Source: Clostridia bacterium
Lineage (GTDB): Bacteria; Bacillota; Clostridia; Oscillospirales; Acutalibacteraceae
Reading direction: 5' to 3'
NCBI GenBank assembly: GCA_017507805.1
Contig: JAFWAC010000034.1
Span: 1 to 64,000, forward strand
DNA length: 64,000 bases
Under the pieces are notes generated by a model that searched no databases, was not told the origin of the DNA, and worked only from the letters and a program-made list of their open reading frames with translations. Shown here in pieces: positions 1-64,000 of the stretch; positions within the stretch are counted from its first letter, which is position 1; every line of letters starts with the position of its first letter. The position numbers were made by a program, and so were the translations under genes.

Positions 1-256
1 CTAACTTATCGCATATCTTTTGGATGTACTGCTGTTCCTTGAGGGTGGTGTGCCGCCGCTTGTCATTATCCTTTGTCAGCGACAAAATCTCGATATTCTC
101 CGGAAGCTCGGTCTCCGCTTCCTCATCCTCAAAAAACTGCTGCGGAATGTATTTTATAAAATCTTTGTCGTTTGGGTTGACATTTTTAAATATTTCGGAT
201 ATACTAATAGTGACAGGCGAGGTACGGACGTGAGACCGATTATTCGGGACACCCAT
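1..256 (-). CDS. Unknown protein, C-terminus cut by the window edge
   Basis: The minus strand is open from an ATG at 256 to the window edge, giving at least 85 codons with no stop. The product is charged and mostly hydrophilic, with an acidic stretch around residues 45-55 followed by a basic patch (KDNDKRR). An AGGG about 8 bases before the ATG could be a weak ribosome binding site. The frame stays open 16-17 codons upstream of the ATG, back to a TAA near 307, and that stretch also looks coding, so the start may be wrong or the gene may be broken upstream. I do not recognise the family. It lies beyond the terminator that closes the glycan operon, so it probably belongs to a different unit. 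Confidence 0.45.
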   Translation of the reverse strand, partial: MGVPNNRSHVRTSPVTISISEIFKNVNPNDKDFIKYIPQQFFEDEEAETELPENIEILSLTKDNDKRRHTTLKEQQYIQKICDKL

Positions 257-371
257 ACTTATGACCCTGTTTTTATTTATGCCTTCGAGAGATACCGCAA
301 CATATAAACGATTAGGCTTGTCTATAAATTCTTAAAGACAGATGACCGTCCCCCATCCTATTCGATTGCTT

Positions 372-421
372 AAAAAAAGACTGCATTCCTATCCTTTCGG
401 ATAAGTTTGCAGTCTTTTTTA
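372..421 (-). terminator. Rho-independent terminator ending the long minus-strand operon
   Basis: A 13-bp perfect inverted repeat (AAAAAAGACTGCA at 373-385 and its complement at 408-420) encloses a second small stem, ATCC/GGAT at 391-402. Read on the minus strand, the hairpin follows the GH13 stop codon by about 35 bases and ends in a run of T, as expected for intrinsic termination. The A/T runs are symmetric, so it could act in both directions. Confidence 0.85.
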
Positions 422-456
422 TTAGGATTGTTTTTTACAATCCCTCATCATTCGCG

Positions 457-3400
457 CTAACGGGTCGGAGTGATTGTAATATTATCAAAAGCACCGTTTG
501 CCTGCATGGTCATTAATGAGATATATCCCATTGTTAATCTTTCATCAACAACCTCGCGGATAAGCTTATTTTGGGCATAAACCTGAATTTTAGAGCCCTT
601 TACAACAAGCTTGTAATTAATCCACTTGTCATGCTCAAAGCCGGGTATTAAGCCGTCTCCCTTAACCTTTTCATCCATTCCGGGGTACAGGAACACTCTA
701 CCGCTGGCATCGATAAACATACCGTAGCCGCCCTTTTCGTGATTTTGACCCTTTGCCGGCTGTCTGAACAAGACGCCGATAAAGTTTGTTTCGCTTGAAA
801 TCTTTGCAGAGAAAGACATTTCGAAATTCTCGAATTTTCCGACATTAAGTGTTGCCGCTTCGCCTCTGTGTTCCTGAACATAGTTTACATACAAGGCGCC
901 ATCCTTAATCTGCCATTTACCCTCGGCAATTTGTAAATCATCCAACGCGCTTGCAGATTTGAAATCCTGCTTATACGCAGAGGAACGAATGCCGGATATG
1001 TTCACAATACCGATTTGTGACTTGTAAATTGCAGTGTTTTTATAATTCTCATCTGCTTTCAAGCCTGCAATTTTAAAGTTTGAAACAGTTCCGGTTCCGC
1101 CCAATGTATAGAAAATCGGAACTGAGCCTAATTTAAATCCGCAATCGGCTTCATAAAGGAGATTTGATGTGCCGTCCACAAAAATCTTTAGCTTGCTGTT
1201 TTGCATAACAATCAACAGATTTGCATGGTCAGGCATTCCGGGAAGTGTTTTGCTTGCAAGCACTTCTTCGCCCTTAAGCACACTTATAACATCACCCTTG
1301 TAGTTGACCTTAATGGTTTCAAGCTCATTGTTTTTGTTGGTAATGTCACACATTACGCCAACATCCATAGTGTTATTAGATTTCTCAATACGCGCAGTCA
1401 TAATATAATCGGTTGCTGCAACACCCGCAACATACGCCATTGATGTAGTCTTTGAATTAGAATTTATAACAAGACCTGTTGCATTGTTGGTAACCATGGT
1501 ATAACTCGAAACAATCCATTCGGCATCCAATGAACCTATATTATAGTTGTTAATATGAGAAATACATCCGTTGGAAACATAGGAAACATAGCCGTTAGCC
1601 GGCTTAGTAATGCTATATTCCAAAACAACCTTTGCATTTTCGCCCATATAGGCAACAATACTATTTTCACTTGTAACCAAAGTTACACGACCGTATTTAT
1701 AATCCTCATCAGAAACCTTAACAGATGTAAGAACCTTACCGCCCTTTAAAAGCTCAAGCTTCTTGTTTGTGTTAAGACGAAGCACATATCCATCCATTGA
1801 GCCAACCTCGGTCTGACCGAAGGAATATCCTACCCAGCCTTTGCCGCTGTCAACCAAAAGTGTTGCGTCCAGCTTAAAGCTTGAATAAGTGTTGGAAATA
1901 TAGTCTACTCTTGTGGTACCCTTTTTATCGGTTACCTTTAAGCCGCCTATATCATACTCCAGCTTGCCTGCGCCAAGCTCGAGATCTGCCTTGGTATAGT
2001 TGTTGGAAACAGTCTCATATTCCGGCGTATAGGTACCTACCAAAACAGGTGTGAAATAGCTGTTGCCGTTTATGCAATCACCAAACGAGAAAGAATCAAA
2101 GGAAACCGCACTCTTAGCATTTGTAATCAAAGCCGCCGTTTCGGTACTGTATGAGCAGAACAAATCCTGAGTATACAGATTATTCCATGTATTATTGTCA
2201 TAAGAATATACCGCTGTATATCTTGAGGAGATTTTCTGAATTTGAACTGTTACAGGCTTGTCGGGCGATTTATCCTTTACCTTGTGAAGAATGAGTGTTT
2301 TGCCGCCATCGGTTTTACCGAAGTAAAGATAATTCACACCGCCGATTACAGTTCTGCCGACACTTACATAATCCTCTGTTGAAGCAAAGGTACTAACCGC
2401 AGCAAATTCATCGTTTTTAAGCTTTAATCCTCCGGAAATCACAGCTTTGGCAGTCCAATTAGCAACTGCAATGTTTTTGCTTGACACTGCACCAGATTGA
2501 CTATTAGCGCCATCAGCCATAACTCCGTTTTCAAGAAGCAAGCCTGCTGATTGCACGGTTCCCAATACGGTAACACTATTCTTTACAGGAGTTCTGCTCG
2601 TTAATGCAACGGTTTTACCGTTACCGTCAATACTCATAACACCATTCTTAATTTCAGATTTCAATTCCCCAACCGCAATAAAGTTCATCGAAGGAACTTC
2701 ACCTTCAAAGGTGTCATACATAGTCATATCAAGATTAGCGGTTGAAAGCTTCTCTAACTGAGCATAGCCGTCAAGAATAGCAAAGCCTGCATAAAGCTTT
2801 TCTTCCAAAACTAATTTTGTTGCAGATTTTTCCAATACTTTCCAGCTATCAGAGTTACCGGTAGCGGTATAAACCTTAAAGGTATTGGCTTCGCGAACAA
2901 GCTTTATGCTGTCGCCCATGTTCATTGTTCCGATTTCGGTTCTTTCAACTGCCTTACCGTTTTCTGAGCGAACGCAAAGGGTTACCTTACCCGTTTCATC
3001 AACCTCTACACCATAATATGCGGCATCCTTTTCCAAGCTGTTACGCATTGCAAGGTAAACATTGCCGTTAGATTCCTTGTGAAGCTGTGTGGAAATTTGA
3101 GAATTGTTATAAACGGGAGTTCCGGCAAAGGTTATCTTGTCAGACTTTTTGCCAAGCTTGCCTTCACCCTCTAAATAATAGCTATCTGTTCCTACGCGGA
3201 GTATGCTTTTATTAGCGTTTGAAAGCTCAAACTTTCCTCTATAATTTCCTGCCTTTCCGGAAACCAACATTGTGCCGCCGGGCATAACATTAACCGTTAT
3301 CTTTCCGTCCTTAACAGTGTATTCCTCACCTGTTAAATAATCGGTAAGAATTGTACCGTCCTTAACATCACATTCGCGAACCTTTAATTCTGCAGTCTTA

Positions 3401-5220
3401 ACTGTGCTGTTACGGTTGGTAACAGTAACAACTGTACCGTTTTCATCCCATCTGCCGAAAGCATAAAGGTCATCCTTATTGCTAACCAACAAATCCTTAA
3501 CTACGCCGGTTCTAACCGCAGAATACTCATTATGAACAGTACCTAAAGCACGCTGAATTTGGTAGAAATCATAATCCCAGGTAGATTCATCCCAATTCAT
3601 TGTGTTCCATCGTATACTGCCCGCTTTTTGACCGTATTCAGCGCCGTGATAAATCCAAGAGCTGCCAACATAGTTATGAGTCAGGAAAATGGAAGCCAAT
3701 ACCGCCTCTTTCGACTCAGCAGTATATCCGTAAAGACGGCTGTGGTCGTGCGACTCGGTGATAAGCCAGCTACACAAAGCAGTAGGTCTTGCCAATTGCA
3801 AAACATATGTATGCAGAGCGCGAACAAGGGCATCACCCTCAGCTTGACCCTCAATCCATTCCTTCATGGTTGACATTTCAAGGTCTTCCATATGCCAAGA
3901 ACCGTCTGCCGCATAACTCTTGAGGAAATCCATCCTGTAATTTTCGGTAACCATTAATGCGTCTTTATTGCCAGCCTTTAAATAGTCATATATTCTCTTC
4001 ATTACCTGCATTGAGGTATCTGAGCTACCGTACCAATAGCCGCCAACATCCATTCGCCATCCGTCTGCCGAGTAAACATCGTTTTTCTTGATGTAACGCT
4101 GTAAATAGGAATTCTCTGTGGCATAGAGCAACTCCTGAGTAGCTTTCTTTGAATGGTCAAAGGTAATGGTTGACCATTCGGTTTTATAAACATCGGGCCA
4201 GCTATACCAACGAATAATATCCTTTGCAAAATGATTTGGATCCTGATACCAACCGTCTAACGGAGAAGCACCGCTTTTATTGAATATCGGATTATCAAGC
4301 GATACCTGCTGAAGCACAGCGTCCAGAATTACTTTAAGGTCTTTGTCGTGACAGGCTTTGATCATTTGCTTATGGGCTTCCTCGTTACCTCTGTTACCAT
4401 CGATTTGATTTAAATCGGCAGGAGAATAGCCCACATTGCCTTCATTTTTCCACATGGGGTTCATAAATACACCGTCAACACCGAAGCTGGCGATATAATC
4501 CAATTTTTGAACAAGACCCTCAAAGTCACCACCATACCAAAGCAATGCCTCACTGTCCTCGTTCCAACTCACCTCGGTACGCTCATTAGAAGCGCCAAAG
4601 TCGTTGGTTGTGTCTCCGTTATAGAAAACTGTGGGCAAAACATTATAGTAGAGAGCACCTTTTGCCCAATCAGGTGTTTCCAAACCGGGCATAACATAAA
4701 ATCCGCTTGTAACCGAAGGCTCCTGAGCCTTTGTTCCTTCAAGGCTGACATAGGCTGTTGAGATTTCGTTACCGACTATAAAGCGATAGTAATAAGCCTT
4801 ATCCTGTGCAGGAACTGTGCCCACCCAATAATCGTAGTAGCCGGTGCCGTCAACACCATCGTGCTTCATTTCAATATTGCCCCAAGTAACACCCTCATCG
4901 GCAGTATACTGTATCTGCGCATTTGTAACATTATTTCTTGTTGTTCTTATGCGCATAACAACCTCGTCCTTTGTAGTAGGCTCAATCGGTTGCATATAAA
5001 TATGACCTTGGTCGTGGAATACTTCCTCAATCAAAGCAGTGCTGTTTTTTGCAAAATCAGCATCGGTTAAACCCATTGGTGTTACCGCCGTTGTTTTTCC
5101 ATCTCCATTGGAGCTTAACAAAATGATACCGCCGGCACCGAAAGCTCCTGCAAGAGCAACAACGCCTGCAAGAATAAAGCAGAGGGTTTTACTGCTGAGA
5201 TTTCTTAACTTATCAATCAT
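457..5220 (-). CDS. Secreted or membrane-anchored GH13 alpha-amylase-type enzyme with beta-sandwich C-terminal modules
   Basis: A 1587-residue extracellular enzyme. It starts with a signal anchor (hydrophobic residues 12-35). An N-terminal beta domain of the CBM34/neopullulanase kind spans about 66-175 (VFHDQGHIYMQPIEP). The GH13 barrel spans about 185-560, followed by a short beta domain and roughly 900 residues of repeated LamG/ConA-like beta-sandwich modules. The catalytic residues are readable: nucleophile D391 in GWRMDVGG, acid/base E426 in MVTENYR, and H491-D492 in TESHDHSR. Region I reads DAVLQQVS (D300), so the usual Asn-His pair is Gln-Gln. The start is an ATG preceded by AAGGAGG, which lies inside the end of the upstream gene (5-base gap). 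It is a clear paralogue of the 1979-residue protein at 21813-27752. It is the last gene of the operon. Hydrolysis of alpha-glucan-like chains is likely by family, but the exact substrate is uncertain. Confidence 0.9.
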   Translation of the reverse strand: MIDKLRNLSSKTLCFILAGVVALAGAFGAGGIILLSSNGDGKTTAVTPMGLTDADFAKNSTALIEEVFHDQGHIYMQPIEPTTKDEVVMRIRTTRNNVTNAQIQYTADEGVTWGNIEMKHDGVDGTGYYDYWVGTVPAQDKAYYYRFIVGNEISTAYVSLEGTKAQEPSVTSGFYVMPGLETPDWAKGALYYNVLPTVFYNGDTTNDFGASNERTEVSWNEDSEALLWYGGDFEGLVQKLDYIASFGVDGVFMNPMWKNEGNVGYSPADLNQIDGNRGNEEAHKQMIKACHDKDLKVILDAVLQQVSLDNPIFNKSGASPLDGWYQDPNHFAKDIIRWYSWPDVYKTEWSTITFDHSKKATQELLYATENSYLQRYIKKNDVYSADGWRMDVGGYWYGSSDTSMQVMKRIYDYLKAGNKDALMVTENYRMDFLKSYAADGSWHMEDLEMSTMKEWIEGQAEGDALVRALHTYVLQLARPTALCSWLITESHDHSRLYGYTAESKEAVLASIFLTHNYVGSSWIYHGAEYGQKAGSIRWNTMNWDESTWDYDFYQIQRALGTVHNEYSAVRTGVVKDLLVSNKDDLYAFGRWDENGTVVTVTNRNSTVKTAELKVRECDVKDGTILTDYLTGEEYTVKDGKITVNVMPGGTMLVSGKAGNYRGKFELSNANKSILRVGTDSYYLEGEGKLGKKSDKITFAGTPVYNNSQISTQLHKESNGNVYLAMRNSLEKDAAYYGVEVDETGKVTLCVRSENGKAVERTEIGTMNMGDSIKLVREANTFKVYTATGNSDSWKVLEKSATKLVLEEKLYAGFAILDGYAQLEKLSTANLDMTMYDTFEGEVPSMNFIAVGELKSEIKNGVMSIDGNGKTVALTSRTPVKNSVTVLGTVQSAGLLLENGVMADGANSQSGAVSSKNIAVANWTAKAVISGGLKLKNDEFAAVSTFASTEDYVSVGRTVIGGVNYLYFGKTDGGKTLILHKVKDKSPDKPVTVQIQKISSRYTAVYSYDNNTWNNLYTQDLFCSYSTETAALITNAKSAVSFDSFSFGDCINGNSYFTPVLVGTYTPEYETVSNNYTKADLELGAGKLEYDIGGLKVTDKKGTTRVDYISNTYSSFKLDATLLVDSGKGWVGYSFGQTEVGSMDGYVLRLNTNKKLELLKGGKVLTSVKVSDEDYKYGRVTLVTSENSIVAYMGENAKVVLEYSITKPANGYVSYVSNGCISHINNYNIGSLDAEWIVSSYTMVTNNATGLVINSNSKTTSMAYVAGVAATDYIMTARIEKSNNTMDVGVMCDITNKNNELETIKVNYKGDVISVLKGEEVLASKTLPGMPDHANLLIVMQNSKLKIFVDGTSNLLYEADCGFKLGSVPIFYTLGGTGTVSNFKIAGLKADENYKNTAIYKSQIGIVNISGIRSSAYKQDFKSASALDDLQIAEGKWQIKDGALYVNYVQEHRGEAATLNVGKFENFEMSFSAKISSETNFIGVLFRQPAKGQNHEKGGYGMFIDASGRVFLYPGMDEKVKGDGLIPGFEHDKWINYKLVVKGSKIQVYAQNKLIREVVDERLTMGYISLMTMQANGAFDNITITPTR

Positions 5221-5225
5221 TTTGC

Positions 5226-8200
5226 TTAAACCTCCTTTCGGGAATTAATACCCGCTTTTTTTCTTTTCAGATCCACGAAAAGCATTACGCCTCCGACAAC
5301 CGCCAAAACAAACATAACACCTGCCAAAGCAATCAAAACAATCGGTAGAACTGCCACGGAATTTTCACCCTTGACAGCAGGTGAAACCGCATCGTTATAA
5401 AGACGGTTGTTTTCGCCGGTCAATGTGTTGCCGGGGAAAACTTTAGCCGGCGGTTCTACATCAGCCACTTGCTCTCTTTTTGCCATATCATAAAGCTCAA
5501 TATCCTTAAGCTCAACACCGCATTGATACATTGCCAAACCGATAAATTTAACATCAAAGGATGGTGCATTATCAATATCAGCAAGAAGCTCACCGTCAAG
5601 CCAAACCTTAAGAACAGATTCCTCGCTATACATTACGACATCATAATCCTGTTTTTCCTTAAGGGTAACTATTGTATTGCTAAAGCTGTGATAGGTGTTG
5701 TTCATTTCGGCAACAGCGCCTATTGCATCGGGGAAGAAAAAAAGTCCAAAGAACTGCGATTCACTATCGCCGCGAATAATAACACGAGGGCTACTTGATG
5801 CCAAAATCGAGCCATCCTCGTTTCTTTTGCGCTCAGTAATATTAATCTTAAAGCGCAGTACAAACTTATCGGTATAGTGGAAAGCAGCACCGGTATTAAA
5901 GCTGATTACACCGTGAGCATTAACATTCGGGTTAGCGAAGGTTCTGCCGGTCATCGTAGATTCCTCCATACCCTCACCCTTACGAATGGTGGTTGAGCAG
6001 TTTTCGGGGAAAAGATTAACATTTCCCTTAGGAATAGCATTCATTACCTCTTTAACGGTTTTGTATCCTGCCTTTGCTTCAACACCATAAGCGCTGACTA
6101 CCCTCTTGGGTTCTGCAGGAAGCTTTGAATTATCCTTATGTGAAAGCAGAGATATATTTTCCATTTTAAATGTGGCTTGTCTCGAAGCAATGCCAAAAAG
6201 TGCCGGCATTTCGGGAATATCCACATTATCTAAAACAAGATTGTCATCAATATAAACCGAAGCCTTACCATACCCGCTAATTATTACAACCTTGTTTCCG
6301 CGCTTATCATTGCGCTTATAGGGAGCAACATTTTCAGTTTCGCCTGTAAAGGTTGATTTTGGATTACCTTGTGCATCTAACGATACTATAGAAACAGCAT
6401 TAGGGAAAAAGTAAAAAGCCAAACAATCCTTGGTACTGTTACCGCGGAAAATAACCACGGGAGCCTGCCAACCGCTTTTATCTGGGTCGTTAATAGTTAA
6501 AAGCTTTAAATTAAATGAATAACGATATGTACCCTTACTATGAACATCAAGCTCAGAAAACGCACCGCTGTCATATATAGAATTATCTGTACCGTTAATC
6601 GTAAGCTTGTTATATTTTATAGCATTGGAGCCGGATGCAAATTTTGAGTTGTTGTTAATCAGGTTTTGAGTTTTAAAGCCTACCATACTCAAATCGACAT
6701 TTTCGCCAACATTTTTATTGCTTGCTATCAAAGAAACAGGTTTAAACTCTGCGATACAATTTCTAACAGCCGCGCCGTACATTGCGTTCATTTCGGGAAC
6801 TGTTGCATCATCAAACAGCAGTTTTCCGTCAACAGAAATACTAACCTTACCGTTAGAGCTTACTATAACAAATTTGTTACCGTTTACATCATCTCTTATA
6901 AAGGCACGGTAATTTTCTGCTGTACCGGTGTATGTGGGAGAAACATTTCCGTTGCCATCTACTCTGACAATGGATAAGCTGTTTGGGAAAACATAGAGAG
7001 CGAGGAAATCTGACAAGCTGTTTCCGCGGAAAATTATAAGCGGTGCTTGCCAACCCTTGTTATCGGTCTCCTTAACAAACTTAACATCAACCTCATAACG
7101 GAAGGTTCCGTTTTTCAAAAGATTGAGACCGTCAATATATCCCATATCAACAACATTAGACTCTTTGTTTGTGATTACACCATCGGAATAATTGAGCTGG
7201 TCGTTGTTTGAAACGAAATCAAAGCTTCCGGCAAGCAGGTTTTTACCGTCAAAGAGATTTTCCTTTACAACAACCTCATTGTCATCGTGGGAAATCAAGG
7301 ACAAAACTTCTGCATTCATTGAACATTCACGCGAAGCAAAGCCAAACATTGCGCCCATCTCAGGCACAGTTGCATTTTCAAACAAGGTTACACCGTCAAC
7401 CTTTACCGAGACGGTACCGTAACCGCTTATAATTTCAAAATTGTTCCCTTTACTGTCATTTCTCGTAAACTGTTTGAAATTTTCAACACCGTTTGTATAT
7501 GTTGATTTAGGCTGACCGCCGCTGCTGTCAAGCCGAACGATGGATACACCTGTCGGGAAAAGGTAAAGTGCCAAGCAATCACCCAAACCGTCTCCGCGGA
7601 ATACTATAAGTGGCGCCTGCCAACCCTTATTATAGGACTCTTTTATAAACTTGACATTTACATCGTAATAATAAACACCGTCAGAATCCAATGTCAAATC
7701 AGCGAAATAACCGCTGTCAAAGCCTGCTGCTTCGCTCTTTGCAAGCGAACCGGCACTGTAAGAAAAAAGGTTATTCAACGAAATAAACTGTGCGTTTTCA
7801 CCTATAAGACTCTCACCGCTGAAGCCCTCAACAGGTTTTTTTTCGGTTGTTGAGCCTTGATTGTTTTCAGCAATTTTGGTTAAGGATACAGGTGTTGCCT
7901 GAATTGGAACATAGCGACTTCCTATTCCAAAATACGCGTTAGCTGCCGGCATTGTTGCATTTTCAAAAACAACTGTACCATTAACAGTAACCGTAACCGA
8001 GGTATAATGACTTTCAATTACAACATCATATTCTTTGTTGATTTCTCTCTTTAGCGAGGTATTGAAATGATCTATACCTCCGCCGATAGCCTTTGGATTT
8101 TCATTTTGCATTTTGGTAATACTTGTACCGCTTGGCCAGAAATAAACAGCATAGCAATCAGACGGGCTGTTACCTCTGAAAGGAATAAAAAAGGTGAAAT

Positions 8201-8492
8201 CCTTATTGCTGTTTAAACCTGTTTGCTTAACCTTTATTTCATAACGGTAAGAAGCAGTAGGGTCAAGATCTAAATTGGAATAGCTAACCGAATCCCAATT
8301 AACGGTGGTTGAACTGCTTATAACACCATTTTTAACCGAGAAAACATTTTTATTTGATGTTATGGAAAAATTAGATAAATAGTTGGTGGTATCAGCATTT
8401 ACTACCGATACATAAACAGAGGAAAAAAGCAAAGCGAAGGCTAATATAACCGAAAGAACGGTAAATATTCTTTTCTTTAACAAATCCGTCAC
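5226..8492 (-). CDS. Membrane-anchored surface protein made of five beta-sandwich repeats
   Basis: A 1088-residue protein with a signal peptide (residues 8-33), five tandem modules of about 180-190 residues, and one transmembrane helix (about 1046-1072) followed by a basic tail (KRKKAG). Each module repeats the same landmarks: an opening ENL/NLI segment, a YRYE-type strand, FRGN or FRGD, a central FFP/YFW..SI strand, a V-DG--LF-NA strand, and a closing FG-(A/G)SR strand. This looks like a ConA/LamG-type sandwich (compare DUF1080-like folds). No catalytic motif is evident, so a glycan-binding or adhesion role is the simplest inference. The same module occurs in three other proteins of this window. 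The start is a GTG with GAGG 7 bases upstream; a TTG four codons later is an alternative. It lies 12 bases after a sugar-binding lipoprotein and 5 bases before a GH13 gene, so the three are probably co-transcribed. Confidence 0.85.
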   Translation of the reverse strand: MTDLLKKRIFTVLSVILAFALLFSSVYVSVVNADTTNYLSNFSITSNKNVFSVKNGVISSSTTVNWDSVSYSNLDLDPTASYRYEIKVKQTGLNSNKDFTFFIPFRGNSPSDCYAVYFWPSGTSITKMQNENPKAIGGGIDHFNTSLKREINKEYDVVIESHYTSVTVTVNGTVVFENATMPAANAYFGIGSRYVPIQATPVSLTKIAENNQGSTTEKKPVEGFSGESLIGENAQFISLNNLFSYSAGSLAKSEAAGFDSGYFADLTLDSDGVYYYDVNVKFIKESYNKGWQAPLIVFRGDGLGDCLALYLFPTGVSIVRLDSSGGQPKSTYTNGVENFKQFTRNDSKGNNFEIISGYGTVSVKVDGVTLFENATVPEMGAMFGFASRECSMNAEVLSLISHDDNEVVVKENLFDGKNLLAGSFDFVSNNDQLNYSDGVITNKESNVVDMGYIDGLNLLKNGTFRYEVDVKFVKETDNKGWQAPLIIFRGNSLSDFLALYVFPNSLSIVRVDGNGNVSPTYTGTAENYRAFIRDDVNGNKFVIVSSNGKVSISVDGKLLFDDATVPEMNAMYGAAVRNCIAEFKPVSLIASNKNVGENVDLSMVGFKTQNLINNNSKFASGSNAIKYNKLTINGTDNSIYDSGAFSELDVHSKGTYRYSFNLKLLTINDPDKSGWQAPVVIFRGNSTKDCLAFYFFPNAVSIVSLDAQGNPKSTFTGETENVAPYKRNDKRGNKVVIISGYGKASVYIDDNLVLDNVDIPEMPALFGIASRQATFKMENISLLSHKDNSKLPAEPKRVVSAYGVEAKAGYKTVKEVMNAIPKGNVNLFPENCSTTIRKGEGMEESTMTGRTFANPNVNAHGVISFNTGAAFHYTDKFVLRFKINITERKRNEDGSILASSSPRVIIRGDSESQFFGLFFFPDAIGAVAEMNNTYHSFSNTIVTLKEKQDYDVVMYSEESVLKVWLDGELLADIDNAPSFDVKFIGLAMYQCGVELKDIELYDMAKREQVADVEPPAKVFPGNTLTGENNRLYNDAVSPAVKGENSVAVLPIVLIALAGVMFVLAVVGGVMLFVDLKRKKAGINSRKEV

Positions 8493-8504
8493 ACTCCTAC
8501 CTCA

Positions 8505-9995
8505 TTATTCGTTAAGCATACTATTAATAGTATCAGTGAAAACGCCTGATAAAGACTCAGCCTGAGATGCAGGTGTGCCCTGATTTAAATAGATTGCCTT
8601 GCCAACCATATTGTTACTTACATGGCTCAAGAAATCGGGAACGACTGTACCGTAATCAATGGTACTGCTTTCAAGTATCAACTCATAAATTTCAAGGTTT
8701 TTATCTTGATTTTTTGTGAAATAGTCTCTCTTGATATCCTCTTTCCACCAATTATCGCCATCGCCGGACTCGCTTAATATTCTTGCCATAGTGTTAAATA
8801 CAATAACGGATTTATCAATATCCTTGTTGGTTGTGGTGAAGGCAAATGCGCGGGTATGCGCTGAGCTGCTTGTATATTCGGTTGCATTGGGTCCCATAGG
8901 CATCGGTAAAATACTGTAATCCAAATCAACAGTATTATTAACTAAGAATTTATTTCCTGCCCAACTTTCAGTAAGCCAGAAAGCAACCTTGTTGCGGCAG
9001 AACATATTGAAAATATCTGTTCTCTCAGGAACCTGAGAAGTTACAGAGGAGGTTCTCATAAAATCAAAGATATATGTAGTTTTGTCAACATTAACGAGTG
9101 TATTAAGAAACTCAAAACCGTAAAGAAAATCCTTATTGGTTATGTTTTCAACATATTTGCCTTCCGAATTTTTCACAAGCATCGGGGCATTATTTGCAAT
9201 TGCGAAATACACTCCGCAATCAGGTGCATAGGACATAACCAAACCTGTTCTGTCCACCTCACCGTCACCGTCTGTATCCTTGGTTACCTTTTTGCAGATT
9301 TCTCTGAACTTATCAAAGGTCCACTTTTTATTCTTAACCAAAGAGAACAAATCCTCGTTGATGCCGCTTTCCTTAAGCACGCCGTTGTTTACAAACATAC
9401 ATACTCTTACTTCCTGCGGACGGATAAAATTGAGGAATAAATGCAAATCATCATAAACACCCAAATTTGTTACAGATTTAACCCAACGCTTGTCATTATA
9501 ATCAATGCCGTCTATATATTCCATTGCGCGAATATATCCGGCTTCATAAGCAGGAATTAAATTCGTTGGTGTAATGTCAAGAAGGTCTGCCACCTTTTCA
9601 CCCGCCATCATCTGCTGTTGAAGCGAGGAAACTGTGGTTTCCATATTCTTAACAGTAATTTTGCAATTAAGTAATGCCTCTGTCTGGCGGCGTGCATTCT
9701 CAAAAGCAGTGTCCTGAGCTGTAACAATTCCGCCAAGCTCATTTTGCAGGAAAACGGAAGCTATAACAAATTCATAGCCCTTCAAATCCACAACATCATC
9801 CTTGCTGTATGGCTCGTACCTTTCGAAATTGAAGTTATTATTCCCGGAATCTCCGTCAATGGTGGTGTTAATCTTTTTTCCGCCCTCGTCCTCGGTATCG
9901 CCCGAAGCTGTTCCGCCTGTTTTTCCGCAGCCGGCAACAGAAAGCACCAAAGAAACCGCACATAAAATTGCAAATAACCGTTTAAAATTTTTCAT
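8505..9995 (-). CDS. Sugar ABC transporter substrate-binding lipoprotein
   Basis: A 496-residue family 1 extracellular solute-binding protein. It has a lipoprotein signal with lipobox SVAGC (Cys23), then a Gly/Asp/Ser-rich tether. The body has the usual two-lobed sugar-binding features, including the internal calcium-loop-like segment DTDGDGEVDRTG and a WTFDKFREICKK helix. It should bind an oligosaccharide outside the membrane and deliver it to MalF/MalG-type permeases. No permease is adjacent; the nearest are at 39658-41475 and 46143-47930, and one of those pairs may use this protein. The start is an ATG with AAGGAAGG upstream. The 126-base gap before it holds a weak hairpin and several TATAAT-like boxes, so it may have its own promoter ahead of the two genes that follow it. 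Confidence 0.9.
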   Translation of the reverse strand: MKNFKRLFAILCAVSLVLSVAGCGKTGGTASGDTEDEGGKKINTTIDGDSGNNNFNFERYEPYSKDDVVDLKGYEFVIASVFLQNELGGIVTAQDTAFENARRQTEALLNCKITVKNMETTVSSLQQQMMAGEKVADLLDITPTNLIPAYEAGYIRAMEYIDGIDYNDKRWVKSVTNLGVYDDLHLFLNFIRPQEVRVCMFVNNGVLKESGINEDLFSLVKNKKWTFDKFREICKKVTKDTDGDGEVDRTGLVMSYAPDCGVYFAIANNAPMLVKNSEGKYVENITNKDFLYGFEFLNTLVNVDKTTYIFDFMRTSSVTSQVPERTDIFNMFCRNKVAFWLTESWAGNKFLVNNTVDLDYSILPMPMGPNATEYTSSSAHTRAFAFTTTNKDIDKSVIVFNTMARILSESGDGDNWWKEDIKRDYFTKNQDKNLEIYELILESSTIDYGTVVPDFLSHVSNNMVGKAIYLNQGTPASQAESLSGVFTDTINSMLNE

Positions 9996-10046
9996 AATAT
10001 TACAACCTTCCTTTTTAATTTATAATAATTATATATCAAATTTCCC

Positions 10047-10083
10047 AAAAATCATAGTGCCTGTTTTTACCTTTTTAGCACTA
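10047..10083 (-). terminator. Possible weak terminator or attenuator hairpin
   Basis: TAGTGC at 10055-10060 and its complement at 10078-10083 form a 6-bp stem with a 17-base A-rich loop. On the minus strand this is followed within a few bases by five T. It sits between the FAD flavoprotein gene and the binding-protein gene. The stem is short and the loop large, so it may only reduce read-through or have no role. Confidence 0.25.
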
Positions 10084-10121
10084 AATTACACCATATTTTT
10101 ACTTCATGATCCGAAGCTTTA

Positions 10122-12020
10122 TTAACAGATATTTTTATTTTCTCTGTACTGCCTCCAAACATTTTCAAAGAAATCGTCATTTTGAGGAATTGGTCTGACA
10201 CTGCGCCAGAATGATTTAAAGCCGTTTTCTGTAATTACAGTCTCCTGAATTTTCGAGCGAGTGTTTCCTTTTTCCTCTGTGAAACGGAAAATTTCCTCCA
10301 AGCCTTTTCTGAGCATTCCATTTTTATCAAAGCAAAGACTTGATCCTCTGGTGTCACCCACAGTCTCGGCATAATCAATCATAGCTGTTAAAACTGCGCT
10401 TTGAGTATAAAGAATGTCTTTCAACTTATAATACATATAAACCTGTGATTTATCTTTAACTCCAACCTTATTGAGTGTCTCAATTGCAAGCCTTGTGGCT
10501 TGCAATGCTTCCTTCATACTATCCGCATTTCTTATTGCCGCCGCACAGTCACTCATTTTCCTTTGAGCATTTTTTATCAGTAAGCTGACATTATCAATAT
10601 TTTCAGTAACACCTGCAATTTCCCGAATATGTTTTCGCTCTGCAATATTGGAAATTTCGGTAAAAACACTGTCACCAACAAGTGTGTTTCCGTTTTGTGA
10701 AATGTATTGCGCGGCACGCAGACTGCCTACCTGTCCTGCGTTTAAAGCACTGCCGCCCGGTCGGGTAATTCCGTGAGTTCCTGCACATTCACCAGCGCAG
10801 AAAAGTCCCTTAACATTTGTCTGCCACCACATATCAACCGCAATACCGCCGTTGTTATGCTGAGCGCAAAGGGCAATTTCAAGATAATCCTTTGTTATAT
10901 CCAAGCCTTTATCCCTGTAAAGCTCAATGGCAGGGGCGTTCATTTTTTGAAGTCTTTCAATAGGAGTGCCGAAAGCAGCTTCTGCTTTACATAAATATTC
11001 ATAGGCTTCGTCAGACAGCTTACTGTATTCTATTTCTTCCATACCGAACGGATTTTTAGTGAAATCAAGATAAACTCTGCGTTTTTTTAGAACACATTCA
11101 CGGTATACAAGCAAATCTATTACAGATGAGCCAGAAAGCACCTTTTTACTGTCAAACGGCCATTGATAGCCCTTTAAGAATACCATTGAAAGTGCTTCAT
11201 ATTTATCCTCGAAATAGTCTGCCAAAAATTCGTATTCATTTCCGTTTTCATCAACAGAAACAAAGCGCGGCAAAACCTGCATATATGTACCCGAAACATT
11301 CCAACGAGGGTTAATTGAAGCTAAGCCGTACTGCCACTCGGTAAGATTTTGTGCCTTTGCACCTGCAAGGAGCGCAAGGCTTGTGGTACCTGTATGACAT
11401 TCAGGGAAAACACTATCGGCATAAATTCCTGCAGGACCGCCCGTTGCCATCACAATATCAGCACACTTAAAAGCAACAAAATCGCCGCTTTTTTTCTCAA
11501 TACATAACAGACCGCAAACTGCATCATTATGCTTTAAAATTTCAATGGCGAGATAACCGCTATACACCTCAACACCTAAATTCTCAGCATTTTTCTGCAA
11601 GACTTGCGTCATAAATTTAGAGGTCAAGGGGCCTGCGCTTGTCGCCCTTGCATAGGGGTCGTGGTCGGTTTTATAGCCCACATATTCACCGTATCGGTTT
11701 ACAGGAAAAGCCACTCCTAATTCACACAAATTCATAAAAGAGCGTACAGACAAAGCCGCCTCGCAAAGGGCATTATCGCCGTCAACCGAGCCCCCTGCAA
11801 AAAGGTTTTCCGCCATTTTGTAAACACTGTCAGGGCTATCTCCGCCCAAGCCTAATTTATAATAGGTTTGCTTATCGCTACCGGTATTTCTCGATGTACC
11901 ACAGCCTGTTGCCTCGGTTACGATAGCAACTTTTTTACCGAACTGTTTAAGTCTGCAAGCGGCATTATAGCCTGCCGCACCCGTACCGATAACTATTGCT
12001 TCATATTCAAAAATTTTCAT
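10122..12020 (-). CDS. FAD-dependent oxidoreductase, fumarate reductase/succinate dehydrogenase flavoprotein family
   Basis: A 632-residue cytoplasmic flavoprotein. The N-terminal dinucleotide-binding motif is GTGAAGYNAACRLK (residues 12-25). A second FAD-contacting block reads GLFCAGECAGTHGITRPGG, followed by SALNAGQVGSLRAAQYI, as in FrdA, SdhA and L-aspartate oxidase relatives (FAD_binding_2). There is no signal peptide, and the redox partner is not evident. It is the last gene of a redox cassette with an SDR (3-base gap), an OYE-type reductase and two Gfo/Idh/MocA dehydrogenases. This suggests oxidation and reduction of a sugar or its aglycone rather than respiration. The start is an ATG with AAGG in the end of the SDR gene. 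The exact substrate cannot be read from sequence. Confidence 0.8.
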   Translation of the reverse strand: MKIFEYEAIVIGTGAAGYNAACRLKQFGKKVAIVTEATGCGTSRNTGSDKQTYYKLGLGGDSPDSVYKMAENLFAGGSVDGDNALCEAALSVRSFMNLCELGVAFPVNRYGEYVGYKTDHDPYARATSAGPLTSKFMTQVLQKNAENLGVEVYSGYLAIEILKHNDAVCGLLCIEKKSGDFVAFKCADIVMATGGPAGIYADSVFPECHTGTTSLALLAGAKAQNLTEWQYGLASINPRWNVSGTYMQVLPRFVSVDENGNEYEFLADYFEDKYEALSMVFLKGYQWPFDSKKVLSGSSVIDLLVYRECVLKKRRVYLDFTKNPFGMEEIEYSKLSDEAYEYLCKAEAAFGTPIERLQKMNAPAIELYRDKGLDITKDYLEIALCAQHNNGGIAVDMWWQTNVKGLFCAGECAGTHGITRPGGSALNAGQVGSLRAAQYISQNGNTLVGDSVFTEISNIAERKHIREIAGVTENIDNVSLLIKNAQRKMSDCAAAIRNADSMKEALQATRLAIETLNKVGVKDKSQVYMYYKLKDILYTQSAVLTAMIDYAETVGDTRGSSLCFDKNGMLRKGLEEIFRFTEEKGNTRSKIQETVITENGFKSFWRSVRPIPQNDDFFENVWRQYRENKNIC

Positions 12021-12023
12021 ACC

Positions 12024-12749
12024 TTATAACCTTCTAATATGAAATCCGCCGTCTACATCAATAGACTGACCTGTAACATAAGGCAAGCTACCGTTACAGA
12101 GTGTCCATACAGCATTTGCTATATCCGAAGGTTCACCCCAACGCTTAATCGGTAAAAGTCCGCCGTCTATCAGCGCATCGTACTTAGCCTTAACCTTATC
12201 TGTCATACCCGTTGCAATAATACCGGGACGGATTTCATTGACCATTATTCCATATTCGGCAAGTCGGTCTGCAAAAAGGGTTGTTATCATTGTAACCCCT
12301 GCTTTAGAAATGCAATATTCTCCGCGGCTTGTTGAGCTTGTGTAGCCCGACATTGAGGAAATATTTACAATACTGCCGCTATTATTTTCTTTCATAATAT
12401 TAGCAACGGCTTGTGTTAAGAAAAGCGTACCCTTAGTGTTGATATTCATAACAAAATCGTAGGATTCCTCTGTCATTTCAAGGATATCTGCTCTGACCTT
12501 GGGTGCTACGCCTGCAACATTTACAAGGATATCTATTTTGCCGTATTTATCCATTGCGGTTTTAACATAATTTTCTCTTGCTTCTTTATTGCTCAAATCG
12601 CCCTGAAAATATGTAAATTCACCCTCTAATTCTTTGGGCATTTGAGGTAATACATCCATACCAACAACTGCTATACCGTTTTCAAGTAAAAGCTCCGCTG
12701 TTGCAAAGCCTATTCCGCCTGCAACTCCTGTTACCAATGCAACCTTCAT
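12024..12749 (-). CDS. Short-chain dehydrogenase/reductase (SDR)
   Basis: A 241-residue classical SDR. Visible motifs are the cofactor loop TGVAGGIG (7-14), NVAG (77-80), the catalytic Ser in NISSMSG (131/132), and Y145-x-x-x-K149 in YCISKAG. The C-terminus ends in the common VTGQSIDVDGG block. It would interconvert an alcohol and a ketone using NAD(P)H in the cytoplasm. The ATG overlaps the stop of the upstream OYE-type gene by one base (TAATG), with GGAGG at the expected distance, so translation is probably coupled. By resemblance it would be called 3-oxoacyl-ACP reductase-like, but the setting among sugar enzymes makes a polyol or keto-sugar substrate more likely. Confidence 0.9.
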   Translation of the reverse strand: MKVALVTGVAGGIGFATAELLLENGIAVVGMDVLPQMPKELEGEFTYFQGDLSNKEARENYVKTAMDKYGKIDILVNVAGVAPKVRADILEMTEESYDFVMNINTKGTLFLTQAVANIMKENNSGSIVNISSMSGYTSSTSRGEYCISKAGVTMITTLFADRLAEYGIMVNEIRPGIIATGMTDKVKAKYDALIDGGLLPIKRWGEPSDIANAVWTLCNGSLPYVTGQSIDVDGGFHIRRL

Positions 12750-14074
12750 TATTTGTTACCTCCGCAAAATACTTTATATATAGGTAAATACACATCTCTA
12801 TCCCTTATAACACAACCCGGTGTGCCACCCGGTTTTCTCATTATTTCGGTACATTTTGAACAGCAAATACAGATTTTGTTTTTATCCATACTGCCGTTTT
12901 TCAGTATATCGTTTGCAAAATCAGGGTATGCGAATATCGTTCTGCCAAAGCCTGCAAAATCAAATTTGTTATTCTTAATATAAGCCGCCACAACATTAGG
13001 AGCCGCAACACCCAAATATGAAACCGCAGAACAAATAATTGCCATTTGAGGGTTTAATTCCTTTAATTTGGCAGTTCCGTTTAACATTCTGCCTACACCA
13101 ATCAGCGGATGCTCAGGCGCTTCGTAGCCGCCTTGTGCATAAGGACGGTTTACATGGGGATTAAAATAAGGATTTCCCATTGTAATATTAAGAAGTCTTA
13201 CACCGTATTTATATAGCTCCTTTATAAGCCAATCAGGCTCAGTCACATCAAAATCCAAGCCTCCGTTTTTTGAAACGCCAAAGCCATACGGATACTCAAA
13301 ACCGTCATAAACATTAAGCCTTGATGAAACTATAAAATCTTTAGAACAGTTATCTATAGCTCCCTTAATGCTTTCTCTAAGCAGTCTTGTTCTGTTCTCT
13401 AAGCTGCCGCCGTATTTGCCCTCTCTGTTATAAGCAGAAAGAAGCTCTGAATTAAGATAGCGGTGACAGCACTTAATATCCACACCGTCAAACCCTGCTT
13501 TTTCGGCAAGCAATGCTCCCTTTACCAAAGCCTCACCCACGCGGTCTAAATATTCATCGGTTACAATCCTGTCAACCGAGATTGGGTTATCCTTTTCAAA
13601 AATCGGGTTGTTATAGGCTATAAGGGGAGTAGGAGTGCCGTTTGGCTTTGAATATCTGCCCGAATGGGTTGCCTGCATAATAACAACAGGCTCATAACCA
13701 TTCGTCTTTAGTGCTGTTTCTTTTATAGCCTCAACCTGCTTTTTGAAATTATCAAGGTTTTTTTCGGTTATGTAAAGCTGGCGAGGATTGGCTCTGCCCT
13801 CCTCCATTACGGCAGTAGCCTCAAACCAGATAATACCGGCTCCTCCCTTGGCAAAGCGTTCATAGCGCCTTTTAGTCAGAACATCGGATGATCCGTCAGC
13901 AGTACCGTCACACCCTTCCATTGCCTGACAGGCAAGGCGGTTTGGAACGGTTTTATTATTCAAATGATATTTACTGCCAAATACAGCAGTATCAATATCA
14001 TACGGTAAAGCTAAACCGAGCTCGTTATTCTGTATATCAAATTCCGATTTTGTTGTGTAAACCTTTTTTATCAT
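12749..14074 (-). CDS. NADH:flavin oxidoreductase, Old Yellow Enzyme family, with an Fe-S type cysteine cluster
   Basis: A 441-residue TIM-barrel FMN enzyme. Family features are NRLACQAMEG near residue 44, the GGAGIIWFEATAV strand, QATHSGRYSKP, the GFDGVDIKCCHRYLNSELLSAYNREGKYGG block (here split: KCCHRYLNSE then FLSP-like LLSAYNR), and GFGRTIFAYPDFAND. The C-terminus has CICCSKC followed 13 residues later by another Cys, like the 4Fe-4S site of 2,4-dienoyl-CoA reductase relatives. It lacks the long C-terminal FAD/NAD domains of those relatives (usually over 600 residues). It sits between an SDR and two Gfo/Idh/MocA genes. The substrate is unknown. Confidence 0.85.
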   Translation of the reverse strand: MIKKVYTTKSEFDIQNNELGLALPYDIDTAVFGSKYHLNNKTVPNRLACQAMEGCDGTADGSSDVLTKRRYERFAKGGAGIIWFEATAVMEEGRANPRQLYITEKNLDNFKKQVEAIKETALKTNGYEPVVIMQATHSGRYSKPNGTPTPLIAYNNPIFEKDNPISVDRIVTDEYLDRVGEALVKGALLAEKAGFDGVDIKCCHRYLNSELLSAYNREGKYGGSLENRTRLLRESIKGAIDNCSKDFIVSSRLNVYDGFEYPYGFGVSKNGGLDFDVTEPDWLIKELYKYGVRLLNITMGNPYFNPHVNRPYAQGGYEAPEHPLIGVGRMLNGTAKLKELNPQMAIICSAVSYLGVAAPNVVAAYIKNNKFDFAGFGRTIFAYPDFANDILKNGSMDKNKICICCSKCTEIMRKPGGTPGCVIRDRDVYLPIYKVFCGGNK

Positions 14075-14112
14075 ATAAATATCTCTTTTCTGCGCTTTAA
14101 TCAGGAATGGTA

Positions 14113-15192
14113 TTATCCGAATTTCTTATCTCCGTTCAAAGCCTTTGTTTGAGCCTTGATTGCTGTTTCTATAGCATTAAAGGATTTTATTTCTTCTGCT
14201 TCTGTGTTGTTTCGTTCGGCAATGCTTTGTAACAAATCCGCAAAAAAGGAAACACCGACCTTTCCGCCGACAGTTTCATAAAATATCCCGTCATCAGTAA
14301 CCACAAAAACATTATCGGCACCGTTATCAAAACCTATATTGATGTTTTTTCTAAGCTCAATATAGCCCTTTTCGCCCTCGATAACTGTGCGGGGATCACC
14401 CCAGGTATTAAGCCCCTTGGGAGCATCCCAATCCAGCCTGAAGCTCCCTGTTATGCCGTTTTTTGTTTTTAAAAGCATTTCACCTGACTGATCAAAGTCC
14501 TGTTTTTGGGGATAAGAAAAATTAGAAACACGGGCAAATTCCACCTCTGCGCTATCACTTCCCGTAAAATTCAAAAACTGATGCACCTGATGGGAGCCTA
14601 TATCTATTAAAATGCCGCCGCTTTTTTCACGCTCGAAAAACCAAGTGGGACGCGAAGCATAATTAAGAACATGAGGTGCTGAGCCTGTAATATAAAAAAC
14701 TTCGCCTATTACCCCCCGCTTAATTAAATCGTAAGCAAAAATTGTTGACTCGCTGTCAATGCTTTCACCGTAATAAACAAAATATTTTCTTTCGGTTTGT
14801 CTCCGGACTTCCTTTACGGCATTTAATTGCTCCAAGGTGATAACGGGCGCTTTATCGACAAAAAAGTCTTTGCCTGATTTCATAGCCGCTATTGCAATTT
14901 CTGCCCTTTGTGAGGGAATAGCCGCAGATACAATCAATTCTATATCCTGCTTTTCATAAATCCTTTCCTCACAACTGCAAGCTTCTACAAAGGGATACGC
15001 CTTTTTAAAATTTTCCAAAAGCGTTTCGTTATCCTCGTATACATATTTAAGCTCAGCGCCTGCAGAAATAAGACCGTTGCACATTCTGTAAATATGAGCA
15101 TGCGCCAGACCGACAACACCAAAGCAAATTTTGGATTTTACGGTTTTTTCAGATTTAAAATTACTGTAATCAAATATTTCGTTATGTTTCAT
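14113..15192 (-). CDS. Gfo/Idh/MocA family oxidoreductase with a DKAP variant of the EKP motif
   Basis: A 359-residue NAD(P)-dependent sugar dehydrogenase-like protein. The N-terminal Rossmann fold starts at KICFGVVGLAHAHIYRM. Where family members usually have E-K-P, this protein reads VDKAPV (D113-K114-A115-P116), keeping the lysine but spacing the proline one residue further. The C-terminal alpha/beta domain includes GSHQVHQFLNF, the usual region for the active-site His. I chose the ATG at 15192, immediately after the TGA of the upstream gene; a TTG three codons earlier is possible. The gene is directly behind a second family member, so the two may act as a pair. Confidence 0.85.
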   Translation of the reverse strand: MKHNEIFDYSNFKSEKTVKSKICFGVVGLAHAHIYRMCNGLISAGAELKYVYEDNETLLENFKKAYPFVEACSCEERIYEKQDIELIVSAAIPSQRAEIAIAAMKSGKDFFVDKAPVITLEQLNAVKEVRRQTERKYFVYYGESIDSESTIFAYDLIKRGVIGEVFYITGSAPHVLNYASRPTWFFEREKSGGILIDIGSHQVHQFLNFTGSDSAEVEFARVSNFSYPQKQDFDQSGEMLLKTKNGITGSFRLDWDAPKGLNTWGDPRTVIEGEKGYIELRKNINIGFDNGADNVFVVTDDGIFYETVGGKVGVSFFADLLQSIAERNNTEAEEIKSFNAIETAIKAQTKALNGDKKFG

Positions 15193-15193
15193 A

Positions 15194-16345
15194 TCAATCA
15201 ATCATCTCGAGGTATTGCGGATATTCTCTCAAAAGCTTTTCGTCATTGTAACAACTCAAAAGCAGTGTATCCAAGCCATCCGCATAAATTTGATTTCCCT
15301 GTCGCAAAATAAATTTCTGTTTAATATTATGTATGTTATGCTTTTGAATTTTTTCGACACATCTGACCTGTGCAGCGGCTGTGGAAACACCGCACACCGG
15401 TACATAATTACCGCTTTTGCTTGCCTTAATAGCCTCATAAATTTTCTCATTTGCATCATAAAAAGGATTGCCGTAATTATACTGATTTCCATCCAAGGTT
15501 TTCCCGATGATTTCTTTTTTAGTCGCATCATAGGTAACAGTGCCCTTACTAAAGCGGTATTCAAAAATCGGATCTGTTGCGGTCTCGGTAGCGTGGGAGG
15601 CTAAAAACAAGCCCCTCGCGCCGTTATCTAATGTAAACCTGACGGCAGCAGTATCAAAATTTTCAATTTTATTGGTGCGGCTCAGGTCACATTCGACAGA
15701 TATAACCTCACTGCTCATATCCCTTTCTTTTCCTGTAACATACAGCATATTATGCAAAAAGTGCGCCGTTGCGTTATTAACCACGCTATCGTTAATAATC
15801 TCACCCTCAGGACTTAAAAGCCTGCCTGCCCAACCGCTTCCGCGGGTAAAATAATCCTCTGCTCTCGGCCAAAGCACCAAGCTTTTTAAAAACTCGGGGC
15901 TACCGTACAAACCGTTTATTATATCACTTTTCAAAGCATTTATTGCTTTTGAGTAGCTCCATTGATATCCGATTATAACAAATTTGCCGCTTTGTCTGAT
16001 TTGAGCATTTATTTCCTGTTCATCGGCTGAAACTCCGGACAGAGGCTTTTCACACATAACATTTGAGCCGTTTTTAAGGGCGCAAAGAATTTGCGGTTTA
16101 TGCAAATGAATAGGAGTGGTAATTATTGCAAGGTCTGCCGAATATTTTTGATAAAATTCCTCCATGGTTCCGAAAAGTGGCACACCCAAAGCCTTTAATT
16201 CCCGATAACACTCACATCTTTCGGGAAATATTTCCACCATACCGACTATTTCAAAATCATCTCTTTGGTTTTTTAACAGGCTTTTTAAATAAATGGTTGC
16301 ATATCCGCCTATTCCGACACAAAGAATTTTCACCTTTTCAACCAA
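15194..16345 (-). CDS. Gfo/Idh/MocA family oxidoreductase
   Basis: A 383-residue NAD(P)-dependent dehydrogenase-like protein. The Rossmann motif is CVGIGGYATIYLKSLL (9-24), and the canonical CEKPLSG has K100 as the expected catalytic lysine. NNATAHFLHNMLYVTG in the C-terminal domain holds candidate active-site histidines. The start is a TTG, supported by GAGGGAG about 9 bases upstream; the nearest later start, GTG at codon 5, has no better site. The upstream gap of 55 bases follows the unassigned barrel protein gene. Such enzymes oxidise a sugar hydroxyl, often at C3, which would suit an oxidise-then-cleave route, though that is inference. Confidence 0.88.
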   Translation of the reverse strand: MVEKVKILCVGIGGYATIYLKSLLKNQRDDFEIVGMVEIFPERCECYRELKALGVPLFGTMEEFYQKYSADLAIITTPIHLHKPQILCALKNGSNVMCEKPLSGVSADEQEINAQIRQSGKFVIIGYQWSYSKAINALKSDIINGLYGSPEFLKSLVLWPRAEDYFTRGSGWAGRLLSPEGEIINDSVVNNATAHFLHNMLYVTGKERDMSSEVISVECDLSRTNKIENFDTAAVRFTLDNGARGLFLASHATETATDPIFEYRFSKGTVTYDATKKEIIGKTLDGNQYNYGNPFYDANEKIYEAIKASKSGNYVPVCGVSTAAAQVRCVEKIQKHNIHNIKQKFILRQGNQIYADGLDTLLLSCYNDEKLLREYPQYLEMID

Positions 16346-16400
16346 ATTACATCACTCCCTCAACAAAATTAAATCTCAATAAATTTCCTATGGTCTTTAT

Positions 16401-18080
16401 TTAAAAATTAAAATCATATACCTCGCTGTCCGTACCGTCAGTTACATATATTATGCCGCTGCAGTAATCAGAGCAAAGCCACGGACTGTCATATAGCTTT
16501 TCATACGGAAATATCTGCTTTTCGCCGTTCACCCAACGATCCTTGTAATCCATCAATATACCGTTGAATTTCACCGTCATTGTATTACTGTCAAACTCAA
16601 TCGGTAATTTTTTCATAGCTTCTGCAAACGCCTCAAGGGAGCCGTACTTTTCCAAAGGCTCCACATGGCAGATGAATGCATGCTTACGCCCGTCACTGAC
16701 AGCTTCAAAGCAGGTGGTTAAATCCTCGCTGACAAATCTGTAATCATTTGAGAACCATACCATAATACCAAGCTTTCGGTGCTTTAAAAATATATATTGC
16801 TTTTCAAGCAACCTTTCATCAAAAAATTCCAAGGGTATATCAGCATTAATATAAGGGCATTCTTCTTCCTTTACAATATTATACATACTGATTGCAGTAT
16901 CCTTTGTGCAAAAATGGGTGCCACAGCAACAGTGTATATCCCCCGTCCAATGGTTGTGTGAATTATGATAATTGGGTTTTCCGGGATGATGCGAAAAAAT
17001 CTTTGCCCTTCCGTTACCGGGAAGTGTGAGTTCCCACTCGTGTTGCTGATGATGAGCATACCAACCGCACTGCACATCCTCGGGATACTTATCCTGATGA
17101 TTAATTCCGCCGAGCATATAATCCTCACAAATATAAATCGATTTGTCAATGGACAACCCCTCGACCTTTTCGAGCAGCTCATAGTCGATATCGCCAACCC
17201 ATGCATCGCAAAGGTGCAGATGCTTTCTTTCCTTATTTTCGTATGGTAAAGAACGATTTTTCTCCACCTTAAACACAATTTCGGAAGGATAATAATCTGA
17301 CAGCAATGCCGCGCTTTGAGACATATTGGTTTGGGGATAATCAGGATATGCTCCAAAATAATAACAATAATAGTCATACATACCGCAGACACAGGAATTT
17401 AAGGAGTTTCCTTCATAAATTCGTGCATGAGCACCGCCGTAAATTCCTTTCTTGGAATCAGCAATCATATCTAAAAGAATTAAATCCATAGACATGGCTG
17501 CTTTTTTCTTTAGTCTTTCATCCTCTGTATACATATAGAGCATGTGCAGAATATACATAATATCCGCCGCATAACAGCCGGAATCGAACTCGCCCCAAGC
17601 ACGGCGTGCGCGGTACATAAGAAATTCATCGATATACTTACTATCCTCTGCAATAACCTCTGCCGCATTCATATTGTACTGCTCAAAATAGCGGTCATTA
17701 TAAAACTGTGCCGCCAACAAACGGGCAACTCTATACATTATGGCATGGTTTTCAGAGCCGAAAATCGAGCTGTAATCTCTGTGCAGGAAAAAATTTTCAA
17801 GTGAAGCCTGACATTCTGCCGAAACCTTATCATAACAGCGATACAAAGCATTTATCATACGAAGCGCCGCAAAATCCGCCTCTCCCCTATGATCTCTGCC
17901 GTGAGGATGCGGATGCTCAAACCAATCGGCAGTAAAATGCAGAGCCTTTTCCGCCGCCTCCATATCAACACCATGTATCAAGCGGAAAATAGCAGCATCA
18001 CCGCATAAATCAAGTGACATATCCTCCTTCAGCTTTATAGCTATGGCGGTGTCACGCCTTGCAAGAAATTCATTTGTCAT
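16401..18080 (-). CDS. Unassigned protein, predicted alpha/alpha-barrel (possible polysaccharide lyase or hydrolase)
   Basis: A 559-residue cytoplasmic protein (no signal peptide). I chose the ATG at 18080, which has AAAGGAG 8 bases upstream, over an earlier TTG inside the previous gene. The N-terminal half is helical and rich in His and aromatic residues: HPHPHGRDHRGEADFAA, GSENHAIMYRVARLLA and AWGEFDSGCYAADIMY recall the (alpha/alpha)n barrels of heparinase/alginate lyase-type enzymes, where an Asn-His and Tyr are catalytic. The C-terminal half looks like beta strands (WELTLPGNGRAKIFSHHPG, CCCGTHFCTKDTA). I cannot place it in a named family. It sits among GH43-like, GH63-like and Gfo/Idh genes with short spacing, so it most likely acts on an imported oligosaccharide. 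Confidence 0.75.
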   Translation of the reverse strand: MTNEFLARRDTAIAIKLKEDMSLDLCGDAAIFRLIHGVDMEAAEKALHFTADWFEHPHPHGRDHRGEADFAALRMINALYRCYDKVSAECQASLENFFLHRDYSSIFGSENHAIMYRVARLLAAQFYNDRYFEQYNMNAAEVIAEDSKYIDEFLMYRARRAWGEFDSGCYAADIMYILHMLYMYTEDERLKKKAAMSMDLILLDMIADSKKGIYGGAHARIYEGNSLNSCVCGMYDYYCYYFGAYPDYPQTNMSQSAALLSDYYPSEIVFKVEKNRSLPYENKERKHLHLCDAWVGDIDYELLEKVEGLSIDKSIYICEDYMLGGINHQDKYPEDVQCGWYAHHQQHEWELTLPGNGRAKIFSHHPGKPNYHNSHNHWTGDIHCCCGTHFCTKDTAISMYNIVKEEECPYINADIPLEFFDERLLEKQYIFLKHRKLGIMVWFSNDYRFVSEDLTTCFEAVSDGRKHAFICHVEPLEKYGSLEAFAEAMKKLPIEFDSNTMTVKFNGILMDYKDRWVNGEKQIFPYEKLYDSPWLCSDYCSGIIYVTDGTDSEVYDFNF

Positions 18081-18099
18081 AATTTTCAGCTCCTTTAAT

Positions 18100-19113
18100 T
18101 CATTCTGAAACAGCAAGCGCAATAAAGCGTTCTTTCTTATCGTTTACCGCGCAATAAAAATGATAGTTTTTACCTTCGTTGCGAACAAACCATGTTTTAT
18201 GCGCATGAATATTCTCCCACTCAAACTCAGGCTTCACAAGCGGCTCGCCCTGCCAGATGTTCCAATTCACAAGGTCGCGCGAAGCGGCAAAAGTGTTATA
18301 TGCGCCTTCCCCTTTTATATAATGGAAAAAGAACATAACATAAATATCATCTATCAGAATTATTTGCGGATCTCCGCAAATTTTTTCTTTTTCGTTTTCT
18401 GTGAAATGGTCAATAATAGGTCTGTCACCATAGCGTTCCCAATGTTCAGCATCGTTAGAAACCGCTAAAAATATTCTTTCGGTATCATTCGGTGCTTTGC
18501 CGTTATATGCATTAACATATTTATAGCCTGTAACTCCCAGCTTGTCTTGGAATATAAAGCTTTTATATAAGGTTCTTTTCTCCTGCGGACGCGCATCCTC
18601 ATCGTCAGGTCTTAAAATTGGCTCCTTAAAACGGACAAAGCCATCCGGGTTTATAGGATTACTGTTCTTAGCCATACCCATATATAAAGGGTCAGGCTCA
18701 TATCCGTCACTGTTGCCTGCAAGATACGATATATAGTAATTACCGTTTACAGGAGACATCTCGTTCGTCCCTTCAAAATCAATATCAATAAAGGAGGCAT
18801 ATCCTGCGCATTGCTTACTGTCCCAACGGTTTTCATCATTTCTTTTAAAGACAGGACCGATATACTCCCAATTCAACAAATCGGCTGATTTTGCAAGATG
18901 CGTTTCGTAGCCCGAAATATTACAATCCTTTGAAATGGCGATAAAATACATATAATATATGCCGTCTTTTTTGAAAACGGTCGGGCTGTCAGTCAAATCG
19001 TTATCCCATTTGATTACAGCTCCCAACTTTTTTGGGGTTGCAATTTTTTTATATATTACTAACAACTCGTCATCTGTCACAGGAGAATAATCACTTTTTT
19101 TAAACGGTATCAT
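18100..19113 (-). CDS. GH43/GH32-like five-bladed beta-propeller glycosidase
   Basis: A 337-residue cytoplasmic protein. I chose the ATG at 19113 because GGAGG sits 5 bases before it; a TTG four codons earlier would lack a site. The strands of a furanosidase-type propeller are visible: DNDLTDSPTVFKKDGIYYMYF (candidate first acidic residue), HLAKSADLLNWEYIGPVF, DPQIILIDDIYVMFFFHY and FAASRDLVNWNIWQG. The paired 'x-S-x-D-L-x-N-W' motifs are typical of GH43, GH32, GH117 and GH130-type folds. Without alignment I cannot say which, so the sugar released (arabinose, xylose, anhydro-galactose or mannose) is open. The next gene starts 19 bases downstream, and the preceding GH63-like gene ends 21 bases upstream. 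Confidence 0.75.
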   Translation of the reverse strand: MIPFKKSDYSPVTDDELLVIYKKIATPKKLGAVIKWDNDLTDSPTVFKKDGIYYMYFIAISKDCNISGYETHLAKSADLLNWEYIGPVFKRNDENRWDSKQCAGYASFIDIDFEGTNEMSPVNGNYYISYLAGNSDGYEPDPLYMGMAKNSNPINPDGFVRFKEPILRPDDEDARPQEKRTLYKSFIFQDKLGVTGYKYVNAYNGKAPNDTERIFLAVSNDAEHWERYGDRPIIDHFTENEKEKICGDPQIILIDDIYVMFFFHYIKGEGAYNTFAASRDLVNWNIWQGEPLVKPEFEWENIHAHKTWFVRNEGKNYHFYCAVNDKKERFIALAVSE

Positions 19114-19134
19114 TTTGACCTCCAAATATCGCTT

Positions 19135-20421
19135 TTAATCTATGTCCAGCATATCATAGGTTGTGCTGTCGGTTCCGTTTTTGATATCATCGATAATACG
19201 CATCGCTAATATATTCCAACTCATATAGTGCTGTCTTGTCAAGGGATGACCGGTATCACCGTGATAATACTCATGTACGCAACCGTTTTGACGAATATCC
19301 CTTGCAAACTGTTTTACCAATCTTATGGCAACACTGTATGCCTCGTCTTTGTATCCGTACCTTAACAAGCCATAGGCAGTAAGGAAGGTGGATATTCCCC
19401 AAACAGGGCCCTGGAAATTACTCGGGTCGCCCATAGGTGTATTATTATAAATGGGGTCAGCCTTGGATTCCGAACGGATACCGCAGGGTGCTAAGAACTC
19501 ATTTTCATCCATAATCTTATTCTTAACAAGCTCTGCCTGCTCTTTAGTTGCAATGCCTGCCCAAAGCGGGAAAAGGCAAGAGAAATGACGGAATTTTAAA
19601 TATGTAACCCAATTAATTGCTTGGTGACCGGGTCCTCCGAGAACAGCCACATCGTAATTAACATCAATGCTGTAAAAGAAATTATCCATCTGATCAAAGT
19701 AACGCTCTGAGGCAAATTCTCTTAGCTTCTTGGCACGGTCAATATAATATTCCTCCCGTCCCTTGTTTAATATTTTGGATAATTTTGCCATTGCGCAAAG
19801 CTCACGATACAAAAATGAAACCTGATCACAGCCTGCCGTACCCATTGGGGTTCTGGCATATACTGCCGGATTATTGTCAATTCCCGAAGCGAACATAGAG
19901 GTAAATACATAATACCCATTTCTCATGGTATTTTCATCAAACCATTTTATTATGTTCTCTAAGGTATCCCAATAAGGCTCAACCCAAGAAAAATCATTCA
20001 AGCGTTTTGCAACAAGATAGGCAAACTGTGCCTGTAGAGGCTTGCCGATACAGTTTCCTCTCACAACTCGCTCAGGTAAAATCAATACGCGGGGTTTCCC
20101 ATCCTCATCGGCATGATTTAAAAGATTACAAATACTGCCCTTGGCATATTTCAATTTGTCATCATCCATTGCTGCCGAGGTAAAAAAAGCATCCCAATCC
20201 CAAAGTCCGGTATGTCCGCCGCCGGGAACGATATACGGACCTTGCAAATTTTCGTTATCGATTTGTCTGAAGCATTCGTTGTATCTTACTGTGAAATACT
20301 CACGAACAGTAGCACAGGCTTCTTCCTCAGAAATGTCTTCATATTCTATAGGCTTTCCGGGCTTTGCATCTGGATCGGATAAATACTTTTCAACATCAAA
20401 TCCAACTTCATAATATTTCAT
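19135..20421 (-). CDS. GH63/trehalase-like (alpha/alpha)6-barrel glycosidase
   Basis: A 428-residue cytoplasmic protein. GGGHTGLWDWDAFFTSAAM near residue 70 carries the W-x-W-D signature of GH63/GH37-type barrels (mannosylglycerate hydrolase, trehalase, processing glucosidase). NFQGPVWGISTFLTAYGLLRYGY near 340 is the second typical block, and HEYYHGDTGHPL follows. It is inverting-glucosidase-like by family. It resembles the product of 29916-31082 in both blocks but shares little else by eye, so the operon carries two members. ATG start with AAGAGGA upstream. Expected role: removal of alpha-linked glucose or mannose from imported oligosaccharides. Confidence 0.78.
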   Translation of the reverse strand: MKYYEVGFDVEKYLSDPDAKPGKPIEYEDISEEEACATVREYFTVRYNECFRQIDNENLQGPYIVPGGGHTGLWDWDAFFTSAAMDDDKLKYAKGSICNLLNHADEDGKPRVLILPERVVRGNCIGKPLQAQFAYLVAKRLNDFSWVEPYWDTLENIIKWFDENTMRNGYYVFTSMFASGIDNNPAVYARTPMGTAGCDQVSFLYRELCAMAKLSKILNKGREEYYIDRAKKLREFASERYFDQMDNFFYSIDVNYDVAVLGGPGHQAINWVTYLKFRHFSCLFPLWAGIATKEQAELVKNKIMDENEFLAPCGIRSESKADPIYNNTPMGDPSNFQGPVWGISTFLTAYGLLRYGYKDEAYSVAIRLVKQFARDIRQNGCVHEYYHGDTGHPLTRQHYMSWNILAMRIIDDIKNGTDSTTYDMLDID

Positions 20422-20446
20422 AGCTAATCCTCTTTCCGTTTTTTAT

Positions 20447-21772
20447 TTAAACCTTTTTAACTGTAAAATTGGGCATATAATCTCTATTAACCTCGAACAT
20501 ATCGTTGACCATGTGCTTGATTTCCTCTAAGGACAGCACTGCGGAGGTAAGCGGATCATAGCAAATTGCCTGATAGATTTTGCGCGGGTCGCCCTCTAAA
20601 ATACCGTTCACTGCCAATTCCTCGCACTGCGCGCTTGTATTAACCATAACAGCCAACTGCTCGGGAAGCTTTCCTACATGAATGGGCTCTAATTTGTTAC
20701 GCGAAGCAAGGCACGGAACCTCAACAGCACAGCCGACAGGGAGATTATCAATCAAGCCGAAATTACGGACATTTCCGTTAAATTCAAAGGGCTTGCCGTC
20801 ACCGAACATTGCATTAAATATGTAAGCGGCATATTCCTCTCCGCGGTTCAAATCAACCTCATTTTCCATCCACTCGTTTAGCATAGACTCGTAATTCTTT
20901 TCGCGATCCTCGTAAAGCTCCAATGAATAGGCATATTTTCCGGGATTCCAGCCTGTGCCGTCAATGCAATACTTATCAATCAAGTCCTGGCGCTTTCTGA
21001 ACCAAGCATTATACTCAGAATTGTGACCGCTTGACTCAGTAACATAATAATCAAAAGCCAAGTACATCTCGTTTCTGACCTTTTCCTCATTATAAACCTT
21101 GGGCTTTTCCATTGCCTTACGGATTAAGGGATAAGCGTCCTTACCGTTCCACTTAAAATCAAGATAAAAAGCCTGATGATTTATTCCTGCGCAGGTATAG
21201 GTCACTTCATCCATTGGAGCTCCTATCCAACGCGCAAGCATATTAGCGGTAGCCTGCACGCTATGGCAAAGTCCTGTTGCCAGAACCTTTGTTTCCGACT
21301 GAATAGCGCGGCAAAGCATTGCCATTGGATTTGTATAATTCAAAAGCACCGCATCAGGACAGTATTTCTCAATATCCTTACAAATATCAAGCATTAAAGG
21401 AATTGTACGCATTGCGCGGAAAATTCCTGCAGGACCTCTTGTATCGCCGATATTAATATCAACGCCATATTGCTTGGGTATCTCGATATCGTGACGGAAA
21501 ATTTCCACACCGCCCTGCAAAACTGTTGTGATAACACCGTCTGCGCCCTGCAAGGCTTCTGCTCTATCCAAGGTTGAAAGAACAGTGGCTTGATAATTAC
21601 CTGCTTTAATTATACGGTTTACAACATTTGTTATTGTTTCCAATCTGCCCTCATGAATATCCATCAAGGCGATTTCGCAGTCCTGAAAGGCGGGAAAGGT
21701 TAATAAATCCCTAACAAGATTTCTGGTGAAAACAATACTTCCTGCTCCGATAAATGCAATTTTCTTTGACAT
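20447..21772 (-). CDS. melA: GH4 family NAD/metal-dependent glycosidase, alpha-galactosidase (MelA) type
   Basis: A 441-residue cytoplasmic GH4 enzyme. The NAD-binding loop is [10 protein letters not shown] (6-15), with the acidic strand end MDIH near 38. Further family blocks are [16 protein letters not shown] (110-125), [10 protein letters not shown] (143-152), the metal-ligand segment GLCHSVQ (C169, H170) and [13 protein letters not shown] (H199). The GLCHSVQ and AGINH blocks match the alpha-galactosidase/MelA branch better than the 6-phospho-glucosidase branch. I chose the ATG at 21772, which has GGGAG 7 bases before it; an earlier start would run into the preceding gene. GH4 enzymes cleave by a redox mechanism through a 3-keto intermediate, which is notable beside the Gfo/Idh pair. 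The symbol is by resemblance only. Confidence 0.88.
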
Positions 21773-21812
21773 AAAAATTCTCCCTTTTTTTATTTTTGTT
21801 TTTATTCTTTTG

Positions 21813-24800
21813 CTATGATACCTTGGCACTACCGAAAACGGCATTAGCCTTGCTCGAATATAGAATTGGTGTGGCACCGCAACTGAAATCAGCATCCCAA
21901 CTGCAAACTGCATCAGTTACTCCATCAATATAAACACTGAACTTTCCGTCCTTTAAAACAATACTCAGCCTAACAGAGGATTTTTGAACCTCAACACTTT
22001 TTATGATTTTTCCATCCTTTTTAACCACCAGGCATTTGTCTGTTCCTAAAGCCACTTTATAATCGGAAAGCTTGTTTAAGCTTGGAATATTCTTAAATAA
22101 AATACCACTTTCACCTATGCTTGTTGTTGTAGCAGTGCAGAATATCTGCAATTCCATTTTCATTTCTGTTGCTGCAAATCCAATAGGAATTAAATGTGCT
22201 TCAAAGCTTGAGGTAGAAGGCTTTAAATTGATATTGCTGCTACTGTCCGAAACGGTTCCGTAACGCGCACTCCAATTACAATTCAGGTCATACAAATTGT
22301 AATTACTGAACAGAACGGGAGTATCCTTTGCAATATATGAAAAATAGCCCGATGTTTTTGTCAGTCCGTCATATTGCAAAACGCAGGTCAGTTTTTCTCC
22401 TGTATAAACTGTTACCTTTCCGTTTTCAAATTGCAAAATAACCCTTCCGTATTCAAAGTCCTCTTTTGAAATATACACGGATTTTAAAAGCGTTTCCTTG
22501 TCATAAAGAGAAACTGCCCTATCAGAGGTAATTCTCAAGGCATAACCATCTGCACTGCCTTCGCTGCTTTGACAGAACAGATAACCTGCAAAGCCGCCTG
22601 CGCATATCTCTTTAAAAGTAGTATCAGCCCTGAAATCCTCAAAGGTCTTGGATGTATTAAGCAGTGATATACCGCTTTCGTTATTACTTCTTATTCCGCC
22701 AAGCTCATAAGAGAAGTTTCCGCTTCCAACAGTTGTATTACAATTATCTATTTTTTTATTTAAACCAACTGTGCTGAATTTGTACTCACCAATAAGCTTC
22801 GGTGTATTATAAGAAGCTCCGTCCTCATCGCTTTCACCAAAACAGAAGCTCTCAAATTCAACCGTCTTTTTAGCCGAAGCCGCAATGCCTGCAAGGGCTG
22901 TACTGTAATTGGCGAAAATATAATCATCGCCTAATGAATACCACTTATCTTCTCCCTCATAGCAATAAACCGCTGTGAATACGGTACCTATGCGTTGTAA
23001 TTGAACAGAAATTGTTTTCTGAGGAGCTATATCCTCAATCTTGTGCTTGACAATAAGCATTCCATTGTCTGTCTTGCCAAAATAGATATATTGCTTCCCA
23101 TTTTCACAATATCTGCCGGCACTAACGAAATCTGTTTCATTTGCAAATGCGGAAACACCAAAATACTCACCGTCACTAAGGTTTGCATTGCCCGAAAGCA
23201 GAGCCTTTGCAGTCCAATCCGAAACGGTTGGCAGCATTGCGCCAAAACCACCGATTTTATCAGAGCTGAATTTCAACTTTGCGTTTTCGAGCTTTACATT
23301 TTCAACCTGACCGATTGGCTGACTTAAGCAGGTTTGGAAATCACCGCTAAAATCATCAAACAGTGTTGCCGATCCGCTGACACCATCAGGCTTTGAAAAT
23401 TCAGCCGTTCCTTTTATACAAGCAAAGCCCGCATAAAACTTTTGCGGCAAATCAATAGCACACTCTGAACCTTTAATAAGCTTCCATGAAACGCCATTAT
23501 CCGAATAGAAGGCTTTGAAAATGCCGCTTTCCTCCCTGCTGATACGGAAAAACCTTCCGCTTCCAACATTTACGGAACATACTTTTTTCAGATAATTCCA
23601 AGCCTTTTGTCTGCAATAAACCGTTGCATTTTCAGTGCCAACAACAAGCATATACTCCGCTGCTGTCTGCGTTTCGTCACCGCGCAGAGCCAATACTGCC
23701 TTTCCATTGTCGGAGCAATCAATTCTGCTAACCAAAGAAGCCTTATTGTATACTGTTTTTAAGGCAAAATCAGTAGTATCCCATATTCCGCCTATTCTGC
23801 CGGAAGCCTTTACTTTATAGACCTCGGCAAAATTTTCCTTCTTTTGCAATGCCACAGGTGTTGCAACAACGGTTGATTGACGCGTTCCTACACCAAATAA
23901 CGCAGGTTTGGAAGGAATTGTTACCGAATCAAAGATTTTCACCCCGTCAATAGTAACCGAAACCTTTCCGGGAGTGCTCTCAATTACAACATTGTATTCC
24001 TGTCCTATATTTCTTGTAAATGACGAATAATAATTATCATAGGTATTTCCATTGTCATCTGTGGGTACAGATGGATTTTCTGAATTCATCTGCACAATAC
24101 TTACACCCGTTTTCCAGAAATACACTGCCATGCAATTCGTGACGCTTTTACCGCTAAACGGAATAAAGAATGTATAGTTGTTGTTTTCAACATTTTCGGG
24201 TTGGCAAATATTGATTTCATAACGGTAATATCCGTTACTGTCTAAGTCGGGGATACTGTAAAAAAGTGTATCGCTTGTATTTGTTGCATTGCTAATGATA
24301 CCGTTTTGATATGTAATATTACCGTTTGCCGTATTAACTGACATATCCTGAGACAGTAGGTTTTCACCAAATATATTTTGGTCGTTTATAGATACTAAAG
24401 ACTTTTCTGTTTTTTGCTCGTTATTATTCAGCTTGTATTCTCCGATATAATCGCCGGCTTTTCCGGTAACGAGAACGGTTCCACCACCGTTGACCAAAAC
24501 ATTAATTTTTCCGTTGGCAACTATATAATGTTCTCCGGTAAAGTAATCGGTCAAGACAGTACCGTCAGCAACATCCAACTGTCTGACATCTAATTCGGTA
24601 GTAACAGCATCTGTGTTTTGATTTGCAATTGTTAAAACAGTACCGTCCTCATCCCAACGGCCAAAAGCATATATTCTCTTTTCATCGTCTGCTTTTACAT
24701 TCTTGAATGCGCCTGTTTTTACAGCCGAATATTCTTGTCTTAACTCATTTAATGCTTTTTGCAGATTATAAAAATCATAATCCCAAGTGGTTTCATTCCA

Positions 24801-27752
24801 ATTGAATGCATCCCAATTTATTTCCTCGCTTACAGCACCGTTTTCGCTGCCGTAATAAATCCAAGGCGAGCCGACAAAATTCATAACCGTAAGTCTTGCG
24901 GCTATAATTTTAGCCTTGCTTTCCTCTGTGCCGTCATACATTCTTCTGTGATCGTGACTTTCATAATAATTCTGACAGCAAAGCGCTAATTGGCGGGTTT
25001 TTTGTAACAAGCTCAATCTTGCGTCAGAAGCAAATTCTGTTGCAGTCTTTCCTTCGGAAATCCAATCACGCAAATATTGCATCATGTCAAGCATACACCA
25101 CTGACCGTCAAGCGCACCGCTTTTAAGTTGGTCGGGTGTTGCCCATTCAGAGATGAGAAGTGCATCGCTTTTTTGTGCTTTCACATTATTGCGTATATCC
25201 TGCATAATTGTAACTGTATCGGTAGATGAGCCCCAAAGCTCACCGCCGATATCCAACCGCCAGCCATCAGCATCGTAATAGTTATTTAAGTACCTGCGGA
25301 TATACGAATCCTCATCCTGATACATCATTTTTCTCGGCAGTTCATTTGAATAGTCGATTTGTATACCGCCCCAATAATTATTATATTTATTAGGCCAGCT
25401 TTCAAAATAAAACAAATCATAAAACGGACTGCTTGTCGATTGGAATGCGCCCTCTAAAGGATTAAGACCTGATTTGTTAAACCAAATATTCTTGTTTGAT
25501 GCGAAATTCAAAACCGCATCCAAAACCACCTTCAAGCCATAATCATGTGCTATTGCTATGGTTTCGGCGAAATCCTGTTCATTACCGTAGCTACTGTCAA
25601 TTTGGTTATAATCGGTAGCACCGTAGCCCATACCGCTGTCACTTTTCCAAACGGGGTTAAAGGATAAAATCTCGGCTCCCATTTCATCGGCAATGTAGGA
25701 CATTTTTTCCTGCAAGCCTTCAAAATCACCGCCGTAACGGCTTAAGCATTCATTTTCCTCGTCTGCAGACAGAGCAAAAGTTCCGCCGGTTGTTGCGTAA
25801 TCGTTAAGAGTCGTACCGTTATAAAAGCTATTCACAGGCATAGAATATACGACTGCCGCTTTTGCCCAATCGGGTGTTTTGAGGGTAGGAATCATTATAA
25901 AACCTGATGTATACCAATTTGCAGTGCTTGAAACCTGCTCATTCAAATCCAAATATACAGTATATTTTTCATTAGAGCATTTAAAACGATAATAAAATGT
26001 TTTTGATTGCGGTGGAATTACACCCTCAAAATAATCGTAATAACCGGTTTTATCAAGGTCAACCTTTTTCATTTGAACAGAGGTAAAGCTATTACTACCC
26101 ACAGCATATTCTATATTCGCTTTGGTGACATTACCCTTTACGGTACGGATGCGAACCGTTATTTCCTGCGATGCGGTTGGCTCTAAGGGAGATATATAAA
26201 TATACGCCTGCTCATGAAAAACATCGGTTATTTCGGCATAAGCATTTGCGGCTATTTCACCATCTGTAAGCCTTGATTGTTGAGAAAAAGACACCTTTGA
26301 ATATACGCAGTTATTATCTGCAACCGTATATCCGCGTTGGAAAACGGTTGCTTTTTCAGCAGCTGTTAGTTGAACACCGCTTAATTCAAGGTTATCTCCA
26401 AGATGAATTTCCGTATTGGTAAAATTAATTATTCCACCCTGAATTTTAACCTGCTTTTTATGCTCTAACCAAGCCGAAACATTAACCTTATCTAAAATAA
26501 CAACCGTTCCACCGTTTTTCACTAAAGCAATTGCCTTGGAGAGTGTTCTCACAGGGGAAGTGTCGCTTCCCGAATTGCTGTTGCTTCCCGTTTCGGAAAC
26601 ATAAACCGTTTCCACTGTTCCGCTTTCTAAGGAAAAATATCCCTCGTTTGCGGTTGTAATACGGTTAAGCTCGTATTGATTTAAAACTTCCTCATAGGCA
26701 TAGTATTCATAGATATCTTTAGCAGAAACGAACTGTGTTTCCCCGTAAATAACCAAAGCCTCACCGTTTGTATCGACAGCATTTATATACGGTCTGAAGG
26801 CATATTTCTTTTGAGCATTTTCAGATGAAATATCATATAAATATGCTGTAAACTCACCATTATAGGCTATGTGCGCAACACTATCGCTTCCGTTAATTTT
26901 AGCATAATTACTGCTAACGGTAAGCTCGGATTTTTTAGCGTTGTTTCCTGAAGCAATCAAAACACCGTATTTAACCGCCTTATAAACCTGATTTTGATAT
27001 AAAATCCTGCCGTTTGCATCAACATCCAATGCAAAATGAAGGCGCATTGCCTGCTGCTTTAAATCGGATTTTTTAGTCGTATATGTACTATATCTTAAAG
27101 TAGCCTTTTGTGCCTGCAACGGATTTTCCCTGTAATCTGTAACACGGATATCCGAAATTTCACAGCTTGCATTTGAAAGCTCAATGCCAAAGCCGACACT
27201 TAAAACAAACGAAGCGTCAAATGCCTTCGCGCTGTCAATCCAAACACATACCCTTTTACCTGATAAAACATATTTAAGATTATAAGCTTTGCCCGTATCA
27301 AACGAAAACTCAAATACCTTTAATTCTGAAACGGTGTTATCTGATTTAATTAAAATCAGTTCCAGATATTCTCTGCCGATTTCAAGTGCGAAACGCCCTT
27401 CATCACTCTGTCCTAAGAATATTCTTAAATAATCATTCACAGCAAGCTCATTCTTAAGGGCAACATCCATACTGTAAAGATATTCCTTGTTATTTGCCAA
27501 AACCGATTGTTTAAACCAAACGGTTTCGGTTGCCGCTTTTTTGGTGCTTAATTCATTTTTCGAACCATCAAAAGACAAATTATCGCTTGCCAAATCAACC
27601 CAATTAAACGAATCGGCATAGTTTTCTATTCCGCATGCAATACTCTCTTTCTCCAAAGGTGCCGCGGCATACACTGTGCTTGGGGCTGCTAATGAACACG
27701 CTATCAGCGATAAAACCAATATAAAGCCTACTAACCTCTTCAAACTAATCAT
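21813..27752 (-). CDS. Very large secreted multidomain GH13 enzyme
   Basis: A 1979-residue extracellular protein with a signal peptide ending near VYAAA (29). In order: a ConA-like module (about 40-205), a beta-rich segment (215-345), a beta-helix-like block starting [14 protein letters not shown] (384-480), a CBM34-like domain (510-620), a GH13 barrel (630-1000), a beta domain, one copy of the ~190-residue surface module (about 1135-1320), and further LamG-like modules to the end. Catalytic residues: D834 in GWRLDIGG, E869 in LISEWA, H933-D934 in ESHDHRR. Region I is DAVLNFAS (D745), with Phe where His is usual. There is no membrane helix, LPXTG or dockerin at the C-terminus, so how it stays at the cell is unclear. 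Its ATG overlaps the GH3 stop by 4 bases. Confidence 0.9.
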
Positions 27753-29902
27753 CCTTTTTCAACCTTAAAATCAAACTCGTTACTGCAATCCAAGCAATCA
27801 AAGCCAATCCAAAGCTTATAATCGCCTTCTTCGATAACATCATTCATATTCCAATCCTTAAAGCTAAGGCTTTCTGCATTTAATCTGAGTGTGAGCCTTT
27901 GAGAGGATTTTTTCTCAACAAACACCTTTTTAAAGCCCTTAAGCTCACGGACAGGTCTTACGCGTGAGGCAAACAAATCCCTGACATAAAGCTCAACCAC
28001 AGTTTCACCATCGTAATCGCCGGTATTGGAAACTGTGCAGGAAACATCAATGTAGCCGTCTTTTTTCATAGTGTTTGAAGAAACAGAAGCATCGCTTACC
28101 TCAAATTCGGAATAGCTTTTTCCGTATCCGAATGGATATAACGGTGCTATCGGCACATCGAGGTATTTTGCTTCATACCACACCTTATCCAAAGCGGGCT
28201 TGCCGGTGCTGAAGTAATTATAGTAAACCGGAAGCTGACCGACAGAATATGGGAATGATGTGGTAAGTCTGCCTGACGGGTTATACTTACCTGTCAATAC
28301 ATCTGCAACCGCGTTACCTGTTTCTGCGCCTAATTGCCACATATAAACAAGGGCAGAAGCCTTTTTGTTATAGTTTGTCAAAACAAGCGGACGGCCTGCC
28401 GATACGAGAACAACAACAGGCTTATCGGTTGCAATAAGTGTCTCTACAAATTGCTCCTGAACACCCGGCAAATGCAAATCGGAACGGTTTTTGGCTTCGC
28501 CTGCCATATCTATTGACTCCCCGACAACCACAATAACCACATCTGCACTGTTTGCCGCTTTAACGGCATTTTCAAAGCCGGAAGTGTCATCCCCCTCTAT
28601 ATCACAGCCCTTTTCATATATAAATTCTGTATCGGGCATAGCTTTTTGCAAGCCTTTGAGAACCGATACTGCCATACCCTTTTCAGGCAAACCGCACCAC
28701 GGGCCTAATATGTTCCAATCATCATCTGCAAGAGGGCCGACAACCGCAATTTTATTACCCTGCTTTAACGGCAAAGCTCCGTCATTTTCAAGCAGAACAA
28801 CCGAGCGCTTACCGGCTTCTCTTGAAACTGCGCGATGCTCGTCACAATAGAAGCAGGCTTCTTTTGCTTCATCAACAAAGGGATTTTCAAAAATACCAAC
28901 AAGGTATTTCATTGTGAGCACCCTTAATGCCGATTCATTAATTTGCTCCTCGGTAATTATGCCTTCCTCCAAAGCCTTGGGGAGTTGTTCCCAGAAGCCC
29001 TCACCTGCCATAAGAATATCCACACCTGCGGCAAAGGCATCAACAAAGGCTTTTTCCTGAGTTTCGCTGTAACCGTGAGCAACCATATCCTGAACCGAAT
29101 TAAAATCGCTTATAACAAGACCTTTGAAATCACATTGCTTGCGCAAAACATCCTTAAGCAGATATTCATTTGCCGAGCAAGGAACTCCGTTTATATCGTT
29201 AAAAGCGGTCATAACACCTGTTGCACCCTCATTAAAGGCGGCGATAAAGGGAGGCAGATAAACATCCCACAGCTTTTGCAGGGACATATCAACACTGTTG
29301 TAATCTCTGCCGCCTTCGCAAGCGCCGTAAGCGGCGAAATGCTTTGCACAGGCGCCTATATGGTCCTCACTGCCCAATTCATCGCCCTGAAAACCGCGAA
29401 CAGCCGCGGCAGACATTTTTGCACCCAAAAAGCTGTCCTCGCCAAAGCCTTCAACAATTCTGCCCCAGCGCGGGTCACGGGCTATATCCACCATAGGCGC
29501 AAAGGTCCATTTAACACCTGCGGCATAGGCTTCCTTTGCCGATACAGCCATTGCCTGCTCCACAACCTCCGGCTCCCACGAGCAGGACATTGCAAGGGGT
29601 GTGGGCATGGTGGTTTTAAAGCCGTGAATAACATCGGCGGCAAAAAGCATGGGTAAATTGTGGGGAGTTTCGGCAATCGCCCTTTTTTGAAGACTGTTTG
29701 TCAGCTCTGCGCCGGTGACGGCGAGATAGGAGCCAATCTTACCGTCCTTCAGATAGGTTTCATAATATTGACCCAGCTCAGAGTAAATTGAATGTCCGTA
29801 CTGCGATATCTGCCCGATTTTATCCATCAAGGTCAATTCGCTAAGCTTTTTTTCGGCTTTTTCGCGTGCAATTCTGTATTTTTCGGTTTTAAAAATATTC
29901 AT
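27749..29902 (-). CDS. bglX: GH3 beta-glucosidase family enzyme
   Basis: A 717-residue cytoplasmic GH3 enzyme with the three-part architecture: barrel (about 25-330), alpha/beta sandwich (375-560) and C-terminal fibronectin type III domain (about 640-715). Landmarks are FAPMVDIARDPRWGRIVEGFGED (134-156), CAKHFAAYG (185-193), and the nucleophile D266 in LVISDFNSV. No signal peptide is present, unlike E. coli BglX, so it probably works on imported beta-linked oligosaccharides, fitting the GH16 enzyme encoded elsewhere in the window. ATG start with AAGGAGA upstream. The stop overlaps the next gene's ATG (ATGA). The symbol is by family resemblance; the specificity (glucose, xylose or other) is not readable. 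Confidence 0.9.
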   Translation of the reverse strand: MNIFKTEKYRIAREKAEKKLSELTLMDKIGQISQYGHSIYSELGQYYETYLKDGKIGSYLAVTGAELTNSLQKRAIAETPHNLPMLFAADVIHGFKTTMPTPLAMSCSWEPEVVEQAMAVSAKEAYAAGVKWTFAPMVDIARDPRWGRIVEGFGEDSFLGAKMSAAAVRGFQGDELGSEDHIGACAKHFAAYGACEGGRDYNSVDMSLQKLWDVYLPPFIAAFNEGATGVMTAFNDINGVPCSANEYLLKDVLRKQCDFKGLVISDFNSVQDMVAHGYSETQEKAFVDAFAAGVDILMAGEGFWEQLPKALEEGIITEEQINESALRVLTMKYLVGIFENPFVDEAKEACFYCDEHRAVSREAGKRSVVLLENDGALPLKQGNKIAVVGPLADDDWNILGPWCGLPEKGMAVSVLKGLQKAMPDTEFIYEKGCDIEGDDTSGFENAVKAANSADVVIVVVGESIDMAGEAKNRSDLHLPGVQEQFVETLIATDKPVVVLVSAGRPLVLTNYNKKASALVYMWQLGAETGNAVADVLTGKYNPSGRLTTSFPYSVGQLPVYYNYFSTGKPALDKVWYEAKYLDVPIAPLYPFGYGKSYSEFEVSDASVSSNTMKKDGYIDVSCTVSNTGDYDGETVVELYVRDLFASRVRPVRELKGFKKVFVEKKSSQRLTLRLNAESLSFKDWNMNDVIEEGDYKLWIGFDCLDCSNEFDFKVEKG

Positions 29903-29915
29903 ATTTTACTTCTCC

Positions 29916-31082
29916 TTACACTAATGGTGGATTAATCAGTTCAACGGTAAATGCCGATGACCATCCGAAATGGATAGCACCGAGACCTGTTCCGTCCTTT
30001 GAATTGTAATATTCATAAATGTCCTCGGGATTTTTTTCAACCCAGCCTAATATCGTTTTTGTAAAGTCCTCGGCCAATTCATTGTAGCCGTAGCGCTCCA
30101 AGCCTTTAATTGTGAAATAAGCTAAATTAAGCCATGTCGGACCGCGCCAGAAGGTATCCTCAGTGTATTTGGGGTTATCATAAGACACGGTTGGTATTCC
30201 GGGGTAAAATTTATCTGTTGATTTTGCGATTTGGGCAAGCCTTTCTGCCTGCTCCTTTGTGGCAACCCCTGCAAAAAGCGGCTGGAAAATTGCAGGCGCC
30301 ATCACCCTTTCGCGCTCACCTGTAAAGCGGTCGGTATCATAAAACACACCGTCCTCCTCATCCCACAGAAGCTCTCTGATAGCCGTTGCCAAGTTTTCCT
30401 TGCGTTCAATCCAAACCGCTTCCTCGCCCAAATCGAGCTCCTTTGATATAAATGCCATTGCTTCATAAAAATCAACCATAAAGCAATTCAAATCTACAGG
30501 CCAAAGCTCATGTATTTTTCGGTCAAAGCGAACCGAATTATCAAGCCCCGATTCAAATTTGACAAAGGTCAGCCAATTCTCATCCGGCTTTGAATCATAA
30601 TGGAAAAGGCGGTCGCCTGCCTCGCGGCGTTCATTGCACCAAAAGGCTTCGTTCTTTTTATAGCTTTCATAAGCTTTCCTTAAAAATTCCTTGTCGCCAC
30701 AGCGCTTGTAAACAATAACGCAAGCCCAAGGAAAAACGGGAGGTTTTCCGAATTTGTCTACAACCCGTCCATCCTCAAAGATAACATCGGGAAACAAACC
30801 GTCCTCCAATTGGAAATCAAAAAACACGCCTAACTGTGTTTTTGCAAGCTCTGCATCCCAACGGGATACGGCTATCGCGTGAAATGCCGAATCCCAATTC
30901 CAAATTCCGCGGTATGTTCTGGGAGAAGGCATTATGCATTTGCAGGTTTTAAAGGGCTCAACCTCGCTGTCTATTATGTTATCAGTAAGCACCGTTGAAG
31001 CGCGGTCAAGAAGCTTTAGCTGTGCTTCACTGACCTTTCCGCTGTTTGCAATTTTTTCTAACCAAATCTCTCTGTTATTCAT
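29916..31082 (-). CDS. GH63/trehalase-like (alpha/alpha)6-barrel glycosidase, second copy
   Basis: A 388-residue cytoplasmic protein, starting at the ATG at 31082, which has GAGG 8 bases upstream; the GTG three codons earlier is less well placed. TYRGIWNWDSAFHAIAVSRWD (W-x-W-D block), DGLFPDVIFEDGRVVDKFGKPPVFPWA, and FWRGPTWLNLAYFTIKGLERYGY are the signature regions of the trehalase/GH63 barrel. Compared with the product of 19135-20421 it keeps the same two blocks but differs elsewhere, so this is an old duplication or independent recruitment. The spacing of 13 bases on both sides places it firmly in the operon. Probably an alpha-glucosidase or mannosidase acting on short sugars. Confidence 0.78.
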   Translation of the reverse strand: MNNREIWLEKIANSGKVSEAQLKLLDRASTVLTDNIIDSEVEPFKTCKCIMPSPRTYRGIWNWDSAFHAIAVSRWDAELAKTQLGVFFDFQLEDGLFPDVIFEDGRVVDKFGKPPVFPWACVIVYKRCGDKEFLRKAYESYKKNEAFWCNERREAGDRLFHYDSKPDENWLTFVKFESGLDNSVRFDRKIHELWPVDLNCFMVDFYEAMAFISKELDLGEEAVWIERKENLATAIRELLWDEEDGVFYDTDRFTGERERVMAPAIFQPLFAGVATKEQAERLAQIAKSTDKFYPGIPTVSYDNPKYTEDTFWRGPTWLNLAYFTIKGLERYGYNELAEDFTKTILGWVEKNPEDIYEYYNSKDGTGLGAIHFGWSSAFTVELINPPLV

Positions 31083-31104
31083 AGGTAACACCTCAAGCAG
31101 AATT

Positions 31105-31932
31105 TTAAATTTTTATTGTTTCATTTGGCTTTATTTCGTAAATTGTTCCGTCCTTAGCAATCCAGACCGACAGGGCGGTGGGATTTTGAACTATACTCTC
31201 ATCCACCGAAAAACGCAGTTGTTCAAAGGCATGCACATAATCACAAATTTCAAGGTTGGTTGCGTACCAAATATCATCGTGACCTGACAGCTTTTCCAAA
31301 TAATCAAACAAAGCATCCCAATTATCGTTTAAATCACATTCATAGCTATGCGCCCAAAGATAGAAAAGCTTCGGATCATGCTCAGGGGCAAGTGCATTAA
31401 ATCTTTCCAAAAGCTCGGGTATATCCCTTTCGCAATAATGGCAGGTGGGGCCCCAGGCAAGCCAATCGGAGGGGAGCAAAAAATCGTGGTGAGACGAGCA
31501 TGTCCTTGAATAGGCTATCCCGCAAAGTCTTGCGGCGGCTTCGGTTTCGGTTGTGAAAACACCGTAAGGATAAGCAAAGCCGCGAATGGGAACACCGAAC
31601 ATTTTTTCAAGCTCGCGCCTATCCTCAATAATTTCCGAAACAATCTCAAAAACAGGAATTCTGCCTAAGTGAGCGTGATTTTTCGCATGGCTTGCAACCT
31701 CAAAATTCGGGTGCTTATAAAGCTCAATACATTCCTCTTTAGACAGAATGTTATTTCCGGTTTCATCCTTTCTGTCAGGATCACCCATAAAACCCGAATT
31801 CAAATTAAAGGTTGCGCGCATACCCAATTCCTTCAATTTTTCAACCAGGCGGATATCTGCCTTAACACCGTCATCAAAGCTAAGGGTTACCGCCTTTGCT
31901 TTTCCGTTTGGAAATCTCATAAAGCTTTTCAT
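31105..31932 (-). CDS. CE4-type polysaccharide deacetylase, no signal peptide
   Basis: A 275-residue NodB-fold protein. Motif 1 is TLSFDDG (D20, D21), motif 2 is SHAKNH (H82, H86), and motif 3 is FAYPYG. These are the metal ligands and catalytic base of the family, which removes acetyl groups from sugars such as N-acetylglucosamine or acetylxylose. No signal peptide or membrane segment is seen, so unlike most family members it would act inside the cell. It closely resembles the C-terminal domain of the dockerin protein at 35078-37987: both begin MR(F/Y)P-GKAKA and both end with a short beta domain containing the I-NPT block. It is the first gene of the compact 31-kb operon. ATG with AAAGGA upstream. 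Confidence 0.88.
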   Translation of the reverse strand: MKSFMRFPNGKAKAVTLSFDDGVKADIRLVEKLKELGMRATFNLNSGFMGDPDRKDETGNNILSKEECIELYKHPNFEVASHAKNHAHLGRIPVFEIVSEIIEDRRELEKMFGVPIRGFAYPYGVFTTETEAAARLCGIAYSRTCSSHHDFLLPSDWLAWGPTCHYCERDIPELLERFNALAPEHDPKLFYLWAHSYECDLNDNWDALFDYLEKLSGHDDIWYATNLEICDYVHAFEQLRFSVDESIVQNPTALSVWIAKDGTIYEIKPNETIKI

Positions 31933-31961
31933 TTCTATCTGTCCTTTAACAATTTATCTTT

Positions 31962-32025
31962 TGCAGGGACAGGCTTCCCGTCTTTCATAAGCCTTGACGG
32001 ACAGCCCGGGAGGTCTGTCCCTACA
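31962..32025. repeat. Dispersed palindromic repeat, GTAGGGACAG type
   Basis: TGCAGGGACAG at 31962-31972 pairs with CTGTCCCTACA at 32015-32025 (one mismatch), enclosing CCGTC/GACGG. The same outer CTGTCCCTAC block recurs at 60658-60667. It sits between the small lipoprotein gene and the long operon, where dispersed repeats of this kind usually lie. Confidence 0.6.
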
Positions 32026-32048
32026 AAATATCATTTTATTTTTCAAAT

Positions 32049-32087
32049 GACAGATGGATACAAACAGCTATTTCATATCCATCTGTC
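32049..32087 (-). terminator. 12-bp perfect hairpin downstream of the lipoprotein gene
   Basis: GACAGATGGATA (32049-32060) and its exact complement (32076-32087) surround a 15-base loop. On the minus strand it begins 21 bases after the lipoprotein stop. What follows is A/T-rich but not a clean T run, so it could be a terminator with a poor tract or a repeat arm. Confidence 0.4.
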
Positions 32088-32107
32088 GAAAGTGGAGCGA
32101 ATACGCG

Positions 32108-32431
32108 CTAAGAAAGCGGCATTCCGTGTTCTATGTACTCTGCATCAAAGCTTGATGATACATTTTCATCATTTGAACTCTCGGAGCTTTCATTTAAAGA
32201 AGTGTCTGAGGATGTCGCTTCATTTGAAGCAAATGATGAGTTTGCTTCGCCCGTATCATTGTTTTCTGTTTTATAAGCCTCACCGTCCGAAATTTCCTCT
32301 GCGCTGTATGAAAAAGAATTGGAACTAACATCCGGCGAGGATGTGTTGTTTCTAACAGAGTCATCACCGTGATCGCAGCCGCAAAGTGCCGCAAGTGACA
32401 ACAGCAATATCATCAAAGCAATTTTCTTCAT
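32108..32431 (-). CDS. Small lipoprotein with a low-complexity Ser/Asn/Glu tail
   Basis: A 107-residue protein. The lipoprotein signal ends at LCGC (Cys19), and the remainder is almost entirely Ser, Asn, Glu, Asp and Thr with no predicted fold. This is what a wall-spanning tether looks like, but no functional domain follows. It could be a remnant of a longer lipoprotein cut by insertion of the palindromic repeats just downstream, or a short surface peptide. ATG with AAAGGAG 10 bases upstream, and a perfect TATAAT 30 bases before the start, suggest it is expressed by itself. I do not recognise a family. Confidence 0.65.
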   Translation of the reverse strand: MKKIALMILLLSLAALCGCDHGDDSVRNNTSSPDVSSNSFSYSAEEISDGEAYKTENNDTGEANSSFASNEATSSDTSLNESSESSNDENVSSSFDAEYIEHGMPLS

Positions 32432-32460
32432 AAAGAGTGCTCCTTTAAGTCCTTGTTTAA

Positions 32461-32466
32461 ATTATA
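32461..32466 (-). promoter_or_regulatory. Candidate -10 box for the small lipoprotein gene
   Basis: TATAAT on the minus strand, 30 bases before the ATG. No good -35 is present at 17 bases; the upstream sequence belongs to the adjoining palindromic repeat. Low confidence. Confidence 0.3.
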
Positions 32467-32487
32467 GTGCTGATAAAATCAACTTTT

Positions 32488-32564
32488 CGTAGGGGCAACC
32501 TATGTGTTGCCCCGTCAAAATTCATCAATATTCAACGGAACGACACGTAGGTCGTTCCCTACCA
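32488..32564. repeat. Pair of dispersed palindromes (REP-like)
   Basis: Two hairpins in tandem: GGGGCAAC at 32492-32499 with its complement at 32506-32513, and GGAACGAC at 32537-32544 with its complement at 32551-32558. The pair begins CGTAGGG and ends CCCTAC, so the two hairpins face each other, as in paired REP elements. The same layout is seen at 34779-34859. Confidence 0.6.
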
Positions 32565-32578
32565 TACAGATGACAATT

Positions 32579-34588
32579 TTAAATGGTATCTGCGCTGCCA
32601 TTGGCAACATCGGCTGATGTGGGGATACCTAATATGGTCTTAACGATCAAAACTAAGTCCTCACCGTCAATATCGCCGTCAGCGTCAAGGTCTGCTGCTG
32701 CTTCACTTACAGTAACATCAAGACCTGCAATATACTTTTTAACACGGATAAGGTCCAAAACATCGGTCTCGCCGTTGCCGTTAGCATCACCGGAAACTAC
32801 GGGTTCAGCCATTTTAACAAGTGAGAAATCGCTTGCCTCAACTGAGCTTGCACGGGTACCAACACCGAAGCATGCATTATCCATTTCGGGTAATGCAACA
32901 TTATCAAAAATTGTAACACCGTCTATAATTACAGTAACGCTGTCATAATGGCTTTCGATTACAACATTGTACTCTTTTCCTGCCTCTCTTGTTACGGCAT
33001 AGGGATAAAAATAATCATACTTGCCACCGTTTTCATTCAAGAGGTCGAAGTAAGTATATGAATTTACCATTCCAAGAATACTTACATGACCGGCTTCCCA
33101 GAAATAAAGACCGTAGAATTTACCCATCTTTCCACGGAAAGGAATATAGAAAGCTTCCTTGTTTTTTCCTACTATTTGCGGTGTCTTAACATTAAGCATA
33201 TAGCGATAGCTTGCTTTTGCATCCAATGCCAAATCAAACAACATAACATCGTTTAAATCTGTATCCGGACAAGAAGCTACACCGTTGCTATATGTGATTA
33301 TAGGTTCACCGGATTGATTTGCAACGGTTGTTGAGGAGGTGATTAAGTTTTCACCTGTAATGATTTCTTCATCGTCCTCTTCTTCATCCTCAGTCAAAGC
33401 AGTAAGAGAAACAGGCATTGCAGCAAGGGAAACATTGCGTTCACCCACGCCGAAGGCTGCATCCATTTCAGGTAATTGAATATTATCGAAAATTTTAACA
33501 CCGTCCACAATTACGGTTGCGCTGCCATAATGGCTTTCAACTACAACATTGTATACCTTACCAAATGTGAAGGTATATTTTCCACCCATGTTTGAGTAGT
33601 AATACACAGCGTTACCATCGGCATCTTTAAGATCGTTAGGAATATTATATTTCATATTATTAATGAATATATTGCCTTTAAAGAAATACACTGCAAGACA
33701 GCTTTCACCTGTACCGCGGAAAGGAACATAAATTGAATAAGAATCACCATACGAGGATTGCCACGGTTGCATAATATTAACCTCGTAGCGGTAGCTTCCC
33801 TTGGGGTCAAGCTCAACATCAAGCATAGCGGTATCCCAACAATCTTTTTTATCAACACGGATTAAACCGTTTGCTTCCCTTACCATCTGCATAGGAGTTC
33901 TTATTGTAGATACAATAGGTGTTGATTTTGAAATCAAATTGCCCTCGATAACAGGCTCTTGCTCCTCAACATACTCTGTAAGTGAAACAAGTTCAGCAGT
34001 AACGGGAAGGTTCTTTGTACCGATACCGAACATTGCGGGATATTCAGGCAATGCTACATTGTCAAAAATCGGGAAACCATCTATAATTACGGAAGCACTG
34101 CCCAAATGGCTTTCGATTACAACATTATATTCCTGACCGACATTACGGGTCTTTTGATAGAAATAATCCTTTACCTCACCGTTCACAACAACGCCGTTGG
34201 CAACAACATTGTTGGTTGCCATTTTTGCAATACTAACACCGCCCGGATAGAAGAACACTGCCAAGCAATCACTTGGAGCATTACCACGGAAAGGAATAAA
34301 GAAACCTTCGGTACCGTTGCCATAAGGATCAGACGGAAGCTTAATGTTAACTTCATAACGGTAGCTACCGTCAAAATCTAAATCAAGATTTAAGGTTGCT
34401 ACATCCCATGCAAGCTGAGATGAGCTGATAACACCTTCTTCAAGCGTAAGTATAGCAGGGTCTCTAACTGTTGTAATGGTTGCACCGTCCAAAAGATTAG
34501 TGGGTTCTGTTGCAGAAACACTCATCGGAACAAAGATTGCGGCGATAAGCATAACTACACTCAAAATTAAACTAAAACATTTTTTCAT
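32579..34588 (-). CDS. Secreted three-module protein with C-terminal type I dockerin
   Basis: A 669-residue extracellular protein. It has a signal peptide (about 1-26), three copies of the ~190-residue beta-sandwich module (about 30-210, 220-410, 415-590), then a dockerin from residue 600. Both dockerin calcium loops are intact: DANGNGETDVLD and DLDADGDIDGED, each followed by the helix pattern DLIRVKKYIAG or DLVLIVKTILG. A dockerin should plug into a cohesin on a scaffold protein; no cohesin is visible in this window. No catalytic motif is seen, so it may be a binding subunit. Start: ATG at 34588 with AAGGAG 8 bases upstream; the GTG three codons earlier is too close to that site. Paralogous, including its leader, to 35078-37987. 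Confidence 0.9.
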   Translation of the reverse strand: MKKCFSLILSVVMLIAAIFVPMSVSATEPTNLLDGATITTVRDPAILTLEEGVISSSQLAWDVATLNLDLDFDGSYRYEVNIKLPSDPYGNGTEGFFIPFRGNAPSDCLAVFFYPGGVSIAKMATNNVVANGVVVNGEVKDYFYQKTRNVGQEYNVVIESHLGSASVIIDGFPIFDNVALPEYPAMFGIGTKNLPVTAELVSLTEYVEEQEPVIEGNLISKSTPIVSTIRTPMQMVREANGLIRVDKKDCWDTAMLDVELDPKGSYRYEVNIMQPWQSSYGDSYSIYVPFRGTGESCLAVYFFKGNIFINNMKYNIPNDLKDADGNAVYYYSNMGGKYTFTFGKVYNVVVESHYGSATVIVDGVKIFDNIQLPEMDAAFGVGERNVSLAAMPVSLTALTEDEEEDDEEIITGENLITSSTTVANQSGEPIITYSNGVASCPDTDLNDVMLFDLALDAKASYRYMLNVKTPQIVGKNKEAFYIPFRGKMGKFYGLYFWEAGHVSILGMVNSYTYFDLLNENGGKYDYFYPYAVTREAGKEYNVVIESHYDSVTVIIDGVTIFDNVALPEMDNACFGVGTRASSVEASDFSLVKMAEPVVSGDANGNGETDVLDLIRVKKYIAGLDVTVSEAAADLDADGDIDGEDLVLIVKTILGIPTSADVANGSADTI

Positions 34589-34629
34589 TTTTTTCACTCC
34601 TTAAAAAATTTAAAAAGGGTTGCTGTTTT

Positions 34630-34690
34630 TGCCGACCGATGTCAGCATGGTATTAAAATGGCTATCACCTCCAAAATATATAATAATGCC
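34630..34690 (-). promoter_or_regulatory. Leader of the first dockerin gene: promoter-like box and hairpin
   Basis: A 16-base box, GGCATTATTATATATT, lies at 34675-34690, exactly 87 bases upstream of the ATG. TGCTGAC/GTCGGCA (34630-34647) forms a 7-bp stem with one G-U pair. The second dockerin gene has the same box with one change (GGCGTT...) at the same 87-base distance, and a hairpin at the same place with different bases. The box contains a good -10, but no clear -35 was found. Confidence 0.45.
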
Positions 34691-34758
34691 GATTAATTAT
34701 CTTGCCGCAAATGAGAATTTGCTTGCAGTCTTTGAGCCGAACGGTTTTAATTATTCAA

Positions 34759-34891
34759 ATTATAGTTTATTGGGGTTATTCGTAGGGGACGATGCCCACA
34801 TCGTCCCGTTGGGTTTCTGCAAATTTTGGCGGGACGATGTGGGCATCGTCCCCTACGAAAGGTCACTTAAATTAGTGCGATAAACTATAAT
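34759..34891. mobile_element. MITE-like palindromic element, 133 bp
   Basis: Outer 12-bp perfect terminal inverted repeats (ATTATAGTTTAT at 34759-34770, complement at 34880-34891) enclose a 30-bp perfect inverted repeat (34779-34808 and 34830-34859). Each 30-bp arm is itself a hairpin around GACGATG/CATCGTC. No coding capacity. One arm recurs exactly (29 bases) at 60519-60547, showing that the unit disperses. Confidence 0.7.
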
Positions 34892-35016
34892 TCAGACACA
34901 TTTACACCATCGGGGTATTAGGTTGCGATTTTGCATGACGAAAAGGCGGATTGACCACCGCGGCACGCGGCAAACTATAATTTGATTACAACCTGTGCAT
35001 CCTGCGGCAAGACATT

Positions 35017-35055
35017 AACCCAAGAAACGAATCGGGAAAGCAACCGTTGCAGGAA
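35017..35055 (-). pseudogene. Relic of an ADP-ribosylglycohydrolase 3' end
   Basis: On the minus strand this reads PATVAFPIRFLG then a stop, against PTTVVFPIRFLV then a stop at the end of the intact gene at 38102-39613. About 33 of 38 bases match. It begins about 20 bases after the stop of the dockerin-CE4 gene, and an in-frame TAA upstream prevents a longer reading. It looks like the leftover of a duplicated copy, most of which was lost or replaced. Confidence 0.6.
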
Positions 35056-35077
35056 CAATATCATCGGTGCAAACAGA

Positions 35078-37987
35078 TTATTTTCCCCCATCCGATGTGG
35101 GTTTCCCGGCAAAAACTCCTTTCAGAGTAGTACCAGCTTCTATTTCAATAATATTGCCGTTATACTCAAACCAAAGCTTTCTGTCTGTGGGATTTTTGAT
35201 TGTATCGTCAGCAAGTGATATTTCCAATTTATTGTAATCGCTGACATAGCTGTAAACATCGCCATAGGTAGCATACCAAACATCCTCTTTGCCGCCTACG
35301 CTACTGCAATATGCTTCGAAATTTTCCCATCCCCAGTAATTAACAATTTCATAAGCATGACCCCAGATATTAAATAATTTAGGATCGGTAGTAACCTGAG
35401 TGTTAAAAAAGTCAGGCGAGAATAGGTCCTTGATTTTTGACACCTGCGGAATAGAAACAGTAGCCTCCCATACCAACCAATTAGTAGGTATAGAAAAATT
35501 ATTAGAGCAAGAAACAGGACGAGCATATCCTACATTATTTTTTTCAAGATAATTTACAACTTCACCATTGTAGACAGTATATGGCGGTGCGCCGGGATAA
35601 GCCATTCCCAAAACATCAACGCCAAGCCAGGCTTCAAGGTTAGCCATATCATCTAAAACCTCAGCCTTCAAACCTGCCTCACCCTGCTGGGCTAAAACAG
35701 TAGGTAAATCGGGATGTGTGGTAGAATGACTGCCAACCTCCATACCGTTATTTACATAGATTTCCTTCGCCTGTTCTGCCGAAAGGAAAGAACCTGTACC
35801 CATTCGGCCGCTATTCAGGAAGAATGTGCCTTTAATACCGTATTTTTTGAAAATTTCAACTATTTTCTCATCATCGGGCATACCGTCATCAAAAGACATA
35901 GTAAAGGCTTTTGCTTTTCCATCGGGATATCGCATATAAACACTAATCGGAAGCCCAAGTATTATTCTGCAGAGTGCAGTTACATCCTGAGCGTCAATTA
36001 TATATTCATCGCCAACAAGATTAACTAAAGCCTTATCAATTTTCACATCAAGACCTGCAACATATTTCTTAACGCGAATAAGGTCTAAAATATCGGTTGT
36101 GCCGTTGCCGTCAGCATCGCCGTAAACAACGGGTTTGGGCATTAATTGTTTAATTGAGAAATCGGTTGCCTCAACTGTGCTCATACGGGTACCAACACCG
36201 AAGCAAGCAGCATCGGTTTCGGGCAATGTAACATTATCAAAAATAGTCTCACCGTCTAAGATAACTGTCACGCGGTTGTAATGGCTCACAATTACAAAAT
36301 TATATTCCTTATCATATTCTCTTCCGGGGGTATATGTATACCAATGATCTATTTTATTGCCGGAACTATCTGTGGGTATAGCGAACTGTGAACCACTGTA
36401 ATATCTAAGAATAGATATGCCTGTACCCCAGAAATGTAGACCTAAGCAATCACCCATCTGACCGCGGAAAGGAATAAAGAAGGTGTAATCCTGAAACTTG
36501 GCATTTTCAAAGGCAGGTTGCTTAACGGTAAGCTCATAACGATAGCTTGCCTTTGGCTCAAGCATAAGGCTAAAGAGAGCTATATCGGCATCATTAGCGT
36601 CTGTTCCTTTAATAGTGCCGTCTTCATAACTAAGAAGCGGATTGTTGGTATTGCAGTTATAAATGGTTGTTGAAGATGTAATTAAATTTTCACCTTCAAC
36701 GAGGTCTTCCTCATCTAAAGCAGATGGTTTTTTAATTCTAACAAGCGAGAAATCACTTGCTTCAACTGTGCTGAATCTTTCACCAACACCAAAGCAAGCG
36801 GCGCTGGTTTTGGGCAATGAAATATTATTAAAAATAGTAACACCATCTAAGATAACGGTTACGCTGTCGTAATGGCTTTCGATTACAAAGTTATACTCCC
36901 TGTCATATTTTCTTCCGGAAGCATATTGATAAAAATAATCGTATTTATTACCGGCAGTGTCCGTAGGTACAACAAATGAATTGCTTGAATTGAATTTTAA
37001 AATAGAAATACCGTTTCCCCAGAAATACAGACCTAAAACATTGCCCTTTTGACCACGGAAAGGAATAAAGAAGGTGTAATTCTGAAAATAAGAGTTTTCA
37101 AAGGTAGGTTGCTTAATATTAAGCTCATAACGATAGCTTGCCTTTGCGCTGGTATCCACATTAAATAAAGCCATATCAGTATTTGTATAATCTGTGCCGG
37201 TGATACTACCGTTAGAATAAGCGAGTATGCTGTTTTCGGTTGTAATAGCTGTTGAATCGGTGATCAGGTTTTCGCCTGTGAGGGTTTCATCCTCGTCTTC
37301 CCCGACATCCTCGTCACCGTTATCAATGTAGTCACCTATTTTAACAACCGAGAAATCACTTGCCTTAACTGTGCTTGCACGGGTACCAACACCGAAGCAT
37401 GCATTCTCCATTTCAGGTAATGTAACATTATCAAAAATTTTAACGCCGCCTATAATTACAGTAACGCTATTATAATGGCTCTCGATTACAACATTGTATT
37501 CTTTTTCTGCCTCTCTTGTAACGGCATTGGCGAAATAATGATCATACTTATTACCTTCGGCATCCTCGGGAACATAAAAGGTATATGAATTTACCATTCT
37601 AAGAATACTTACAAGACCTGATTTCCAAAAATAAAGAGCATAGGAATTACCCATCTTTCCGCGGAAAGGAATGTAGAAAGCTTCACTGCTTGTTCCTGCT
37701 AATTTCGGTGTCTGAACATTAAGCGTATAGCGATAGCTTGCTTTGGAATCTACTGCCAAATCAAAGAAAACGGCATCGTTTAACTCAGTATCCGAACAAG
37801 TAGCCACACCGTTACTATATGTAATTATAGGTTTGTTTGATTGATTTGTAACGGTTGTTGAGGAGGTGATTAAGTTTTCGCCTGTAAGGTTCCCATCCTC
37901 CGTTGCAGTTGCGGTTATACTCATTGGTACAAAAATTGAAACAATAAGCATAACGACACTCAAGATTAAACTAAAACTTTTTTTCAT
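35078..37987 (-). CDS. Secreted three-module protein with internal dockerin and C-terminal CE4 deacetylase
   Basis: A 969-residue extracellular protein. Signal peptide, three ~190-residue beta-sandwich modules (about 30-215, 225-410, 420-610), a dockerin from residue 623, then a NodB/CE4 domain from about 680. The first dockerin loop is canonical (DADGNGTTDILD); the second (NLVGDEYIIDAQD) has lost some calcium ligands. CE4 motifs are MSFDDG (D700, D701), GSHSTTH (H754, H758) and MAYPGAP. It should remove acetyl groups from a polysaccharide while docked on a scaffold. The dockerin is placed between domains, which is uncommon but known. Start: ATG at 37987 with AAGGAG 8 bases upstream. Its deacetylase domain is closely related to the stand-alone protein at 31105-31932. 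Confidence 0.9.
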   Translation of the reverse strand: MKKSFSLILSVVMLIVSIFVPMSITATATEDGNLTGENLITSSTTVTNQSNKPIITYSNGVATCSDTELNDAVFFDLAVDSKASYRYTLNVQTPKLAGTSSEAFYIPFRGKMGNSYALYFWKSGLVSILRMVNSYTFYVPEDAEGNKYDHYFANAVTREAEKEYNVVIESHYNSVTVIIGGVKIFDNVTLPEMENACFGVGTRASTVKASDFSVVKIGDYIDNGDEDVGEDEDETLTGENLITDSTAITTENSILAYSNGSITGTDYTNTDMALFNVDTSAKASYRYELNIKQPTFENSYFQNYTFFIPFRGQKGNVLGLYFWGNGISILKFNSSNSFVVPTDTAGNKYDYFYQYASGRKYDREYNFVIESHYDSVTVILDGVTIFNNISLPKTSAACFGVGERFSTVEASDFSLVRIKKPSALDEEDLVEGENLITSSTTIYNCNTNNPLLSYEDGTIKGTDANDADIALFSLMLEPKASYRYELTVKQPAFENAKFQDYTFFIPFRGQMGDCLGLHFWGTGISILRYYSGSQFAIPTDSSGNKIDHWYTYTPGREYDKEYNFVIVSHYNRVTVILDGETIFDNVTLPETDAACFGVGTRMSTVEATDFSIKQLMPKPVVYGDADGNGTTDILDLIRVKKYVAGLDVKIDKALVNLVGDEYIIDAQDVTALCRIILGLPISVYMRYPDGKAKAFTMSFDDGMPDDEKIVEIFKKYGIKGTFFLNSGRMGTGSFLSAEQAKEIYVNNGMEVGSHSTTHPDLPTVLAQQGEAGLKAEVLDDMANLEAWLGVDVLGMAYPGAPPYTVYNGEVVNYLEKNNVGYARPVSCSNNFSIPTNWLVWEATVSIPQVSKIKDLFSPDFFNTQVTTDPKLFNIWGHAYEIVNYWGWENFEAYCSSVGGKEDVWYATYGDVYSYVSDYNKLEISLADDTIKNPTDRKLWFEYNGNIIEIEAGTTLKGVFAGKPTSDGGK

Positions 37988-38028
37988 TTTTTTCACTCCT
38001 TAATAAATTTTTAAAGGGGTTGCTGCTT

Positions 38029-38089
38029 TGACCGAATTTGTCGGTCAGGCGTTAATTTTTCTACCGTCTTAAGAATATATAATAACGCC
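38029..38089 (-). promoter_or_regulatory. Leader of the second dockerin gene: promoter-like box and hairpin
   Basis: GGCGTTATTATATATT lies at 38074-38089, 87 bases before the ATG, and TGACCGA/TCGGTCA (38029-38047) forms a 7-bp perfect stem with a 5-base loop. Both features sit at the same distances as in the paralogous gene's leader. The pairing is kept although the paired bases differ. Confidence 0.45.
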
Positions 38090-38101
38090 AATCAGTGGCT
38101 A

Positions 38102-39613
38102 TTAAACCAAGAAACGAATCGGGAAAACAACCGTTGTGGGGTGATCTGCCATGGACACCTCAAGCAAAGCGTCAACAACAGGCTCGGTTACACCGTGGGG
38201 CGTGATTGTAAATGTGGTCTTGTCACCGTTTTGCTGACAGGTTTCCCGAACCGAAACATTGCGGCATCTTGAAGGAGAAACCGACAAGCACTCAGGCAAC
38301 CACCATTTAACCTCAAACCATTTGGGGCTTGTGGTTCTGTTGAATATTTCAATCTCAAACCTGAGAGGCTTATCCTCCTCAAGATAAATGCCGTCCTGAT
38401 ATTTAACCTTAACCTCCATAGGAACAGCACATTTTTTGACCGTGAACGGGCTGTCCTCCAGAAGTCTCGGAATATCAATAACCTCAACCGAGCCAACCTT
38501 TAATTCTTTACAGTAAAGGTCGTTTTCGTCAACCTCCACCGTAAAGCCGGGGGCATCCTCGTTGAAATAACAAACGGGTGATTTCAAAAATTCAGGCACC
38601 AAGCGCGCCACTCTTGAAACCAGCTCATCAACCGTTGCGGGGAACTGATAACCGTGAGCGCGATTTACAATGCAGGTTTTTATTGTGTTACCGATAGGCT
38701 TAAGCCAGCGCTCGCCTATGCCCTCCTCACCGTAAATAATACCAAGCATTGCGCCAACGGTTGAGGCGGTGCAGTCGGTATCCTCGCCGCAGGAGGCGGC
38801 AATGCAAATTGACTTGCCGAAGTCTCCCTCGCCGTAAAGCAAGCCGATAGCAATAATTCCCAGATTGCTGGGTGCATCATAGCCCTTCGGACCAACCGGC
38901 TCATCCTCAGGAATTTTCTCAATCGGGGTGCAAATTGCGCCGAACGAGCCGGGAACTGCCTGAAGCACCTTTTTACGCGCCTGTTTCCAATCAAGACCGC
39001 TGTCGTAAGCATTGATAGCTGTATTTATACCCTTAGCAACATCGCAGGTATCCGGAATATAGGAAAGAGCAATGTTTATAAGCTTGCGGATGTCACTCTC
39101 AACAAAAGCGGCGCTTTCTAATGCGGTGCAGAAAACAGCCGCATAAAGTCCCTCGCCCGAATGGTCAACGCTGGCATCCTCAAAGGCATATTTAACAGCG
39201 TTAATCGGATTGCCGGGGTTTAAGCACGCCCAGATTTCAGAGAAAATAAAGGCGCCGTTACTGTGCATACAAGGGTTATTGTAATAACCGGAAAGCGGGG
39301 GCAAAATTCCGCGTCTCAGGTTAGCACGGCAAACACCGTACTCCGACAAATCGGCAATGACACCGTCCAACCAATATTCGGAAAGAATTTCAGATGTGAT
39401 GTGTCTACCGTATTTTTCAGCGGCATTAAGCCACAAAAGCTGCAAATCCAAATCATCGTTAGGAAGCATTTCACCATTCAGGTTATCAGGATAATCGGTA
39501 ATATCGAAAACACCGCGATGACATTCATAGGGAGCACCCAAGGTTCCACCGCAGTTTTTACCACTCCAGCAGCCTCTCATTTTTTTCAAATAATCGTTAT
39601 AACTTAGTTTCAT
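38102..39613 (-). CDS. ADP-ribosylglycohydrolase family protein with C-terminal beta domain
   Basis: A 503-residue cytoplasmic protein. Residues 8-330 carry the all-helical family fold: MRGCWSGKNCGGTLGAP near the start, the metal-binding NDDLDLQLLW, and SCGEDTDCTASTVGAMLGIIYG. A beta-sandwich of about 150 residues follows (from VDENDLYCKELKVG), which is not part of classical DraG/ARH enzymes. Family members remove ADP-ribose from proteins or small molecules, but homologues in sugar operons have unproven roles. I chose the ATG at 39613, with AAGGGG 7 bases upstream; an ATG two codons earlier is too close to it. It follows the permease pair with a 38-base gap. Confidence 0.85.
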   Translation of the reverse strand: MKLSYNDYLKKMRGCWSGKNCGGTLGAPYECHRGVFDITDYPDNLNGEMLPNDDLDLQLLWLNAAEKYGRHITSEILSEYWLDGVIADLSEYGVCRANLRRGILPPLSGYYNNPCMHSNGAFIFSEIWACLNPGNPINAVKYAFEDASVDHSGEGLYAAVFCTALESAAFVESDIRKLINIALSYIPDTCDVAKGINTAINAYDSGLDWKQARKKVLQAVPGSFGAICTPIEKIPEDEPVGPKGYDAPSNLGIIAIGLLYGEGDFGKSICIAASCGEDTDCTASTVGAMLGIIYGEEGIGERWLKPIGNTIKTCIVNRAHGYQFPATVDELVSRVARLVPEFLKSPVCYFNEDAPGFTVEVDENDLYCKELKVGSVEVIDIPRLLEDSPFTVKKCAVPMEVKVKYQDGIYLEEDKPLRFEIEIFNRTTSPKWFEVKWWLPECLSVSPSRCRNVSVRETCQQNGDKTTFTITPHGVTEPVVDALLEVSMADHPTTVVFPIRFLV

Positions 39614-39657
39614 TTTCATTCCCCTTAATATTTTTTGGGTTAATTTTTTTAAAATTA

Positions 39658-40569
39658 TTAATTTGCCTGACCGGTTCTTGAAATACTGCTTACCAACGAA
39701 CGCTGACAGAAAACGAACAATACAATCAAGGGTAAAATAACAAGGATTGCCATTGCGTTTCTGGAAATTTCAGTTCCAATATCGTTTACAGCCGCCGTAG
39801 CAGTTCTGATTGCAACGGTACCGGTCATTGCGCCCATTAATTTCGGCTCGGTAAACAGGTAGGAATTTCCGTTACTGCTCCACTGCCAGCAAAATGAAAA
39901 CAGGAATACCGTTGTCATAATTGTTCTGGCATTTGGCAGTGCCACCTGAAAAAAAGCCTGAAAGAAGGATGCACCGTCTATATAAGCCGCTTTTTCCATG
40001 TCCTTCGGAAGCCCCATAAAAAACTCACGCATAAGATATATGTAAAGCCCCTGTTTAAGCCCAAGGCAACCGAAAGCTATGATATACATCGGAAAAACCG
40101 TGTTGATTAAATTGATATTAAAGTCCCCTATACCGAAAAATCTGAAGGTGAGAAATTCAGAAACACCGTAAATCTGTTCGGGAACAAGCATTATAATTAT
40201 TACCATCAGGAATGCAAGGTTTCTTCCCTTAAACCTGAAGCGCGCAAAGCCATATCCCACCAAAGCGCTTATAAAGGTCTGAATCACACTGACACCCAAA
40301 GCCGCGGCAAAGGTAAAAAGCAGTGTTTTTTCAAGCTTCAAACCGTTAAAGGCTTCCCTCCAATAATAAAGGCTCCAATTTTTAGGTATCAAATGAACTG
40401 TTGCATCTATCAAATCGTTTCTGCCCATAAATGCGGCGAGTATCCGCACTACAAAAGGCGACAAAATGATATAAGCCATTTCAAGCAGGAACACATAAAG
40501 AAAAATTTTATAAACAAATCCCGCCCGCTTGGTTGCGGTGAATTTTGCATTCAGTCTTTGGTTATTCAC
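39658..40569 (-). CDS. Carbohydrate ABC transporter permease, MalG type (pair 1)
   Basis: A 303-residue membrane protein with about six transmembrane helices. The cytoplasmic loop that contacts the ATPase reads EKAAYIDGASFFQAFFQVALPN, the EAA motif of CUT1 permeases. GTG start at 40569, supported by GAGAGG 8 bases upstream; the GTG three codons earlier overlaps that site. Three-base gap from the MalF-type partner. No ATPase gene is nearby, so a shared MsmX-like ATPase from elsewhere is presumed. Confidence 0.9.
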   Translation of the reverse strand: MNNQRLNAKFTATKRAGFVYKIFLYVFLLEMAYIILSPFVVRILAAFMGRNDLIDATVHLIPKNWSLYYWREAFNGLKLEKTLLFTFAAALGVSVIQTFISALVGYGFARFRFKGRNLAFLMVIIIMLVPEQIYGVSEFLTFRFFGIGDFNINLINTVFPMYIIAFGCLGLKQGLYIYLMREFFMGLPKDMEKAAYIDGASFFQAFFQVALPNARTIMTTVFLFSFCWQWSSNGNSYLFTEPKLMGAMTGTVAIRTATAAVNDIGTEISRNAMAILVILPLIVLFVFCQRSLVSSISRTGQAN

Positions 40570-40581
40570 TTTAGTCACCTC

Positions 40582-41475
40582 TCATTCGTTATAAATAATA
40601 TGTCTGTGGGCAATTAACCAAACTATTCCCAAAATCAGAGCAAGAGCCACGAAGTATATGACATACATTGCTGTTGCAAAGGAATATTCTCCGTTTTGGA
40701 AAACCTTTGCCGAAATAAATCCGAAAACCTTTGCATCCGATCGGACATAGGAATCAATTATCGTGTAGATTGTTGAAACCAAAATCTGCGGGCTTACAAG
40801 CGGCACGGTTATTTTCCAGAACTGTTCCCAAGCCGAGCAGCCCTCAACCTGGGAAGCCTCATACAGAGAGCTCGGCACCTCCTGGAAGGCTGTGAGCAGG
40901 ATATAAATCTGCAAGCCGGAAGCATTAACGATAATACTTATCTGCTCTGCCGAGCTTGCAATAATCCCAATCAATGTATCGTTAAAATCCATCGAAAGTA
41001 AAAATTCCCGCACCTGATTAAGCTCTGCACCTGCGCCTGAAGCCGAATCACTGTGAGCCTGCAGGATATTGACAAGTGAGCCTCCGCTTGCAATGCCGGT
41101 TGCCAGCAGAACAGGCACAAAAAAGATTGTTCTTGCCACAATTCTGCCCTTGAACTTTCCGTTCAGCATTGTTGCAACAACAAGGCTGAAAAGAACAATC
41201 ACCGGCACCCTTGTCACCATTAAGCTCAGAGATTCGACAACATAACGGTTGAAATTAGGATCCTCAAACAATGCCTTGTGGTAATATTCAAAGCCTTTAA
41301 AGGTGAGGCTGTAGCCATCAGGCACAATCTCAATATCATTAAAGGAAAATATCACCGTTTTAATGAGCATGGGCAAGAACAAAAAGCAAACTCCCAAAAT
41401 CAAGGGCAGAATAAAAACATAACCCATGCGCGCCTCGCGCCGTTCCAAAGAGAGATTTTTTCTTTTGTTTTTCAC
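40582..41475 (-). CDS. Carbohydrate ABC transporter permease, MalF type (pair 1)
   Basis: A 297-residue membrane protein with six predicted helices, beginning GYVFILPLILGVCFLFLPMLIK. EAA-type loop: LYEASQVEGCSAWEQFWKITVPLVSP. GTG start with GGGGG 7 bases upstream, overlapping the stop of the DUF5696 gene (GTGA), so it is translationally coupled. It forms the channel with the MalG-type partner that follows. Confidence 0.9.
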   Translation of the reverse strand: MKNKRKNLSLERREARMGYVFILPLILGVCFLFLPMLIKTVIFSFNDIEIVPDGYSLTFKGFEYYHKALFEDPNFNRYVVESLSLMVTRVPVIVLFSLVVATMLNGKFKGRIVARTIFFVPVLLATGIASGGSLVNILQAHSDSASGAGAELNQVREFLLSMDFNDTLIGIIASSAEQISIIVNASGLQIYILLTAFQEVPSSLYEASQVEGCSAWEQFWKITVPLVSPQILVSTIYTIIDSYVRSDAKVFGFISAKVFQNGEYSFATAMYVIYFVALALILGIVWLIAHRHIIYNE

Positions 41476-44039
41476 TTGGCATCCCCCTTTATCAAAGCAT
41501 AATTTTCAGCGGTAACGGTAACACCGTTCACATTAACATCCTCGTCCCCGTAATTCACAAATACCCGACTTCCGTCTGCATACTCGGTAACGGTTACATT
41601 CTCATCAAGCTGTTCGTGAGATAATATTTCAAACGATTGCAAATATCCGAGGGTACTGTTCATTTCCGCCCAAATTTCTGCAATATCGCCATAGCGGCTG
41701 ATAGAATTTGGAAAATCAATTTTTTGGAAATCTGTTCCCACCAAAATCTGATCATCCTCGGTTATAAATGAATAGTAAAGACCGGCACCCGTTTCTGCCG
41801 CCTTTAAAAGCGCTCTTTGCGGATTGGCAGAAAGGTTGATTGGAGCTCCGGCATAGTTTACATACCCGTGTATTACCATTGAATAAAACGGAACCTCTCT
41901 TAATTCAACCTTGTAGCCCGAGGAGCTAAGCGGAAGGTTTAAAACCGCGTCCGAATAATCAAGAGTGTAAGCATTGCCGCCATCGGTTATTATTTTGCCG
42001 CTTTTGCTCAGAAGCTCCAACACATTGGTAATTGCATCTAAGGACATCTGGCGGTCAAAATCCACATCCTTATTAAAGTCCGAGGTAAGGAATGAGCCGG
42101 CATTTGAGAAAGACGGCGTCAACATTTTAAAGTCTTTTTCAAGCTCGGAATACCATTTTTCAGCAAGTGAGCTATAACGGTTAGGAGTAACTATTTTCCT
42201 TTGGAAGCTCTTAAAGCTCAGGTCGTTTGTAACAATATCATAGCCTTTTATTTTCAGTGTGCTGTTATCCAAAATGGAAACCAAGTCAAGCTTATCAATC
42301 AAATTGAAAGAATCGGTACAAACAGAGGTGAAATCCGCATCGGCATATAATTTGCCGTCCATACCCACAAGCAGCTTTTGCAAAGCCTCGGCTTCCTCAA
42401 GGGTTCCAACCTTACGGTCAATTTCAAAGCTATCTGTTATTTTGTTCTGCCAGCCGCCGTTTCCGACACCCTTAAGGCGAATTGAGACATTATTTACACC
42501 CTTTTCGGAAAGCTCCTGCGAAAACTCAAGAATATCCGCAAGCCTTGACAGTGCAACCTTTTTTGTCACAGGCACACCCACTATGGAATCATCCATCAGA
42601 ACATAGCCGGTGAAATCAAAATAAAGCGGTAAAGCATCTGTCCTTTCACCTTCCGACAATGCTCCGTTTTTCTTTAGGTAATCACGGTAAACAGCAGCCA
42701 TATCGGAATAAGAATTGCTTTCATCTGCAAGCAAAACAAATTCTGTTCTCGGGTGTTCCCAGACATAATGCTTGCTATACAAATTCAATATCGGAGTACC
42801 CATATCTTTGCCTATATCGGTGACATCCATTCCGCGTATTCTGAAGGAGGCAGAAGCTCTTGCAAATTCATTTTCCTTTCCGAAGGTGGCGGCATTCACT
42901 CTGGCAGTTGCCTCGGCGCCGGAAATGATTGCAAAGTAACCCTTTCCGGTGTTGCTTTGACCGTAAACCGGGAGCAAGGCATCCTGTGTTGATTTGACAT
43001 CCTTCTCGGATTCCACAGCAGGGTCCTTGCCGTAAACATTAATTGAGAGATTTTCGCCGCCCGACAAGGGCAATATTGCACCGTTGCCGTCAGGAACGAA
43101 CAGATACCCTTCAAGGTCGGTGTTCAGTGCCGAAAAATATTCAAGAGGATAAACATCGGTTAAGAAAAAGTCATCGGAGCCGGATGTGATTTTATCGGTT
43201 AAAATCTCATAATAAAATCCGTTATCGGTCAAGCCGTATTCAACAGGGACGGTAAACTCGGGGTATGAGCTTTGCATATCGTCCTGCATGGAAAGCTTTT
43301 TCAGTTCCTCTGCGTATGCCTCGGAATCGAAGCCTGCAATGCTCATATATTCGGTTATTTCTGTATAATCCTTTTCCTGAAGGTAATCGGCATTTAACAC
43401 ATATATTCCCGTTTTTTCAAGTGCAGGATATTTTTTCAGCAGGCTTTTATTCGTTGAGGTCTGAGGATAGCTTGTGTATTTCAGCTTCAAACGGCGGGAA
43501 GCCGATGAATCAAGCTTAGAAGTGATTTGCTCCATTGTATCGGTTGAGATGTATTTAGGAGCAAAAATATTAATTTTATTTTTACGGAAGGTATAATAAA
43601 CCCGAATTTTATTTTCATTCGTAAGCACCTTATATGCCCCGAAGGAAACCGAATTTTCAAACGAGTTCATCATGTTTGAAACACTCTTATCGTCATAATA
43701 AAGAATGGTCAATTCGGATTTAGCCCTTGCAGAGGCATCATTTTCGGAAAGACCCTCCGCGTTTTGTGACGAGGTGTAGATATTTCCGCCCTTCTTATCC
43801 TTAACATTGAAGGATGCTGTCAGAACATCAAACACCAAATCATACTTTTCGTTTGCCAAAACAAGCTTGCCGTCCGGCACCTCGCGCCATGCGGTATCAT
43901 CCGAGGCGGCATTTTCCTTTTTCCAATCCCTTAAAGGCGGGATGCTTTTGCGAAATGCGCCCATAGATATTGCGGCATAGCCTGCAAGCAATACAAAGAC
44001 AAGCACAAGCGAAACGCTTATCAGAATTTTTTTCTTCAT
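41472..44039 (-). CDS. DUF5696 domain protein, signal-anchored
   Basis: An 855-residue extracytoplasmic protein with an N-terminal anchor or signal (KKKILISVSLVLVFVLLAGYAAISMGAF). The body, with segments such as YLFVPDGNGAILPLSGG, VYRDYLKKNGALSEGERTDALPLYFDF, and a barrel-like stretch VNNVSIRLKGVGNGGWQNK, is of the DUF5696 type found beside sugar ABC transporters in Clostridia and Bacilli. The middle resembles a glycosidase-like barrel, but I see no certain catalytic pair. I chose the ATG at 44039, preceded by GGAGGGG; the TTG six codons earlier lies before that site. Overlaps both neighbours' coding ends. Likely role, by context: handling of the substrate at the membrane. Confidence 0.8.
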   Translation of the reverse strand: MKKKILISVSLVLVFVLLAGYAAISMGAFRKSIPPLRDWKKENAASDDTAWREVPDGKLVLANEKYDLVFDVLTASFNVKDKKGGNIYTSSQNAEGLSENDASARAKSELTILYYDDKSVSNMMNSFENSVSFGAYKVLTNENKIRVYYTFRKNKINIFAPKYISTDTMEQITSKLDSSASRRLKLKYTSYPQTSTNKSLLKKYPALEKTGIYVLNADYLQEKDYTEITEYMSIAGFDSEAYAEELKKLSMQDDMQSSYPEFTVPVEYGLTDNGFYYEILTDKITSGSDDFFLTDVYPLEYFSALNTDLEGYLFVPDGNGAILPLSGGENLSINVYGKDPAVESEKDVKSTQDALLPVYGQSNTGKGYFAIISGAEATARVNAATFGKENEFARASASFRIRGMDVTDIGKDMGTPILNLYSKHYVWEHPRTEFVLLADESNSYSDMAAVYRDYLKKNGALSEGERTDALPLYFDFTGYVLMDDSIVGVPVTKKVALSRLADILEFSQELSEKGVNNVSIRLKGVGNGGWQNKITDSFEIDRKVGTLEEAEALQKLLVGMDGKLYADADFTSVCTDSFNLIDKLDLVSILDNSTLKIKGYDIVTNDLSFKSFQRKIVTPNRYSSLAEKWYSELEKDFKMLTPSFSNAGSFLTSDFNKDVDFDRQMSLDAITNVLELLSKSGKIITDGGNAYTLDYSDAVLNLPLSSSGYKVELREVPFYSMVIHGYVNYAGAPINLSANPQRALLKAAETGAGLYYSFITEDDQILVGTDFQKIDFPNSISRYGDIAEIWAEMNSTLGYLQSFEILSHEQLDENVTVTEYADGSRVFVNYGDEDVNVNGVTVTAENYALIKGDAK

Positions 44040-44053
44040 TTGCACCCCTCCCT

Positions 44054-46123
44054 TCAAGAATTAAAGCGCAAGGAAATTTCTCTGAATATTCCTTTGATAA
44101 AGTCCACCATCACCTGAAGCTGGTCGAAAAATACAACCGCAAGGAACAGTATCAGACAAATACCCACAATTGTGAGAACTGCGGTTACAATTCCCTTGCT
44201 CAGGCTGTAATCGTGAATGGTAATCATACCAAAGAATATCAGCATCAGGCACCAGACTGTGATAATCATATCAAGCGAGGAATAAATAAACGCTTCATCC
44301 AAGGAAACACAGTTTGATAAAACAAGCAACGGTATGCTGAAAATAACATAAGGCTTTAGGGCATAGGCGGTAACTATATAAATATCCGACATTTTCCCCT
44401 TGCCGTCCATAAGGCTTGTAAAGCACCAATTGGCAACACACCACAAAATCAAAGGCAAAAGTATTTTCAGCACTGCAAAGAGTGTATCTGTGGAATCGGG
44501 GACATAGCCCAAAATCAGGTAACCTGAATACTGCGCCCTTAATGCATAACAAAAAATGAAAAGTAAAAGCACAACCGTTGCCGTCCGTTTACTGCCCCTG
44601 CCCTCTCGCTTGACATCTCCAAAACCGTCAAACGGATGGAACATACATCGCGAAATGAACCTGTATTCCTGATAAAAAACCGTCTGTTCATATCGTGCGA
44701 CAATCGGTATCTTATTTTTCAGCTTTTTCCAAAGAACAACTACAACTGCGGCAATGATAACCGCCAAAATCAAGGGATAGAACAATCTGCGGACGGTAGC
44801 ACTGCGATACTCCTTAAATGCCTCGGAATAATACTTGGTTTCCCCTAACGCCTTTAAGCGCTTCATTGCATCGGTGTAATTACCGCGGCTCAGCATTATT
44901 TTAGCCTTTGCTATAGTTGCAGGATAGTAATTCGGACAGCTGTCCGAAACCTCCTCCCACAGGGTGTATGCCTTGTCATAGTCTCCACTGCTGTAAAACC
45001 GCTGTGCCTCGTCAATCTGTTTGCCGAAATTGGTTTGACTGTATACCGTTATATCCCCTGTGCTGTAATCCGCAACAATCACCCTGTCCTCCATAAGCGA
45101 AAGTGCAATCGGGGAATACACCGTACCCTTTTGCGAGCCTATTGCTCCAAAGGCATATAGCAATTCACCGCTTTTACTGTATGTAAATACCCGTCCCTTA
45201 TTGTTATCCAAAGCAAAATAGGTACCGTCATCACGGGCGGCGATATCTATAAACAGAGATTTGTTTGTCGCTGTGCCCCCGGTATACCAGCCATCGCCCG
45301 AGGGCGCCTCACCGGCGCTTCTGAGAACATTTGTACCCTGACTGTTAAGCCGCGATATCGGCGGAATATCGTTTGATTTTGAGGTGACATACATAAAGCA
45401 CTTGCTATCCATAAAAATTGAGTTGTACTCTGTCGGAATATTTTTATATGTTTGGGCAATCTGCTTTTCGGTCATAAATTTGCGCCACAGCATATCGAGC
45501 GCATTTGTTGTAACCTCAGGCGCGCCGAGAAAGCCTATGAAGCTTCCGTCCGCCTCCAAGTAAATAATTCCCGATGTAATTCCGTTTGCCAGCACATAAA
45601 GTCTGCCGGCGGTGTCAACAGCAAGCTTTGAGGGCTCGTAATTATAATCCTCATCCAGAAGCTTAATAGCCGGCCGTTCAAGCACCTGCTTAAGCTCGCC
45701 GCTGTTTTTATCAATTAACACTATTCTTTTATTACCTGTATCGGCAATATACAATGTATCATCCTTGATACAGGCTCCGCTTGGGTTATTAAACCGCCAA
45801 TCAGCATTACCGTTGAAAACAGAAACCGTTTCAAAACTATCATTTAAAACAACTATTCTGTTGTTTCCCGAATCCACCACAAACAGCCGTCTGCCATCTA
45901 CACAAATATCGGTTATTCCGGAGAAATCACCGCAGCCTGCCAAATTCCCTGTAAAAACCTTTTCGGCAATATAGGGTGCCGAAATTTTAACCGGATTGTA
46001 GTTCAGATCATAGGTATAGGAATCAAAGCTGATGTCGGTTGCATATTCCTGCGCTGAAACGGTCATACCACCGACCAAAAGCACCACCGCAAGGAGTAAT
46101 GCTGAGATTTTTATTTTTTTCAA
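44054..46123 (-). CDS. NHL-repeat and YIP1-family membrane protein
   Basis: A 689-residue protein: signal peptide (1-24), six-bladed NHL-type propeller (about 40-370; ITDICVDGRRLFVVDSGNNRIVVLN is one blade), a short helical TPR-like region (380-435), one transmembrane helix (about 447-467), then a five-helix YIP1-type membrane domain (about 500-689). TTG start with GGGAGG 8 bases upstream, which decides the start. It stops just inside the DUF5696 leader. Such proteins accompany this transporter type; a sensing or assembly role is inference. Confidence 0.82.
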   Translation of the reverse strand: MKKIKISALLLAVVLLVGGMTVSAQEYATDISFDSYTYDLNYNPVKISAPYIAEKVFTGNLAGCGDFSGITDICVDGRRLFVVDSGNNRIVVLNDSFETVSVFNGNADWRFNNPSGACIKDDTLYIADTGNKRIVLIDKNSGELKQVLERPAIKLLDEDYNYEPSKLAVDTAGRLYVLANGITSGIIYLEADGSFIGFLGAPEVTTNALDMLWRKFMTEKQIAQTYKNIPTEYNSIFMDSKCFMYVTSKSNDIPPISRLNSQGTNVLRSAGEAPSGDGWYTGGTATNKSLFIDIAARDDGTYFALDNNKGRVFTYSKSGELLYAFGAIGSQKGTVYSPIALSLMEDRVIVADYSTGDITVYSQTNFGKQIDEAQRFYSSGDYDKAYTLWEEVSDSCPNYYPATIAKAKIMLSRGNYTDAMKRLKALGETKYYSEAFKEYRSATVRRLFYPLILAVIIAAVVVVLWKKLKNKIPIVARYEQTVFYQEYRFISRCMFHPFDGFGDVKREGRGSKRTATVVLLLFIFCYALRAQYSGYLILGYVPDSTDTLFAVLKILLPLILWCVANWCFTSLMDGKGKMSDIYIVTAYALKPYVIFSIPLLVLSNCVSLDEAFIYSSLDMIITVWCLMLIFFGMITIHDYSLSKGIVTAVLTIVGICLILFLAVVFFDQLQVMVDFIKGIFREISLRFNS

Positions 46124-46142
46124 AGCCTTATCCTCCCTACCT

Positions 46143-47009
46143 TTAATCCTTCATACCCGATGTAGCCATGGTTTGCAACACCTGACTTTGGCTTATCACA
46201 AAAACAATGACCGGCACCGACATCATAACCACTGAAGCCGCGGCAGCAACACCTGCACGCGAAATTCCGGCAGAGCCGATTTGCTGTATTGCATAAGCAA
46301 AGCTTTTATTGTTTTCACTGAAAATCAGTGTACTGCTTCCGGTGTTCCAAAGTCCCTGCACCGAAAGTAATATAAGCGTCATCCAAGCAGGCTTGACATT
46401 CGGCATTACAATGGTTGTGAAAAGCTGAATCTGGCTTGCGCCGTCAATACTTGCCGCTTCAAGCAGTGCATCGGGGATACTCGAATCCATAAACTGCTTC
46501 ATCAGGTAAAGACCTACAGGGGTGGAAACCGCAGGTAAAATTATTGCCAACAAATTATCAACTAAATGCAATTTCGTCATAACAAGGTAGCTTGGAATTG
46601 CTGTTACACTTCCGTTAAACATCAAAGCCAAAACTATTGTCTTAAAAACAATGCTTCTGCCCTTAAACTTCATTTTAGACAGCGGATACGCGCACAATGA
46701 CGATATGATTACATTACCAACCGTACCTGCCACCGTGATTACCACGGTGTTCATTAAATACCTTGTGAAGGGTATTGTGGAGTTTGACATAACGATAAAC
46801 ATATCCTTGAAGTTTTTAAGCGTGGGATTGGTCGGAAGCAATTTCGGAGGGAATATCCAAAGCTCGTTTAAAGGCTTCAACGAATTGCTTATCATTAAAA
46901 TCAGCGGTAAAACCATAACCGCGGCATAGCACACAATAAATATTGCCATTGCCGCTGTTCCCGCTGTGGAGCGATTAAGCGTAACGCCACTTTTTTCCTT
47001 TTTTCTCAT
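46143..47009 (-). CDS. Carbohydrate ABC transporter permease, MalG type (pair 2)
   Basis: A 288-residue membrane protein. EAA-type loop: LLEAASIDGASQIQLFTTIVMPNVKP. The first helix follows the STAGTAAMAIFIVCYAAVMVLPLILM stretch. ATG with GAGGAG 11 bases upstream. Fifteen-base gap from the MalF-type partner. Sequence differs clearly from pair 1, so the two pairs probably carry different substrates or chain lengths. Confidence 0.9.
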   Translation of the reverse strand: MRKKEKSGVTLNRSTAGTAAMAIFIVCYAAVMVLPLILMISNSLKPLNELWIFPPKLLPTNPTLKNFKDMFIVMSNSTIPFTRYLMNTVVITVAGTVGNVIISSLCAYPLSKMKFKGRSIVFKTIVLALMFNGSVTAIPSYLVMTKLHLVDNLLAIILPAVSTPVGLYLMKQFMDSSIPDALLEAASIDGASQIQLFTTIVMPNVKPAWMTLILLSVQGLWNTGSSTLIFSENNKSFAYAIQQIGSAGISRAGVAAAASVVMMSVPVIVFVISQSQVLQTMATSGMKD

Positions 47010-47024
47010 TGCTAAATATTCTCC

Positions 47025-47930
47025 TCAATTTCCAAGCTTTTGAAGTAATTTCTGAACAACCTCATTTGCAATAATCATAATTGCAAACAAAATGGTAGCA
47101 ATCGCAGAAGCATATCCCATTTCAAAACGCATACCGCCGTAATCACTCAGGTGATGAACCAAGGTGTGCAAGGCATAATCTGTTGTGGGATATCCGAAAA
47201 GCCCTGTAATTACATCACCTATACCGAAGGAGGTGGTAATGCTCATTACTGCACCGAACAGCATTTGCGGCTTCATTGCAGGTAATGTGATATACCAAAG
47301 CTCCTGCCAGCGGTTGCGAATTCCGTCTATTGCCGCCGCTTCATAAAGCTTGGTATCCATATTCTGAAAGCCTGCCACGAATGACAAAAAGCTTGTTCCT
47401 AAGCTTCCCCACAAAATAACCGCTATTGCCGTTCCCATCATATATGTAGAATCGGTCAGCCATTGAAGCGGCTCATCAATAAGCTCAAGTGACAGCAAAA
47501 ACGAATTGAGCAGACCGTAGCGATCGCCGCTGAAAATAATTGTCCATATACCTGCGGCTCCGCCCAAGGACGGAACATAAAGCATTAGGGTTAATACTGC
47601 TCGCACCTTAGGCGAAAACTCATTCATAATCCAAGCCATTGAAAAGCAAAGTATAAAGCCCACAGGCCCTGTCACCACAGACAAAACAAGTGTATTTGCC
47701 AATGCTCTTACGAACAAACTGTCGTCCAGAAAGAGCTTCATATAGTTTTCAAGTCCGATCCATCGCGGAGCTTCCATTACATTGAAATAGGTAAGGCTCA
47801 GTCCCAGCGAAGAAAAAACAGGTATAACCGTGAAAAAAAGGAAGCAAACAAGAAAGGGAAGCATAAAAATATATGCCACAAGCTCATTGGAAGAAAAAAT
47901 CTTTTCCTTTATATTTTTCCATTTATTCAA
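47025..47930 (-). CDS. Carbohydrate ABC transporter permease, MalF type (pair 2)
   Basis: A 301-residue membrane protein. I chose the TTG at 47930 (protein begins LNKWKNIKEKIF), since AGGAGG lies 8 bases before it; an upstream frame extends into the preceding gene but lacks a site. The first helix is VAYIFMLPFLVCFLFFTVIPVFSSLGLS, and the EAA-type loop is LYEAAAIDGIRNRWQELWYITLPAMKPQ. Follows the binding-protein gene by 13 bases. Confidence 0.88.
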   Translation of the reverse strand: MNKWKNIKEKIFSSNELVAYIFMLPFLVCFLFFTVIPVFSSLGLSLTYFNVMEAPRWIGLENYMKLFLDDSLFVRALANTLVLSVVTGPVGFILCFSMAWIMNEFSPKVRAVLTLMLYVPSLGGAAGIWTIIFSGDRYGLLNSFLLSLELIDEPLQWLTDSTYMMGTAIAVILWGSLGTSFLSFVAGFQNMDTKLYEAAAIDGIRNRWQELWYITLPAMKPQMLFGAVMSITTSFGIGDVITGLFGYPTTDYALHTLVHHLSDYGGMRFEMGYASAIATILFAIMIIANEVVQKLLQKLGN

Positions 47931-47943
47931 AACCGTTTCCTCC

Positions 47944-50784
47944 TTAATCAAGCCCGAATTCTTCACGCTTATTTTTAATTTCTTTATTAATGGACACAAC
48001 CGCGGAATTAAGCGCTTCTCGCGGTTCCCTCGATTCATATACAACCTCGCGGAAAGCGAAGCTGAAATGACGGGATGTGTAATATCCGCCTGCAACCTCG
48101 GGGATGTTATCAAGCCACTGTCTCTGAACATCTATACTGCTTTTAGTAATCCTGTCCCAGCTCAGCGTATCAAAGGCTTGGTTGTTGGCAGACATATATC
48201 TGCCCGAGGCTCCCAACAATATTTCCATTTCGTTGGCATAACTTGCCTGTATTTCAGCACTGCACCACCATTTGATAAACGACCATGCCGCCTGCTTATT
48301 CTCAGACTTTTGCATGATAATACAGCCTGATACCGTTGCAACGATTGTTCTGTCAACCGTGCCGTCCTCTCGGCGGGTGCCGGGTATGGGGAGCATTACC
48401 CAGCTTCCCTTTATTTCGGGAGCAAAAACCTCTAATTGGTTATATGAGCCCAGGCTTGCAACAGCAACCGGCATCTCGCCGCTTCTGAATCTGTTTGAGA
48501 AATCGAATGAAAGCGGCTGCTTATAATCCGTGAACAGCTCGGTAAACTCGCTAAAAGCCGAAACCGCCTCTGTGCTGTTAAGCAGAGAAGCTTCCCCTTT
48601 CTCGGAATAATATTCTCCGCCGCGTTGCAAGAAAAGCATTGAAAAGCCGTCCATACCGGATGAAAAGCCGAACTCCAGATAATTGTTCTGAAGCTTTGCC
48701 AAAACACTTTCAAAGATATCCTCCCAGGTTTCAAAGCTCTCCAAGGAAATATTAAGCTTGCGCATAACATCTGTTCTTACAAAAAGCATCGGAAAGCCCT
48801 GTGCTTCAGGTAAAGCATATACCCCGCCCTCCAAACGGAAGGGCTTTACGGCACTCTCGTCAAACCACCCGATAACGGTGTCAAAATCCTCCATCTTAGA
48901 TAAATCGACCACCGCATTTCTCAATGCAAAGTTTACCGGGTCAGACTGTCCTTGCGAAAGCGCAACATCCGGACCTATTCCGGCAAGGGTGGCAGGGAGA
49001 AGCGAGCCGCCGTTTACCAACTGAAAAACAACACCTATTTTTTCCGAAGCAGTGAAATCCTTTGTCATTTGACGGATTACCTGTGCCTGGTCTCTGCCGC
49101 CGGAGCTTAACCACACCTTTATACTGCTTTCGGTTTCAATCTCTGTTTCCTCCAAGGAATTATAATCCTCTGAATATGAAAGTATCAGTTGCTTCAAATG
49201 GTGAATAAGTGTTTTGAAAAAGCCCGAATGTGCTTTTGGCAATTTCTCGCTTTCAGGAGAAAAAATCAGCTTGTCTATTTCCAAGGGCTGTAACAGCTCT
49301 GCCGATTGCCAATTTGCAAGTGCAGAAATTGCTTCCTTGAAAGCCGAAAGTGTGCTTGCGATATTCGCCGGCTTATCGGTCATTTTGTCAAGCTGTGTGC
49401 ACAAGGTATGGAAATATGCCGTGTTGGAGCCTTCACCCGATTGCTTTAAAAGCATTTCCTCAATTTCCTTGAGCCTCTTGCTTAACTCCCTCATCTTCTC
49501 TATTGTTTCGGGAATCATCTTATCAAATTTGTAGTCTCTGCCCATATCGGGATCAACACCGGTAACCATAACGACATCCAGGTATGTATCGTTCAATTCA
49601 GCTATCAGCAGATTAACCTGTTGAACCAGGTCTGCACTTTTGCCAAGATTGACCTCCATCCGCAGTGTGTGCTTTCCCTTTGTGAAATAAAAACGGTAGG
49701 GCTCCTCTCCGCCAAGCCTGTCAAGCTGCCAGGAGGAGTCATATTCAAAGGAAAGCTCTGCTGCTTCCGAAAAAGGAATTTCCCCATCAATATAAAGGGC
49801 TCTCGAGGAAAAGGAATTTTCTTTCTGGTCCTGCTTAAAGCGCAAAGCAATTGTGTAAAGACCGTCCTGCGGAATATCAATTTCCCACTCTATCCATTCA
49901 CCGGAGTTTTTCCATTTGTCGCCGCCGATGGTATTCATTTTCACAAGATAAGAATGATAGGGTGTGGTGTTTGGAGACGTGCGGTCATTAAGCTGAGAAA
50001 TTGACTGCACCGATTTGGCAGCGGTTTTTTCCGCCTCAAAAATATAGCTTTCGTCAGCGTCCCTTTTGCCGTCCTTTACCAAAGCATCTATATATGTATC
50101 GTATGAAATCAATTCCTTTGCCGGTGTAAGTGAAATACCGCCCAGAACAAAATCAACCTCCGCCGCCGAAACCTTTATAATATGTGTTCCTTCTGAAAGA
50201 TAAAGACACAGCGGTGTTGCGGTATATCTTTCATAATCGTAAAAATATTCCGAATACCAACCGCTTTTTTGGGTGCGCTTTGGAAGCAGCTCATTGCCCT
50301 TGCTGTCACAGCCGACCTCCTCGTCTTGCCAGACACGGGGTATGCGAATATCATTACATTGAGAAAATAAAGCCTCGCCGTCAACCGTTATTGAAATTTC
50401 ATAATCTGTATTAACAGCTTGCTCGTAACCGCTGTAATATTCAAATGCGATGTTATACAAGCCCGAATGTGTCACAGTGAATGAAAAAGCCGCAGTAGCT
50501 TCCTTAAGCAAAATGCCGTCCTTTCCGGTTTCAAGGACATTCTGTATTATCTGTCCGTCCCAAACGGCATCCTTCACACTCAATATGAGATTATCCTTTC
50601 CGGCGCCTTTGTCGGAAAGCCTTGAAATATATTCCTGATAATCCACAGTATTTTCAGCCACATCGCCCTGTGACGCCGAGATATCGTTTGAGGAATAAGC
50701 TGATGGCTTTGTATCAGCCGTTACACAAAAAGAAAATGCATATAACAACAGCAATACCAAGACCAAACTTAACAACCGTTTCAT
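47944..50784 (-). CDS. Substrate-binding protein fused to carbohydrate-binding-like modules
   Basis: A 946-residue extracytoplasmic protein. The signal peptide probably ends near FCVTA-DT; the Cys at 20 is preceded by Ser-Phe and not by a lipobox, so it may not be lipidated. Two beta-sandwich modules of the CBM6/35 kind follow: about 45-215 (FTVTHSGLYNIAFEYYSG) and 235-390 (GEWIEWEIDIPQDGLYTIALRF). A helical linker (400-540) leads to a family 1 solute-binding domain (about 555-930). Binding proteins are usually about 400-550 residues, so the 540-residue N-terminal extension is unusual. First gene of the transport operon, with GGAGG 7 bases before the ATG. It should capture and hand over long glycan fragments. 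Confidence 0.88.
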   Translation of the reverse strand: MKRLLSLVLVLLLLYAFSFCVTADTKPSAYSSNDISASQGDVAENTVDYQEYISRLSDKGAGKDNLILSVKDAVWDGQIIQNVLETGKDGILLKEATAAFSFTVTHSGLYNIAFEYYSGYEQAVNTDYEISITVDGEALFSQCNDIRIPRVWQDEEVGCDSKGNELLPKRTQKSGWYSEYFYDYERYTATPLCLYLSEGTHIIKVSAAEVDFVLGGISLTPAKELISYDTYIDALVKDGKRDADESYIFEAEKTAAKSVQSISQLNDRTSPNTTPYHSYLVKMNTIGGDKWKNSGEWIEWEIDIPQDGLYTIALRFKQDQKENSFSSRALYIDGEIPFSEAAELSFEYDSSWQLDRLGGEEPYRFYFTKGKHTLRMEVNLGKSADLVQQVNLLIAELNDTYLDVVMVTGVDPDMGRDYKFDKMIPETIEKMRELSKRLKEIEEMLLKQSGEGSNTAYFHTLCTQLDKMTDKPANIASTLSAFKEAISALANWQSAELLQPLEIDKLIFSPESEKLPKAHSGFFKTLIHHLKQLILSYSEDYNSLEETEIETESSIKVWLSSGGRDQAQVIRQMTKDFTASEKIGVVFQLVNGGSLLPATLAGIGPDVALSQGQSDPVNFALRNAVVDLSKMEDFDTVIGWFDESAVKPFRLEGGVYALPEAQGFPMLFVRTDVMRKLNISLESFETWEDIFESVLAKLQNNYLEFGFSSGMDGFSMLFLQRGGEYYSEKGEASLLNSTEAVSAFSEFTELFTDYKQPLSFDFSNRFRSGEMPVAVASLGSYNQLEVFAPEIKGSWVMLPIPGTRREDGTVDRTIVATVSGCIIMQKSENKQAAWSFIKWWCSAEIQASYANEMEILLGASGRYMSANNQAFDTLSWDRITKSSIDVQRQWLDNIPEVAGGYYTSRHFSFAFREVVYESREPREALNSAVVSINKEIKNKREEFGLD

Positions 50785-50821
50785 TTAAATTCCTCCAAAA
50801 ACAAAAACATAGATTTCGTTA

Positions 50822-50832
50822 ATTATATTATA
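50822..50832 (-). promoter_or_regulatory. Candidate -10 boxes for the transport operon
   Basis: Two overlapping TATAAT hexamers on the minus strand, 38-48 bases before the ATG of the binding-protein gene. A/T-rich sequence surrounds them and no clear -35 was found. The 196-base region to the divergent regulator probably contains the regulator's operators. Confidence 0.4.
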
Positions 50833-50926
50833 AAATAACTTTTTGTTTTTTTAACTATTATTTTTTACCAATTTGCTAACAATTTACCTTGTTTTTTTAC
50901 TATTTTATTCTTATTACACAAAATCG

Positions 50927-50956
50927 TTGACCTTTTTACTCTTGCTGTGATATAAT
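50927..50956 (+). promoter_or_regulatory. Promoter of the araC-like/GH13 pair
   Basis: TTGACC at 50927-50932, an 18-base spacer, and TATAAT at 50951-50956, with a TG one base upstream giving an extended -10 (TGATATAAT). It lies 24 bases before the ATG chosen for the regulator. This is the best sigma-A-type promoter seen in the window. Confidence 0.8.
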
Positions 50957-50980
50957 GCCAATGAAAGGCGCGTGTTATTA

Positions 50981-51802
50981 ATGAAAGGAATATTATCTTT
51001 TAATAACCCTATACTCGGTAATGCTATTTTGGATAACGGAATTTGCATTAACCGCGATGCTTACGGGTTTGCAAACCCTCACAGCCATTCTTTTTTCGAG
51101 CTACAGTATATTTTGATTGGCGGCGGTACCTATTATGTTAATAACACAAAATATTCCGTAAAGGCAGATGATATTTTTTTCATAAATGTCGGAACCGAAC
51201 ACCGTTTCGAGCTTGACCCGGGTTCAATTATGGTGAACCTGATATTTGAATCACCGAAAATCTTTGCCAAAGAGGTACAGCAAGAGCTTTCGTCTTTAGA
51301 CTCGCTAATAAAACCTTCTGATATTCAGGCGTATGAAATCAAGCACCTGATCTTTGATTCGGAAAATGAAATCAACAATCAAAAAAAGGGCTATCAAAAC
51401 ATCGTTAAATGCAATATTGAAAAAATACTTCTATTGCTTTTCCGGATTTCCGAATCAAAAAACAAGCAGAGTAAAGCCAATATCTTTTTCTCCGAAATAA
51501 TAAAGTATATTGACGATAATTTATACGATGTAACATTGCCCCAAACAGCAAAAAAATTCAACTATAATGTATCTTATTTCAGCAGAATTTTTCATCAGAA
51601 TGTCGGTCTTACCTTTTCTGAATATATCACAACTGCAAAACTGAGCAACGCGCTTCAGCTTATAATAACCACCAACAAAAGCATTGAAGAAATCAGTAGC
51701 ATCTGCGGCTTTAAAAATCACAATATTTTTTGTCAAAAATTCAAGTATTACACGCAGCAAACTCCGACAGAATACAGAAAGCATTGGCGTGAAAGGAATT
51801 AA
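50981..51802 (+). CDS. AraC-family transcriptional regulator
   Basis: A 273-residue cytoplasmic regulator. The N-terminal cupin-type sensor domain (about 20-115) has HSHSFFELQYIL and GGGTYYVNNTKYSVKADDIFFIN. The C-terminal pair of helix-turn-helix motifs (about 175-273) reads TLPQTAKKFNYNVSYFSRIFHQNVGLTFSEYI and SIEEISSICGFKNHNIFCQKFKYYTQQTPTEYRK. Start: ATG at 50981; a GTG three codons earlier is possible, but AAAGG would then be only 3 bases away. It is divergent from the transport operon and sits in front of a GH13 gene, so it probably senses a sugar and activates both sides. Confidence 0.92.
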   Translation: MKGILSFNNPILGNAILDNGICINRDAYGFANPHSHSFFELQYILIGGGTYYVNNTKYSVKADDIFFINVGTEHRFELDPGSIMVNLIFESPKIFAKEVQQELSSLDSLIKPSDIQAYEIKHLIFDSENEINNQKKGYQNIVKCNIEKILLLLFRISESKNKQSKANIFFSEIIKYIDDNLYDVTLPQTAKKFNYNVSYFSRIFHQNVGLTFSEYITTAKLSNALQLIITTNKSIEEISSICGFKNHNIFCQKFKYYTQQTPTEYRKHWRERN

Positions 51803-51808
51803 TGCATT

Positions 51809-53200
51809 ATGAGAAATGTTTTTGATTTGACGCCAAGCTTCAAGCCTGACAATGAAGTGAGCTTAGAGGGGAATACCCCCGAATGGGCAAAAAGCTTAAT
51901 TATAGCAAACTGCAGAATTGAAACCCTCACCGAGGAAGGCACCTTCACGGCGGCAATTCCAAGGTTAAAGCATTTTGCGGAAATGGGTGTGAACGGAATA
52001 TGGTTAAATCCCGTTCACGAGCATTCGCCGCTTCTTCCGCGCTTTAGTCCCCGTCCGGACGCTCCCTCCGTCAGACACGGCTACGGTTTTTTTGACCACG
52101 AAAAATTATGCAGTGAGCTTGGCAGTGAGGATGACTTCCGCCTTTTTGTTGAGGAAGCACATAAATTAAAAATCAGAATATTTTATGATGCCGTTCCGCA
52201 CGGTGTAACTCATGACGCACCCATTGTTAAGGAGCATCCCGATTGGATAAAAAAGGATGAAAACGGCAATATGACCGGCACATGGGCAATGCTCGATTTT
52301 GATTTTGAAAACGAGGACTGCCTTAATTGGTATGTAAATGCCTGCGCGAATTGGGTTTTAAAATTCAACTTAGACGGAATCCGCTGTGATGTGGAGCCAT
52401 TTGTGACGGGGCCTGAGCTTGTTTGGAGCAAGGTGCGTAAGAAATGCTATGACGCGGGCAAAAAAATAATCATTTTTTCGGAACACCCCACCCATAATCG
52501 CGGCGCCTTTGATTTTGAACAAATCGGTATCGGTAATATTCCGGGCAAGCAATTTTCTTTTGATTCCCGCAATTTTTTCATGGAAAACAATATTGTTGAC
52601 TGTGTAAAAAATACAGGATACGGTATGCATGGAGAAGGCGCTCACAGGCTGTATACCTTTGCGGTTTCCTGTCACGATTCACCCGAATACAGGATTGGCG
52701 GCAATGTATTAAAATTCGGTTATCAGGCACTTTTTTCTCCCTTTATCCCGCTGTTTTTTGTTGGCGAGGAATGGAACAATGATTATCCGGGGCAGTTGCT
52801 TTATACGCGGTACATTGATTGGTCGCTTTTAGATAACGAAAATCATAAGACATTTTACGACACGGTTTGCAGAATGATTTTTATCAGAAAAAGCTACCCT
52901 GAAATTTTTGAATATTTCCCGGAAAACCACAGGGAAAGCAATATATGTTCAGTTAAAACTGACTCTGACGGTCTCACCGCATACGCCCGTTTTTTCGATA
53001 AAAAAGCTATACTTATCATCCCGAACAACACCGAAACAGAGACCTATATTACAGCGGAAATCCCCTTTGCCGAAATGAATATACATAAACCCAAATTTTC
53101 TGCAAAGGAATTATTATTTAATTCTGCGGTTAAAGCCACTGATAATACCGTGGCTGTTTCTGTTAAACCAAACAGCCTCGCTGTTGTTTTAATCGAATAA
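51809..53200 (+). CDS. Cytoplasmic GH13 family enzyme
   Basis: A 463-residue enzyme without signal peptide. The GH13 barrel is recognisable: FAEMGVNGIWLNPVHEHSP (56-73), region I YDAVPHG (D127), region II GIRCDVEPF (D194, nucleophile), region III IIFSEHPT (E225, acid/base), region IV SCHDSPEY (H289, D290). In region I the usual Asn-His is His-Gly. A short C-terminal beta domain completes it. Six bases after the regulator stop, so co-transcribed. It most likely trims imported alpha-linked oligosaccharides. The divergence of region I from amylases means the substrate could be unusual. Confidence 0.85.
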   Translation: MRNVFDLTPSFKPDNEVSLEGNTPEWAKSLIIANCRIETLTEEGTFTAAIPRLKHFAEMGVNGIWLNPVHEHSPLLPRFSPRPDAPSVRHGYGFFDHEKLCSELGSEDDFRLFVEEAHKLKIRIFYDAVPHGVTHDAPIVKEHPDWIKKDENGNMTGTWAMLDFDFENEDCLNWYVNACANWVLKFNLDGIRCDVEPFVTGPELVWSKVRKKCYDAGKKIIIFSEHPTHNRGAFDFEQIGIGNIPGKQFSFDSRNFFMENNIVDCVKNTGYGMHGEGAHRLYTFAVSCHDSPEYRIGGNVLKFGYQALFSPFIPLFFVGEEWNNDYPGQLLYTRYIDWSLLDNENHKTFYDTVCRMIFIRKSYPEIFEYFPENHRESNICSVKTDSDGLTAYARFFDKKAILIIPNNTETETYITAEIPFAEMNIHKPKFSAKELLFNSAVKATDNTVAVSVKPNSLAVVLIE

Positions 53201-53236
53201 GCTTTATTATTCATAAATTGATATAACGATAACAAA

Positions 53237-53286
53237 ACCTCCTACGGCAGTTCTTTTGATACTACCGTAGGAGGTCGTTTTTTTCT
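53237..53286. terminator. Bidirectional terminator between converging units
   Basis: A 15-bp stem (ACCTCCTACGGCAGT at 53237-53251, partner at 53261-53275, one mismatch that is a G-U pair in RNA) with a 9-base loop. It is followed by CGTTTTTTT for the plus-strand pair; a shorter TTTT lies on the other side for the fucosidase unit. Confidence 0.88.
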
Positions 53287-53324
53287 ATTATAGTTTTACA
53301 CCCGATTTGGGTATTAGCTCCGGC

Positions 53325-54602
53325 TTAATAAACCGTTATGTCTCTAAGCTTCCAATCCTCTACTGCATCGGTAACACGAAGTTCAATTTTAGAAGCCGTA
53401 AGATTTTGAGTTTCGATAATGCGCTTATGACCGATACTCTTTCCGCTGTATATAACCTTTCCGTCTGCAAGAACCTCAAATGTATTGATACGCTGTCCCT
53501 TTGAAATATCCTCTCTGATTACGATATAGGAAATCTGTTTAGGTTCTTGTGTGCAAAGGGTTAAGTCGGTTGAAGTCTTAATCGGGGTTCCGAAATGCTT
53601 TTTAAGGAGCTTTCCGAACTCAACAAACTGCTGTTCATCCTCAAAGAGACCGCCCTTTGCGATTGACATACCAATTAAAAGGTTGCTGTTTCTACCGACA
53701 GTTTCAATATAACGGCTGAGTAATTCCTCCGGACTGTAAATCAAGTGTGTCTCACCTTCAGCCCAGCCCCAGCCGCCTTCGGAAGCGCATTGGAGACGGT
53801 TGCCCATATCTGCCTCGGCAGGATTATAATACTTTCCGTAAAGAGAGCCGACACCAACCTCTTCGTTCTCAACTGTACCTGTGAAATTCGCCTCATCATA
53901 GCTTGTAGCTGCAAAACACACCTCGGGTGCAACGCCTCTCTCGTTTCCTACCCATCTCACATTTTGTGTGTGGTCACGCGGGCCTTGGAAGCAAACTGCA
54001 TTAGGCTGATATTTTTTAAGCATTCCTGTTATATCTATTTTACTCTCAGGTAAAACACCGCCGTCAAACCAAATCTCAAACAGCTCGCCGTACTCTGTCC
54101 AAAGCTCGGTAAGCTGGGCTTCAACAAATTTAAGGTATCCGAGATAGAACTCAGAATTAAAATCAACCGACTCAGGTCCATTGATGCCATAATAATAATT
54201 GTGATTGAGGCAATAATAAATTCCGGGCTTTACATCATATTTTTTGCAGGCGTCAATAAACTCACGGACAATATCCCTGCACCCATTTTCCCACGACATT
54301 GAGCCTACGGTATAATCGGTTTCTTTGGAGGGCCACAAACAAAATCCGTCTCCGTGCTTTGCAACGAGTACGGCATAATTTGCACCCATTTCCTTAGCAA
54401 CCCTTACCCATTGGTCAGGATCAGGATTGGGAAGCTCAAAATCCTCCGGTCTGTTTAAATCTCTTACATCTTTACCTATTTTAGTAATATTTGCTCTGCA
54501 TTCCGTTGTCATATAGTGCTTTGCCAGGAAATAATGTATTATTACTCCTAACTCTTGGTCCTGCCATTCAAGCTGTTGTTTTGTTGGTTGTACGATTTTC
54601 AT
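53325..54602 (-). CDS. GH29 alpha-L-fucosidase family enzyme
   Basis: A 425-residue cytoplasmic enzyme. GH29 blocks: WQDQELGVIIHYFLAKHY (13-30), AKEMGANYAVLVAKHGDGFCLWPSKETDYTV (69-99), and the nucleophile D180 in EIWFDGG. GRNSNLLIGMS, with its Asn-Leu-Leu, is the end of the barrel. A short beta domain with YIVIREDISKGQRI follows. No signal peptide, while most gut GH29 enzymes are secreted, so it would act on imported fucosylated oligosaccharides. ATG with AAGGAG upstream. Twenty-four bases after the DUF4091 gene, one operon. Confidence 0.88.
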   Translation of the reverse strand: MKIVQPTKQQLEWQDQELGVIIHYFLAKHYMTTECRANITKIGKDVRDLNRPEDFELPNPDPDQWVRVAKEMGANYAVLVAKHGDGFCLWPSKETDYTVGSMSWENGCRDIVREFIDACKKYDVKPGIYYCLNHNYYYGINGPESVDFNSEFYLGYLKFVEAQLTELWTEYGELFEIWFDGGVLPESKIDITGMLKKYQPNAVCFQGPRDHTQNVRWVGNERGVAPEVCFAATSYDEANFTGTVENEEVGVGSLYGKYYNPAEADMGNRLQCASEGGWGWAEGETHLIYSPEELLSRYIETVGRNSNLLIGMSIAKGGLFEDEQQFVEFGKLLKKHFGTPIKTSTDLTLCTQEPKQISYIVIREDISKGQRINTFEVLADGKVIYSGKSIGHKRIIETQNLTASKIELRVTDAVEDWKLRDITVY

Positions 54603-54626
54603 AGTAATTCTCCTTATATAATTTTT

Positions 54627-56294
54627 TTAGTTTTCTCTGTATTTTGCGATTGCTCTGTTGATTTTTTCTCTTGTTTTCAATAAATATTCTGCTTCGCGCG
54701 GATAGCTTTTAAAATCCACAGCTTCTTTTTCCTGCTCAATGATACCCAAAACATATTCTTTTCCGTAAAGCTGTTCACAAAGCTTAAAGGCACGCATATC
54801 CTGCAAGCCGTCAAAGAATACAAGTAATCTGATTGACTCCCATGGACATCCGTCAGGGCCGGGATAAACCGACAGAGCATCACCCGAAGCCGCAAAATAT
54901 TCACCGTCTGTGTTCATAAAAGGATTTACCGAGGCATAGGAAAACTGGTTGAAATAAAAATTATATCCCCAATGCAAAAATCCCTTTATATCGAATTTAT
55001 AAAGCTGAGTGCCCAATATTCGGTTTCTGAACGAGGGCATTGCAACCAATCGGTTTGAAAAGCCCTCCCTGTCCTCTGTAAGGCAGTAGTATCCCCACAG
55101 GTCAGGCACCTTGTTTTCAATAAATTTTGCTATATGGCTTATGGAAACTACAGGCTGCTTCACCGCGCCCGAGGAATAAAAATCAAAGCTTGAAAGCGCG
55201 TCCATAATAGGATAACCCTCCACCAAAGGCTCAACTATCGCTTTTGCCTTGAGATAACCCTCAAGCTGTTTTTCGTTAGGCTCATCCGAAATATGGAACC
55301 AACAGCGCTTGTCGGCACCGTCAAGCTGTTTCATATGCGCCAAAAAGCTCGGAATAAAGGCTCTTAAGAAATCGGCATATTCATCACTCAAGGCATCGGT
55401 TTCCCAGCCGAAAAGCTTTTTATATTCTCCGTCCACCGTTGCCATAATTTTAGGAGCCGCCTTTGCACCCCATTGGGTAAAGAAATGGGCAATTTCAAAA
55501 TATTTTATGCCAATGCGGTTGCACATTTCCACCCATCTGTCCAAAAGAGAAAAATCAAAGGAATAAATACCGTTCTCCAGCGCAACACCAACCAACTGCA
55601 TTGTATCGCGCTCACCGCCGACATAGGTGTCGAGCGCGAGGGTGAAAACAGGGGTAAGAAGCATATTCACGCCGTATTTAACGGCAGTTTTGGCAAAGTT
55701 TTCTATAATTTCAAAATGTCTGTCATCAAAGGCTTCGGTATTATAATACCTTTTCAGGCTGTCACAGTGAAACCACTGTGTGAATTTCAGGTCTTGCTCC
55801 GGCAAAAAGGCATCAATGATTTCCAGATTAAAGGTCACACTGTACCGCCCGTTTTTTTCTGTTCTGAACAAATGCTCATAATCAAAGCAGAAGGTTATCG
55901 GATAAATTCCGGGCTCAATTTTGCCTTGCGGATCAATTTCCACCATAAGGCTTCTCAGATTATTCGCAACCGCAAGTCTGCCGTTTGGCTCCAAGGGCTG
56001 CATAACATCGGGATAAAGTCCGGGTTGCTTGGATATAAAAATATCGTCACTGTTAGGGCCTGCCGCCAACTGCACGGGCACCGGCTCAATTCTGCAAACA
56101 CGAACATATTCCTTAATTTCCGATTCAACAGACAAATAGGCATAACCCGTTCCGATTTCGGGTGAAGCCTGATAGCAAATCTCAAAATGGAACAGCTCGT
56201 TTTTAAGGCAGGAAGCCTTTGTAAATTCCTGCTTTTGCGAAACCGTCTCGGTTAAAAAGCATTTTTCCAAAGATGAAATTGTTTTAATTCTCAT
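54627..56294 (-). CDS. DUF4091 / GH123-like glycoside hydrolase
   Basis: A 555-residue cytoplasmic protein. N-terminal beta domain (1-155), then a barrel with WFHISDEPNEKQLEGYLKAK, the acid-pair motif position of GH123 (D-E), DALSSFDFYSSGAVKQ, GFLHWGYNFYFNQF and the DUF4091 ending PWESIRLLVFFDGLQDMRAFKLCEQL. GH123 enzymes remove beta-N-acetylgalactosamine by substrate-assisted catalysis. Family assignment is by these blocks; specificity is inference. No signal peptide. Start: ATG with GGTGA only, so translation may be modest. Confidence 0.8.
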   Translation of the reverse strand: MRIKTISSLEKCFLTETVSQKQEFTKASCLKNELFHFEICYQASPEIGTGYAYLSVESEIKEYVRVCRIEPVPVQLAAGPNSDDIFISKQPGLYPDVMQPLEPNGRLAVANNLRSLMVEIDPQGKIEPGIYPITFCFDYEHLFRTEKNGRYSVTFNLEIIDAFLPEQDLKFTQWFHCDSLKRYYNTEAFDDRHFEIIENFAKTAVKYGVNMLLTPVFTLALDTYVGGERDTMQLVGVALENGIYSFDFSLLDRWVEMCNRIGIKYFEIAHFFTQWGAKAAPKIMATVDGEYKKLFGWETDALSDEYADFLRAFIPSFLAHMKQLDGADKRCWFHISDEPNEKQLEGYLKAKAIVEPLVEGYPIMDALSSFDFYSSGAVKQPVVSISHIAKFIENKVPDLWGYYCLTEDREGFSNRLVAMPSFRNRILGTQLYKFDIKGFLHWGYNFYFNQFSYASVNPFMNTDGEYFAASGDALSVYPGPDGCPWESIRLLVFFDGLQDMRAFKLCEQLYGKEYVLGIIEQEKEAVDFKSYPREAEYLLKTREKINRAIAKYREN

Positions 56295-56323
56295 AAAATC
56301 ACCAACAAAGCAAGGTTAAATTA

Positions 56324-56365
56324 AATGGGACTACTCTGCTTTAATCAAGCAAAAACAGTCCCATT
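56324..56365 (-). terminator. Hairpin between the GLUG surface protein and the DUF4091 unit
   Basis: AATGGGACT (56324-56332) and its complement (56357-56365) enclose a second stem, TGCTT/AAGCA (56337-56351). It is followed on the minus strand by TTTAATTTAACC. It may end the upstream transcript or be part of the leader of the DUF4091 gene, whose ATG lies 30 bases downstream. Confidence 0.45.
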
Positions 56366-56457
56366 GCTTATGGAATATGATAGCATTAAACCTATTTAAT
56401 GTAAATAGAACAAATGCAAAAAAACCTATACAATTTGGACATAACTCAAAGAAAATA

Positions 56458-59400
56458 CTATTTTTTCTTTTTTATAAGGATAAACAGAAGTATCGCACCT
56501 GCAAGAACAATCACAGCGGCAATAGGTATTATTATCCAAAGATAGTTAGCTTCAGCACTTGAAGTGTTGCCATCCTTCTTGTCAGAGGAGGTTTGCTTGT
56601 CTTTGTCATCCTTCTGGGTGTCACTGCCATTATTATCGCTGTCAGTAGTGTCCTTATCGTTAGCATCATCAGAAGCTTCCGGCTGAGACGGTGTATCGAC
56701 AGTCGGCTCTTTTTCTGTTTCGGTGAAATTATTTGATACAGGATGAATTTTTTCGCCTTCTCTTATCATCATTATATCATCGAAATAGATGCTTGTGTTT
56801 CCTGTTGTCACAAAGGAAATCCATTGTGATTTTGCCACAAACGAATAACTGCACTTTGTCCATTCGCCGGTTTTAAGGGTACTTAACGACATAACCTTTT
56901 CCACACCGTTGTTGCTTTCCAATATATCAGGCCAATTCTTAAATTCAGCCGATAAATCTCCGGAAGCATTTTGTGTGTCGGTCATAATCCAGAAAACCAA
57001 CTCATATTCTCCGCCGACAACCAGCTCATCCTCATAATTCATAAGGAACTGATCCACTGAATCGGTGTTGCCTAACCTGTGCATCGCCTTGCTTCCGCCG
57101 TGAACATTATTGGCGCTGTAATTTTCAACACCAGGTCTGTAAAACTCATGGTCTGAGCCTACATCATACTCCGAATTGGGATAAAATTCAAAATCCTGTA
57201 TTATGGAAGCAACCTCCCAATTAGCATACAGAATAGTGTTAACATAAGGGAATGTGGTTTCGGTGAATTTACACTGAATTTCAGGGTATACATACCATCC
57301 CTCAAGACGGTAGCCCTCACGAACAGGTGTGGGAAGTGTTAATTTGGAGCCGATTTTTGCGGTAATCGGTTCTAAGGACATTCCCTCAACATTTGTAACA
57401 AAGCTGATTGTGGCAGTTCTGCCGTCTCCGTTTGTACCCTTAGAAATCTTTGGATAGAAAAGCTTTAAAATCGGAGTATAATTATCAACCGTTTGCCAGA
57501 TATTTTCAAAATCGAGAGCCGGCATACTGCTTTTTGCCGCCTCGCCAAGCATATCATTCATAGCAACAAATTGAATTCCGAGTCCGTCAGTCACACCGAA
57601 TATGTAGGTGTCTCTGTACTCAATTTTAGTACCCGTAACATCGGGCTTACCGCCTGCAGGAGCGTCAAAGCCCTTTGTAGCGGCATAGCAATTTTCTACT
57701 ATATTTCCGCCGTTCCAATCGTTACCTATTAACGCACCGTAGCGTTCACCGCCGATTATTTCGCATATAGAATAACAATTCACCAGCTTGGCGGGCGAAG
57801 GCGTACCGCAAACCAATCCGCCTGCAAAGGTTCCTTTAACAGTAACCGATGAATCCACAAAGCAACCGCTTATAACAGGATAATTATCCTCAATCACATC
57901 AAGCGAGGTTTTCCAATTCTGAATATAGCCGACCAATGCCGAGGCATAACATTCGTTATTAGTAATAGTAACATCGACATAAGAATCTGTGATACCAATA
58001 TTTTTAACCGTTGCTTTACTTGTTATTATGGGGATAAGACCACACTTAACACTTGAGCCGTTGCTTTTGAGGTATAAGCCCGAAACAATGTGCCCCTGAC
58101 CGTCAAGATGACCGGCAAAGCCAAGCTCATAGCCCGAGATGGAAATCCAGCTCTTATTGCCCTTCTTTTCATACCAATTTTCATCGGTTGTGTCGTTCAG
58201 CTTAATATCCTCGGTCAAAACATAATATGCCGGCACATCGCCTGCAACAACATGCTCTGAAACCATTTTATAAAGCTGTTCGCCTGTTGCGATTTGATAA
58301 GGATCACTCTGGGTTCCTGTGCCTCCTGCATAATCCTCAGCACGCTTACCACTCCATAATCCGCCAACAATACCGTTTACAGCATCGGCAGGAAGTACCA
58401 CCGTATGCGGATAATCATTTTCAACCGTATACCAGGTAGTAGCCCAATCAAGCAAGGGCATTGCGTTCTTGGCATTATCACCCTTGATATTATTCTCAGA
58501 AATAATCTCAACAGCAACCGTCTTTGCGTTTTTGGAGCTTTCCTGAGAAACGGTAGCATACCGTATATCTCCGCCTATAGCATTTGTCTTGTCGATTGAA
58601 ACACAGCCAACGGTATAGCAATCGGTAACATTGGCATAACCCCAGCTATCACCGTAAATACCGCCGGCATAATCTGCAGTGCCGGGGAAATCACCTATAA
58701 AATAGCAGCTTGAAATCTCAACATTTCCTACACTGATACCACCAACTATACCGCCTGCACCGTTTGCTTCACCTAAAAAGGTGTCACGGACAGAGCATCT
58801 GTTGATTTTAAAGGCAGCCCCTGATTGAACATATCCCGCAATACCGCCGATGTAGCTTTGATTACTGCTTTTTCCACCGTTCAAATAAGAATTTCTGACA
58901 TGAACATCGTTTATACTGCCGTTTCCTCCAACAACGGGAATTAAACCGCCCTTAACATAGTTGACATCATAGTAAATACCGTAAACCTTGTGACCGTCAC
59001 CCAACAAATTGCCCTTAAAGCCGGTGTTGCGGTCGGTAAGCTGTATACTGTACCACTTGTTGAGGTTGGCTTTGTTATACCATTCGGGGTCTGAAACATC
59101 GTTAAGATATATATCGGCGGTAAGCTTATAATAGGCTCCCGGCTCCAAATCGTTTGTAACGCAATGCTCTGAAACCATTTTGTAAAGCTGTTCACCGGTT
59201 TCAATGATATACGGATCGTTTCTGGTGCCTGTTCCGCCTGAATAGGCTGTTGCAACCTTGCCTGACCATACCTTACCTACCTCACCGATAAATTCCTCGG
59301 CAACATCCTCGCTTTCGGGCTTGGCGGTGCTTCCCTGAATTATCGGGTAGCCGGTGTTGGTGATTCTCCAAACCTCCCAATCAAGCTTAGTCATAGCTCT

Positions 59401-60399
59401 TTGGGCATTTGCACCCTTCATAAACTTGGTTTCAACAACCGTGAGATTAACACCCTTGGATACCCAGGTTGCGTTAGCAGAATAAAGACTGCCGTTTGAT
59501 ATACTTGAAGCAAAGCTTATGCTACTGCTGCTTGTTGTGAAGCTATCCACAGAGTAGGAGTTTGTTATTTTGTAGGATTTAGCGCTAAATTGGTTTTTGG
59601 CAACCATAGCGCCGCCCTTGTTTCCTGCCGGTGTCGTGCCATTGTCAAGCTTAACTGCCGAGCCGCAATACGAAACCACAAGGTTAGAGCTGCGCACAGC
59701 GCCAACCAAGCCGCCTATGTAGCCGTTGGTTATCGCGCTGAAATCAACCGTCTCGTCAACAACGCACTTTGTAACCGTTACTGTTGAAGCCGAGCCGTTT
59801 TTATTCTTGTTTACCATACCCACAATGCCGCCCAATATCATATTGGAATAATTGTTGGAGTTTTTAGCATAGGAATGGCGAAGATTAATATTTGTTATAA
59901 CTGCATTGCCGCTTGTAACGGGGAAAAGCCCCATTACGCGTGAATTGGTACCGGGTGTAGCATAATACATACCGTAAACCGTGTGACCGTTACCCTCAAA
60001 ATGTCCGCGGAAGCCCAGAGTGCTTGTGTTGCTGTACTCTGTATTGGTAATGGAATGCCATACGCGCGGAGATTTGCCCGTCCAATTTTCTTTGCTTACA
60101 TCATTAAGATAAATATCGGTTGTAAGCTCGAAATAAAGATTATCCGAGGTTTTGTTTGCAGCCGCGCCGGCATAGGTTTTAACAAAGCCGTAAAGCTCCT
60201 CTGCGCTTGTAATCTTATAAGGGTTTGTTTTTGTACCGCCACCCTCAAAGGCGGTATCGGCACTGCCGTCCCAAGCCTTGATTCCCTCGGCAAAAGCAAC
60301 ATTGCCGCAAAGAACGCTGAGCATTGAGCAAAGAACAGCAAATACTGCGATTAATGCAACCGCAGAAGCCAAATATTTGATTTTGAATTTTTGCAACAT
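56458..60399 (-). CDS. Membrane-anchored GLUG/beta-helix surface protein
   Basis: A 1313-residue protein. Signal peptide (about 12-38), then three repeats of about 310 residues, each opening GGT(K/G)T--DPY-I-(S/T)-EQLYKMV, then LTTDIYLNDV, a NGHTVYGMYY turn and several GG(I/L)VG-type GLUG turns: a right-handed beta-helix. Residues 995-1062 form a Listeria-Bacteroides (InlB-type) repeat (EGYRLEGWYVYPE), 1066-1215 a CBM-like sandwich ending FDDIMMIREGEK, 1225-1286 an Asp/Ser/Lys-rich linker, and 1287-1309 a membrane helix followed by KKKK. No LPXTG. A beta-helix can be a lyase or an adhesin; no catalytic residues are certain. ATG with AGGTGG 7 bases upstream. Confidence 0.85.
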   Translation of the reverse strand: MLQKFKIKYLASAVALIAVFAVLCSMLSVLCGNVAFAEGIKAWDGSADTAFEGGGTKTNPYKITSAEELYGFVKTYAGAAANKTSDNLYFELTTDIYLNDVSKENWTGKSPRVWHSITNTEYSNTSTLGFRGHFEGNGHTVYGMYYATPGTNSRVMGLFPVTSGNAVITNINLRHSYAKNSNNYSNMILGGIVGMVNKNKNGSASTVTVTKCVVDETVDFSAITNGYIGGLVGAVRSSNLVVSYCGSAVKLDNGTTPAGNKGGAMVAKNQFSAKSYKITNSYSVDSFTTSSSSISFASSISNGSLYSANATWVSKGVNLTVVETKFMKGANAQRAMTKLDWEVWRITNTGYPIIQGSTAKPESEDVAEEFIGEVGKVWSGKVATAYSGGTGTRNDPYIIETGEQLYKMVSEHCVTNDLEPGAYYKLTADIYLNDVSDPEWYNKANLNKWYSIQLTDRNTGFKGNLLGDGHKVYGIYYDVNYVKGGLIPVVGGNGSINDVHVRNSYLNGGKSSNQSYIGGIAGYVQSGAAFKINRCSVRDTFLGEANGAGGIVGGISVGNVEISSCYFIGDFPGTADYAGGIYGDSWGYANVTDCYTVGCVSIDKTNAIGGDIRYATVSQESSKNAKTVAVEIISENNIKGDNAKNAMPLLDWATTWYTVENDYPHTVVLPADAVNGIVGGLWSGKRAEDYAGGTGTQSDPYQIATGEQLYKMVSEHVVAGDVPAYYVLTEDIKLNDTTDENWYEKKGNKSWISISGYELGFAGHLDGQGHIVSGLYLKSNGSSVKCGLIPIITSKATVKNIGITDSYVDVTITNNECYASALVGYIQNWKTSLDVIEDNYPVISGCFVDSSVTVKGTFAGGLVCGTPSPAKLVNCYSICEIIGGERYGALIGNDWNGGNIVENCYAATKGFDAPAGGKPDVTGTKIEYRDTYIFGVTDGLGIQFVAMNDMLGEAAKSSMPALDFENIWQTVDNYTPILKLFYPKISKGTNGDGRTATISFVTNVEGMSLEPITAKIGSKLTLPTPVREGYRLEGWYVYPEIQCKFTETTFPYVNTILYANWEVASIIQDFEFYPNSEYDVGSDHEFYRPGVENYSANNVHGGSKAMHRLGNTDSVDQFLMNYEDELVVGGEYELVFWIMTDTQNASGDLSAEFKNWPDILESNNGVEKVMSLSTLKTGEWTKCSYSFVAKSQWISFVTTGNTSIYFDDIMMIREGEKIHPVSNNFTETEKEPTVDTPSQPEASDDANDKDTTDSDNNGSDTQKDDKDKQTSSDKKDGNTSSAEANYLWIIIPIAAVIVLAGAILLFILIKKKK

Positions 60400-60518
60400 A
60401 AGTTTACCACCTTTTTGTTGGCGGGCTGACGAGAATTAAACCTGCACACAGGCTTCCCGCCGCCTTTATATTTTTTTAAGCTTCTGTAATAAATGCCGTG
60501 CAATCCGTTACTCCTTTT

Positions 60519-60547
60519 CGGGACGATGTGGGCATCGTCCCCTACGA
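60519..60547. repeat. Solo copy of the MITE arm
   Basis: Identical over 29 bases to 34830-34858, including the GACGATG/CATCGTC hairpin. The second arm and outer inverted repeats are absent. Confidence 0.75.
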
Positions 60548-60616
60548 TATGCAACCGAATTATTGCATTATAAGATTGAACGGACAGTCGAGGTTACGGC
60601 TTCGCCATTACCTCTT

Positions 60617-60667
60617 TGTCTGCTTCGCAGACATCTCTCCTAATAGGAGAGTCTCACCTGTCCCTAC
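60617..60667. repeat. Double-hairpin dispersed repeat ending CTGTCCCTAC
   Basis: TGTCTGC/GCAGACA (60617-60633, 3-base loop) is followed directly by CTCTCCT/AGGAGAG (60635-60651, 3-base loop), then CTGTCCCTAC at 60658-60667, the same block that ends the repeat at 31962-32025. Confidence 0.6.
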
Positions 60668-60800
60668 ATTCAAATTTTTAAATTAATTGAAACCCTCGCA
60701 ATGACACCAATAAAACCGGCATTTAAAACAGAACTGTTGTTTAAAAGGCAATTAAGAGTTTAACTCTCGTCAGCCTGCCATTTGTTTTTTGTCCCGAAGC

Positions 60801-60831
60801 TCACCGTGGCAGATGGCTTCTGCCACGGTGA
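60801..60831 (-). terminator. 13-bp perfect hairpin downstream of the GH16 gene
   Basis: TCACCGTGGCAGA (60801-60813) and its complement (60819-60831), 5-base loop, about 20 bases after the GH16 stop. No T run follows directly on the minus strand (GCTTCGGGAC), so it may be a repeat or a processing/stability hairpin. Confidence 0.45.
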
Positions 60832-60851
60832 AGCAGTTTCGATTGCTTTGA

Positions 60852-61745
60852 TTATTTCGCGAAATAAATTTCGGAAGAATCGGGCTTTTGATAAAGTCTT
60901 ATATAGTCAATATCATAGGTTGCGCTGGTGAAATCATCCGGAATACCGTTGGTGGAGCTTGTTACAGGACCACCCGGAGTCAGCAGATGATTGTTGATGA
61001 TGATGCAAAGCGGCTCATGGAAGCCCTCCATACCCTCTTTAGCGGTACCGAAATTCTTATTAATGTCGTAGGTTTTATAGCAAACCCCGTCCACAAACAT
61101 TGAAATTTCATTTGCTGTCCAGAGCATACCGTAGGTATGCCAGCCACCGTCCGAAATATCATAGGTTTTATCTGTTCCGGACTGAACGCGAACATCGCCA
61201 TAGGCAGTCTTTTGCTCATCTGTTTTCCACCATTTGTGGAGATTGGGCACAGCCAGATTGTTTCCAAACACCTCAAAAACATCAACCTCTGCGTGATAAC
61301 GCGCACTGCTGTTATAGCCAAGCTTTGCGGCCAGCTCCTCGCCGCCGGCAGCGGTATTGCTCTTGAGCCATAGCGAGGGCCAAACTCCGGCACCAAACGG
61401 AACCCTTGCGCGCATTTCAAGATAACCGTATTTAAAGGTCATTCTTTCACCTGTGGTTATTGATTTTGTTGTTTGATATTTATCTGTGCCTACCTTTTTC
61501 GCGGTGAGCCTGAGAATTCTGTCTCCCTCTTCATCGGGGTCCTTAACGATTGCCGCAACATCAGAGGATGTCATGGTTGTGAGATAAGAATCGCCAACCA
61601 TATAATCAGTAAATGTCCATTTACTTGAATCTAAAGCGCTTCCGTTAAATTCATCGGAAAACACCAATTTATAAACAGAATTCGAATCATTCAAATCGCC
61701 AGAATCACCGCTTATTAAAAAAAACTTATATTTTTCTTTAAACAT
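60852..61745 (-). CDS. GH16 laminarinase-like domain, frame-shifted from the upstream dockerin protein
   Basis: The frame codes for 297 residues with a GH16 fold: YKLVFSDEFNGSALDSSKWTF (25-45), FKYGYLEMRARVPFGAGVWPSLWL (104-127), and catalytic EVDVFE with E153, D155 and E158. GGWHTYGMLWTANEISMFVDG follows. GH16 enzymes cleave beta-1,3 or mixed-linked glucans and related galactans. The apparent ATG at 61745 has no ribosome binding site and lies inside the preceding gene's dockerin, so this is probably the C-terminal part of one secreted protein, separated by a single-base frame change in a run of eight T at 61719-61726. No signal peptide of its own. Confidence 0.8.
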   Translation of the reverse strand: MFKEKYKFFLISGDSGDLNDSNSVYKLVFSDEFNGSALDSSKWTFTDYMVGDSYLTTMTSSDVAAIVKDPDEEGDRILRLTAKKVGTDKYQTTKSITTGERMTFKYGYLEMRARVPFGAGVWPSLWLKSNTAAGGEELAAKLGYNSSARYHAEVDVFEVFGNNLAVPNLHKWWKTDEQKTAYGDVRVQSGTDKTYDISDGGWHTYGMLWTANEISMFVDGVCYKTYDINKNFGTAKEGMEGFHEPLCIIINNHLLTPGGPVTSSTNGIPDDFTSATYDIDYIRLYQKPDSSEIYFAK

Positions 61746-64000
61746 ACCAAATCCAAAATGTTCACAGCTTCATCTGCGTTGCAATCGCACAAAACAGATG
61801 TTGTGCCCTCAAGCAAGCCCTGAGCCAAAGCAGCAAGGTCACCTGCATTAGGAGCATCGCTGTCATCCATATTTATATCAAAAATTCTTGCGCCGCGGTT
61901 TTTGAGATACTTAGCATCTGTACCGTACCAATAGGTATCGGGCAAATCCATATCTGCAAAGGAAGTAACCATTGTAATATTACCCCAACCGCCGTTATCA
62001 TGATTATGGTTGATATAATATACATTTGTGCATGAAAGCGAGCCGCCGGGTGTTCTTGCGTTTCCACTATCTCTTGTACGGGCAAGAGGCTCCCAACCAT
62101 CGGTATAGCAATTTATAAAGGTCAGCTTAGCTTTAGAGCCCCAAACATCACCGTATATACCGCCTATATAGGTTGTAGCAGATAAATTAGCAGCAGAATA
62201 GCAGTTTTCAACAGTTACAGTTGCTATCGGCAAGCCTATCAATCCGCCGCCAGACTTACCTGAGATTGTAACGCTATTATTAACAGAGCAGCCCGAGAGG
62301 GTAAATGTGCCCTCTGTTCCGCTTGTTCCGCAAACAGAGCCAACAAATGCACCTGTATAAACACCTGCAATATAAGCTTTTCTGATGTGAAGATTTTCTA
62401 TCTTAGAATTAGCGCCGATGTTTGCAAAGAGACCGGCATATTGGTTACCTGTGCCAGTGGGGCTTTCTGTAACAGAATAGAGACCGTAAATTGTGTAGCC
62501 GTTACCGTCAAGATTAACAGCAAGAGAAGCAGTATTGTTAAGCGACCAATTCCACCAATTGTTTTTAGGTGCCTCTGTACCCCAGCTTGCATAATACTCA
62601 ACATCGTTGAGGTAAATATTGTTTGTAAGTATGTAATACTTGCCATCCTCGTTTGTTGTTACCATTTTTCTTAACTGCTCGGGTGTGGAAATGAGGTAAG
62701 GATCATTAACAGCGCCTGTACCGCCTGCGTAATTAACAGCAACGGTTCCGTCCCAAACATCAAGCTCATCGGTATCGTCCGACTCGGTGGGAACGAATGC
62801 CGTGCTTCCCTTAATGGTAGGATATGCGCTGTCATTAGCCTGCCATACATCCCAGCCAAGGTTAGGCATTGAGACAAGTGCAGCTCCGCCAAGCATATCA
62901 GCGGCAGAAACAGAATTAATAGCAAGTGTTCCGCCTGCATACCAGTTATGACCGGCATAGAAATTCTCGGTTGTGATTAAAGCCTGAGCTGTTGCTCTGT
63001 CACCGTTCGTGAGAGCGCCCTTTGCATAAGAATTTTTGATTGTGATGGATACGGGATTTGTCCACTGAGGTCCACCTACGATATAACCGCCTCTTTGGGC
63101 AACACTGCCTTCATTGTTGGTTGCCATTGTAACACCGCAGTATTCAATAGTAGCCTTAGAGCTGAGTACACCACCAACAATACCGCCAATATAACCCCAA
63201 CCAATTGAGCTGAAATCAACAGTATCATCAACAACGCACTTTGAAATGGTTACATTGGAAGCAGTGCCGTCAGTGTTCTTGTTAACAACACCAACGATAC
63301 CGCCGAGGTAGAAGCTCAAATTATTGGGGTTTTCAGCATAAGCATGACGAACATTAACATTTGTTACAACTGCGTTGCCGCTTGTAACAGGAATGAGACC
63401 CTGTGTAGACATATCGCCTGCGTAACCGTAATACATACCGTAAACGGTGTAGCCGTTACCATCAAAATGGCCACGGAAGCCCTGTGCAACATTGGTTGCA
63501 ACCTCTGCATTGGAAACATAAACCCAAGGAGTGGGGTCGTTGAGCATCCATTCAGGATCTGTTGTATCGTTGATGTAAATATCGTTTGCAAGCTCGAAAT
63601 AGAGACCTTCGGAGTTTTTGCTGCCACCTGCAGCATAGGTTGTTGCAAAATTGCGAAGCTCGTCAGCAGTAGAAATCTTATAGGGGTCAGCCTCAGTACC
63701 GCTACCTTCTAAACCATTATCATATTTTATTTCTACAGAATCGATATAAATATTAACAGAACTGTCAAGCCATGCATTTACACCAAGGTAGGGAAAATCA
63801 GCAGTGTAGCCAAGGTCAGAAGGAGTAAATGTTCCTTTCAGGCTTGTATAATTATCTGATGTTGCATTTGTCCAGCCTGATATATTTTTTCCGTTACCGG
63901 GCTTACCTGCGTTTTCATTGGTCGCACATAATGCGATAGCGTAGTTAGAAACCGAGGCAGTCTTTGCTACAGCGCGGTATTTTACTTCATAATTATATTC
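61715..64000 (-). CDS. GLUG/beta-helix protein with a single dockerin repeat, N-terminus beyond the window
   Basis: The frame is open from the window edge at 64000 to 61715 (about 760 residues) with no start in the window; the first Met at 63547 is internal, since homology to the other GLUG protein continues upstream of it (SGTEADPYKISTADELRNF). From the edge: a CBM4/9-like sandwich (about 64000-63730), then two GLUG repeats (FRGHFDGNGYTVYGMYYG; GG-VG turns), then one dockerin repeat (DCNADEAVNILDLVCLKKN) with intact calcium positions. It then runs into SFF and stops at a T8 run, while the minus-one frame continues into the GH16 domain. The intact protein would be CBM, GLUG, half dockerin, GH16. 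Confidence 0.82.
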   Translation of the reverse strand, partial: EYNYEVKYRAVAKTASVSNYAIALCATNENAGKPGNGKNISGWTNATSDNYTSLKGTFTPSDLGYTADFPYLGVNAWLDSSVNIYIDSVEIKYDNGLEGSGTEADPYKISTADELRNFATTYAAGGSKNSEGLYFELANDIYINDTTDPEWMLNDPTPWVYVSNAEVATNVAQGFRGHFDGNGYTVYGMYYGYAGDMSTQGLIPVTSGNAVVTNVNVRHAYAENPNNLSFYLGGIVGVVNKNTDGTASNVTISKCVVDDTVDFSSIGWGYIGGIVGGVLSSKATIEYCGVTMATNNEGSVAQRGGYIVGGPQWTNPVSITIKNSYAKGALTNGDRATAQALITTENFYAGHNWYAGGTLAINSVSAADMLGGAALVSMPNLGWDVWQANDSAYPTIKGSTAFVPTESDDTDELDVWDGTVAVNYAGGTGAVNDPYLISTPEQLRKMVTTNEDGKYYILTNNIYLNDVEYYASWGTEAPKNNWWNWSLNNTASLAVNLDGNGYTIYGLYSVTESPTGTGNQYAGLFANIGANSKIENLHIRKAYIAGVYTGAFVGSVCGTSGTEGTFTLSGCSVNNSVTISGKSGGGLIGLPIATVTVENCYSAANLSATTYIGGIYGDVWGSKAKLTFINCYTDGWEPLARTRDSGNARTPGGSLSCTNVYYINHNHDNGGWGNITMVTSFADMDLPDTYWYGTDAKYLKNRGARIFDINMDDSDAPNAGDLAALAQGLLEGTTSVLCDCNADEAVNILDLVCLKKNISFF

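Follow-up and report, generated by a model that had tools for sequence, protein, structure and literature searches.

The window analysed here, a 64,000-nucleotide stretch of contig JAFWAC010000034.1 from a Clostridia bacterium, encodes a recurring beta-sandwich module for which 'remote CBM66-like' is the best name on the evidence of sequence profiles and structure models, and whose copies divide into a shared membrane-proximal type and a locally amplified type. This split, as read from the module tree, is new, as is the recurring tie, seen in gene neighbourhoods, between membrane-anchored module arrays and one type of GH13 enzyme. We propose, with a probability of roughly 0.55, that the modules form a multivalent glycan-capture device serving GH13 cleavage and ABC import.

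The four ORFs were translated and compared with one another; the twelve modules marked out and aligned in them are 177-189 residues long, with five in 5226-8492 (the array protein), one in 21813-27752 and three each in 32579-34597 and 35078-37996. Leave-one-out profiles recovered all 12: for 11 copies the E value was no higher than 2.8e-45, and for A5 it was 1.1e-11; in the shuffle control the best of 999 shuffles per copy scored at most 12.3 bits. The 12 copies in four proteins counted by the sequence-only reading are thus real, but the count was short by one. The divergent thirteenth copy, B0, occupies residues 42-210 at the N-terminus of the GH13 protein 21813-27752; it scored E 3.1e-5 before its entry into an iterated profile drawn from the window and ten related loci, and was found again by a 37-row profile, which contains it. 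Against shuffled ORFs the best E of the final iterated profile was 0.43. Two of the ORF ends first given, 34588 and 37987, proved to be internal ATG codons, the GTG starts of these ORFs lying at 34597 and 37996. The modules, with the evidence for each, are as follows.

7869..8399, minus strand: module A1, first of five in the membrane-anchored array protein 5226-8492 (alignment, leave-one-out profile)
7284..7823, minus strand: module A2, array protein 5226-8492 (alignment, leave-one-out profile)
6720..7253, minus strand: module A3, array protein 5226-8492 (alignment, leave-one-out profile)
6135..6680, minus strand: module A4, array protein 5226-8492 (alignment, leave-one-out profile)
5481..6011, minus strand: module A5, membrane-proximal subtype (leave-one-out E 1.1e-11; clade 98/96; AF2 pLDDT 92.0)
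23838..24377, minus strand: module B1, C-terminal to the GH13 catalytic domain of 21813-27752 (alignment, leave-one-out; AF2 pLDDT 93.2)
27129..27629, minus strand: module B0, thirteenth, divergent copy, N-terminus of 21813-27752 (iterated profile E 3.1e-5)
33971..34504, minus strand: module C1, dockerin protein 32579-34597 (alignment, leave-one-out profile)
33398..33949, minus strand: module C2, dockerin protein 32579-34597 (alignment, leave-one-out profile)
32807..33373, minus strand: module C3, dockerin protein 32579-34597 (alignment, leave-one-out profile)
37343..37891, minus strand: module D1, deacetylase protein 35078-37996 (alignment, leave-one-out profile)
36740..37291, minus strand: module D2, deacetylase protein 35078-37996 (alignment, leave-one-out profile)
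36146..36700, minus strand: module D3, deacetylase protein 35078-37996 (alignment, leave-one-out profile)

Pairwise identity among the 12 modules ranged from 17 to 72 percent. The ordered landmarks at first ascribed to every copy hold for most, which carry YRY, FRG and FG(V/I)(G/A)(T/S/E)R; A5 departs from them with LRF, IRG and IGLAMY, and the alignment has just four invariant positions, Gly, Ser, Pro and Gly.

AlphaFold models of B1 and A5 were confident beta-sandwiches, and the best structural match by Foldseek was the CBM66 of Bacillus subtilis levanase, the SacC module being the closest fold at 12 to 16% identity; the ConA/LamG-like fold that had been guessed from the strand pattern is thereby borne out. 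Botulinum toxin binding domains also appeared among the Foldseek rows, sharing only the common lectin fold. At the sequence level, a search of the PDB with the 12-copy profile retrieved neither CBM66 nor any other structure, the top row being a LacI chain at E 0.09, whereas a profile of 25 modules from the same genome matched the CBM66 of SacC at E 4.2e-4 and the wider profile of 37 modules had CBM66 as its sole PDB sequence match under E 0.001 (3.6e-6); the sequence link to CBM66 thus needs the wider family. In a Pfam scan of the 12 modules no family exceeded its cut-off, the nearest miss being TS_C in 5226-8492 (25.6 of 27 bits); a GroEL match in NCBIfam was taken as chance. The earlier remark that no named family was known for the module therefore stands as regards Pfam, but by fold and by the wider profiles its nearest relative is CBM66. 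The module of SacC (C-terminal; PDB 4azz, 4b1l, 4b1m) and those described here have the ConA-like beta-sandwich in common; the latter differ in standing in tandem arrays of up to seven (locus L033), on membrane-anchored and dockerin proteins and beside GH13 enzymes.

The domains that accompany the modules, and the genes around them, are these.

5274..5354, minus strand: hydrophobic, probably transmembrane, segment at the C-terminal end of the array protein, with a basic tail behind it (19 residues averaging a hydropathy of 3.03)
457..5220, minus strand: 1587-residue GH13 with a ConA-like tail, directly after the array gene (PF00128, 100.8 bits)
about 469-924, minus strand: last domain of GH13 457-5220, PF06439 (46 bits, cut-off 26.8)
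8505..9995, minus strand: ABC-importer solute-binding lipoprotein, its gene immediately ahead of that of the array (PF01547, 28.6 bits, cut-off 26)
24801..25829, minus strand: GH13 catalytic domain of 21813-27752 (PF00128, 95.9 bits)
32630..32791, minus strand: type I dockerin of 32579-34597 (PF00404, 34.8 bits, cut-off 22.9)
35534..35920, minus strand: NodB-type polysaccharide deacetylase domain of 35078-37996 (PF01522, 58.2 bits)
36005..36124, minus strand: dockerin-like stretch of 35078-37996 (PF00404, 10.2 bits, E 0.89, below the cut-off of 22.9)
39658..41475, minus strand: two probable ABC permease genes, 39658-40578 and 40582-41475 (translation by eye; position compared with locus L082)
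41472..44057, minus strand: DUF5696 protein beside the permeases (PF18952, 456.5 bits)
44054..46123, minus strand: NHL-repeat/Yip1 membrane protein (PF01436, 54.6 bits; PF04893, 50.8 bits)

The association of the module with a dockerin, a deacetylase, a GH13 domain and a membrane anchor was confirmed, except that the dockerin of 35078-37996 is degenerate: by eye its first repeat looks intact and its second does not, and docking may have been lost. The same genome holds 30 dockerin places and nine cohesin places (PF00963 over cut-off). Both GH13 proteins pass the PF00128 cut-off of 22 bits. Columns Asp341, Glu376 and Asp442, which we take to be the three catalytic acids, are invariant in seven of seven GH13s, so a substrate with alpha-glucosidic bonds is likely; GH3, GH4, GH16, GH29, GH123 and GH63/trehalase-like genes also lie in the window and leave more than one substrate conceivable. 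Distinct from the CBM66-like modules is a further set of tail domains common to the two window GH13s (residues 681-1385 of 457-5220 and 1312-1979 of 21813-27752, 28% identity). The GH4 ORF 20447-21913 shares 101 bases with 21813-27752; its translation probably begins at the internal ATG before SKKIAFIG. DUF5696 occurs at 14 places in this genome, and both copies examined adjoin permease-like genes; no mention of this domain was found in the polysaccharide-utilization literature searched.

In the capture device that we propose, the CBM66-like beta-sandwich lectin modules would together form a multivalent system at the cell surface. The array protein would be held by its C-terminal membrane helix, its four distal, locally expanded modules would hold the polysaccharide, and it would also present A5, a single membrane-proximal module of the widely shared type. 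The captured chain would then be cut by the GH13 enzymes 457-5220 and 21813-27752, and the products taken in by the solute-binding protein with the ABC permeases. The protein 32579-34597 would be a pure binder with three modules and 35078-37996 would join three modules to a deacetylase; the dockerin proteins would add capture capacity to a cohesin-based complex.

Two known systems have a comparable plan. The surface glycan-binding proteins of the SusE/SusF type in Bacteroidota are membrane-held multi-domain binders encoded with an uptake system and a GH13, and the array would work in a like manner; having an ABC importer and a C-terminal membrane helix, and occurring in Clostridia, it is likened to them in plan only. 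The other is Sas20, which carries a dockerin. Sas20 of the Ruminococcus bromii amylosome is described in PMC9112005 as non-catalytic, with discrete binding domains in a cohesin-dockerin system; 32579-34597 follows the same plan and recalls Sas20, an analogy that speaks for binding, although the description of the Sas20 domains is of a beta-sandwich with helices and a bilobed groove, whereas 32579-34597 has three CBM66-like modules.

Several observations weigh against capture. The two CBM66 members that PMC11002231 names as characterised have fructan ends and lyase-treated xanthan, and not alpha-glucan, as their ligands, the xanthan-type member ignoring levan and inulin; what the modules bind may therefore not be what the GH13 enzymes cut. 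The modules would be a divergent branch near this family, whose two characterised members bind unrelated ligands. In addition, the presumed operon is split in the window, with the permeases and the DUF5696 gene 30 kb from the array.

We considered it rather unlikely that the modules are structural beta-sandwich spacers, which would project enzymes or anchors from the wall, or stabilise their neighbours, while binding no ligand. Such a role would agree with the four invariant residues being only Gly, Ser, Pro and Gly, and with levanase BT1760, whose CBM66-like C-terminal domain, according to PMC6560043, bound no levantetraose, showed no bound ligand and in the authors' judgement is no binding module, a finding that also tells against capture. 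However, 32579-34597 has no enzyme for a spacer to serve, as it consists of three modules and a dockerin with no other Pfam domain over cut-off, and Asp36, Arg52, Tyr53, Arg75, Arg122, Ser134 and Arg166 (B1 numbering) are each kept in at least 10 of the 11 copies of the window's main clade, although these residues may themselves be structural.

Related clusters lie outside the window. A second cluster in the same genome (contig C13:104000-124000, locus L033) gave 14 more module matches; it holds two permeases and a solute-binding protein (by eye), a module-dockerin protein, a GH13-module-dockerin protein, two membrane-anchored module proteins and a further GH13, and one cohesin lies past it, its frame also encoding a dockerin. 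A third cluster of related plan lies in genome G037. When named genomes were scanned with seven of these GH13s, 60 loci were obtained, of which 17, in 12 genomes, had a GH13 of the same type (tblastn E 4e-55 or better; L082-L097 and L131), several of these ORFs being cut by contig ends. A membrane-anchored array, with a C-terminal hydrophobic segment on the array protein, lay near the GH13 at nine of the 17 loci and in nine of the 12 genomes (L082, L083, L084, L088, L089, L090, L092, L095 and L096); the nine include L090 and the near-identical pair L083/L096, and without L090 and one of the pair the count is seven of 15. The array adjoins the GH13 at these loci except at L088 and L095, where three genes intervene. 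A module lies inside the GH13 protein at L085, L086, L087 and L131, and none was found at the same-type locus of L091, L093, L094 or L097; among the eight loci with no array, which weigh against the proposed device, L087, L093, L097 and L131 have at least 5 kb of upstream sequence and the rest begin nearer the GH13. The L095 array (8e-5) and the L131 module (1e-4) are based on weak hits. None of the 43 loci with other GH13s held a module at E 1e-3.

At L082 the gene order is Yip1-like (27.9 of 28.6 bits), DUF5696, permease, a second permease-sized gene, solute-binding protein, array, GH13 and GH106; at L084, L088, L090 and L095 the permease and solute-binding genes were assigned from size, hydropathy and position only. 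This recurring neighbourhood favours a dedicated binding unit, a plausible reading that the sequence-only account had suggested. The Clostridia that carry these loci are uncultured, and ruminant guts are the source of several. At L092 (3423-9863), from a Lachnospiraceae MAG of goat rumen, the array protein also has a calcineurin-like phosphoesterase domain, PF00149.

A tree was built from 66 modules after removal of L090 (identical in sequence to L034), of hits at named loci over E 1e-6 and of hits covering 100 profile positions or fewer; the coverage filter took out the single L095 module and all three modules of the 1089-residue L088 protein. Eleven window copies (A1-A4, B1, C1-C3 and D1-D3) formed one clade (98/75, not starred), within which C3 paired with D1 (72 percent identity) and D2 with D3; this clade is, as far as the tree can tell, a local expansion, and a new finding. 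B0 was an unplaced long branch. A5 fell outside; its clade (98/96) also takes in eight other proteins (L033, L034, L082, L083, L084, L089, L092 and L096), each represented by its last or only module before a C-terminal hydrophobic segment. The alternative that A5 is a fast-evolving member of the local expansion was disfavoured and weakly rejected (AU p 0.037, the group having been picked after the tree was seen). Distal modules did not group across the window, the C13/G037 clusters and the L082-type arrays. A broader statement, that distal modules are specific to each locus, was discarded as too wide: array positions of L082, L083, L084 and L096 present in the tree are orthologous, and L033 has a GH13-borne module that falls together with its counterparts in L085, L086 and L087. 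This last group, of modules near the C-terminal end of the GH13 protein (100/100; L033:11608-12162), is by its tree position a second conserved site, on the enzyme.

The distribution of the A5 type bears on whether the modules, or at least that type, are protein-docking units that join the GH13, the solute-binding protein and the array protein, which we regard as quite unlikely. The grouping of A5 with membrane-proximal modules of eight anchored proteins, across sets whose distal modules stay separate from one another, would fit docking, as would the five changes that the label 'membrane-proximal' requires on the tree, against at least nine in 500 shuffles (mean 12.0). Yet four of the 13 rows so labelled (among 66) lie outside the A5 clade, which holds the other nine; the expansion to 11 copies has the look of a gain in avidity, and among solved structures the nearest relative binds carbohydrate.

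PF06439 (3-keto-disaccharide hydrolase) and laminin G domains are likewise ConA-like folds. Laminin G (PF13385, PF02210) was listed for neither the window proteins nor the 12 modules at E up to 1, and reached 25.8 of 27.6 bits, below cut-off, in the L082 array. It is highly improbable that the modules are catalytic in the manner of 3-keto-glycoside lyases or hydrolases (PF06439, DUF1080): sub-cut-off PF06439 matches in one of 12 modules (E 0.066) and three of 37 (best 1.7e-5), and two oxidoreductase-like genes at 14113-16345 (by eye), point that way, but none of the four module proteins reached the cut-off of 26.8 bits (maximum 22.4) and the 12 copies have no acidic residue and no His that is kept throughout.

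Returning to glycan capture, how Gram-positive gut bacteria hold polysaccharide at their surface with no SusD-like proteins is, in our view, less well known than the Bacteroidota systems, and a shared membrane-proximal module with amplified distal modules, tied to one GH13 type and probably to an ABC importer, offers a concrete, testable candidate. We suggest very tentatively, and with some doubt, that the array could represent an undescribed type of Gram-positive surface glycan-binding protein, in which one widely shared CBM66-like module next to the membrane would be a fixed hub for the GH13 and the ABC importer. The distal modules, which would be amplified and changed from lineage to lineage and, in this genome, copied onto dockerin, deacetylase and enzyme proteins, would tune capture.

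The 12-copy profile matched four of 70 genomes of the genus, two of 295 of the order, five of 391 of the class and two of 398 of the phylum, counts that include the genome of origin and come from overlapping draws, most class and phylum hits being weak. With the 37-row profile nine of the 70 genus genomes matched, again with the genome of origin, seven of them only at 36.3 bits or less. Hits to 457-5220 above 300 bits and module hits above 90 bits fell in the same two genus genomes, by a profile that contains modules of the source genome (G000) and of G037; in the other genus genomes GH13 hits stayed below 100 bits, and module hits, in seven genomes, at or below 36.3 bits. That profile composition counts against this co-occurrence, as does G042, where nothing matches 457-5220 and five very divergent modules lie that took the iterated profile to detect (the 12-copy profile gave one weak match). 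A degenerate-pattern scan of contigs with seven close modules, from which the source genome and very near ones were possibly excluded, gave 35 pattern matches and no confirmed relative. The five modules of G042 lie around an esterase-like stretch (by eye) in a 1444-residue protein with a C-terminal hydrophobic segment (L070:1420-5754).

The window contains another repeated module, with units of about AGGTGT-DPY-I-T-EQL (by eye), in 56458-60399 and 61715-64000; one of these proteins ends in a hydrophobic segment and the other in a dockerin-like stretch (17.1 bits, below cut-off), the same two modes of display as for the CBM66-like modules.
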